From Perkinsus marinus ATCC 50983 (taxonomy: Eukaryota > Perkinsozoa > Perkinsida > Perkinsidae): 45,971 nucleotides of DNA. The position numbers and the translations under genes are program-made. The notes below the pieces were generated by a model, which was not told the DNA's origin, searched no databases, and saw nothing but the letters and a program-made list of their open reading frames with translations. The DNA is taken from NCBI RefSeq assembly GCF_000006405.1, contig NW_003214682.1, positions 171,679-217,649 on the forward strand. The letters are read 5' to 3'. Of the stretch, positions 1 through 45,971 are shown one piece after another. Numbering within the stretch: position 1 is the stretch's first letter; each line of letters opens with the position of its first letter.

Positions 1-2002
1 CGGTTTCACTCCTGTTGTTGCCACCACAGATCAAGAAATCATCAATCAAGCTCGGCAGTGGCTTATTCATAATCTCACTGAAACCGTAGGGACTTCATTT
101 TCGCACTGTTTTCATTCACAGCGTTCAGGCCTACTCGCGTTACGCTTCCGATGATCCGGCTCTCATCGAAACCATAGCTCTAATTCGACAGCTCGAAAAT
201 TTACTATCACCCTCATCAGAAGTAGCCCAGAGAACCCGGGTTCGAATCCCAGCGACGGCATTTTTTGTAGGCTCACGACTCTTATGATTATATGCAAGAA
301 TTAGCTCGATTGACACCTGGTGTGCTCTGGAAGCATGCAGATGTTGAGGAGCCACTCAAGTTGCGACGAGAATCAGCAGTGGAGTTGGTCGGCATGGGCG
401 TCATTATTTTCGCGGTGGGTCCACCCGGGTTCTATTCCCCCACCTGATAAGTGTTGGAGTAGGAATATATGTAATCGCTTTCCTCACCAGCTGCTGAGCT
501 CAGGAGTTTCCTATACAGTGTTGGAGTAGGAATATATGTAATCGCTTTCCTCAGCTGCTGAGCTCAGGAGTTTCCTATACAGTGTTGGAGTAGGAATATA
601 TGTAATCGCTTTCCTCAGCTGCTGAGCTCAGGAGTTTCCTATACAGTGTTGGAGTAGGAGTATATGTAATCGCTTTCCTCAGCTGCTGAGCTCAGGAGTT
701 TCCTATACAGTGTTGGAGTAGGAGTATATGTAATCGCTTTCCTCAGCTGCTGAGCTCAGGAGTTTCCTATACAGTGTTGGAATAGGAATATATGTAATCG
801 CTTTCCTCAGCTGCTGAGCTCAGGAGTTTCCTATACAGTGTTGGAGTAGGAATATATGTAGTCGCTTTCCTCAGCTGCTGAGCTCAGGCGTTTTCTCACT
901 TTTATACGAATTCGGGCAGAAATGTACAGGAATCGCTGAGAATTTGCCGAAATTTCCTCATAAAATTGGTTCCTCTTTTTCAGACTGCCCTCGGCGCGCT
1001 CGCCCTCTATTCACAGCGGAGGGCGACTAGTATGAAGGCGCACAAGGCTCTGAGAGTTGCTGTTATCAAAAAGTTAAAACGGCAGTAGAAAAAACACCTT
1101 CACATGCGAGTTTGTAAACTCCTGAATTTCAGTCCACCGGTGGTCTCTTCCCGCAGCACTCGATCAGTCCAGGAAGAGCCAGAGGCTGAGCGTCCGCGGC
1201 CATCCGCGGTTCAGTCTAGTTTACACGGTGATGCTTTAGATTCTTCACTGCGCCACGGAATTATTCAGGACCTGCTGGTAGTCATTATTACTCTCGAGAA
1301 AAGCCGAATCGCGGGAGTAATAATAAAGTTCGAAAACTTCACTTCACTGAGCTCTCGCGAAACGAAGTGGAACCTTCCCCGGCCCAAAAGATTACAGTAA
1401 GTTCATTTTTATCATTTCGTTTTTGTATACCATAAATTCAACAGATCCAATCGGCAATTGCGGCATCCCATGCTTTACAAAATCGGCCTAAGGCTGTTCC
1501 CACACGCCCTCGTCGTTCCACCAAGAACCGCTCCAGAGCTCGCAGTGGTAAATCAACAACTCCTGTGCAGCCGGCGCGGACCGCCATTTCTGATGAGCAT
1601 TTACGCCCTACACATGGTGATCTGAGCGATCCTGAAACTAGCCGCCCTGCTCCTGTTCTCGATTTCGCAAATTCTGAATGCGAGTCTGACGATGAGGAAG
1701 AGTTGCCGGATAGAGAGAGCAACACTGGTTCACCCCTCCACGAGAGTGAACTTATGATGCATAGACTCCTAGAGCTGAGGCGTGCAGAAGCCTTGACCGA
1801 TCGTATAGAGCCACCACCACATGATATCGCGGGCTTCACATCAGTTCTCGGCGAAAGGCTAGTTTCTAGTGCGACTAGATTTCATACCGATATCATTCCT
1901 CGAAGTGATAAAAGAAGAATTTTGATGTGCGCGCGGAAAGTCGTCGGAGGAATGGCGTTCGTTCACGAGATGCCAATGGCGGGATCAGGAATATTGAGGT
2001 AG
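1..2002 (+). CDS. Unrecognised multi-exon gene, 5' end outside the window
   Basis: I do not recognise the product. Five exons join in phase: 2-85, 129-221, 984-1084, 1133-1316 (or ending 1276) and 1445-2002, with junctions ACC|GTAGGG, GAA|GTAGCC, CA|GTAGAA and GGA|GTAATA. The first exons give a helical stretch (TDQEIINQARQW, then ALIETIALIRQLENLL). Exon 3 is basic (KALRVAVIKKLKR). The last exon is Arg/Ser/Pro-rich and then acidic (CESDDEEELPD), as in a nuclear or chromatin-associated protein, but that is inference only. The frame closes at TAG 2000-2002, which also sits in a possible donor (AG|GTAGGA), so the gene may go on at 2261. Intron 2 (222-983) holds a tRNA-like 3' half and the first 64-bp minisatellite. 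The exon 4 donor is the least certain junction. Confidence 0.5.
222..260 (+). ncRNA. tRNA 3'-half-like sequence with T-run
   Basis: A B-box (GGTTCGAATCC) sits in a T-arm-like stem, followed by a tRNA-like 3' end (CGACGGCA) and a run of six T, the usual RNA polymerase III terminator. The matching 5' acceptor strand (GCCGTCG) is absent upstream; the preceding bases are exon. It lies at the very start of an intron. I read it as a tRNA-derived fragment or SINE tail, not a working tRNA. Confidence 0.4.
450..893 (+). repeat. 64-bp minisatellite, array 1 (about 7 copies)
   Basis: Seven near-identical tandem units start with GTGTTGGAGTAGGAATATAT and contain the nested palindrome CTCAGCTGCTGAGCTCAG. 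The unit equals the outer end of element family B. The array lies in intron 2 of the gene at 1-2002, in the sense direction of that gene. Units differ by one or two substitutions and there are no unique spacers. Confidence 0.9.
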
Positions 2003-2146
2003 GAAATGAAACAGATGTGAGCAGTGTTGGAGTAGGAATATTGTTTGCTTTACACCCCGAAGCTCAGGAGTTTTCTCGCTACTTGGAGTAAAAATTGCTC
2101 GAAAAAAATTTCCCTTCAGAATTTTCATATTGTCATTCACCCTTTT

Positions 2147-2225
2147 TCACCCACTCGGTGAAAAACACGATATTCGCGGTGATATGCAGTAGTCGTGAAC
2201 TACGTTTTTCACATCACTAGTGATA
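2147..2225. repeat. Family A element, partial
   Basis: It carries the family core CGATATTCGCGGTGATATGC followed by AGTAGTCGTGAA and ends CACATCACTAGTGATAT. The left terminal repeat is lost. It follows a B-like segment at about 2018-2110. Confidence 0.7.
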
Positions 2226-2260
2226 TTCTAATAGTAAAATATATGTTTGGTTTCGAATAG

Positions 2261-2613
2261 AATGTCAGAAGCTCTCTGTCGGCGCTATTCCAGTAGAAGT
2301 GTACAAAAAGCAACGAGACTTCCCTTATCATCATCAACTACCGCAGTTCTCGATCGTATTCATCAATCAGGACACCCCCACGACGAGGTTGTATCGATTC
2401 GCCCGACAGTTGGATCGGCTTCACACCAACCATAGATGTCGCATCCAGTACGCGAAGCATAGCTCTTCTCATCCTAGTATTTCCCTCGAGGTCCGCACAC
2501 TGGTAGTCCGACCAAGGCTTCCTCATCACGAGTGCATCCATCTCCACGGTGAGCATCATATCTACTTTGCCATTCATGTGGTATTCTCTCAGGCCCGATC
2601 ACAACCAGCGTAA
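2261..2613 (+). CDS. Possible exon(s) continuing the left-edge gene
   Basis: After the acceptor TTTCGAATAG the frame beginning TGT at 2263 stays open to 2613 and has protein-like composition (PVEVYKKQRDF, FSIVFINQDTPTTRLY). A donor-like CCA|GTACGC at 2448 would end the exon early. The phase does not match the apparent end of the 1445-2002 exon, so the link to that gene is unproven. No family is recognised. Confidence 0.3.
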
Positions 2614-3432
2614 ACGGGTCGTGTCGTCGAGTCAGAGTTAACGTCCACTCATGCATTATGAGCATTCCAACCCAAATTCTGTTACCCGCTGTTTACTACT
2701 GTTTGCCCTTGTTATTGTAAAACGCTGTTGTGAGAGGAATAAACTGTTGGGTTCGCTTACGGGCCGAGCTAGTAAGCCTTTAAGGTGGCCTCTCGTTATC
2801 AAGCAGTTCAGGTCATCATTACTATCACTATTATCATCTGAACTCAATTCTGTTATTGAGTAGTGTCACCATCATCATCAGTTTTAACCTAAATTCTGTC
2901 AACGGTTGTTTACTTCTGTTTGCGGCAAACAGTTCACCCTTGTTATTTTAGAACGTTGTTGTTAGAGAAATAAGCTGTTGAGTTCACAAACTAGAGTGGT
3001 ACAAAAAAAGGCCCAGCCCTCGTAATTTCACGCCAGGTGTAGTGCACTCCTCTCGACAAGCATACCGTAATTTGTGTAATTTTCCGAGCTAGGCTATGCA
3101 TTTGTCTTTCCTCGCCAAATGGCATCATTATAATGTATTACGATATTGCACCAGATCAGTATTTCTTCCTATATCCCTGTTACTGGCTGCATCATGATTT
3201 TGTCAAGAGATGAATCACAAGAAAGTGAACAACAAAGATACCATTTGAAAGCCCTCATCGAGCTCTCTCCAACGCTGTATGAACGGTTCTGATATCCGTA
3301 TTGTGCACCGAGGAATCGTCGGTTACATAGGGAATATCCAGCTTGTTGCACTGGCATTTATTTTTATTCTTGGTGAAAATGGCATGGACCTATCTTCTCG
3401 AAATAACTACATCCAGTTAGTTTATTCTGCTA
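2614..3432. other. Non-coding stretch with a local duplication
   Basis: No gene is supported here. It contains a diverged direct duplication: about 2669-2760 and about 2882-2990 share the order AAATTCTGT, CTGTTTACT, CCCTTGTTATT and AATAA.CTGTTG. Short trinucleotide runs (CATCATCATCA) lie between the copies. Confidence 0.5.
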
Positions 3433-3587
3433 CTAATAAGCCCATTGACATAACATCAGTGAGGTTGTGATGAGGACGATGGCGCCGATATCGGCTAACG
3501 CGAGGCAGAGGAGAAGTAGGGAAACTTGAGCCAAGATGGCTACAGTTAGTGACAAATGAACTATAGCTACCTCCAAGTAATCATTTT
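3433..3587 (-). CDS. Possible membrane-segment exon overlapping a spliced-leader match
   Basis: On the minus strand, after the acceptor CCACCCCACAG, the frame is open from 3587 to the stop at 3433 and is strongly hydrophobic (VAILAQVSLLLLCLALADIG). It looks like a transmembrane segment. A 19-base stretch identical to the spliced leader lies inside it (3525-3543, minus) and would read as part of the protein. Either the exon is real and the match is extraordinary, or the open frame is accidental and the sequence is a relict leader. I cannot decide. Confidence 0.3.
3525..3545 (-). other. Spliced-leader-like sequence (relict SL candidate)
   Basis: The minus strand reads CT followed by GTAGCCATCTTGGCTCAAG. 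From memory, the Perkinsus leader has CC in place of CT and is otherwise the same, and the dinoflagellate leader differs by one more base. The leader end is followed by TTTCCC and not by a GT donor, so this is not an SL RNA gene. It looks like the leader of a trans-spliced mRNA that was copied back into the genome. Confidence 0.55.
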
Positions 3588-3853
3588 CTGTGGGGTGGCT
3601 GCGTACTACTAGAGAAAGCGCACGCCCTAAACCCTCACAGCTTTACTGTACATAGTACCAGGCTTAGAATTCCTTACAAGGCTGCACCCTGATGATACTC
3701 AATCGATGTAGACTCTCTTCATCATAACCTTAGCTCAAGGCTTCCTTCACCCAGCATCTTGAAATTTCGATTCGTGACGAGAGCAGCAACGAGATAATCA
3801 CCGCTAGTGCACACAGTGAATTGATTTCTCAAGTACAAAAATATATATGTTTA

Positions 3854-3966
3854 ATGGAGTTTCACCCGTGATGTGAAAAACATATTTTACGACTACTGCA
3901 TAACGCGAATATCGCATTTTCCTCCGAGTTTTACGCCACTTCACGTAAAACGGGTGAAACTCCAAT
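3854..3966. repeat. Family A element, complete
   Basis: About 113 bp with inverted ends AATGGAGTTTCACCCG and CGGGTGAAACTCCAATA. The interior has the shared core CGCGAATATCGC and CACTTCACGTAAAACGGG. This is one of the cleanest copies. Confidence 0.85.
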
Positions 3967-4006
3967 ATAGTGTATTAATAATAACAATAGTGCGATAGTA
4001 TATAAC

Positions 4007-4093
4007 AATGGAGTTTCACCCGTTTTACGCGAAGTGAAATGTGAAATGTGTTTTTCACTAGTGTTTTTCACATCACTAGGGTGAAACCCCAAT
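4007..4093. repeat. Family A element, internally deleted
   Basis: Both terminal repeats are present (AATGGAGTTTCACCCG and GGGTGAAACCCCAATA), but the CGCGATATTCGCGG core is missing. A further 3' end fragment lies at about 4165-4208. Confidence 0.8.
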
Positions 4094-4364
4094 ATATAGT
4101 GTTTAATATATGTATATATGTGTTTTATATATGTTTAATTTTTTAAAATACAATAATATATATGTGTTTTTTCACTAGTGCTATTCATCTCACGGGTGAA
4201 ACTCCATAGTTTTTCACAAATCCAATTTTTTCCACAGTTCCCTCACACTCTTTCTGTGACTGATTCTGCATCCACATATGGTACCCGTTATGCTCACCTA
4301 TCCAGAATTGTAGTTTACCCTCCTCGTATCACCCGTAGTCGTTCCTAAGTTCGATACCCGAGTT

Positions 4365-4480
4365 AATGGTGTTTCACGACCCGTTTTACGTAAAGTGAAA
4401 AACGCGATATTCGCGGTGATATGCAGTAGTCGTGAAATACAAATTTCACTAGTGTTTTCCATTTTTCGTGAAACTCCAAT
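4365..4480. repeat. Family A element, complete
   Basis: Ends AATGGTGTTTCACG and CGTGAAACTCCAAT surround the full core (CGCGATATTCGCGGTGATAT). It lies just downstream of the glutaredoxin-fold gene. Confidence 0.85.
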
Positions 4481-4655
4481 GTTGAGTTATTCAACCAACC
4501 CGAATTACTATAAACTCAACAACAACTGCTACTACTGCTCACGAAACGATAATGTTGCCGTATACGCCACTTAGTACATACCAATTGGGAGCTCACCAGC
4601 GAAGGCGCCCTCCGACCTGAATAGAATACGAATGACCTCGAAAATTCCCTTTTTA

Positions 4656-6097
4656 CTACCTCTTGTTGGTGCCTATCTTCCTGAGCTCTCCACTCTTGTA
4701 CTTACTCAAAATCCTGAAGGGAAATCCTAGAAAAGTTTCGACGACGTTTATGCTGAAAATCCAGATAAACTTCGCAACAAACCACGTGTGAGAGAATATA
4801 TACATATGTTGCTGACAATATAAAATTCTCATTGGTTTTTGTACACTTCTACCCGAATTCGTATAATCAGTGATGCTAAGAAAAATGAGCATATATCACT
4901 CCAACACTGATACCACCTGTCATGGTCTCCATAAAAATTGCCATTGTAATATAGATGTGGTGTAACCTCAGACCCACTCTTCGCAACAGTATACCTGATG
5001 ATGGCAAGGCAACAAAATTTCACGAGCAACTACTACCCGGTGACAGCAGGATGCTCAGTAACGTCTACAGTCACCAACGGTACAGCTTGGATCTGACGAA
5101 CGATCTGATGAATCCACCAGAAAACACGGGGAGAAATATACTTAACTGAGTTCACGGGAAAAATATTTTTTATCATTCAAAAGAAGATTGATCGATGAAA
5201 TGAAATCTACTCCTCACGAATTCGACGGCTTTTCTCCCGAGACTACCTCTGTGAGCATCTTAACCACGTTCAAGCTGAGCTGGCCCTTGGGGGCATCAAC
5301 AGTGCCGTCCATAAAGAGAACTAATGCATTCGTGTTGAATACCTATACACAACAGATAGCCAAACACACAGTGATATTAATGATTGATAAATTGGAGTTT
5401 TTTGAGCCTAGTGATATGAAACACACTACTGCATATCACCGCGAATATCGCGTTTTTCACCGAGTTTTACGCTACTTCACGTGAAACGGGTGAAACTATT
5501 ATATATATAATACTAACATAGTTGTATTGAGGTAATAATAAATATCATTAAATGCATCATTTGATATTCATTGAAAACATATAATGTTGATTATGGCATA
5601 CACTGCCATTTTTATAGTAGAAAAACTAATATCCTATATAGTAATGAAGTTTCTTGACCCTAGTGATGTGAAAAACACTATATTTCACGACTACTGTGTA
5701 TCACCGCGAATATCGCGTTTTTCACCACACGTAAAACGGGTGATCGTGAAACTCCAACATAAAAATCGATATAATATAGGAACTACAGGGTCGAGTTTCC
5801 TATCCACTTCGTCCTTAGACTCCTCATAGCATTTCAAGGCATTCTTAGTATAGGCATTATTCTGTTCTCGGACAACCTGAATGTAGAAGAATATAAACAA
5901 CGTGGAATAATAACAAATATTACGTTCACGAAAGTTGAGACGAAACGAGCACAGCTCAGCCGGGAGATACAACAACGGGTGAGATGGCGAGCAGGAGCGA
6001 AAGTGCTCATCATTTGAGGCTCAACAACCACTGAGGAAGCACTACACACAGTAGTGGTAGCAGCAGTAGTAGTAATCATACAAGTCGGCCGAAACAT
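4656..6097 (-). CDS. Glutaredoxin-fold protein lacking the CGFS motif
   Basis: Six exons join in phase to 194 residues: 6097-5930, 5876-5787, 5342-5247, 5092-5037, 4994-4917 and 4752-4656. The N-terminus is Thr/Arg/Cys-rich without acidic residues until late, like an organelle-targeting peptide (inference). Residues 87-118 fit the monothiol glutaredoxin start (LVLFMDGTVDAPK), where CGFS is normally followed by a helix ending KML. Residues 145-157 (SEVTPHLYYNGNF) carry the TP cis-proline pair, and the C-terminus KSGELRK matches family ends. The active-site cysteine is absent: the PKCGFS position reads PKGQLS. A thiol-dependent reaction or iron-sulphur binding through that Cys is therefore not expected. 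Intron 2 holds two family A elements; intron 5 holds a B element. Confidence 0.82.
4785..4908. repeat. Family B element
   Basis: It runs from GTGTGAGAGAATATATACATATG through the shared interior (AAATTCTCATTGGTTTTTGT, ACTTCTACCCGAATTCGTAT) to CACTCCAACACTG. It sits in the last intron of the glutaredoxin-fold gene. Confidence 0.75.
5391..5495. repeat. Family A element
   Basis: It begins ATTGGAGTTTTTTGAGCC and ends ACGGGTGAAACT, with core ATCACCGCGAATATCGCG. It lies in intron 2 of the glutaredoxin-fold gene. Confidence 0.85.
5643..5758. repeat. Family A element
   Basis: Ends ATGAAGTTTCTTGACCCTAG and CGTGAAACTCCAACA, core ATCACCGCGAATATCGCG. It is the second A copy in the same intron of the glutaredoxin-fold gene, nearest the upstream exon. 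Confidence 0.85.
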
Positions 6098-6150
6098 TCA
6101 AAGGGCATAACTAGGACGATGGATCCACAGGGGCGCGCGCTTTTGTGTAT

Positions 6151-6216
6151 TCTCCTGCTCTAACGGTTAAGCTCCATGGTTATTGAGATAACGACCCAGG
6201 TTCAATTCTTGGAGAG
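6151..6216 (+). ncRNA. Degenerate tRNA-like sequence
   Basis: An A-box-like D-arm (CTCTAACGGTTAAGC) and a B-box-like T-arm (CAGGTTCAATTC) lie between TCTCCT and GGAGAG ends that can partly pair. The total is about 66 bases, short for a tRNA, and no clean anticodon arm forms. It resembles a decayed tRNA-Glu-type copy or tRNA-derived SINE. Confidence 0.35.
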
Positions 6217-6562
6217 TTTACTAACTTATATATACTTGTGTTGGTGACGATATGAAATTTCGACAGATTTCTTTTGGCTTCTTGTACAACTGAGTTTATA
6301 CATGAATTCAAGTCAACGAACTGAATTGAGTTCAATTAATGTTTTTCGTGAGGAAATTTCAGAAAATTCTCACTGGTTTCTGTAAACTTCTACCCGAATT
6401 CGTATAATTAGTGAAGAAACTCCTCAGCTGAGGAATGCGACAACACATATTTCTCCGACACTGGTGATACTATGTCCGAATTCGACACTGTGAAATTATA
6501 AAACTGACTGAGTGGAACACAAGTCAAATCTGCGGGTTTCAAAAAACAGACTCTCATGTGAC

Positions 6563-6592
<30 letters not shown>

Positions 6593-6597
<5 letters not shown>

Positions 6598-9488
6598 TTT
6601 TTCCCCTCCTATTTTGCATCATCCTCAGCCAGGACATATACCACATACCAATATTCCGTCGCATTTGAGCGTCTATACTATCCATGAACAAATACCTGCA
6701 AAATTCTCGAATACAAATTTCCATACATCATTAGAGTCCAGCAGAAACCGGCCAGGAAAGAACACCATAATTTTTATTGAATTTATTACGAATTTAAACT
6801 GTCATTTTTTCGAAATCTCAATGCCAACCAACTCTGACACTGTTAAAGGAATATACATTCGCGTTCCTCAGCAGAGCTCAGGACATACGAATTTGAGTAG
6901 AAATACTCAGGAAGCAATAATAATTTCCAAAAGTTTTTTGACAATTTTCACTCCCATGATGGGAGTCCCATCAACACACACAGTCAAGTGTAATGCAGGC
7001 CATCCCATCCCTCACATAAGAGCCGCGTTAGTGACAGTCTGGGTGAGCTTCGCTCCCACGCCAGAATACGATCCTGTAATTCCATTTTCGCGAATCACAT
7101 CTTGCGTACACGTGATCAGACCTTACCAAAAAACTAACATCTACTCGATGAGAGACTTCATTAGAATCACCATCGTGTTTTTCACTATTTCCCTGCGACG
7201 CCCTCAGTCGACTTTGGATCACTTGGAGAGGGTACGTCACCACCGTTGCTACAGCTTTGGCAAGCGCGCCGATAAAAAACGCCTCCTTGGCTGTGAGTAC
7301 TAACACGCAAGTGTATACGACCACGACCGACAACGGGAAGTAAATAACTGTCTTTTCTTCGGCCCTTTACGAGAGTTGTCCTAAGCAACACCTGTGCCAC
7401 GTACTGTACGACCGGGTTGGACACGAGGAGAAGACTGGCGCCTAAGCCTCGAACACTGCGAGAAAGACCCTGAAGAGCAGTGGTGTTGGGAATAATATGA
7501 AAATTGTAAAGAAATTCTCAGTGGTTTCTGCCCACACTCTCATCTGAACTCGTATAGTTAGTGAGGAAACTTTTGCACTCAGGTGGAGAAACTAAACATA
7601 TACTCCAACACTTCTGAGGAGTGACCGAAACATATTATATGCTCTATATCAGACAAACGAGTCTAGATTAGAAGCTCAGAGAAGTTCGCGAATTCTGCAC
7701 GACTTGTCAACTTCGCCACGCGCAAAGTGAAGACTTGCAGAATTCGGCCTCGACGGTTCGCTATTGAAGGTTCCAGCTCATGTTCGTATATAGAGTACAG
7801 TGTCGGAGTAGGAATATATGTAATCGGTTTCCTCAGCTGCTGAGCTCAGGAGTTTCCTATACAGTGTTGGAGTAGGAATATACGTAATCGCTTTCCTCAG
7901 CTGCTGAGCTCAGGAGTTTCCTATACAGTGTTGGAGTAGGAATATATGTAATCGCTCTCCTCAGCTGCTGAGCTCAGGAGTTTCCTATACAGTGTTGGAG
8001 TAGGAATATATGTAATCGCTTTCCTCAGCTGCTGAGCTCAGGGGTTTCCTATACAGTGTTGGAGTAGGAATATATGTAATCGCTTTCCTCAGCTGCTGAG
8101 CTCAGGAGTTTCCTACACAGTGTTGGAGTAGGAATATGTGTAATCGCTTTCCTCAGCTACTGAGCTCAGGAGTTCCCTATACAGTGTTGGAGTAGGAACA
8201 TATGTAATCGCTTTCCTCAGCTGCTGAGCTTCGGAGTTTCCAAAGCTAATTATACAAGTAAATATATGAATTATACCACAAATGTACAGAAACCAAGTGT
8301 TGGGAAGGTATATGTTCGCTTTCCTCAGCTGAGCTCAGGAGTTTCCTCATTTACGGTAGAAATGCACAGAAACCGCTAAAAATTTCCCAAAATTTTCATA
8401 CTGTCGCCAACATATGTAGTTGAACATGTGTATATTTCCCCACACTGATTGAACCGCATCATATGTTCCAACACTGTTGGAATATATGTTCTTTCCCTAA
8501 CTTCTCACTTCTTTTCTGATAATGTGCATTGTTTCTACTAGAACACTTTGACTCTTCCCCTCACTTCTTAACTTCACAACAGTACTAGCCCTCCAAAGAG
8601 GCTCTGTAAGTATAACATTGAGTGATCCTGCTACTGAGGAAAGACCAAGCCTGGTGAGCAGGGAGGCAACACTGAGCTCACCGGTACTGGCAACCAGAGC
8701 TGAAGTGATAGAGTTATTACTATACCCGCGACCCTGAAGATTCAAAAACGATGACCGTCGCCACTGCAAAGGGCATGTAAATCTCAGATCTAGTGGAAAG
8801 TCTTCTTCAGTGTTATACAAAATTTCTCGCGGAAAAAATCAACAATTTTCCGCGACAGCAAGCTCACACGGAAGAAAATTATCTTTCGTGAAAAATTCCG
8901 ACCGAGTGTGATCACGCTGAATTTCCCCCACCTCCATTAGAGTGGCTATCTTCGCTTCAGTTCCCTTGAGGAGGTAGTAGTAAATGAAGTTAGAAAGCAT
9001 CACTGTTTCTGTTGATGCAGAGGCACCTGCGTGATTATTTCCGATCAAACGTGACACTTCAAATATGTTACCAACAAAGAGACGTTTCGGATTAGAAGAC
9101 GCTAAGTAGATCAACCCGCCCATCGTAGACCCCAAGGGCCGCAGCGGACGAGGTAGTGGCAGTAGTGAATTCGCATCAACCTATAGCAAGAAAACAGGGA
9201 CTATGTCCCCCAGGGTTTGATAACAACGGGGAAAATGATGTTACTAATGTCATCACATTTACATGGGAAACTGATTGAAGAATGTGGAAAATTCAAAACC
9301 GTTCCTAGATGACTCCCTGCAAGACGAAGCGAACATATGCAGCGCCTTGGTGAGATGAATACCTGTAAAATAGTTTTGACTTGATCCAAGGGATAGGTAG
9401 CCAACATTGACAGACCACCTGCCGTACTGCCAGAGACAGCACTTATACAATTAGAGATCTGCTCGGGTATCACGGGAGTAGCCATCAT
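6593..9488 (-). CDS. PMP34-type (SLC25A17-like) carrier protein
   Basis: Eight exons join in phase to about 337 residues: 9488-9363, 9180-9072, 9026-8868, 8699-8509, 7469-7349, 7290-7171, 7100-7016 and 6695-6593. It has three mitochondrial-carrier repeats. Repeat 1 has YPLDQVKTILQ; repeat 2 has SVAGSLNVILTEPLW; repeat 3 has ALAKAVATVVTYPLQ followed by QSRLR. The PLW and TYPLQ forms, plus LLLVSNPVVQY, are typical of the peroxisomal PMP34 branch, which moves CoA, NAD and adenine nucleotides. The usual family length is about 310. The start ATG pair at 9488 precedes the first repeat directly. Intron 4 (8508-7470) carries a 64-bp minisatellite and a complete B element; intron 7 holds a B fragment. 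The exon 3 acceptor, exon 4 donor and last exon are the least certain parts. Confidence 0.83.
6838..6955. repeat. Family B fragment
   Basis: It runs from ACTGTTAAAGGAATATACATTCGC through CCTCAGCAGAGCTCAGG to CCAAAAGTTTTTTGACAATTTTCA, matching the left half of B. It lies in the last intron of the carrier gene. Confidence 0.6.
7485..7613. repeat. Family B element
   Basis: It starts GTGTTGGGAATAATATGAAA, passes AAATTCTCAGTGGTTTCTG and AGTTAGTGAGGAAACTT, and ends CATATACTCCAACACT. It sits at the 3' end of carrier intron 4, just before the splice acceptor. Confidence 0.75.
7798..8240 (+). repeat. 64-bp minisatellite, array 2 (7 copies)
   Basis: Seven tandem 64-bp units, the same unit and phase as array 1 (TGTTGGAGTAGGAATATATG). 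It lies inside intron 4 of the minus-strand carrier gene, so it is antisense to its host, unlike the other three arrays. The last unit diverges (GAGCTTCGGAG). Confidence 0.9.
8295..8447 (+). repeat. Family B element, complete
   Basis: 153 bp with clear terminal inverted repeats: AGTGTTGGGAAGGTATATG on the left and TATATTTCCCCACACT on the right. The interior holds CCTCAGCTGAGCTCAGGAG and ACAGAAACCGCT. It lies 55 bp past minisatellite array 2 in the same intron. Confidence 0.85.
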
Positions 9489-10740
9489 ATAAAATACAAC
9501 TGCCGAGTTGTTAGAAATGAGGTATGATAGAGTTTCCCGTCCGAGGGGGTTAAATATGCATACGTAGCGAAGGATCTCCCTCCCTGGTCGCGCACGTTGT
9601 ATATTCAGATGAATGTCTTGCATGAACCGTTTCATATGTCATTTATGTGGAACACTCATAAGTATGTGAAGAATTAAAGAAGTTGCTCACTAAGCCTGAC
9701 CTGTTGGATTGAGTACCCATCTCCCATCTACTTGACTGGCACTGAGCGTGGGCTATTCTCAGCTGCAGCAGGTTCCATTGGCACTAGCAGTGACAACGTG
9801 ATCTCGTCTCGGCAGTCACCCGCTATCGAAAACCCGTCGTCTGCTGTTGAGCGATTCAGAGATGTTATGATCAGCGTGAGCGCAAGTCCTACGACATTAT
9901 TCTGCCATTAAGTAGATACTCAGTATCGAGCGAATTCTTGACAGGAGGTCAAGAAAAGCCATTCATGTTTCCCGAGTTGGGAGGCCCAACTCAACATAGT
10001 TCAATCACGCATTTGTGCACTTGGGGAAATATTCATTATTTCAATCGCAGAGTGCCACCACTAATCATGGTTGGAACCATCGAAAAATGTACAAGACTAG
10101 GGGAAATCGGTGCCAGGATGAGAAGACGATGTCCACGTATCACATAATCAATTCGTCGTTGCTGATCAGCTCAGATGGTTCCCGGGCGGCGAGAAAGAGG
10201 TTTAATAACAGTGACTCGATCACTGAGGATGGTCGAACAAATAAAGTTCAATGTGACTGAAATGATGGAATTCATTCAAGCAGTGCATGACAAGCACTCA
10301 GAGCACTCGTTCCATCGTGAAGCTGTTAGCATAAGTCTTACACCGAAGAGTTCAGTGACCGTACACTCATCCGCAACACATGTATCTATCTCATATTCCA
10401 ACATTATGTTGTCACGGCCAACGACAGCATAGACTCTTTCTCCAGCCACTCCTCTTCAAGAATCTTGGCCATGTTGACCTGAGGAACCCAGCTGTGTGAA
10501 ATCGTTAGAAGTGTCTCTTGAGAAGGCTACGCAGAGCACGCACCGAGGCCTCCGAAACTGACGTGTTTCAGACTACCAAGAACTTCTTGGTAATCTGGAA
10601 CACGTCAGCTTCTTGGCAAGAAGCGAGAAATGTTTTTACTAGTCCATGATTATGCACTGAGAACTCGTCGCCAAGACGGCATGAAAAATACGTTGAAGTT
10701 GGACTGGTCAACACTGCTAATCCCGTTCCTACGATATGAT
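9489..10740. other. No supported gene; one long hairpin
   Basis: Upstream of the carrier gene. An open frame at 10175-10432 (+) has some protein-like content (FNVTEMMEFIQAVHDKHSE), vaguely like the start of a phosphodiesterase domain, but the active-site HD motifs are not found and I do not call it. The near-perfect inverted repeat at 10558-10608 is listed separately. Confidence 0.4.
10558..10608. repeat. 25-bp inverted repeat with almost no loop
   Basis: The left arm begins CTGACGTGTTTCAGACTACC and the right arm ends GGTAATCTGGAACACGTCAG. The arms pair over about 25 bp with two mismatches around the centre AACTT. Confidence 0.75.
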
Positions 10741-11006
10741 TTAGCCGCTGACGAGGGCATCCAGCCATCTGCAGTATCCTGGGTCCTCAATCCTGCCCAA
10801 GGCGACCAACACATCGCACTTGATAACCAGCAATACGTAGAGCATGAACCGGTTGCGACTGAGCAACCAGTGATCAAAATATAGAGGGCGATACGCGTTA
10901 ATAATCTCTAGAGTAATCCCTATGAGTGTTAAGAGTAAACTCACCTCATATTACCCTCATTAGCTGCTGAGCTACTAGCTGTGCTGGACATGAAATAGCT
11001 GGACAT
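10741..11006 (-). CDS. Possible small membrane protein
   Basis: Exon 11006-10955 starts at an ATG (MSSYFMSSTASSSAANE) and joins exon 10919-10741 through a 35-base intron (G|GTAATA...CATAG). The second exon has a hydrophobic segment (RFMLYVLLVIKCDVLVALG) and ends DALVSG at a stop. The product would be about 77 residues. Loosely similar to small four-helix Golgi/COPI-associated proteins, but that is a guess; further exons are possible. Confidence 0.4.
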
Positions 11007-11645
11007 TGTCAAGTAAATAGTTACACTAGCAAAGTTAGTGTGTGCGATAGATTGAACAACTCCAACAAAACACCTTCACATGTGGTGGTACAGAATTAAT
11101 CGAGTGTCGTTTGACAATCGGCACGAGAGGAGCGAGTCCTCAGGAGTCATAGTTGAAATAAGTTGATATCGGTTGGGGTTTTGTCGCCACGGACTGAGCT
11201 TGTAATGAGTTCAATGAGAACCTCATTCCCATTAAGATCTCAATGGAAATGTTATGAAGTAATCGGATATATCCGATAATAGGGATGGCCATAGCTCGGC
11301 CCGAGCAAAAGCACACGTGTCATTAATTATCACACACAAGCACACCGAGTATTAGAAGGAGCAAATGAGGTTGGCCTGCACAACAAGGCCACAGAATACT
11401 GCCCACGAGCGTTTTTCCTCAATGGTATCAATCATTGATTCGCCTTGTCAGTATGGCAGCCCTTACGCTGACAAAAGCACAAAGCATCGTCATCAACGTG
11501 AGACCGTCATTAGGGAGAAGCGCTATACCGCACATAATACTTGCAGAGACTAGATCAAGATTGAAAATGGTGCAACAGGAGCAGGATTACTGATGGCAAT
11601 CCATTACTAATAATCGTGGAGTCATGATCAGACATAAAAAACGAA
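11007..11645. other. Intergenic, nothing recognised
   Basis: It lies between the 5' end of the possible membrane-protein gene and the 3' end of the cytidylyltransferase gene. I see no family A or B element, repeat or convincing exon. Confidence 0.5.
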
Positions 11646-13949
11646 TCAAGCCCGCAGTTGAGCATTTGAAGTCACCACACGGACACCGGGGTCTACTTTC
11701 TTAGAATTGCGAGCCTCGAAGGCATCCCTCTTCATCAGAACACCTGAGACAGAGATATCTTACTAAACGACGCGAGCGACTGAGCAATAGACAGCTGCGG
11801 TCCTGCAACATGTACTAGTCACTCGAAGATGCCAAGATTGACAATGAACGATATCAAGGTACTGGATAGAGAACACCAACGAGCAAATTCCCAGGCTTAC
11901 GCTGACAAAGTTCCTCCGTAGTAACAGAGTCCTTCGGTAGTGACAACCTGACAATGTCCGCTTGCCCTTTGGCATTCTCGAACTTGGATTCATCAGGGTC
12001 GAAATCTGGATGGTTGCTTATGACGACGACGGCACTTACCTAGACAAATGATGGATTCACACATTCTAATCACACAGAACTAGACTCGTGCTCATACGAC
12101 AGAGTAGCACATAGATCAGGATGAATACATCAATCCAGTCTCAGTCAAATTGTTGATAGCAACCCTCCCTACATTGAATGCTCTGAAAAAGTCAGCACTT
12201 GGGTGCTCAGGAGCTTGCAAAACTACGTCAGATACATAACTGAGAAGCAGCTTAATTCCGTCTCACACAACTACATTCCTACCGGCAGCTGAGTAAGGAC
12301 AGTGCCCGTTCGCCATCCGACGTTATCGTCTTATCGATCTCTCCATTCGCTGAAGAGTCATGCCTAACGCCAACCTGTAACATCAGTATTCGGATTCCAA
12401 GCGAAACATTACGATCCTCACCAAGAGGTAGTCCGCGCCTTTGACAGCTTTGTAAGCGAGGCGAAGAGCTTCCACGTGCGAAGTGTTTAGTAAATCCCAA
12501 ACTGCGGAGATATATACAATCTGAAGATGCAAAACTGCAAACCATCATCACAGCTACTCTGCTCACTTTGGTGGCCCTCTCTATGGGCTTGTAGCCTCGC
12601 GAGAATTCTATCATCCTCCTACTAGTCAATGAGAATGCCTCATTCGCGTTGGCACCAGGATAGCAACCCAGAATCTGATAGGAAGAAAAACACTTCTCGT
12701 GTATTGAGGGCACATCCACCACACTTTCTAAAGAATAGCTGCACAACAACGTTGTGCAGTGACGACACGCTCCAAGGAATTCCGGGTACTCATTCCGTTA
12801 CACATTACGACCACGTGATTTTACAGAGATCGTTGACGATAGGAATCACAAGTTTGCAAGAAAACTTCTCAGAGAGCCACACTCCATAAACGAAGAGCGG
12901 CTGATCACTACTCTGTTGATCAAGGTCGTCGTCGAAATACATTCGCTCCTTCTGAATTCCCGATATCTGAGCCGATTCTCAAATTCAACACCTTACGGCA
13001 ATCAAACTACCTGCCAGCCTTTTTAACGTAACCATACATATCAGTACCATCAGAAGCTTTCGCGATATCATCACCGTGAACTGCGTAATCAATGCGATGC
13101 TGAAAAAAAAAGGGTCATATTTTTTCACGCAGCGCAACGCAAATTGATGTTACCTCATCCAAGAATTCGACTGTAAGAGGCTTGTAAGGAACGTCACGCA
13201 CAATATCGTCCACCCATTTACACGCCCACAACATTGCCTGGGAAAATACCACTTCGCGCGCCACGAAAAGAATACCTACCTCTTTCTCCTCTTCAGAGCA
13301 TACAAACTCGCCTCCTTTCACTCGTCGTATTTCCTTGTTAGGGTGAATTCCAGCCACAACTTCAACGTGGACCGTCTGAAGAGCATACATACGGTGTAAT
13401 CATCCAACGTGATGAGTGCATATACGTAACACACAGAGGAGTTAAGATGAACTACTATCGTGAATACAACGAATGAGAATGCTCCACTGCATCGTTCCCT
13501 TCAAGATGCAAGATCCCCATGCCATGGGGCATGATCTATGCCTAACATTGTTGCGAGACAATGACGTAGTTAGGCCCGACACAAAGCCACAACAGCTAGC
13601 GAATCTAACTCTCACGAATGATAGCTAGAATACTACTACAAACTCGTGGATATTTCCTCGTCATTTAGACAAACGATGAGATAGCAATTGTGAGAGGAAG
13701 CTCCGCCTCAAGTAGAACAAATGAAAATCCGAGAAACAAGAAGACGGCGAGAAAACAGTGGACAATACGCAAAGTTTCTTACTTCTCCTTCCTCTTTCTT
13801 TTCCTCCTCAATTTCACGACCAATGGTAGAAACCTAAGCACAACCGGGAGATCCCAGGTTCAACCCAAACACATGTCACCTACTTGTCTGATGGCGTTGA
13901 AGTGACCAGTATGCATCAAATCCCAACATCCACATATCAAAATGCGCAT
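11646..13949 (-). CDS. Ethanolamine-phosphate cytidylyltransferase
   Basis: It makes CDP-ethanolamine from CTP and phosphoethanolamine in the Kennedy pathway. Eleven exons join in phase to 330 residues: 13949-13884, 13375-13280, 13237-13154, 13099-13011, 12966-12912, 12674-12567, 12520-12422, 12374-12283, 12239-12173, 12039-11901 and 11743-11646. The first domain has GCWDLMHTGHFNAIRQ with an intact HxGH (His13, His16), ACKWVDDIVRDVPY, YAVHGDD and the signature region RSECISTTTL. The second domain has VYISAVWDLLNTSHVEALRL, where HxGH has become NTSH, so this half is probably not catalytic. The tail KRDAFEARNSKK matches the family end. Most introns are 42-54 bases; none holds a family A or B element. 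About 50 residues shorter than usual, and the stretch after RQ lacks the common ARALGD, so a small exon in intron 1 may be missed. Confidence 0.9.
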
Positions 13950-16900
13950 GGTCTTAGGGGGCCGCACAATCGAGCCGCTCCCCTCAGTGGAATTGCCAAT
14001 TTGATCAGTTTCAACCATATTGATCAAAGTAAGGATTTTCTACCACCACGAATATCTCCACTCAGGAATTGCTAAAACAAGAGGATCGTTAAACACAAAC
14101 ACCTATCACTTGATTACCACTGAGTGTGCAGAAACTAACAAGAAAGTCTCGAAATTTCCTCAGAGTTTTGGCAGTTTCGATATTGGATATTCACCACACT
14201 GCCACTTAAGCATGCAATGAGATATGAGCATTCTATTGTTGAGCTAGCTAACCCGCTAGTTCACTCTCCACCACGCAATAAGGCCGCCTCCACCCGAGTT
14301 CCACATATTGTCGAGGCATGCCCGAACATCCAGGTTCGATTCCCAGTCAAGACATTTCTACGAAATTAACTTTTTGCAATATACAATTACCACCAGAATC
14401 GCTTTCATCGAAACTCTTGGTTTCTTACACAATATGCTGCTCGCTAGCGTGTGGTAGTGTGTACAAGATTTGATCATTCCTGGTGCTCCGGATCTTCTCC
14501 GTGCGAATCATCATATGCCTGTCACTGAACAACCTACGATTCAATTCTGTGTGTCTTCGTTTAACAATTTGCAAGATTTTTGTGCCCGTCCCAGCGTAGC
14601 AAAAACGGGTTAGGGTTTTCCTAGTGCAGAAATCATGGAAGCTGGAATTGTCACAAGTGAGAGGGATACGCCTAAGATGCGCTTGTGAAACGACGTGCAC
14701 ATGCGTTTTAATGCAGCACGCATACTCATCGACAGGCACCAAGTCTAAGCTGCTCACACGAACAGTGGGAGCGCGGTAGGCCAGTTGCTAGCAGATTGTA
14801 ACCAAACGTCATAGCCTGGCGAATATCAGTGCCTCCTCCCATGCTAGCGTCGATGAGATTTCCCAGTGTCATAGACTATGAATCATAATGTAGATGATAA
14901 TCTACATTAGTTTCGAAGAAGACGTGCATTACTTTTCCAAACTTGCAAAAGAAACACACTTGGGACCCATTTAACTTTGAGAGATCATGACCCTCAGGAT
15001 TTGATAACAATGTTACTAATGTGATGACATTGAAATCAGGGTTGTCTAAATGGGAAATTCAGGAAATTTCCGTTTGCAGTACTCAGTTGAATGGGAGTCG
15101 ACCATCCATACTATGATCAAGTTGGCGCAACGGAAAACATACTGCAACCGGTACTCCTTGCGGTAGGTCGTCTCTCGAAAGTGCATGCCGCGAGCTGGGG
15201 TGGCTCTGAAAGGGATACTTCAGGGGCTAGTATCGTTTCAGATTGAGTGTCTATTACTGTGTAGTTATTCCTTACCATAGACATTACTCTCTTGTGTGGA
15301 CAACAAGAGCGGGGTCCGTCGCTATGCTCCCAAAATGCAGAGGTGCCAAGAGTATACAAATTCTTCTCCGACTGACGCTCGACAACAAGCTGAAATGAAA
15401 GTATTAATTGTGTGGTCATGCGTGGACAAACAAGACTCCCCCGCGCTGTGTCGAAGCCAACAACGATCATTACAGCAACACTGAGGTTCCTTTGGACCGG
15501 TTCGACGTAAAACCTATTATCTGCTCATGACCGCTCGGTGCTCAGTCGATGCCTCACTCTCAGTCGATGGCATATCTCCACTACGGTGTATTTTGAATTC
15601 CGGCTTAACTCCCACCAAGGCAATCTTTCATCCCACATAGAGTGAGTTCCACATGATACATTGCCAGAGTTTAGAGGAGATAGTAGGACTAAGATTTGTG
15701 ACCCATGAAGGAGGATTGGTGTCAGATCCAAGACAAGTGGTGCTCAGTTCGGCCACCGACACTGCTATCCGGCAGTTCGTACCCTCCCCGTATAGATTTT
15801 CATGAGCCTTAAAACTAACTACTGAGTAAATGAGTCTTGAGCGAAGTATTTCCGAGGTTTTCGGGAGTTATTCCTGTCGGTAGTTTGCCTAAAAGTGGCC
15901 CATCGTGGAACTGCTATCATGCGGCGAATGCTGACGTGAAGGGTGGTTAATGATAACTAAAAAATACGGTCGTGTTTCTCGCCTACGGATGAGTGATGCA
16001 ACCAACAGTGTTGGTCCAACGCTGTTGATCTAACAGGGATCAATGAAGGTCTTCCCAGAATCAGACCCATTCAATCGGTTGAGTCGGGTCAGCCTCACCT
16101 TGCGAATTCTCGGTTCGGAACTCATTTAGCGATTATCAGTCAGATGTCGATTTATACCCTTGCTTATATTTCAACTCGACATCGGTCGTGTGGGGAATCA
16201 AAAGGTACTTGAGATTCTCAAGTTGAGAAGCGTCTCCGTATGCCTTTTTTTAGTGATAGAACACGTGTTATGTCACCAGGAGAGGTTCTTGTGACGATCT
16301 AATGACCTCGTCAGAGTTCCATGGTATTTTATCGGCTCCGATCTAGACTAGTGAGCATTCGAGACTGCTTCTATGAAAGGAAATGCCGATCACATGTTAC
16401 GTGGCTGCAGCTACTGGCTAGTCACGCCAGCTGTTTCGTCACGCACAATTCATCCAAAGAACTCCTTGGGCTACCGCCATATTGAACAACAACAACAGTC
16501 ATCATCATAGCAACAGCCAACGTATAACAGCCAGCAAAATCCAGCTGCTAAGCTCAGATAATGGGGAAAATGGGCGAGCTGCGGAGCAGGGAAACCGGTC
16601 GGCCACTTGAGTTGTACGAAACCGCAAGGCTGGCCGAGATGGCTGTATGCGTTATTCTTGACCGAAGACGAGTCAAGGGGTCAGCGGACGAGTTTGTCGT
16701 GTTATGTGACAGTGTCACAGTGACACGCTGTGTGCGCAGGTAGTGGCAGGTTGTGAGTCACAATTGGTCACAACTTGTGACCTGTAGCGCAGACGCTCGG
16801 CCGGGACCCCATCAGTGGGTGGCTGTTTCTTGAGGGTCAAACACCACTGGTTTTTGGCTCTTCTAAGAAGAGTCTTCTTGCGGTTTGACCTGACATTCAG

Positions 16901-17605
16901 CCGCCTCGCGGATTCAAGTTGAACCGTTCATTGAATGACGGCCATGATGATTCGACTCATCGAAAGTACTTCTCCGTTACGAAGCATATGCTTCTTCTAT
17001 CCACATTGATACCAGAACAACGAGAGACGGGGCATGGGTGCTAACGATCCTAGTGTGGTCGTATATACGACAAGTCGTGACTGAGTCGCCGATTGACACT
17101 AAAGATAGTCGATGCTAGTGACTGTGGCAACGCAATCCCAGAGATGGATGCAGGCATCATATAATACTTGCGCAGCGCCCGACACGGTTGGCAAGAGTAC
17201 TCTTACACGTAATAATCCTTTTACACATATACATGTGTCCCGTAACTGGTGTAACACAAGGGGATCTTATAGGTTAGGGACGTACAGTGTAGACTATCAG
17301 AGCCAATCGTACCGATCGTAAGGCGAAGGCAGGACTGTGTTTACGCGTGCAGTGTACTCAAGTACAGCGCACAGACGAACAAGTACGTATGCAGAAAATT
17401 GTCTACTGTACTCGGATGAAAGATGTTGACTAACATGGTCCTGTTGACGAGATCAGGACAGATCTGCTGGAGACAGCTCGAGCATCGATGAGACTACAAA
17501 TGGAAATATTGACTGACCATACTGATGATGGAGAATAACGAAGGTTTTTATTGATGGGATTGAACGCTGGCAACGTTATTATCATAATGACAAGAAAAAT
17601 GATGC
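13950..17605. other. Long stretch without a supported gene
   Basis: Open frames of 60-117 codons occur on both strands, but none shows splice-consistent exons or a motif. It holds a tRNA-like 3' end (14313-14353) and a short segment at 14996-15035 (TTTGATAACA...GTTACTAATGT) also found in carrier intron 1 at 9211-9260. There is also a trinucleotide-rich patch near 16485-16510. Confidence 0.4.
14313..14353 (+). ncRNA. tRNA 3'-end-like sequence
   Basis: B-box GGTTCGATTCC is followed by a tRNA-like end (CAAGACA) and TTT. No matching acceptor strand is seen upstream. It is of the same type as the fragments at 222-260 and 31905-31941. Confidence 0.3.
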
Positions 17606-18391
17606 TCATCTCTTGGACGTCTCTCGAAAGATGATGATATTCTTCTTATAGTCGACATCCTTACCATCTTTCTTATATTTGATATCGACATCGACGAGAC
17701 ATTGGTAGATCCACCATACAAATTTCCCGTTGTAGGTAGCAATGGTTACCTCAAACGTTATAACGTAGTCTACACCTGGGGCTTTTTTATTCACTTCGGA
17801 AAACAAGCGTAAGGACGCTCTTGCGTCTATACCTTCCTTTCCCAAGTCTAGTGTGGCAAAGGCAGTAGTTTTATCTGACGCTCTAATGACGCCAACGTGA
17901 GGTACAGACACGGCAGTCGACAGAACCACATCGAACTCGATTGTCTTCTTGCCGTCGTCGTCTTTCCCACCACTACGACTAACCGTGGGGACAGAAACTT
18001 GCAGGTCGAGCTTCAAACCATCGTCTAGATCAATATGTCGGAATGTATTCCCAGCTGCCCAGACGCCAATATCGTATGGTTTTGAGTTTGCCCATAGGAC
18101 TTGAAGCTCCAGAGTAGAATACGAATTTCTATGAGCGCCGTTAGAGAGAACAAGCAAACCCGCATGGCGATCAGTCCTGGCTGCGTTCTCTAGATTGAAC
18201 CAACAATAGTCCTTATCGCCAAATTGGACTGCTGGAGGTAAGCAGTTAGGAGGCCTCTCATGGATAACGGGTAGACGGAGAGAACGGAGCTGATGACCTT
18301 CGTCCAGGCTGATGAAAGTGTCATTCACCAACAAGGCCTCGGCGTGGGCGAAGACGATCAGATAGATAACTGCGATGCTTACGCCGATCAT
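17606..18391 (-). CDS. Secreted protein of unknown function, 261 residues
   Basis: A single open frame. I place the start at the ATG at 18391 (the upstream GTG reading has no ATG), which gives a signal peptide (MIGVSIAVIYLIVFAHA) and a predicted cut near residue 17. The mature part has an early cysteine pair (NCLPPAVQFGDKDYCWF) and then alternating hydrophobic strands (YVITFEVTIATYNGKFVWW), suggesting an all-beta fold. It ends in a basic tail (YKKDGKDVDYKK). No family recognised. The partial frame 19194-18922 has a similar tone (VTIEFYVYKDNQPIF) and may be a decayed relative; this is weak. Confidence 0.72.
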   Translation of the reverse strand: MIGVSIAVIYLIVFAHAEALLVNDTFISLDEGHQLRSLRLPVIHERPPNCLPPAVQFGDKDYCWFNLENAARTDRHAGLLVLSNGAHRNSYSTLELQVLWANSKPYDIGVWAAGNTFRHIDLDDGLKLDLQVSVPTVSRSGGKDDDGKKTIEFDVVLSTAVSVPHVGVIRASDKTTAFATLDLGKEGIDARASLRLFSEVNKKAPGVDYVITFEVTIATYNGKFVWWIYQCLVDVDIKYKKDGKDVDYKKNIIIFRETSKR

Positions 18392-18921
18392 GAATATTAT
18401 CGAGCAATTAAGGTTCACTGCTCATGTAAGTAGTCAGTAGCTTCCAGATGATTGATGCACCTCGTGTGTCGAGGGAGAGTCCAGGGCTCAACCTTGAAGG
18501 CTGTCAGTTGCGTCACAAAGCTTGCGTGAATTTGCTGTGTGTGCGTGGGGTAAGCAACGTGTTCGCGCACGTATGCACGTGTTGTTGAGTCAAGCAGTGC
18601 GTGTGTTACTACTAACACCACATCATGTGACTCACATGGAGAATGAACTCGTCCCGAATCGACCCCAACTATGGGGGGACTGGTGGAAGTGTCGCCTCTC
18701 CGATTGATCGATTCGCCACACGAACTCTTTTTCCAATGTTTCGCAAGGTCGCCGACGGAAGCCGAAGTGCTTAGTGCTGGGTGTTGACCCAACACGGTTG
18801 AGCACCTGCTTTGCCCAAAGCCTCAATATATAGCCATGATGGCATATGCGCGTCGCAGGGGTGGGGGCCCCTGGACGAGTACGCCCAAACCTTTCACGCA
18901 CACTACGCAGGTGCGACCTGT

Positions 18922-19194
18922 CTACAGTATAGGGCTGAAAATTGAAGCTAAATTCGAACGAGCGGTGAAAATTGGCTGATTATCCTTGTACACATAGAAC
19001 TCTATGGTAACGGGTGGCCTCTCAAGTATGGTTGAAGCTGAAACTAGGCCTTCCCGAGGAAGTAGCGGAGCTTGCATATCCAAAGAGAGTGCACGAGTCA
19101 GATTCTTGAAAACTACACACGCAAAATGAGTTTCCAAAGTTTCACTACACATGTATAACAATAAAGAAGTCACCCAAGAACGAAAGTCCATCAA
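18922..19194 (-). CDS. Possible 90-codon frame, unrecognised
   Basis: The frame opens at an ATG pair at 19194 and closes at 18922. It contains LSLDMQAPLLPREGLVSAS and VTIEFYVYKDN. Composition is protein-like, but there is no motif, no clear signal peptide and no supporting splice sites. It could be a fragment related to the secreted protein downstream. Confidence 0.3.
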   Translation of the reverse strand: MMDFRSWVTSLLLYMCSETLETHFACVVFKNLTRALSLDMQAPLLPREGLVSASTILERPPVTIEFYVYKDNQPIFTARSNLASIFSPIL

Positions 19195-19353
19195 TCAATA
19201 ATCATATCCCGCAGTGGCATCTCAAAGGACCTGCGTCAGAATTCTTCCCTCGCCCAGTCTTGAACCATCTAGATGGTTTCAGAGTGCCGACATCAGGAGT
19301 TTCGATGGCAAAGCTGTGCTATCGCGTGAACGTGATAATTTATCACGTAACAA

Positions 19354-19708
19354 TTATAATAATATCACGTCATAATTTATCACTGATAAAGCTACATACG
19401 TGGACCCCGACCCTATTTCCTTATTGCCTATGTCAACACGAAATCGGCTCAGGCTACTCCCTTGGCTCTTGTGGATTGTACAAGCAAACGCCAACGGTAG
19501 CGGGAGCTGGGTTCGTGAGTACATTCGCCCGCCGACATTCCAATATCGTGTAACCGGACATATAAGTACATCCGTAGAATGCGTGGCGAGAAAAGAGGGG
19601 CCAGTGTATGTGGGGACATCAACGAAGGCTATCGGAAGATCCTTAGATTGGCCGTTCATCAAAAAGCCAACGACTTTCCCGGTAGAGGCACAGCAAGATT
19701 ATTTATAA
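19354..19708 (-). pseudogene. PIF1-like helicase fragment
   Basis: The frame contains GPSFLATHSTDVLICPVTRYW, then RTQLPLPLAFACTIHKSQGS and DIGNKEIGSGSTYVALS. These match the C-terminal end of PIF1 superfamily 1B helicases, where the order is RTQxPL, A.TIHKSQG and YVALSR. The arginine after YVALS is replaced and no N-terminal Walker motifs are found nearby, so this is a truncated remnant, possibly of a Helitron-type element or a decayed host gene. Confidence 0.6.
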
Positions 19709-20869
19709 TCATCACTGGAGCTCCTAGCTTCAATCTCAGCTCGCGAGATAGGCCACGCGCCAGCTCTGCACTAGCTTTCTCAGCCAACATCCGTAAGTGA
19801 TCGGCCTCAATACCACAAGGTCGCCAGGAAGATGACTGAGCGACTCGCGATTAGTTTGTTGGGCTCTCTCCTTCGTTGACGCTAGTAGTATGCGCTTTCG
19901 GTAGCTCGGCACTTCTACTGCAGGTTGTTGGTGAAGCCGCTGCTCAGAAGAAACTGGTGCTCTTCCGAATTTTGCTGGCCATCACGTATCCTTAGGAGAA
20001 AACGCTGAAAGTTCTTGTCGGCCGTGCGGGCGATCTAAGATCGCCCGGACAAGACTTGTACGAGAATACAGCTTGATAGATTTCACAGAAGGCAAGCCAC
20101 CCCTGCTTCGTGAGAAGGCTCTCGCTATCTTCAGCATGGCCCCCGCTGCAGGGGAGTAAAGCGGCTCGTCCAATACCGGTGGTATTGGAGTGTATTCGGA
20201 GTATTTGGAGTATTCCAGTATTCGGAGTCACTGGAGTGTGAAACAAGACCGGAAACCTTTCCCATGTTAATCAGGACATTCGAAAACCTCTAAAGATCAT
20301 CAATGAAAAGAAAAAAAATTTGAGGGGTCCACGACCCCCCTGACGTGTTCGACTCTCGGGGCGATAGCGGCTCAATGACGGTGGTTTAAAATTTCACATT
20401 TGGTAGGTACAATCTGTATGTTATGACAGATAATCATGCAAAGTTTCAGTTTCGTTCGCTCAGTCGTTGAGGAATTTCAAGCGGCTAAAGTTGTTCACGA
20501 AGTTTTGAAACTCCCTTTATAATGCACGGTGCATTATGCACCGATGAATTCACTTTTCCACTCAATAATGCAGGTCTAAAGTTTCGCTGACAAGTCTCCT
20601 AGTTATCAATCAAGTGCAAGTACATCAATTCCACCACTCCTGTGGTCGACCGAAGCTCGAGCAACCCATCAGCATCATTAATAAGTGATCTTCCATGAGT
20701 CATACTGTCCGAAGTATAGTCATCTGCATGGTGGATGACAAAGTGACACTATGATAGTGTTGGGTTTCGCAGTTCAAATGGAGCTCACAAAACGAGAGTC
20801 GAGTTTGCCCAATGAGACATGGACTTGAGACGAATCCACCTTGCCCGCTGAACCCTCTTCATTAACTTG

Positions 20870-21010
20870 CATCCCTTCGGGTTTTTGGTTCGTCCGTTTC
20901 CCTTCGGGTTTCTGCTTCACTTGTTCCCCTCCGGTTTTTTGGTTCACTTGTTTCGCTTTAGTGTTTTGATTCACTTTTTTCCCTACGGATTTTGGTTACA
21001 CTTACTTCCC
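20870..21010 (-). repeat. 27-bp diverged tandem repeat
   Basis: About five copies of a 27-base unit whose minus-strand core is GAACCAAAAACCCGAAGGGA. In one frame it reads as repeated NQKPEGK-type nonapeptides within the open frame 20974-20774. Because 27 is a multiple of three it could be coding, but no start, domain or splice partners are clear. Confidence 0.5.
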
Positions 21011-21997
21011 TGTTGACTCCCTTCGTTACGTTCCTGTTATTAACTTTTATACACAACTCAACACCACTGTAGCACTGTGCAACTCCACTTAAACTTAGAT
21101 AAAACTTCCCTCACTTCACTTTTCTCAACACAAGACTCAAAGAACAATCTACTGTTTGTTCGTTCCGTATCACTAGCCGACATCCTCAAGGATTGTCCAG
21201 CTATTATTTTCCTATTTCGTCCTTTTGGAGCGCTGCTGCGAAGAAATAGGACATCTATCACGATCTTCCTCATCAAGCTTGCTTAATCTATATGCCACTC
21301 CTAGAACATGTGGGCATGCTTTCTCTCGCAGAAACCCCACGCAACCATACGTCATATCTCGCCAGGTGCGCGCGTGCTCTGGTACTTCAACGCAAATAAA
21401 TCTTCAACTAATAGAGAACCGTTCATCAAAAGTGTCAATTTCAGCTTCTCCCGTCATGACTCCCAGAAATTCCTTTATAGGTACTGCTTATAGGTACACA
21501 AGTACTGCTTGACGGGTTTCTCCGGCTCTAAACCTTGAAGTAGTCTGTGAGTAGCCTGTAGTCTATGCATTTCTTGAACAGGGAAAGTCGGCGTCATCTT
21601 CGTGCGCGCCACAAATTTTCTACCCTTGGCCACGATTTTTCTCCGGCGGCCACTTTTTCACTTTCCGAGCCACAAACTGCGTTTTCCGTGTTTGCCGGTG
21701 GCCGCCCTGGCGGGGCCGGAGGATGAGTTCCGGGATCATTTCGTGCTTGGGCGTGTCCCGAGGGTGTCCCTCGGATGAACAGGTGGAGTGCTAGGTGCCT
21801 CGGGTGATACTGGACTATGGGTCCCGAGAGGTTGTATTCGGGTTTCTATAGGGCCTATAGTATAGGCGACTGATAGACTAGGTCCGGATTCAATTCGGGC
21901 TTGGGCATTTCTTGAACGACTCGGATTAGCTTGCCGCTCCGTCTGATCAGATGATCGTCCTTGGATGACAGTCGTCACTTGGATAACAGTCATCAAA

Positions 21998-22028
21998 GGA
22001 AACGGTCATCAAGATGATGACCGTTTCC
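21998..22028. repeat. Perfect 14-bp hairpin
   Basis: GGAAACGGTCATCA and its exact complement TGATGACCGTTTCC are separated by three bases. Related CAGTCGTCAC and CAGTCATCAA motifs precede it. Confidence 0.8.
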
Positions 22029-22869
22029 CAGGGAAACTTTCCCTTGTGATTCGTCCTCTCGCGTAGGTATTTTTTCATCGAGTTGATTCCCAAGTAGCAG
22101 TGCCCAATCTTCAATTTCGATCGATAATGCTCGATTTTGGGTTGAGCTATTCTGTTGCTGATCTTACTGACAGTTTAGATATTTACTGATAGATTCAGTC
22201 AGAGCGTTATATTACTCGAGCGGTTAGGGGGCCTACTAGGGCCTACTAGGGCCTCTAGGCCCGGCCTAGAGGAAGGGACAAGTGAAGTCACCAGAAATTG
22301 TGGCTTGTAAGAACTTTTGTGGCCACGTTGGGTTGGCTTTGACGACCTAACGAATCTGTACTGAAACGATGCGGTCTCTAACGCTGCTGAAACGAAGTCG
22401 CGCTTTATATCGTTTATAAGGGCGCGCGCTGAGATTTAGTGATTTAGGGCACAAAGTTTAGTGACAGGGTCTGGACGTGCCCTTGTATAACTACTGATCC
22501 TATCTTGCCTACTCGAGTTTTCTTGACATTCCCTACGCTCTTCCTACGCAACTCACCTCGGCTGGTGACACCGCGTCACTTGATAACCAAGCGCGTAGTT
22601 GAGAGTACGAGATGGAGGAAACACATTCAATATAACACACTATAGCACATCTTAGGTTGCTTACGATAAGATTCAAAATAGGTGCGGCAGAGCTAGGCCG
22701 TTGTGTTCACTGTGTTCTGCTATAGTTCATCAGTCTTGACCGTTTCCAACTCGATCAGGTCATACAGGCTAGTTGAGCTATTTCTTACCCTCACTTACCT
22801 TCCATTGAAGGGTTCGTTATTGTGTTATATGACAAGTACTTTCGAGTTCGAATTGAAGTGATCTGAAAC

Positions 22870-23036
22870 ACTTGATCAGTGTTTGAACATATGTTCGTTT
22901 TTCTCAGAAGTTCCTTCACTGATTATAGGAGTTTGTACGCAAATTCGTGTACAAATGTACAGACACCAATAAGAATTTCCCAAAATTTCCACACATGTAG
23001 TTGACCATATGTTTATCCCCCCGGACTGAAGTTTTT
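22870..23036. repeat. Family B element upstream of the CCCH gene
   Basis: It runs from CAGTGTTTGAACATATGTTCG through AATAAGAATTTCCCAAAATT and ACATGTAGTTGACCATATG to CCCCCGGACTG. It ends about 35 bases before the start codon of the zinc-finger gene, so it probably forms part of that gene's 5' region. Confidence 0.7.
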
Positions 23037-23070
23037 TACAGTTGATTTACTCCGCACCCCTCCAATTTAC

Positions 23071-23814
23071 ATGCCCTTCACTGATGTCTCAGTCGGCGAC
23101 TCCTATCCGCTTTCCGAAGCTGACGGTATCCTTCCGACTCCCCCAAAAGGTCAAAAGTTTTCTGCTGCTAGACCGGCGCCGATTATGACTGATCCCATAA
23201 GTCGAAGCACCACTCCATTGAGCAGCATTAATACACCTTCATCTATAACAAGCACTAACTACGTGGTGAATACCCCGATATGTTTTTCGTCCGAAACTCC
23301 CCCATCGAGTAGGCAGATTTCGAGGTCTTCTACTTGGTCGGTCGCCTACAGCGATTCGAGCCCTAAATATGGTAGCCGATTCAGGCCTTCCAGTGTCCCT
23401 ACTATACATCTTGACAAGTGCCTCAAGAGGGGAAGTAGCGACTTTATGAACAGTTTCGTTAACCCCGAGGCTCCCTCCCCCCCGGTGTATTTGGTCAAAA
23501 CTAAAGCCTGCAGACACTTTGCCAGAGGCTATTGTGCTTTTGGTGATAAGTGTGCATTTGCTCACACTGTTGACGAACTCAGAGTGAGGCCGCCGAACTT
23601 GTGCAAGACCAAACTCTGCGACCGTGGGAGAAATTGTCGTCGCCCTAATTGTGGCTACGCCCACAGTAAAGCTGAGTTGTTCCACATTGAACCAGATTGC
23701 CCTGACATCAAGGGCGTTGATGATGCTATGTCTGACTACTACCAGGACTTGCAGTATATCGAACAGCTGGGTGTTATGTATGCTGCCGCTACTGAGAAAC
23801 ATGATAAGGTTTAG
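23071..23814 (+). CDS. CCCH zinc-finger protein, 247 residues
   Basis: An intronless frame, unlike its neighbours. The N-terminal 140 residues are Ser/Pro/Thr-rich and probably disordered. Finger 1 is C-x7-C-x5-C-x3-H (Cys147, Cys155, Cys161, His165; CRHFARGYCAFGDKCAFAH). Finger 2 is C-x5-C-x4-C-x3-H (Cys183, Cys189, Cys194, His198), preceded by NLCKTKLC. The KTKxC lead-in and FAH/YAH endings fit tristetraprolin-like RNA-binding fingers that often bind AU-rich RNA and control mRNA stability; for this protein that is inference. The spacing of both fingers is slightly short of the classical C-x8-C-x5-C-x3-H. Lack of introns could reflect an origin by retroposition. Confidence 0.87.
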   Translation: MPFTDVSVGDSYPLSEADGILPTPPKGQKFSAARPAPIMTDPISRSTTPLSSINTPSSITSTNYVVNTPICFSSETPPSSRQISRSSTWSVAYSDSSPKYGSRFRPSSVPTIHLDKCLKRGSSDFMNSFVNPEAPSPPVYLVKTKACRHFARGYCAFGDKCAFAHTVDELRVRPPNLCKTKLCDRGRNCRRPNCGYAHSKAELFHIEPDCPDIKGVDDAMSDYYQDLQYIEQLGVMYAAATEKHDKV

Positions 23815-25103
23815 ATTTTTTTCTGGAAAACACTCTATTGATCTTCCCCACAAATATATAGTTTTTCCCTGTTATCATTCAAGGCACTCTAAGAAGGCTT
23901 TCGTCGATGCAGGTAGAGTAGTACACTCATTTCTAAGCTCTTATAGACATTATAAGGTTAGTATTGTAGTTTGTTGTTGTCGCTGTCGTAGGCCTTACCA
24001 GCGATTTGACTTGGTGTTGTTCGCTCGCCGCGATATTACCACTATAATACTACTACTAACAATAGACTTACTGTATTTGTATTATTGGCATTATTATCAT
24101 TTCATAGTATCACTTTTCATTGTCTCTACGCTAGGGCTAATCATGGTAGTTAATTTTTCGAAAGTTGATCGAGCTATTGGGCACTACAATGCACTTCGCT
24201 CGTTTCTTATTTGATCACGACTGAGTGTTCAGCATCTCTGTCACGAGCACTGATGCTGGCTGAGATCAGTGCGTATTATTTTATTAGCACGATTAGTGAT
24301 GTGGTAACGAGTTGAGGTTTTTTTTGTTATTCCTGTTCCCTGTCAACTACTGGCGTTGGTGCGCAACGTAATCATATTAGTCGTATAAGTCGCTTGCGTA
24401 AGGCTTTTATTGTTTTGCAGTATAGGAATTGATTCCTTTCACTGTAGAGATGATCGTGACTTGATATCAAGCACGAAGAATTAAACTAAATGTTGCGTTC
24501 CAAGTATTGGGATATATTTTCGTCTTATCGAAGTTATGTGAGTTTGATTATTGAACTCAACTAAGGCCTTGGGTTTTCCCTGTCCGTTGGTTGTCGAGGA
24601 ATGCCTTTCCAATGTTGATTTCTGTCTGTAATTCATCAGATCGTATAACTAGCTCGGTAGAAAGGCTCGATTGATAGAAAAAGGGAAAGTGACACGTTGT
24701 AAAGCCCAAACGCCTCAAAAAACGATTGATTTTTACGGCCGGATGTTTTCTTCCGTAACCCAAACTGGTTTTGTCTGGATTCTTTCTATTCCTGCGAGGT
24801 CCTAACCTTGAGCATGGTAATTATACAAGTACTAGCGATTTAAGGCAACGAGACCACTTATTTAAATGGAAACGACTATACTGGTAGATGAACAATAGCG
24901 AAACGAGCGAAGCATTTACTGACATTTATATACGTTCATTCGTTTATATAATCACTTCTCCACGGTGAATGTGACTGTCAATCGTGTCGTTAATACCAGT
25001 CTTGTTTCTTCGTCTCGTTTTCCTTGCAATTCCCATAGGAAACTTTTGACATGTTCGATCGGCCCCCCTTCACTTCATAACACAATCCGTGTTTCATGAA
25101 AAG
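23815..25103. other. Intergenic, no supported gene
   Basis: It includes the probable 3' untranslated part of the CCCH gene. An open frame at 24763-24557 (-) has no motif. I see no family A or B copy. Confidence 0.45.
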
Positions 25104-27635
25104 TTACTTTCTAAGACCTCGATAATCAAGATAACACTTGCATGAGCTGATTAGGTGTACCTGAAACGTAATAACCACAGCTCAAAGCCGTCATGAAATC
25201 GAACATGTGGGGGCCTCAGGCGTCGTCCAGCAACAAGTTCCAGCCATAAAGACTTGGTATCGTCAGCTAAGAGGAATCACCATGATGAAATTGCTTACAG
25301 TGCGTGTCAATTTGATATTATGCAAATGTGAAGAATGTGCGTCTTTTCTATTCCGGGATTAATGATAGTGAACAACTTGTCGCTATCATAATCTCGAAAG
25401 GTTACCATAATCACATCACATGTTCATAGCATTGTTTATGCGATATAGTCTCATATCAATTTCATTGATCTATGAAAATAACACATATTTAAATACCAAA
25501 TTCATACACACTGGAGTTTGCCGACCCGTTTCACGTGAAGTGGCGTCGTAAAACTCGGTGAAAAACGCGATATTCGCGGTGATTTGCAGTAGTCGTGAAA
25601 TATTTTTCCACNNNNNNNNNNNNNNNNNNNNNNNNNNNNNNNNNNNNNNNNNNNNNNNNNNNNNNNNNNNNNNNNNNNNNNNNNNNNNNNNNNNNNNNNN
25701 NNNNNNNNNNNAGAATATATTTCACGACTACTGCATATCACCGCAAATATCGCGTTTTTCACTACACGTAAAACGGATTGTCAAACTCCAATGAAGGTAA
25801 GTTACCAATGTTCTTCTCACTAGTAATTCGCCATGTATAGCAATAATTGTTCGCTTTCCTCAGCTGAGCTCAGGGATTTTCTTAATTCCTATAACGTCGT
25901 GCAAGAACCAACCAGAACTTTCTCAGAATTCTCATATCGTCACCAACACGTGTGCACAAAAAATGGACATATTTTTATTACAATATTTTCATTGTCAATT
26001 CAATATTCAATTCATTGTATATATTCGTTTCGAGTAGAATATGAAACGTGTTTTTCACATCTCGGATGGAACTCTACTATTCATACCACACCTTCCTCAC
26101 TTTTTGAATAGTGAATCGTCGGACTTCGTGATGATGCACCTCGCTAACACCCTTCTCCACGACCAGACAGTTCTGAGGCGATTCTCACCCACAACAGCAA
26201 TGCGGCTATCTCACTTCAGAATTCCACTTGTCATTAATCTTCACCTCCTCACATGAAGACCCAATGAGTTCCCCAATTTCTCCCGCACGAAGAGTCTGGC
26301 CAACCAGGGAGTTCTTGTCGAAGCCTATCTCAACGATTACGTACAGTGTACTCAGAAACTTACGTTTGGCATCGGGTGAAGTCTTCGCTTCAGCGGTGGT
26401 TTTTTTCATAAAGTAGAATGTCACATTGCCAGGCTTCACCACTTGCATATCAACTCCATTATTCACGACTTCAGCCTGAAAATTTCATCTACAATTACTG
26501 CGGGAATATATGCACATGGTGAACTACAGATTGGAAACTATAGGCAATCTTTAATGATTCCTGGACACTTCTACCCGAATTTCCATGTAAGTGAGGAAAC
26601 TCCTGAGCTCAGCAGCTGAGGAAAGCGATCACATATATTCCTACTCCAACACTGTATAGGAAACTCCTGAGCTCAGCAGCTGAGGAAAGCGATTACATAT
26701 ATTCCTACTCCAACACTGTATAGGAAACTCCTGAGCTCAGTAGCTGAGGAAAGCGATTACATATATTCCTACTCCAACACTGTATAGGAAACTCCTGAGC
26801 TCAGCAGCTGAGGAAAGCGATTACATATATTCCTACTCCAACACTGTATAGGAAACTCCTGAGCTCAGCAGCTGAGGAAAGCGATCACATATATTCCTAC
26901 TCCAACACTGTATAGGAAACTCCTGAGCTCAGCAGCTGAGGAAAGCGATTACATATATTCCTACTCCAACACTGTATAGGAAACTCCTGAGCTCAGCAGC
27001 TGAGGAAAGCGATTACATATATTCCTACTCCAACACTGTATAGGAAACTCCTGAGCTCAGTAGCTGAGGAAAGCGATTACATATATTCCTACTCCAACAC
27101 TGTATAGGAAACTCCTGAGCTCAGTAGCTGAGGAAAGCGATTACATATTTCAAGGAATCGATCAGTCACCCACAGCGGAAAAAATTCCCCGTTTTTAAAG
27201 CACAATAATCGTCCACAACGAGGCAACCTGCAAACCAGCGTAACTCACCAAATGTGGAGTAACCATCATCATAGATTCGCCGCCAAAGACAGCGAATGGT
27301 ATCGGCGACACAGCCTTAGTGCTCATGCTCCTACAGGTCTGCGACAAGCACACAGCCGGTCTGAAAAAATGACATCAATATTAACATCAGTTGATTTTCT
27401 CTCTATTTAATCTTGTTATTTCCCGTGAATTTTTTCACGAACTGATGTAATACTGTATGTGTGAAAAAAACGCGGTATGAAGGTGAAGTTTGCCCAACGA
27501 ATCAGCCAATTTCACTGCTCACATTTCGCCAACTAGTTCCTTTTTGAGCTCTTGAAGGTTCGCTGAATGCAGAGGTGTTGCCCGACGTAAAGTCTTACTA
27601 CGGCTTTGTGATATGATGAGAATCGCGCTCGCCAT
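25104..27635 (-). CDS. Unrecognised six-exon gene, about 191 residues
   Basis: Exons 27635-27523, 27360-27249, 26475-26364, 26324-26215, 26172-26101 and, less surely, 25160-25104 join in phase. The start ATG at 27635 has a good context (TTACCATGG). Donors are strong (AT|GTGAGC, TTG|GTGAGT, C|GTAAGT, GAA|GTGAGA, AAA|GTGAGG), and introns 3 and 4 are 39 and 42 bases. Peptide landmarks: RRATPLHSANLQELKKELVG, PIPFAVFGGESMMMV, KPGNVTFYFMKK, FDKNSLVGQTLRAGEIGELI, VEKGVSEVHHHEVRRFTI. I recognise no family. Intron 2 holds the third 64-bp minisatellite. The last intron holds a family A element broken by a 100-base assembly gap, so the final exon is tentative. Confidence 0.6.
25512..25792. repeat. Family A elements around an assembly gap
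   Basis: It starts CTGGAGTTTGCCGACCCG and ends GTCAAACTCCAAT, with two inverted cores (CGCGATATTCGCGGTGATTT and TCACCGCAAATATCGCG) on either side of 100 N bases at 25612-25711. Two inverted A copies probably blocked assembly here. Confidence 0.7.
26594..27148 (-). repeat. 64-bp minisatellite, array 3 (9 copies)
   Basis: Nine tandem units with a spacing of exactly 64 bases (for example CTGTATAGG at 26652 and 26716). It is the longest of the four arrays, oriented with its minus-strand host gene, in intron 2 (27248-26476). Confidence 0.9.
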
Positions 27636-27731
27636 GGTAATCGATATATTAGTTATATCATACTGATCGGTTCGAGCTAAGCTGTATTAAGCCTTTAAGC
27701 TGTAGTCTTATCTCTTTCCATTCCAATGTTA

Positions 27732-27989
27732 TTACAACTTATCTACTTTCCTATCTTGCTTGTGTGAACTTACCACAGCATTGGGCGTATGTGTTGAAGA
27801 ATTACAGTCATCAAAGCGTCTATAGTTTCGAACTGTATAGTAATTGATTTTTGAAAGGAACTGAATTTTTCCCTCAGTCTTTTTAACATCACAGGTGAAA
27901 CCATTCTCCCCTACTCTCGAAATTGTTACCTCAACAGTTTGAAAGTTGCGGTCGTATTGGAGTAGCCGAATCGACGATGGGCTGCTAAC
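27732..27989 (-). CDS. Possible exon of a small protein between two genes
   Basis: After the acceptor CAATGTTAG the frame reads SSPSSIRLLQYDRNFQTVEV and TRNYRRFDD-like residues (TVRNYRRFDDCNSS), then hits either a strong donor (GTG|GTAAGT at 27770) or a stop at 27732. The in-frame upstream GTG belongs to a family A element, not to a real start. A possible short first exon with a hydrophobic start (MMTMMLLLCFVN) lies near 28170-28090. Product unknown. Confidence 0.35.
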   Translation of the reverse strand, partial: VSSPSSIRLLQYDRNFQTVEVTISRVGENGFTCDVKKTEGKIQFLSKINYYTVRNYRRFDDCNSSTHTPNAVVSSHKQDRKVDKL

Positions 27990-27995
27990 ATTGAT

Positions 27996-28096
27996 ATGAA
28001 ATAGACTACTACATAGGGCGAATATCGCCCAGTTTTTCACCGAGTTTTACGACGCCACTTCACGTCGTAAAACGGTTAGTCGTGAAACAACACTGT
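27996..28096. repeat. Family A element, diverged
   Basis: It keeps GGGCGAATATCGCCCAGTTTTTCACCGAG and the ACTTCACGTCGTAAAACGG end, with TTAGTCGTGAAAC on the right. The left terminal repeat is lost. Confidence 0.65.
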
Positions 28097-28265
28097 ATCA
28101 CCACAACTCCATATTCCTCATTTCACTACTCCTATTCACAAAACACAACAACAACATCATCGTCATCATAACGAGAGTAACTTAACTACTACAATTCTCA
28201 AATTCCCAGTACAGAAAGTTTACAAAATCACACTACTTCACTTCACGAACATAATCATAATTATT

Positions 28266-31063
28266 TCAATCGAATATAGATCCCAGCAACGCCCCCGCTA
28301 GCAGTCCTCCTGCTAGCGGCAACAGCAACCCGTCGAGTCCTTGCATTTTTCTCTTGTTTTTACGAGCCTTGAACTTTTTCCGCACAATTCTTCCAATATA
28401 CTGGTTCTGATTCGGGAGTATATCCACTAAATTGAAAGGTCTGAGAAAAAACTTTTCTGTGGGGGAGAGGGGAATATGCACATGGTCAACTACATGTGTT
28501 GGTGAAAATTCTGAGAGAAAATTTTAGCGAGTTCTTATTGGTTTCTGCACATTCCTGAGCTCAGCTGAAGTGAGCCAACACATTTATTCCTCCAACACTA
28601 TCTGCATATCACAATATCATTTAACTATGGAGTTTGTTCACCCTACTGATATGAAAAAAACACTAGTGAAAAACATATTTCACGACTACTGCATAGCGTT
28701 TTTTCGCGTAAAACTCGTCGTGAAACTCCAATATATTCATATCTAATTGTTCACCTATCAACAGGAAACACTTGCGTGCTCGACAGCTGAGGTCTCTGTC
28801 CCATCCTGCGCCTCCTCATCTCGTCATTCAGTCGATGTATCAGATCAATGTAGCTGATATATGGACTCGCACGTATGGAATTACCTGAATTCACCAGAGG
28901 AAATTGCTGAATACTCACTAACATTGGAGTTTCTTCACCACCCTAGTAATATGAAAAACATATTTCACGACTACTGCATATCACCGCGAATATCGCGTTT
29001 TTCACCGAGTTTTACGACGCCACTTCACGTAAAACGGATAAAACTCCAGTTTAGGAAAAATATGCATATGTTCAACTTCATGTGAGCTTCAGAATTTTCT
29101 CACTAATAAATTAACACACGATGTGTTAACGAAAAATTTTCGAGAATTTCTTCTTCGTTTTTGTAGTAAAAATTATACTACCAACATCATCAATATCATT
29201 TAATGATAAGGTGTTAGGGAAAATACGCACATGGTCAACATGTGGGTGGCAATATGAAAATTCTGAGAGGAGATATTGGAAAATTCTCATCGGTTTTGGT
29301 ACACTTCGATGTAAGTGAGAAAATTCCTGAGCTCAGCTGCTGAGGAAAGCGACTATATTTCCCTACTCCAACACTGGAGTTTCACCCGTTTTACGTGAAG
29401 TGGCCGAAAAACGCGATTTTATTCGCGGTGATATGCAGTAGTCGTGAAATATGTTTTTCACTAGTGTTTTTCATATCACTAGGGTGGTCAAGAAACTCCA
29501 TTGTAGTTTTCTGTGCACTTCGTATATATACTCCTAAGCTCAGCTGTTGAGGAAAGCGACCATATATATTCCTCCAACGCGAACTCACAAAATGCGCTTG
29601 TCATCGCTCCGCCGTTTATATTTCCACCACTCGCATCTGCTGACGTACCCGCATCATCGCAACCACTAAACAATTGAACCTAAACACTTCCAATTTGCAC
29701 GCATACACACAAAAGATACTTCTGTTATAAACTAGGAGGAATTTCGAATACACCCCCAGGAGCGCCTATAAAAATCATAAGAACATCCCAGCTTAGCGGA
29801 GCGAAGCGTTTCACGATGTGCAAAATCATGCTTACATCGCCTAGTGAATGCCACGGGTTTGTCTCCTCTTTCCATCCTCTACGTTCGATCCATCGCCAGG
29901 GTAAATCCATACCTACAACGACAGCAACAACCACATAATCGTGCGTGAAAAATTCACACATCAGCATAATCGTCTTAACTCTATACAATGGAGTCTCACC
30001 CGTGATGTTAAAAACACTAATGAGAAAAATTATTTTACATTTCACTTCGCAGAAAACGCATGTGAGCAATTAACAACGCGTAAAACACGTGGAATGCTGC
30101 CAGCGTTTTACGTAAAATGAGGTCATTTGTCCGATGTAATTCACTTCATAACACCGCGAATATCGCGTTTTTCACATTAAGTATTACGCCACTTCACGTA
30201 AAACTCGAATACACTCCTCGTACGAAACTCTAATACACATTCAAGTAGCTCAAAGCCTTCAAAAGTATATAAAAACCCAAACTTATGCACAAGTCCACTT
30301 GAACGATTATATATAATGTTATGCACATTGCCAATATGGGGAATATATTAACAACACGAAGAATAGTCTTCGCTAGGAACCTTTTCGGAAGGTCCTATCT
30401 GTTCGAGTCCGACGCAGGCGCATTTCGTGGCGGGCGCGATTTCGATAATAATCGATCAACTGGGCGAGCGCGACTTGCACGTTACCCGCGGAACGACTTA
30501 GTACGGCGGAACTTCATATCATTGAGAACTGTAGAAGAAATATGAGAATGTGAATATTTCACGCACGATTATATTTAGCCAAAACAGAAGTATTCATATC
30601 AACGTAGTTGTTGCAATTAGCGCGCGCCCGAGTAATCGATTGCATTGTACACCATCCATACCTGTTCCCGAATGACAGCAATCCATAACGCTTGTCAATC
30701 TCACACCACTGGGGAGGGGTGCCACCAGAATTGAGAAAATCTCATCATCAGAAATCATACCAGCTCTACGGACCTGTCAGCGGAATTGTATTTTATCACT
30801 TTTATGGTATGTGTGTTAACTCACATCACAGGGTAGTATGGTTTCGTTCATTCCGTCTTCCTCCATACCGTAGGGGTCGGGCTGAAGAATTAGGGAGTAG
30901 TACAACAACAACAACAACACCAACAACAACAACAACAACAACATATACAACAACAACATATACAACAACAACATATACAACAACAACATATACAACAACA
31001 ACAACAACAACAACAACATATACAACAACAACAACAAAAACAACAACATATACAACAACATAC

Positions 31064-31097
<34 letters not shown>

Positions 31098-31107
31098 CGG
31101 CAACACT

Positions 31108-31138
<31 letters not shown>

Positions 31139-31183
31139 TATACAACAACAACAACAAAAACAACAACATATACAACAACATAC

Positions 31184-31220
<37 letters not shown>

Positions 31221-34200
31221 CGGCAACACTAACAACAACACTAGTAACAAGAGTCCCATAGACCCTACCTGTTGTGATCCATGACCAGAGTAATGAAAGA
31301 AGAATACATCCCCAGGCTTAGCATCCCTCACCAGCCAATGCAAAGCTCCTATTATATTCGCTCCTAAATATGATATAAATCGCTCGAGTTTAACTCGTTT
31401 CACATGAAGTGGTGTAATACTCCATCCACTTCAGCACAGATCGGAAAAATTAGAAAGTTGTGAGGAAATTTGTTCCACAAAAATCTGCAAAATTCTGAAA
31501 TTTCCCTCTTAATTTTCACTTTTTCCCACAAAAAACTGTAAAATTCCACAAAATTTTCCCAAATTTTCCCAAAATTTTCACATTTTTCCACAAAAATCTG
31601 TAGAAACCCGAATACTTTCCCTTCCTACTTGTTGGCATTTCCGCGCGTCCATCATCCGTCATCATACGTATATCACCAGGATTCCATCTATACGTTTCAG
31701 TGAGCAACCGAAACATATTGTGTGCCTAAATACTCAATAAATATACATACATTAGAGTATCTTCACCCTAGTGATATGAAAAAAACTCATTTCACGACTA
31801 CTGCATATCATCGCGAATATCTCACTTTTCACATGGAGTATCGTAAAACGGTTCGGGACGGAGCTCGCCCAGTCCGCGTTGATTCAATCGATGGATTTCA
31901 CATATGTCCAGCCCGGTTCGATCCCCGGGTTGGACATTTTTCCATCAACAATGTTTTCCTGCATATATATCTCTTCGAGCCGCTCTAAAATCGACATTTT
32001 TGCGCCAACAGTCGTTTGATCCGTAGTTGAGCAAGGATAATTCTGCACGCACGCACTATACGAAAATGCATACTATGAAAACTTTTTGAAAATCTATTTT
32101 TCGGCGGTAGTTATCATTAATAACAACCAAATCTTACATCGGGAATGCACCCCGATAATTGTGCAGGAGTATTGTAGTAGTTGATACCAATCAGCAACGC
32201 TCTTTGTACACCTGAGAGGAAAAAAATAAAAATCCTGTAAAAAAAAATTCAGTGAAGTTTCACGACTATCCGTTTTACTACGTGAAGTGGCGTCGTAATA
32301 CTCCATGTGAAAAACGCGATATGAAGTGGCGAATTACACCGGAAAAAATCACGCAAAAAACACATACCACGTGTTTTACGCGTTATTCACTACTCACTTG
32401 CTTTTCAAATATGAAATATGTTTATACACAAATTATATACTTCACATAGTAGATTCCCTCCAGCTAGTTTTACCCGTCAGTGAAGGCGCCGCAGTTCCAA
32501 CCTGGTTCGTTTTCTGCATTTGCATGCTACTCGGTAAACCATACATCGCTTGAGCCTGCATACTAGGAGGGGGCGCTTGTTGCGGTAGTCCATCCGATAT
32601 TGGTGTTGCCGTGGGAATCTATATAAGGGAGTTTAGCAATCCTTTTTACGTGCAATATTCAACGCGGTGATATGCAGTAGTCGTGAAATATGTTTTTCAT
32701 ATCACTAGTGTGGTGAAGAAACTCCAATAAAATTGTCAGCATTAGAGGAATATATGATCGCTTTTCTCACGAAATATACAATTTTATATATAAATTATCA
32801 TAAAACTCAACACATACCGATGAGAAATTCCAAAAAATTTCTTCAGAATTTTCATATGTGGTTGACCATGTGCATATTTCCTCTCACACTGCACGATATA
32901 TTCATAGTGTTGGTAGAATTTATACATATGTTGGAGTTTCACAACCCGTTTTACGTGAAGTGGCGTCGTAAAACTCGCCGTGAAAAACGCGATATTCAAC
33001 GCGGTGATATGCAGTAGTCGTGAAAAATGTTTTTCATATCACTAGGGTCAAGAAACTCCATTATACATGAGAATTTGTTTTCGCATTTTTGCCGCTAATT
33101 TCAGAGCAACTGAGTCCACAGACATACTGCTGAAAAAAAAGAACTGATATATAAAACTATGGAGGAATAGATGCTCGCTCTCTTCAGCTCGAAAATTCAC
33201 AGACGAATTTACAAAAACCAACAAGAATTTCCCAAAATTTCCAGATTGTCACCAAAAAACGTACAAAAAATATGAAAATTCCGAAAAGTTTCCCGTAAGA
33301 ATTCCTGGCTGTTATTCAGCAAACTCAGATGAGGAAAGCGAACACATATTCCAACGACTGTGGTGAACATGGTCAACTACATGTGTATGAAAATTTTGAG
33401 AGTAAATTTTTCATAAAATAGTCAGAAAATTTACGATCTCAGTTGCGGAAAGCAAATATATATTTTCATGAATAACAAAAAAATATATTCCCAATACTCC
33501 AATACTGTTCAATTTGATATTACAGGTTCAGCTGGAATCATAAATTCGTTTAACATCTGACAATGTGGGCAAGTCGCTCGAGCAGTAACCGACAGATCTC
33601 CTAAAACAAAAACAATAGTTTCACGACCCTAGTGATATGAAAAGAACACTCGTTAAATTTTCCGAAAAAAACAAAAAAAATGAGTGGCATGCACTCAAGA
33701 AACGTCTTATTTCATAAGCGAACACGCGAAAAATTTCAAATATTACCAACCCAGACGAAGCACTACTAATATCGGTCTACAAAATTGATAAATAAATAAC
33801 GACCATATCAGCATACTACCACTACTTCGACACTATGCCACCACTAAATGGGAAAAATGCAATTTTTTACGAAAAAAAATGTCTGCCAATTCCTCAAAAA
33901 AGGTGTAGACCACAATGAGAGTAAATATGAGCGTATGAGAATTCGCATTTGCTGACAAAATACTCTCACTTATGTTCACAATGAATAACGAAATGCATCA
34001 CCAGTATGGTGGGGAATATGCACATAGTCAACCACATGTGTTGGTGGTGACAATATGGAAACTCATATATTTGAATTTACTTGTACAACAACAGGTTTTA
34101 TATATATTAAAATACGAAAAAAATGTTTTTTTTAAAGTTTCACGATTACCCGTTTTACGTGTCAAGTGGAAAACGCGATATTCGCAGTGATATGCAGTAG

Positions 34201-34708
34201 TCGTGAAATATGTTTTTCACTGCTGTTTTTTCATACCACTACTAGAGTGAAGAAACTCCATTAATATGCTATTGAATATACAAAATCCGATGACATACGA
34301 GAAAAATTCTTGTTAGTTTCCCTACACGTTTCCTATATATTTCCCCGGCTCGTATATAAACTCCTATTTCTAGTGAGTAAACTTTCGAGCTCAGCAGCTG
34401 AGGAAAGCGAACACATATTTTAAAAATATCTACAACATCAAATATCGTAAAAATTTGGAAGACTAAAAAATACCCAAATAATAATTTCGAAATAAGAATT
34501 TTTTACTATTAAAAAAATTTCACTTCTCTCCAACAATAAGTAGCATTCCCATACCGTAAATCCTTCAAATCGGTCGAAACACCATCGTATTACTCATCGC
34601 AGTCATCTGCACTGTCAGAACTCGTTGACACGATCCACACTGGACTTGAGCCGTTCTTGTGGTTTCTCGTTGTGGAACCTTTTATATATATAAACAAATC
34701 CATAGTAG

Positions 34709-34764
<56 letters not shown>

Positions 34765-35959
34765 GTAATAGTAGTAGTGCCACGAATTTACTAGATTTCC
34801 TAATTTTCATATAAATTTTCAAAATTTCACTGAATTTTTTAGTAAATTCTATATAAATTTATCAAAAAAATGGCTCAACGCTCAAATAGTGTAGTAATAA
34901 AACTTCACTAAAATCACAAAAATATAATCATATTTTTCACCATACTACCACAGTGCCCTGTAGCGGTGTGCTTCCAATATGTGGTTGATCACCAGAGTTT
35001 TGATAACTAAACAAAAGTAAATACATATATAAACTGCCGATTCTAACAACAGTGAAGTTTCATGACCCGTTTTACGTGAAGTGGCGTAAATATGTTTTTC
35101 CGCGACCGCCGATAACACAATCGTGAACACTAGTGAAAAACATATTCCACGACTACTGCATATCACCGCGAATATCGCGTTTTTCACCGAGTTTTACGAC
35201 GCCACTTCACGTAAAACGGGTTGTGAAACCCCAATATTATCACACCACTTCACGTGAAACTCACTTACTAAAGAGTATATCAAAAATATGAAATACCCAA
35301 CAAGTTAAATTCCCCCGAAACGGGCAGGCGTATTAGTATTTCTGCTCATGCCACGCGCACGCATCGTCCAAGATTTAACCGGAAATATGAAATGCCTTCA
35401 AACTCACTAATTTCGAGCCGATGATCGTTCCCGTTGATTGAGTAACTCATTAACTGCCATATTCTCATCGCCGTTGTATTTATAAAGGGCCGCCTCTATC
35501 TCCTTATCAGAACCTTGCAATTAGTGAATTATTCACCACTGTGTAGGGAAAATACGCAGAAAAATTTTTCGGATAAAATTTCGGAAATTATACTCAGCTC
35601 AGCAGCTGAGGAAAGCGATTACGTATATTCCTACTCCAACACTGTATAGGAAACTCCTGAGCTCAGCAGCTGAGGAAAGCGATTACATATATTCCTACTC
35701 CAACACTGTATAGGAAACTCCTGAGCTCAGCAGCTGAGGAAAGCGATTACATATATTCCTACTCCAACACTGTATAGGAAACTCCTGAGCTCAGCAGCTG
35801 AGGAAAGCGATTACATATATTCCTACTCCAACACTGTTATTTTTCCAAAAATATTCCCCCTATAATAAAAGCGAGCACGACGTAATTGTTATTACTATTA
35901 GGGCATAGGAATCGTATCTGAGCAACTGTTTGTGTCGAGAAAGGCTTAGTAGTAACCAT
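28266..35959 (-). CDS. Type I metacaspase with CUE/UBA-like and zinc-finger N-terminus
   Basis: A caspase-fold cysteine peptidase cutting after Arg/Lys. Sixteen exons join in phase to 501 residues: 35959-35896, 35513-35408, 35006-34949, 34678-34594, 33600-33524, 33129-33067, 32618-32474, 32211-32138, 31725-31629, 31363-31269, 30881-30825, 30773-30662, 29912-29836, 29679-29589, 28884-28755, 28440-28266. Residues 9-45 are a CUE/UBA-like ubiquitin-binding helix bundle (FLCPN, YKYNGDENMAVNELL). Cys pairs 90/93, 115/118, 134/138 form an LSD1-type zinc finger. A Pro/Gln/Met linker (152-199) leads to p20: RALLIGINYY, catalytic His284 (FFHYSGHGSQQ) and Cys340 (MDCCHSGT). p10 has LFSGCDDAGTSAD and RPQLSS. 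The tail is basic, then hydrophobic Gly/Leu. Only 20 percent of the locus codes; most long introns hold A, B or satellite sequence. Confidence 0.95.
28470..28603. repeat. Family B element
   Basis: GGGGAATATGCACATGGTCA at the left and TTATTCCTCCAACACT at the right, with TTGGTTTCTGCACATTCCTG inside. It lies in metacaspase intron 15. Confidence 0.75.
28627..28733. repeat. Family A element
   Basis: ATGGAGTTTGTTCACCCTAC to CGTCGTGAAACTCCAAT. The core is shortened (GCATAGCGTTTTTTCGCG). It lies in metacaspase intron 15. Confidence 0.8.
28923..29049. repeat. Family A element, complete
   Basis: ATTGGAGTTTCTTCACC to ACGGATAAAACTCCAG with full core ATCACCGCGAATATCGCG. It lies in metacaspase intron 14. 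Confidence 0.85.
29210..29373. repeat. Family B element, complete
   Basis: GGTGTTAGGGAAAATACGCA to CCTACTCCAACACT, 164 bp, with CTGAGCTCAGCTGCTGAGGA inside. It directly abuts the next family A element with no bases between, in metacaspase intron 14. Confidence 0.8.
29374..29502. repeat. Family A element, complete
   Basis: TGGAGTTTCACCCGTTTTAC to GGTCAAGAAACTCCATT. The core CGCGATTTTATTCGCGG carries a small insertion. It lies in metacaspase intron 14. Confidence 0.85.
30151..30235. repeat. Family A element, diverged
   Basis: It keeps ACACCGCGAATATCGCGTTT and GCCACTTCACGTAAAACTCG. A second left-end-like fragment (ATGGAGTCTCACCCGTGATG) lies at 29988. Both are in metacaspase intron 12. Confidence 0.6.
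30354..30420 (+). ncRNA. tRNA-like sequence with inner hairpin
   Basis: A B-box-like TGTTCGAGTCC lies downstream of a hairpin (ACCTT TTCGG AAGGT). No acceptor stem forms. It lies in metacaspase intron 12, on the strand opposite to the gene. Confidence 0.25.
30897..31250. repeat. (AAC)n / (GTT)n microsatellite in a metacaspase intron
   Basis: About 350 bases of CAA-type repeats with CATATA and AAAAAC interruptions. A block of about 120 bases (starting near 31016 and again near 31136, each ending GGCAACACTAAC) is duplicated. It fills almost all of intron 10 (31268-30882), between the exon with catalytic His and the exons leading to catalytic Cys. The host transcript carries the GTT strand. Confidence 0.9.
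31751..31850. repeat. Family A element, 3' end lost
   Basis: It begins AGAGTATCTTCACCCTAGTG and holds a core ATCATCGCGAATATCTCAC. It lies in metacaspase intron 8. Confidence 0.7.
31905..31941 (+). ncRNA. tRNA minihelix-like hairpin with T-run
   Basis: TGTCCAGCCCGG and CCGGGTTGGACA pair over 12 bp (one G-T wobble) around an eight-base loop TTCGATCC, then five T follow. This is the acceptor-plus-T-arm half of a tRNA with no D or anticodon arm, ending in a Pol III-type terminator. It lies in metacaspase intron 8 on the opposite strand. Confidence 0.5.
32630..32729. repeat. Family A element
   Basis: GAGTTTAGCAATCC to GGTGAAGAAACTCCAAT, core ATATTCAACGCGGTGATATG. It overlaps none of the exons; it lies just before metacaspase exon 7 in intron 6. 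Confidence 0.75.
32739..32892. repeat. Family B element
   Basis: Starts near GAGGAATATATGATCGCTTT and ends GACCATGTGCATATTTCCTC followed by TCACACTG. It sits between two family A elements in metacaspase intron 6. Confidence 0.7.
32931..33061. repeat. Family A element, complete
   Basis: TTGGAGTTTCACAACCCG to AGGGTCAAGAAACTCCAT with core CGATATTCAACGCGGTGATA. It ends at the donor side of metacaspase intron 6, next to exon 6. Confidence 0.88.
34133..34262. repeat. Family A element
   Basis: AAAGTTTCACGATTACCCG to GAGTGAAGAAACTCCATT with core CGATATTCGCAGTGATATGC. It lies in metacaspase intron 4. Confidence 0.85.
34705..34782. repeat. (CTA)n microsatellite
   Basis: About 17 CTA/TAC repeats followed by AGTAATAGTAGTAGTGCC, which can fold back on the array. 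It lies in metacaspase intron 3. Confidence 0.85.
35052..35234. repeat. Two fused family A elements in inverted order
   Basis: Starts AGTGAAGTTTCATGACCCG and ends AACGGGTTGTGAAACCCCAAT. The right half holds the core (ATCACCGCGAATATCGCG). CACTTCACGTAAAACGGG near the right end mirrors CCCGTTTTACGTGAAGTG near the left end, giving a long hairpin. It lies in metacaspase intron 2. Confidence 0.8.
35593..35837 (-). repeat. 64-bp minisatellite, array 4 (4 copies)
   Basis: Four tandem units, same sequence as arrays 1-3, sense to the host, in intron 1 of the metacaspase gene (35895-35514). Confidence 0.9.
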
Positions 35960-35994
35960 TGATAAACAACAATGAGGAAGAATATAATGATTTT

Positions 35995-36102
35995 AATGGA
36001 GTTTCACGGGCGGCCCTAGTGATATGAAAAACACTGGTGGGAAATATATTTCACGACTACCGCGTTGAATATCGCGTTTTTCACTACACGTAAAACTCCA
36101 AC
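35995..36102. repeat. Family A element upstream of the metacaspase
   Basis: AATGGAGTTTCACGGGCGGC to ACACGTAAAACTCCAACA. It ends 36 bases before the metacaspase start codon on the minus strand, so it may lie in the promoter or 5' untranslated part. Confidence 0.82.
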
Positions 36103-36826
36103 ATTTAATTTACTATTAATTGTCGTGAGTATTGATGAACCAAACCCGTAGGAAATAAGTGGAATCTAATCCTATAACTCCTCTTACATCATCAACGACT
36201 AGCGCAGCTTGTGCTATTAGCTGAAGATATGAATGGAAGTGAAATAATACAAAATGAGGATACGAACCTAGAAGATCTCAGCTGAGATCACCACATTAAT
36301 TTCTATTTAATTCACTATTGAAGATTCAACACTTTTAATCTCAGCACTCGAGTGCAGTGCTGCAAAGAAATGTTCGCTCTCCTCAGCTGAGCTCAATAGC
36401 TTCCTCACTAATCATAGAATTTCACATACGACTTGGAAGAGTATATACGATAAGTGTATTGAAACTAACAAGGATCCTCCAAAATTTCATCAGAATTTTC
36501 ATATTCTCACCAACACATGTGATGGAGCATGTACATATTTTACCACACTGCTCGAGTGCATGAGTGTATAATACCCAACAATTGAGGCACTCGAAAACAA
36601 GGTGTTTGTTCAGGGTAGAGGCGAATATCCGGCCCGGCAGACCTAACTCGACCCTTCTAAGGCCGTCAAAGCTGCACTACATAATCGACAAACCCCACCC
36701 TCGAAACTCAACTTTCCAACCCGTGAGATTCGAAACTGTCATTGGTGTTGGGAATCGGGCGCGCGCTATCGACAATTATGAAACCTCAGCTTTCAATTTG
36801 TATAACGGCTCGTCAGCCGTCCGAAC
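36103..36826. other. Intergenic with one complete B element
   Basis: No gene is supported; the open frames at 36357-36563 and 36564-36893 cover the B element and the retrotransposon remnant. The B element (36357-36550) is listed separately. Confidence 0.5.
36357..36550 (+). repeat. Family B element with 10-bp target duplication
   Basis: It runs from GTGCTGCAAAGAAATGTTCG to CATATTTTACCACACTG, 194 bp. The same ten bases CTCGAGTGCA lie directly on both sides (36347-36356 and 36551-36560). This is the clearest sign in the window that B moved as a transposon. Confidence 0.85.
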
Positions 36827-37087
36827 TCAGCAGGTGCCGTCGATAGTGGCACGCTGCAAGAATAGACAATCGTCCAGAACTGTACTCGATTGAACGACCT
36901 CCATCCGTTCAAGGTTTTGGAGCTCTGGACGCTGCCTATTCAAGCCTCCCCTCACCAATTCCCAATATAAACATTCAGACTCAACAAACTTTCCGTTTAA
37001 CAACATATCTTGCAAGTTTTGGCTTACAACTGTTCCGTCTCTCTTCCGATACCCATCATAAGCATTGTGAGCGTTCTTGGAAAGCAA
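36827..37087 (-). pseudogene. Possible downstream part of the BEL/Pao remnant
   Basis: The frame has SECLYWELVRGGLNRQRPEL and LERMEVVQSSTVLDDCLF, which loosely resemble the linker before the integrase of BEL/Pao elements (a line such as L...G.LR..GRL). It follows the RNase H frame in the same direction after a stop and about 140 bases of shifted frame. Weak call. Confidence 0.3.
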
Positions 37088-37229
37088 GAACTTCTCTCAA
37101 CTCTTCTGTATTATCGCCTATAGCACATACCTCCGCTAGCCATCGTTCCTCCAGTTGTCACTGGTTGTTTTATCTCTCTGAAACTCCTTTCAAGCTCAAC
37201 CCCGTGGACCCGTCTAAGACTATATTCTG

Positions 37230-38087
37230 TTATCTCCTCCAACTCTCGTATGTCCGAAATTCGGGACCATTGATGACTGATTTATCAAAGGAGACAATCG
37301 AGTCAGCATCAATGACTTGAATTACTTGTTTCCACGAAGGGGAATCATCTCTCAATGGTGTGCCAAGCGGTCTCGTCAACCGATCAGAAACATTATATTG
37401 AGAAGGGATATGACGAAATTGCAAATCAATATTAGGACGACATTCAATAATATCAGAACATGTAGACTTAATTGCGAGTAACCTAGTAAGCTCTGGCTCA
37501 GGCAATCGTGAGCACACCTTCTGGCCGTGGCCTGGTAAGACTGCTCTCAAACGGAATAATGTAATACTACTATCACCGAGGATGACAGACCTCGTGACTT
37601 TGGATCTCGATGCCATGACAATGCTATACAACTGCTCAACACCGAGGCGCATTGCTTCCAATTCTCTCCTGGGAATCGTGCCTCCCGGAGTCACACTAAA
37701 GTTAGCGGGGAGACGCGCACCCGGGCCGACTCGAATATCAATAGCAATGCAGGCCTCAGAGGCATCGACGAAAACAAATAAGGTAGACACATAAAGATAG
37801 CGAGGGTGGAGAATACAATCAGATTGCAGGAATGAGTTACATGCAGTAATGGTACTCAATATAATAGATGCCGTCTCCTCGTCCACAATGTCGGTACCGT
37901 CTCCGAAGTCCTTCCTCCTCTGTTTCACTCGCTCATGAGCCAGCCGAGCCGACCATCTGAGCTCCAAGGACACTTCCGCGAAAAGACCCATGGGGTCGAA
38001 GAACTTGCCAAATGCTGATCTCAGGGCAGACTCCGTGACTTCGGACTCCTTCGCCAATTCTATTTGCCGCAACCGCACATCGATCAC
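37230..38087 (-). pseudogene. BEL/Pao retrotransposon fragment (RT end and RNase H)
   Basis: A 285-codon frame. Its start (GKFFDPMGLFAEVSLELRW) matches the region just after the reverse transcriptase in BEL/Pao elements (FDPLGL). An RNase H-like domain follows with VFVDASEACIA, RRELEAMRLGVEQL, ILGDSSITLFRL and IPSQYNVSDRLTR, so the acidic residues D-E-D-D are all present. A TGA lies just upstream and a stop follows YESWRR. Gag, protease, the polymerase core and integrase are not found in frame, and no long terminal repeats are seen. A broken copy. Confidence 0.78.
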
Positions 38088-38645
38088 GTCAATTCACTCG
38101 CCACAGAGCCAGTCGTAACCAAGCTACACAAGTTCGACAGTGTCAAATTGACACCTTCTCAGATGTTACATTCACGTTTGCCAGAGTGACATTCAACTTT
38201 GTCAATAAACGATCAGTTTGTCAATACACGTTTAAGTTTGGCAATAAACGCAAAAGTTTGACAATAAACGCTCAAGCATGATGTTAAACTTAAAAGTTCT
38301 TACGTTTTGTGGTGGTCGACACAACTATTGTCAATAATATTCTTATGCCGTAGCCAAAGCATTATGCTCCATTAGCCGACCCACACTGTGTGCGCCACTG
38401 TAACCATAGCGTTCAAAATGCTGCATCTACGTTCATCTCTCAAGTAGGAGTAACTGTGAATGATTATCCTTGCCCCATTGATGTAACCTGCACCCTCGAG
38501 CAATCAGTTATACCTCCACACGGTCGAACGCATATATAATATGTTTTTTGTGCCTGGATTAGCTTCGGTGGAGAGTTACCTCTGACACTCACCACAGTGG
38601 AAGACGAGATAACGCATCTCGTTGTCCACATTTCCTCCCAACCAA
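38088..38645. other. Decayed short tandem repeats related to the foldback arms
   Basis: Between about 38126 and 38300 the motif GTTTGNCAATAAACG recurs at roughly 21-22-base spacing. The rest has no recognised feature. Confidence 0.5.
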
Positions 38646-39278
38646 CTACACCATTTCCCGTGCAAGTTTGACGAGTGAGCAGACAAGAATGACAATGTTA
38701 CCATCAAGAGTGACAATGAGAATCCAAGTTTGTCACAATTGAAATCTGTTACAATCAAGTTTGACTTTGAGAATTCAAGTATGTCACAATCGAGATATGT
38801 TACCATCAAGATTGACAATGAAAATCCAAGTTTGTCAAAATTCAATCATGTTACAACCAAGTTTGACAGTGAGAATTCATGTTTGACACCGGCAGAATAT
38901 ATCACAATCAAGAATGACAATAAACCATACAAGTTTGACAATACGCAGTCAAACATGAATTCTCACTGTCAATTTGACAGTGTCAAACTTGGTTGTAGGT
39001 GAGGAAACAAGTGTCAAACATGGATTCTCACTGTCAATCTTGATTGTTACATAATTGAACTTTGACAAACTTGGATTTTCATTGTCAATCTTGATGCCAT
39101 CAAGAGAACTCAAGTTGATGGTAACATATCTCGATTGTGACTTACTTGATTTCTCAAAGTCAAACTTGCTTGTAACAGATTTCAATTGTGACAAACTTGG
39201 ATTCTCATTGTCACTCTTGATGGTAACATTGTCATTCTTGTCTACTCACTTGTCAAACTTGCGCGGGAAATGGTGTAG
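38646..39278. repeat. Foldback element with about 250-bp inverted arms
   Basis: The left arm (38646 to about 38890) starts CTACACCATTTCCCG and the right arm (about 39010 to 39278) ends CGGGAAATGGTGTAG; the arms are complementary with scattered differences and one insertion near 39100. Each arm is itself built of about 51-bp units (CAAGTTTGACAATGAGAA-type). Because 51 is a multiple of three, both strands show long repetitive open frames (17-residue VTIKxDxENxS repeats), which I treat as a by-product. Confidence 0.85.
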
Positions 39279-39899
39279 TGAAGACTACTGTTCCCTGGGG
39301 TTCGTTAGAGAGCTCAGGGCACAAATTGCCCTTCCAGCGATCGCATAGCAGATCAACACGTCCAACTGCACATGCGTGCAGAACTCCTGTGGATCCAGGG
39401 TGTGAACACCCTGTGAGGCTGATAGCTCAATCCTACTCCTCCAATGCCGAGCAAGATTCTCTGTTCGTCAGGTTGTACTCCCGCATCACAAATTTTGGTA
39501 GTTATGTATTGTTGCCTTCCCATTACCCATCCGAATCCTGAGAGCTCGAGCCCTAAATGTCCCACTTTCTAGCCTCGGCGCACCGTTTCACGCTTGTTGT
39601 CTGCATCGTTGTCTCCTGATGCTGTCTTTATAAATACCAAATCCACGGCGTTAAATGGCGTGTTTGACGATCTGTGACCTCAGTGCCTTATACCCTCACC
39701 TTATATCATCATCTTTTCTGCTGGCTCACCTAGGGAAGACGAGTATATCTTCCAGTCATCGCATTCGGCGTGCCAAGATGGCGCACAAGTTCATACGTGC
39801 GACGTGGCCCGCACTCGTGACGCGATCGATTTCGTTGTAGCATAGAAGGAGCTCATTATAGAATATTAATCAGTCAAGTAAAGTAATCTGACCGTTATT
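39279..39899. other. Intergenic upstream of the secreted gene pair
   Basis: No gene supported. Open frames here lack motifs and splice partners. Confidence 0.4.
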
Positions 39900-40572
39900 A
39901 TGCTACACTCTCTAACCCTCATTGCTGCTCTGTTCATCGGCAGCTGTGCTCATGATGAAGCTGATCTGTCGTTGGCTATATCAAATGACGTTCCGTGAGT
40001 TCTCCCACTCGTTTTTACGGCATTCTGTTTTCGGTAGGTATAACAGCATGGAGAATTACAAGAGCTTAACAGCATTGGGTGAGAGGCTCCAACTAAATGA
40101 AGATATGATTATCATATTATGATAGGTGATCCGTCATTGTATGAACGCCCCGTTGGTTCGTGTACAGTTAGCGGAGGCGTGCTTCATGATTGCCGTTGCA
40201 GCACGAGAGCCGAAGTAGCTATCGTCGGCTTAGTACGAATATATCTCGATATTTCTCGCAGTGAAGCGTTCTTCTCAGAATGGCACGAACGTGGTGGTAT
40301 TCGTCTGTGGGCTAACATGCGGTAGAAGAATTTTAAGAGAAGCTGATGGCGTGGGAGCTCTAGGAGGACATCATGGAGGAGTTTGCCACTCCTCCTCACT
40401 TGGCCCGACTGCATGTCGATCAGGGCGTTGCTGCGTTACGCCCAACCCCGTGAGTGATAGTGATGCTGATGATTTCATGAGCTGAGATTCTCATCCATCT
40501 TAGAAATGTCTACCTCCTATGCTCGCCGTCGCCATGGGGGAATACGGCACTATATGCATGTATAAGAAGTGA
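39900..40572 (+). pseudogene. Secreted Cys-rich protein gene, copy 1, frameshifted
   Basis: Exons 39900-39994, 40038-40078, 40126-40449 and 40504-40572 match copy 2 exon for exon. It starts MLHSLTLIAALFIGSCAHDE (signal peptide) and ends MGEYGTICMYKK. Exon 3 has one base more than the copy 2 exon allows: after YLDIS near 40258 the frame must shift by one to reach VVVFVCGLTCGRRILREAD. The 47-base intron 2 contains in-frame stops and clear GTGAGA and AG ends. Either it is a recent pseudogene, or the extra base is an assembly error, or an unseen intron restores the frame. Function unknown. Confidence 0.7.
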
Positions 40573-41205
40573 AGATCACCTCGAACACCATCTTCGGGTG
40601 TTACCATCTTCAAGTGACGCCCTTTTTTACGATGTGATCTGTCAATCCATTTTTACAATACACAATCACTCTGTGTGCTGCACGACATGGATATCCACTC
40701 AGTTTTTCAGCCCTCATAGGCTTCAAATGGGGATAAACTATCTCTTTTTTTGTACGCGAGATTGTCCCATTTGTTGAGGAAAGATAGAGACAAGTTATGT
40801 CTGTGCTGCATCCGATCTACGACTTTGATATGTATAACCTATTACGCAATTCCTATTATCTAAGTTAATGCTTCGAATATTCTGAGTAGCTTAGGAGTAC
40901 GTACTTGGGTTTCAATCTCCGATTTTTTCAATCATCATCATTTTTCTGCTTTACTGGTAAGACTGTTGATTTGCACGGCACTCACTGGTTTGACTGCATC
41001 GACAGCTTCCCCCGGAGAGTGACCCTTGGCTGCAGGAAGGGTTGGTACCGGCAAAGCCGATTCACTCTTCATATTCCGCACGGAACTATGTTCTGAGCGC
41101 ACTCCCTGCTTATTGTCCGGGTTACAACTGTATCGATCAACAAAGCCAAGTAGTCGCCCGATAATATAAGACTCATCAGGCGAGTTGATTACTTTAATCA
41201 TCCCA
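40573..41205. other. Spacer between the duplicated secreted genes
   Basis: No gene supported. The first ~60 bases keep similarity to the 3' flank of copy 2 (TCACCTCGAACACC against TCATCTCGAAGAGC), so the duplication unit extended past the stop codon. Confidence 0.5.
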
Positions 41206-41881
41206 ATGCTCCACTCCTTGACTCTCATCGCTTCTCTATTCATCGGTAGCTGTGCTTATGATGAAACCGCCCTATCGTTGGCTATATCAAATGATCCGTG
41301 AGTTCTCCTACTCCTTTGCTTGCAACAATCCTTTCTCGATAGGTATGCCACCGTGGGAGAATACGAAAGCTTAGCTGTTTCGAGTGGGATGCTCCAACTG
41401 AAGGGCGTTATAATTGATGAGCCTCAGGTCCATTGTACGAGCGCCCCAGTGGTTCGTGTACAGCCAGCGGGACCATGCTCTTTTACTGTTACTGCCAAGG
41501 AGGCGAAGATGCTGTTGGTGGCATTGTAAACCCCCACCTCGACGTTTCTGTGATGAAATATTCTTCCCAGGACGGAGGGAAAGTATTGGCATTCGTCTGT
41601 GCTCCATCATGCGGTAGAAGGACTTTGAGAGAAGCTGATGATAGCATCAGACTGTTGGGAGGAAAAGGGGGAAGTTGCCCGGCCTCCGCACTGGGTCGGA
41701 CTGAGTGTCGATCAGGGCGGTGCTTCGTCGTGCCTAACCCCGTGAGTGATGATGATGTTGCCGAGTTGACAATGCCAACTTCACTTTGTGGATTATTGTT
41801 TGAGAATTTCAGGGATGCCCATCAGGCATGTACGGCTATAACATGGGGGACTTCGGTGCTATATGCATGTATAAGAAGTGA
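41206..41881 (+). CDS. Secreted Cys-rich protein gene, copy 2, intact
   Basis: Exons 41206-41297, 41343-41383, 41428-41741 and 41813-41881 join in phase to 171 residues. The signal peptide is MLHSLTLIASLFIGSCA. The mature protein has spaced cysteines (FYCYCQGG, FVCAPSCGRR, GGSCPAS, ECRSGRC, GCPSG, AIC), fitting a disulphide-bonded extracellular protein. Introns are 45, 44 and 71 bases. No known domain recognised. The pair arose by tandem duplication of about 1.3 kb, as both signal peptide and last exon (ICMYKK) are nearly identical. Being secreted, cysteine-rich and lineage-specific it could act at the cell surface or outside the cell; nothing in the sequence says how. Confidence 0.77.
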
Positions 41882-42477
41882 TGGTCATCTCGAAGAGCTC
41901 ACCTCCAGATCATCATTCTGGAGTATCCCATCTCGAAGTGGCGTCCTTCTCTCTATGTGCTATGTCAATCTGTTGGCACAGTCAGTCCGTCAGTCTTCCC
42001 ACGTTTTTTCACTCAATCCGTCAGTCTTCATAGGTTCGTTTGCTCGTGATGGTATTTTCCGACTCTGTCCTCCTCGTGAACATATGTGAACTGTGAAGTT
42101 CACAGGTATATCGTTCGAATCGTGCTACGATCGTGATATATCAGTTGACTTCCTCTTTAGTATATTCCTGATCGGACTTGTTGAGAGCCCGTGAAACTAC
42201 GGGTTGAGTCTGCGATGCGTACGATTAACGATTCTGTTCTGTGAAGCATATCATGAGGTTCGTAATTTCGGAGCTCTTCATGCGCCAAACATCTTACCTC
42301 CTTCGGTGGTTCACACTTGGAATTTGATTTTCCGATTTCTTCTGATATTTAGTCACCAAAGGAGTGAATGTTGGGTTGCACAAGAGTTAGTTATCGATAG
42401 CTCTTCCAAGAGAATGACCGTTCAAGAGTCAGTGAACGATGGAACTAGCCGCAACGTCGCTCAGCTGTGTCGGACGA

Positions 42478-42606
42478 TAGGCATATGGTCAACTAATGTG
42501 TCGGTGACAAAATGGAAATTTTGGAAATTCTTGTTAGTTTCTGGGCACTTCTGGCCGCCTTCGTATATGAACCCTTAGGGAAAGCGAACATAGTCTATCC
42601 CACACT
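42478..42606. repeat. Family B element, diverged
   Basis: GATAGGCATATGGTCAACTA to AGTCTATCCCACACTG with TGGAAATTTTGGAAATTCTT inside. It is the only B copy seen to the right of 36.6 kb. Confidence 0.65.
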
Positions 42607-42656
42607 GTCGCTTACTGAGCAACACTAAGTGAATTGCTTGGATCACGCGTTGAGCT

Positions 42657-42789
42657 TCAATCTTTTCCCTCCTACAATAGGAGGGAATAGATTGAGGCCG
42701 ACTGTCGGCCGCCAGCATGTCTGCTGTTGCCTCAGCAACAGCTAAGACCTGGTATTGCCAATGCGCCTCGCGTAGAAGTCTCATGCTGG
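42657..42789. ncRNA. Candidate structured RNA: consecutive stem-loops
   Basis: Stem 1 (42657-42695) pairs 16 of 17 positions with a five-base loop ACAAT. Stem 2 (42696-42710) is GGCCG ACTGT CGGCC. Stem 3 (42723-42742) is GCTGTTGC CTCA GCAACAGC. CCAGCATG (42712-42719) pairs exactly with CATGCTGG (42782-42789) and closes stem 3 inside. The minus strand is also open (42784-42575, with AVAEATADMLAADS), so coding is an alternative. Confidence 0.4.
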
Positions 42790-43196
42790 GATGCCTGTGG
42801 AGGACTTTTTCTGATTTTTTATCTGTAAGTGACTACGTGCATCGCGAAATTTTTCTAGGATGAGTGATAATAAACCACTAATCCCTATCGAATAGAGATA
42901 TTTCCCATTGACGTATCTCCTGAGATTCTCTGTCGCTGAGAATAATGAGAAGGATAAGTGCGACTATGCTGGAGTGAAGATGAGTCAGCAATATTGCATT
43001 CGCGTCGAATCCGAGAAAACTCTACAGACCCAATAACTTAAGCTCATTATAGGTAAGGTGTCAATAATAAGCATTAGAATATACACATTGAATGACTGAT
43101 GTTATAAACACAAGACTGAAATTGATCAGAAAACAGATGGAAAGATCAACAAAGTCATCTTGTCTGAGGCATGTAGACTATCAAAGAGAGAGAAGA

Positions 43197-43769
43197 TCAG
43201 AGGTCACAGTTGCATGGCACATCAGTTGCCGAACAGACGTTGGGCAACTTATAAGTCATACAAAAGCTGCCAGGAGCAATGCTTTCACAGTATTGATCAC
43301 ATCCTCTAGCTCCAATCTCGGCGGTGGTATCGGCCAGGGTACTGCTTATAGTATTAGAGATAGTCATCGAGTCAGTACTTGTCACGTAATCAGTAGTTGA
43401 CGCAGCTTCGGTAGTGATCACGAGCTCAGTGGTGATCATCGGCTCAGTGGTGATCATGGGTCCAGTGGTCATCGTGGGTTCAGTGGTAATCGCGGGCTCG
43501 GTAGTGGTCACTGGCTCCTGGGAGGTCGTAAACTCAGTGGTAGTTTCGACCGGTCTCTGGCTGGTCGGTAAATCACCACAGTAGCAAGGTATATCACTTC
43601 TGAAGCAGACAGGAGGAGTTTGCCAATGCTTGCAGTAGGAGCCGGGGTCGTAGAAATCGCAGTACTGATCACACTCGAACGGCAATGGTGGAGTCCTTTC
43701 ATCTGTTGCGAGAGTATACACGACGAGGAGTGTTAAAATGAATAAAAAGGATAGCATGTCAAATATCAA
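43197..43769 (-). CDS. Secreted protein with two CDQYC modules and Thr-rich linker
   Basis: One frame of 190 residues. A signal peptide (MIFDMLSFLFILTLLVVYTLA; an ATG four codons in is an alternative start) precedes module 1 (CDQYCDFYDPGSYC ... PPVCFRSDIPCYC). A Thr/Pro/Glu linker with five MITTEP-like hexapeptides follows, then module 2 (CDQYCESIAPGSFC ... PNVCSATDVPCNC) ending at the stop. The modules share the pattern CDQYC-x5-PGSxC-x7-PxVC-x4-D-[IV]-PCxC, so one arose from the other. The linker is typical of O-glycosylated stalks. The six-cysteine module resembles no family I can name; a carbohydrate- or surface-binding role is only a guess. Confidence 0.78.
   Translation of the reverse strand: MIFDMLSFLFILTLLVVYTLATDERTPPLPFECDQYCDFYDPGSYCKHWQTPPVCFRSDIPCYCGDLPTSQRPVETTTEFTTSQEPVTTTEPAITTEPTMTTGPMITTEPMITTELVITTEAASTTDYVTSTDSMTISNTISSTLADTTAEIGARGCDQYCESIAPGSFCMTYKLPNVCSATDVPCNCDL
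43404..43512 (-). repeat. 18-bp coding minisatellite in the Thr-rich linker
   Basis: About five units of an 18-base repeat (ATGATCACCACTGAGCCC type) encode the MITTEP hexapeptides. Multiples of six codons keep the frame, so linker length can vary without breaking the protein. Confidence 0.75.
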
Positions 43770-44355
43770 GAACTTCCTAAAAAGATATAAAACATGTTGA
43801 CCGAGAGTTCAGAGTTAGCGGATCATCACCCACATTCTCAACTATAGACTAGTTGCGAGATTCTCGTTCGGTTGGAGTTTTCGTCGCATCACTATTGTTG
43901 CGCAATTGCTTGCACAATCATTGGTACATGGATCTCTCAAAAATGGTTCAATGCGCGTAACACAAAGCCTCTTCCACATGCATCTTCGCAGTGTCACTGC
44001 ATTGATCTCAGAACGTGTCGCAATCCAAGGGCACTGTCGTCGCCCAATGAGGCGTAGTATGCAACAATGAGTCTTCAAAATATCCACTCTATCTTTGAGG
44101 CTCAAAGTTTGAGCTATTCCTTGGCGAGTTTCGGTGAGAAGCGCATTCGGACTTTACTGTGAGTAACGCGCGTTAGGACGTGTCAACGCTAATCTTCAGG
44201 TTCCCGTGCATATCAACTTCTGATGGTCTGGCATAGCGGCCCCAGTCGCCGAGAACTTCGTTCAAAAGAATAGCTCTCATGCGACCTGATGTGTTAAGCA
44301 TGGCCCTGAACACCTGTTCGAATGTCAATAAATTGTTCGTGACGGGGATCTTCAT
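43770..44355. other. Region upstream of the two-module gene
   Basis: One 60-codon frame (44355-44173, -) begins after an acceptor-like CGCCCCAG with MKIPVTNNLLTFEQVFRAML and ends at a stop; it may be a last exon or a small gene of unknown function. Nothing else is supported. Confidence 0.3.
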
Positions 44356-44359
44356 CTGG

Positions 44360-44645
44360 GGCGGCTATGTCACCCCAAGATATGCCTTAATGGAGCCTAT
44401 CGCTCTATCGAGGGCAGCTATGCCACTCCAAGGTATACCATAATGCAGCTGATTTCTCCATTTGGGGCAGCTATGCCATCCCAGAGTATGCTATAATGCA
44501 GCCGATTTCCCCATCTGGGGCAGGTATGCCACCCCAGAGTATGCTACAATGCAGCCGATTTCTCCATCTAAGGCAGCTATGCCACCCCAAGGTATGCCAT
44601 AATACAGACGATATCTCCATCTGGGGCAGCTATGCCACCCTAAGG
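44360..44645. repeat. 53-bp tandem repeat (about 5.5 copies)
   Basis: Units beginning GGCAGCTATGCCACCCCA start at 44360, 44413, 44466, 44519, 44572 and 44625, exactly 53 bases apart, with 80-95 percent identity by eye. As 53 is not a multiple of three, the open frames across it are accidental. Confidence 0.9.
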
Positions 44646-45971
44646 GGCGTGGAAGTACCACTACCACGACCTGGGAAGTCGTCTCCAATTGTGACCCTGT
44701 CTGTCTAGACTCCTTTGTGCTTCGTTATTTGCCTTTTGATATTACTTTGATCTACTGGTGTAAGTTGCGTAGGAGATCTAGGCAAGTGCGTCCGGAATCT
44801 TATTCATTCGTAGCGTCTCGCTTTAAGTACGCGAGTTGATCGATATTCGTAGAGCAGAGGGGCTCCTAAAAATAATATAACCTACCAGTGGCACTATTAT
44901 ACTCTACTTTATGGCAAAATTGTACCAAAATCGATATCTCACTGCTATAATCACTGCTAGATGAATCGACTCGACTCCAGCTCTTGTGTATACTAGCTAG
45001 CTCAGTGGTACGGTAGTGGCACTAGCAGGTTGTAGGGTATTTAGCTATTGTCGATCGATATCACGAATATAAGACGGAGGTAAGTCAAGACAGTTAAGCC
45101 GAAGGTCGATAGAACCGATCTCTAACTGAACCGATCGAAGATAGATATACGAGGAACTGAGATAACTCAGATAATGGTAGAACTATAGCACAGTTATACT
45201 CGATCCATCAGACTCTTGATAATACGGTGTGAAGTCTATGGATAAAGCCTTGCACGCGAACTCATCTTCATGAACGCAAACTCATCTTCACGCACACAGA
45301 CTCGATCCAGCACGCTCCCCTTAAAGCTTATAACGAGGAGCTCTACTAATCTCCTCAATATGCTCCCGTACTGTCTTCTTTCCCCGGGTCAACATACCCG
45401 GACCTGACTTCGACTGTCGAAGTTTGATATCGCCTTCACAGTATCCCTCCAACCGTTGGAGGGGTACGTCGTCTACGTGCCGATCTCGCCGTTACGGCGT
45501 AGATCCTTTCTGTCAATCTTTACGGATCCCCAATCTCCCATCTGCTTCGGCTCTGTCTGCACTGCCGGTGGAACATGTAAAGTTCGCTCTCCATTCTTGT
45601 CTAACGGATGACCTATACTACCTGTTAGCAGCTTCGCTTATTGAAGAGATTGAGCCGGATCACCCATCAGCATCCAATTACCTCAGATAAACGCTCGACC
45701 CTGACCTATACGGGTTCCCGAATATAGCAATAACGGGCAGCGGACTTCGAGGCTCTCAGGTATTCAAGGAAGTTAGTCCTCCCGATTCTCCCAAACTAGG
45801 TTTTGAACGATATTGTGGAAACGTTTCACCTCACGGTTCGAAGGATGCTAGGACAAGAATAAGTATCAATGTCGTTGATATGATCGTACAGGTGAGCCAA
45901 GATTTGAGTACAGAATTCTGTGTCACCCGTGAGTAATGTAGGTGATACGATCGCTGAAGAATTCAAGTCCA
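44646..45971. other. Right edge, no confident gene
   Basis: An open frame at 45424-45690 (+) includes VEHVKFALHSCLTDDLYYLL and may be coding, but has no recognisable motif and no splice context. AGGTAAGTC-type and GATCGATA-rich sequence occurs near 45050-45200. No family A or B copy is seen. Confidence 0.35.

What the first reader, a model, noticed from the sequence alone, without database searches (positions are those of the whole stretch)
2147..36102. Two MITE-like palindromic families fill long introns of this locus
Family A (about 105-130 bp, ends GGAGTTTCACC/GGTGAAACTCC, core CGCGATATTCGCGGTGATAT) is present in at least 17 recognisable copies. Family B (about 125-195 bp, ends AGTGTTGGGGAA/TTCCCCACACT) is present in at least ten. 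Most copies lie in introns that I defined independently by reading phase, and none interrupts a confident exon. In the metacaspase alone they take up large parts of introns 2, 4, 6, 7, 8, 12, 14 and 15. This is direct sequence evidence for element-driven intron growth; calling the elements intron-specialised is inference.
Basis: partly seen in the sequence, partly recalled or inferred. Interest (0 to 1): 0.78.

Follow-up and report, generated by a model that had tools for sequence, protein, structure and literature searches.

The report
Two miniature transposon families lengthening introns
Two families of tiny, protein-less DNA transposons have inserted again and again into non-coding DNA of an oyster parasite's genome, making some introns that already existed several times longer; the tests here show no sign that they are specialised for introns.

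Summary
The repeats are real: 23 family-A hits and 50 family-B hits in the window, 24 of the latter being units of tandem arrays. The genome is Perkinsus marinus ATCC 50983.

Both look like miniature inverted-repeat transposons. A leaves a 3-bp ANT duplication, the signature of the Pangu group. B leaves an 8-bp duplication and has hAT-type ends. No transposase gene with either family's ends was found.

Orthologues from two other Perkinsus species place the metacaspase exons. Ten of its 14 introns carry A, B or B-derived arrays, 41% of intron length; 0 of 1,457 exon bases are element. A paralogous gene shows one intron at 444 bp with two A copies and 227 bp without, and another at 42 bp without B and 507 bp with two B copies. 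So elements lengthened existing introns.

Intron specialisation is not supported, with limited power: element flanks are no more coding than random non-coding DNA (0.275 v 0.278), and 12 of 19 long inter-exon gaps in kinase and kinesin genes hold neither.

The parts
28927..29047 (-). Family A copy in metacaspase intron 13; the seed of the A profile
   Evidence: nhmmer 6.7e-34
29376..29498 (+). Family A copy in metacaspase intron 13, ends GGAGTTTCACC/AAACTCC
   Evidence: nhmmer 2.3e-27; folds better than shuffles, z -4.7
28631..28729 (-). Family A copy in metacaspase intron 14
   Evidence: nhmmer 9.1e-12
30143..30204 (-). Partial family A copy in metacaspase intron 11
   Evidence: nhmmer 1.4e-13
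31756..31858 (-). Family A copy in metacaspase intron 7 (an intron absent from the paralogues)
32255..32322 (+). Partial family A copy in metacaspase intron 6
   Evidence: nhmmer 1e-8
32628..32724 (+). Family A copy in metacaspase intron 5, 9 bp from the acceptor side
   Evidence: nhmmer 9e-18; distance
32933..33057 (+). Family A copy in metacaspase intron 5
   Evidence: nhmmer 1.9e-31
34136..34257 (+). Family A copy in metacaspase intron 4
   Evidence: nhmmer 2.1e-19
35128..35231 (-). Family A copy in metacaspase intron 2
   Evidence: nhmmer 4.6e-29
5396..5497 (-). Family A copy in the intron 5786-5343 (444 bp) of a second gene, flanked by AAT on both sides
   Evidence: the paralogous intron on C161 is 227 bp without A
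5649..5755 (-). Second family A copy in the same 444-bp intron, flanked by GTT and ATT
3862..4454 (.). Cluster of family A copies (3963-3862 -, 4010-4086 +, 4368-4454 +) not inside a proven intron
8296..8447 (+). Family B copy, full length, ends AGTGTTGGGAA/TTCCCCACACTG
   Evidence: nhmmer 4.4e-44
29213..29376 (-). Family B copy in metacaspase intron 13
   Evidence: nhmmer 1.3e-31
28468..28599 (-). Family B copy in metacaspase intron 14
   Evidence: nhmmer 2.8e-27
32737..32887 (+). Family B copy in metacaspase intron 5
   Evidence: nhmmer 1e-15
36355..36550 (+). Family B copy with a perfect 8-bp target duplication CTCGAGTG
35596..35837 (-). 64-bp tandem array made of the B head, in metacaspase intron 1
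   Evidence: TRF period 64, 3.8 copies, 99%; B profile positions 1-54 per unit
26594..27148 (-). 64-bp B-head array, 8.7 copies, running into a nearly complete B (26655-26499, profile 1-151 of 154)
7796..8241 (+). 64-bp B-head array, 7.0 copies
450..893 (+). 64-bp B-head array, 6.9 copies, last unit running on into B (835-961, profile 1-108)
28269..35959 (-). Metacaspase (Peptidase_C14) host gene, 15 exons and 14 introns placed by orthologues, exon ends good to a few bases
   Evidence: tblastn with P. chesapeaki and P. olseni orthologues; Pfam PF00656 on one open frame

Best explanation
A and B are two unrelated families of non-autonomous cut-and-paste DNA transposons (MITEs) in Perkinsus marinus. 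A is a Pangu-type element: a transposase acting in trans cuts at its ~15-bp inverted ends (consensus GGAGTTTCACAACCC / GGAGTTTCACCACCC) and joins it into a 3-bp ANT target that becomes duplicated. B is a hAT-type element with CAGTGTTGG ends and an 8-bp target duplication; its first ~54 bp also expands into 59-64-bp tandem arrays. Both insert into existing introns and other non-coding DNA, while insertions into exons are presumably removed by selection, so introns lengthen roughly by the length of each element plus its duplication. Shown: ends, duplications, copies, exon avoidance in one gene, pre-existing introns at two places. Inferred: the transposases, the selection, and splicing across the inserts.
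For: Target duplications: A, 3 bp, 90 of 114 positions match against 70.9 in shuffled pairs, 0 of 2,000 shuffles as good; B, 8 bp, 53 of 120 against 33.1, 0 of 2,000. Of 23 A copies with ANT on both sides, 16 share the centre base against 7.5 expected; TWA was seen in 0 of 38. ANT duplications and a GG start are what PMC4482050 gives for Pangu (passages read). Genome-wide, an A 30-mer has 656 sites and a B 23-mer 1,159 with up to 2 mismatches, 0 for the reversed controls. Paralogue comparison: 444 v 227 bp, the former 224 bp once two A copies and one duplication each are taken out; 42 v 507 bp with two B copies in the latter. Metacaspase: 10 of 14 introns carry A, B or B arrays, 41% of 6,234 intron bp, 0 of 1,457 exon bp. 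Kinase and kinesin genes: 7 of 19 inter-exon gaps of about 300 bp or more hold A or B.
Against: No transposase with A or B ends was found: PF13359 gave 2 loci without paired A ends; PF01609 gave 0; the two hAT elements whose ends could be resolved have other ends. Weaker duplication signals exist at other lengths: A at 10 bp (p 0.0085), B at 3 bp (p 0.034) and 5 bp (p 0.033). Only 16 of 38 A copies have an exact 3-bp duplication, and the copies closest to consensus are not the best (6 of 16 at 95% or more, 8 of 9 at 90-95%, 2 of 13 below). Only 2 of 15 B copies have an exact 8-bp duplication. These sets keep only copies whose two ends could be recognised: 38 of 99 A hits and 15 of 169 B hits (array units included). 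In the 444/227-bp pair the intron backgrounds no longer align (z 1.2 with A removed, 2.4 with A left in), so that empty-site argument rests on conserved exons and length alone. No RNA-seq was available.
Confidence: 0.82

Rival explanations
1. The elements are introners: mobile elements that carry splice sites and create a new intron at each insertion in coding sequence, as described in Amoebophrya, Micromonas or Aureococcus.
For: Related myzozoans have introners with inverted and direct repeats (PMC7789003, passages). Metacaspase intron 7, which holds an A copy, is absent from the paralogues: their residues 7-67 lie in one exon at 4 of 4 places. In the metacaspase one B fragment begins 7 bp from a donor and one A copy ends 9 bp from an acceptor.
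Against: The other 25 of 27 A and B hits in metacaspase introns lie 19 bp or more from the nearest placed splice site, and introns often hold several. Two introns exist without the elements in one paralogue or the other, with the same GTAGTAG..ATCAG ends in one case. Eight of 23 window A hits lie outside proven introns. In intron 7 only the A part found matches elsewhere in the held sequence (first 60 rows shown).
Confidence: 0.06
2. The elements are intron-specialised: they target or are retained in introns beyond what non-coding length predicts.
For: 15 of 23 window A hits lie in introns: 13 in the metacaspase and 2 in the intron 5786-5343. B hits in the long kinase and kinesin gaps are 0.51/kb against 0.33/kb in the sampled DNA; merging split hits lowers the former to about 0.36/kb.
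Against: Coding content within 1 kb of 108 element stretches is 0.275 against 0.278 for random non-coding placements in the same regions. A density in the long gaps is 0.36/kb against 0.34/kb over all readable sampled DNA, exons included; that sample is biased upward. A and B counts rise and fall together by region (Spearman 0.80 over 14 regions), which points to tolerant neighbourhoods rather than introns as such.
Confidence: 0.12
3. Family A is an ordinary Tourist-like PIF/Harbinger or a CACTA MITE rather than a Pangu-type one.
For: 3-bp duplications occur in these groups too (recalled); one clear Harbinger-type transposase gene is present.
Against: TWA targets 0 of 38; ANT on both sides 23 of 38. 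Ends begin GGAG, not CACTA. The Harbinger-type locus has no A profile hit and no paired A ends.
Confidence: 0.2
4. Family B is a Merlin MITE rather than a hAT one.
For: Merlin also makes 8- or 9-bp duplications, and P. marinus has two preserved Merlin-related open frames and several remnants, whose ends were not identified (PMC8101967, passages).
Against: The same passages give Merlin conserved terminal GG and inverted repeats of 24 bp or more; B begins CAGTG with short ends. hAT transposase domains are present at 14 places.
Confidence: 0.1

Closest known systems
Pangu group of the PHIS superfamily (PMC4482050, passages read)
   Same: 3-bp ANT target duplication and inverted repeats that begin GG, length within the published 11-40 bp
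   Different: Non-autonomous, about 80-200 bp; no Pangu transposase found here; the passage listing the 15 host genomes names no alveolate (two are given only as 'algae')
hAT superfamily MITEs
   Same: 8-bp target duplication; ends CAGTGTTGG/CCACACTG fit the hAT pattern (pattern recalled, no call)
   Different: Ends differ from the two hAT transposons whose ends were resolved in this genome (CAGGGGTTTAT; CATAGGCGCCGCA/CAGAGGCGCCGCA, read by eye); the head of the element forms tandem arrays
Introner elements of Amoebophrya (PMC7789003, passages read)
   Same: Short, repeated, inverted repeats with short direct repeats, in introns of a related myzozoan
   Different: Here the elements sit inside pre-existing introns and elsewhere; they do not define intron ends
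Merlin elements of P. marinus (PMC8101967, passages read)
   Same: DNA transposons of the same species; 8- or 9-bp duplications as a superfamily
   Different: Merlin ends begin GG and are longer; none were identified in P. marinus in that paper's passages
Transposon-derived satellite DNA (e.g. PMC12628747, PMC9659126; search listing only)
   Same: Tandem arrays made from part of a transposon
   Different: Here the unit is the first ~54 bp of a hAT-like MITE plus a short junction, with spacings of 59, 61 or 64 bp among the 100 places listed

Membership tests
Pangu (PHIS superfamily) | 3-bp target duplication 5'-ANT-3' | tested here: met
   90 of 114 matches at 3 bp, 0 of 2,000 shuffles as good; ANT both sides 23 of 38, centre equal 16 of 23 against 7.5 expected; exact in only 16 of 38
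Pangu (PHIS superfamily) | Terminal inverted repeats of 11-40 bp, usually starting AG or GG | tested here: met
   Consensus of 38 copies: GGAGTTTCACAACCC and, read inward from the other end, GGAGTTTCACCACCC
Pangu (PHIS superfamily) | DDE transposase of the Pangu clade in an element with the same ends | tested here: inconclusive
   PF13359 2 loci without paired A ends, PF01609 none; the held assembly is incomplete and partly masked
PIF/Harbinger proper (Tourist) | TWA target duplication (recalled) | tested here: not met
   0 of 38 on either side
hAT MITE | 8-bp target duplication | tested here: met
   53 of 120 positions against 33.1, 0 of 2,000 shuffles; exact in 2 of 15
hAT MITE | Short inverted ends of YARNG type (recalled) | tested here: met
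   CAGTGTTGG at one end and CAGTGTGGG read inward from the other
hAT MITE | A hAT transposase gene with the same ends in the genome | tested here: inconclusive
   14 Dimer_Tnp_hAT matches; of 3 loci fetched at length, 2 have other ends and 1 is unresolved; 4 shorter loci show no A or B profile hit (one of them is the unresolved locus again)
Introner | Element ends at or next to the splice sites, intron absent where the element is absent | tested here: not met
   Two introns exist without the elements; 25 of 27 hits in metacaspase introns are 19 bp or more from a splice site, two are at 7 and 9 bp
Intron-specialised element | Excess in introns over other non-coding DNA | tested here: inconclusive
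   No excess seen (B slightly higher in long gaps before merging split hits), but gene ends and splicing were not known genome-wide

The most novel reading that the evidence does not exclude
Family A is the trace of a Pangu-type transposon that entered Perkinsus horizontally, possibly from its mollusc host (the Pangu survey lists one mollusc), and then, together with a hAT MITE, remodelled intron lengths gene by gene within tolerant neighbourhoods of the genome.
Probability: 0.07. Interest if true: 0.7.

Novelty: new member of a known kind. Interest (0 to 1): 0.42.

Why it matters
It identifies a concrete agent of intron lengthening in a parasitic relative of dinoflagellates and separates it from the introners known in that neighbourhood: in the two introns that could be compared, elements enlarged old introns rather than created new ones. 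Repeat-filled introns also appear to mislead annotation, since the deposited P. marinus metacaspase model reads into one and drops a conserved exon. If the Pangu assignment holds, it would extend that group to an alveolate.

Tried and rejected
A gene-finding hidden Markov model trained on the held DNA recovered known exons approximately but joined neighbouring genes, so its intron-versus-intergenic calls were not used; only its coding/non-coding calls were, in the local-coding test. Its density figures (element bp per kb: 152 intron, 6 intergenic, 4 exon) are not used, because of that joining and because regions that read all N were counted as intergenic.

A locus with a 725-aa hAT transposase between two half A copies looked at first like the autonomous A element. 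Read by eye, it is a separate hAT transposon with its own ends and an 8-bp duplication (CCGCGAAT) inserted into the middle of an A copy; the automatic search for its ends had missed it.

Another haplotype of the metacaspase locus was sought: window 30560-30870 (exons 10-11) has no second copy in the held assembly beyond a 39-base match, although contig C254 has a match to the exon-15 part. tRNA and Rfam scans of the window found nothing. Exact scans of viral contigs for one A word and one B word found nothing.

The sample was also called unbiased there; it is not, because all 17 of its contigs were taken from the A hits, so its densities are biased upward. The same note calls the species unidentified; one search settled it.
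Full report
WHAT IT IS IN. The window lies in an unnamed 54.5-Mb, 347-contig assembly. A protein that the window encodes and the deposited Perkinsus marinus ATCC 50983 metacaspase are both on a contig of 220,389 bases, and a P. marinus paralogue is on a contig of 317,668 bases, the length of contig C254 here. So the genome is P. marinus ATCC 50983, a perkinsid parasite of oysters (host recalled).

OBSERVATION. Profile searches started from one copy each give 23 A hits and 50 B hits in the window. Twenty-four of the B hits are single units of four 64-bp arrays (450-893, 7796-8241, 26594-27148, 35596-35837). Each unit is the first ~54 bp of B plus a short junction. The 21 units compared are 98% alike within and between arrays. 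Genome-wide the unit junction has 1,030 sites (up to 2 mismatches) with 0 for the reversed control, and spacings of 59, 61 or 64 bp among the 100 places listed. Thirty-eight A copies with both ends have a mean pairwise identity of 0.86 and are 73-99% identical to their consensus. Three A copies folded as single strands fold better than most shuffles (z -3.0, -4.7, -2.6); the one B copy folded does not (z 0.3).

TRANSPOSON SIGNATURES. For A, the flanks of 38 copies (of 99 hits; the rest lacked two recognisable ends) match at 3 bp: 90 of 114 positions, shuffled mean 70.9, 0 of 2,000 shuffles as good; exact duplications are 16 of 38 against 7.4 expected. The target is ANT: 30 of 38 on the left, 28 of 38 on the right, 23 on both, and 16 of those 23 share the centre base against 7.5 expected; TWA never occurs. 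For B, 15 copies with both ends (of 169 hits, array units included) match at 8 bp: 53 of 120 against 33.1, 0 of 2,000 as good, exact in 2. Lengths from 1 to 10 were tried; weaker signals appear for A at 10 bp (p 0.0085) and for B at 3 and 5 bp (p 0.034, 0.033). Also against this reading, the A copies nearest to consensus do not have the best duplications (6 of 16, then 8 of 9, then 2 of 13 by falling identity). The Pangu paper gives ANT duplications and AG or GG starts as group features and places Pangu next to the bacterial IS5 group (PMC4482050, passages).

COPY NUMBER. A 30-mer of A has 656 sites and a 23-mer of B 1,159 (two mismatches allowed), with 0 for the reversed controls. In the sampled DNA 6 such A sites stand for 44 A hits, and 6 such B sites for 43 B hits that reach past profile position 100. 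That suggests, very roughly, 5,000 A and 8,000 B copies. Of 20 sampled 10-kb regions, 6 read all N; A is in 8 and B in 11 of the other 14. A and B counts rise together (Spearman 0.80), so there are element-rich and element-poor neighbourhoods. All 17 sampled contigs were taken from the A hits, so the sample is biased upward.

INTRONS OF THE METACASPASE. tblastn with orthologues from P. chesapeaki and P. olseni and the deposited P. marinus protein places 15 exons on the minus strand from 35959 to 28269 (ends good to a few bases). Of the 14 introns (6,234 bp), 10 carry A, B or a B-head array: A 19%, B 18%, arrays 4%; microsatellites add 6%. One of the ten, intron 8, holds only a 39-bp A end. The four without are two with microsatellites (introns 3 and 9), one of 51 bp and one of 156 bp. 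No element base falls in the 1,457 exon bases. Of 27 A and B hits in these introns, one lies 7 bp from a donor and one 9 bp from an acceptor; the other 25 are 19 bp or more from the nearest placed splice site.

THE SAME INTRON WITH AND WITHOUT ELEMENTS. A DNA search with window 4480-6600 met a paralogous gene on contig C161 whose exons match at 73-89%. The window's intron 5786-5343 is 444 bp and holds two A copies; the paralogue's is 227 bp and holds none; taking out the two A copies and one duplication each leaves 224 bp. One of the two copies has an exact AAT duplication, the other GTT/ATT. Next to it, the window's intron 5036-4995 is 42 bp (GTAGTAG..ATCAG), while the paralogue's is 507 bp (GTAGTAG..ATCAG) and holds two B copies, one flanked by an 8-bp duplication with 6 of 8 bases intact as read by eye. 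The backgrounds of the first pair no longer align (z 1.2 with A removed, 2.4 with A left in), so that case rests on exon positions and length. Both introns existed without the elements, which contradicts an introner origin there.

ARE THEY INTRON-SPECIALISED? Three checks give no support, with limited power. (i) Coding content within 1 kb of 108 element stretches is 0.275 against 0.278 for random non-coding placements in the same regions; coding on both sides 0.80 against 0.84. (ii) Nineteen inter-exon gaps of about 300 bp or more between matched exons of kinesin and kinase genes were picked by eye (at least five others of that length were not fetched, and some gaps must include unmatched exons). 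Seven hold A or B; two of the 7 carry the same B hits at the same place and are probably copies of one gene. A density is 0.36/kb there against 0.34/kb over all readable sampled DNA; B hits are 0.51/kb against 0.33/kb, or about 0.36/kb when split hits are merged. Choosing long gaps favours element-bearing introns. (iii) Eight of the 23 window A hits lie outside the introns proven here. The gene finder's own intron/intergenic split was rejected as unreliable.

AUTONOMOUS PARTNERS. hAT dimerisation domains match at 14 places. One locus (L035) is a complete 3.05-kb hAT with 11-bp ends CAGGGGTTTAT and an exact 8-bp duplication. Another (L034, with DUF4371) is a hAT inserted into the middle of an A copy, with ends CATAGGCGCCGCA/CAGAGGCGCCGCA and duplication CCGCGAAT (read by eye; domains). 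A third (L033) has unresolved ends. None of these three shows B ends; four shorter hAT loci, one overlapping L033, have no A or B profile hit. PF13359 gives two loci: L036, a Harbinger-type transposase of 324 aa with no A profile hit, only isolated short matches to A ends, and no clear ends of its own; and L037, where the domain is joined to DUF6570. PF01609 gives none. The partners of A and B are therefore unknown; they may lie in DNA that this assembly lacks or withholds, or be extinct.

LITERATURE. Full-text searches for Perkinsus with introner, with MITE and transposable element, and with miniature inverted-repeat returned one relevant paper, on Amoebophrya introners (PMC7789003, passages), and no description of these families. 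A broader search (listing of 14) led to a Merlin survey that reports two Merlin-related open frames in P. marinus without identified ends (PMC8101967, passages). Searches on Pangu showed no alveolate report in their listings (20 of 194, 7 of 7). Most subscription journals and Repbase were not searched, so the families may be catalogued elsewhere.

VERDICT. A real pair of MITE families, probably Pangu-type and hAT-type, that lengthened existing introns in P. marinus. The growth claim stands; the specialisation claim is not supported.

Noticed in passing
window 31268-30885 and protein P0005: The deposited P. marinus metacaspase model reads into a (TTG)n-filled 384-bp intron and lacks the exon DPYGMEEDGMNETILPCD, which the window encodes at 30884-30825 and P. 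chesapeaki keeps: a likely annotation error.
   Followed up: partly
window 32137-31726 (metacaspase intron 7): This 412-bp intron is absent from the paralogues on C200 and C254, where residues 7-67 form one exon at 4 of 4 places: a possible intron gain here or loss there. It holds an A copy; matches elsewhere in the held DNA fall on the A part in the 60 rows shown.
   Followed up: partly
contigs C200 and C254: The two contigs carry matching metacaspase paralogues, two tandem copies each, in inverted order: alternative haplotypes or a large duplication.
   Followed up: no
L034, about 1047-4482 (C254): A hAT transposon with a DUF4371 transposase inserted into the centre of a family A copy, with 8-bp duplication CCGCGAAT.
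   Followed up: yes
L035 1890-4940 (C172): A complete hAT transposon with perfect 11-bp ends CAGGGGTTTAT and a perfect 8-bp duplication GTCGTGGT.
   Followed up: partly
L037 1831-3264 (C210): One open frame of 478 aa joins a DDE_Tnp_4 stretch to DUF6570; a B hit lies nearby.
   Followed up: no
window 37230-38093: Open frame with a Pao retrotransposon peptidase match just under the curated cut-off (PF05380, 21.3 against 22.3 bits); near it, 51-bp repeats at 38695-38941 and 39115-39229.
   Followed up: no
window 43197-43808: Open frame with a hydrophobic start and a threonine-rich repeat (TTEPMI...) between cysteine-containing stretches; no Pfam family.
   Followed up: no
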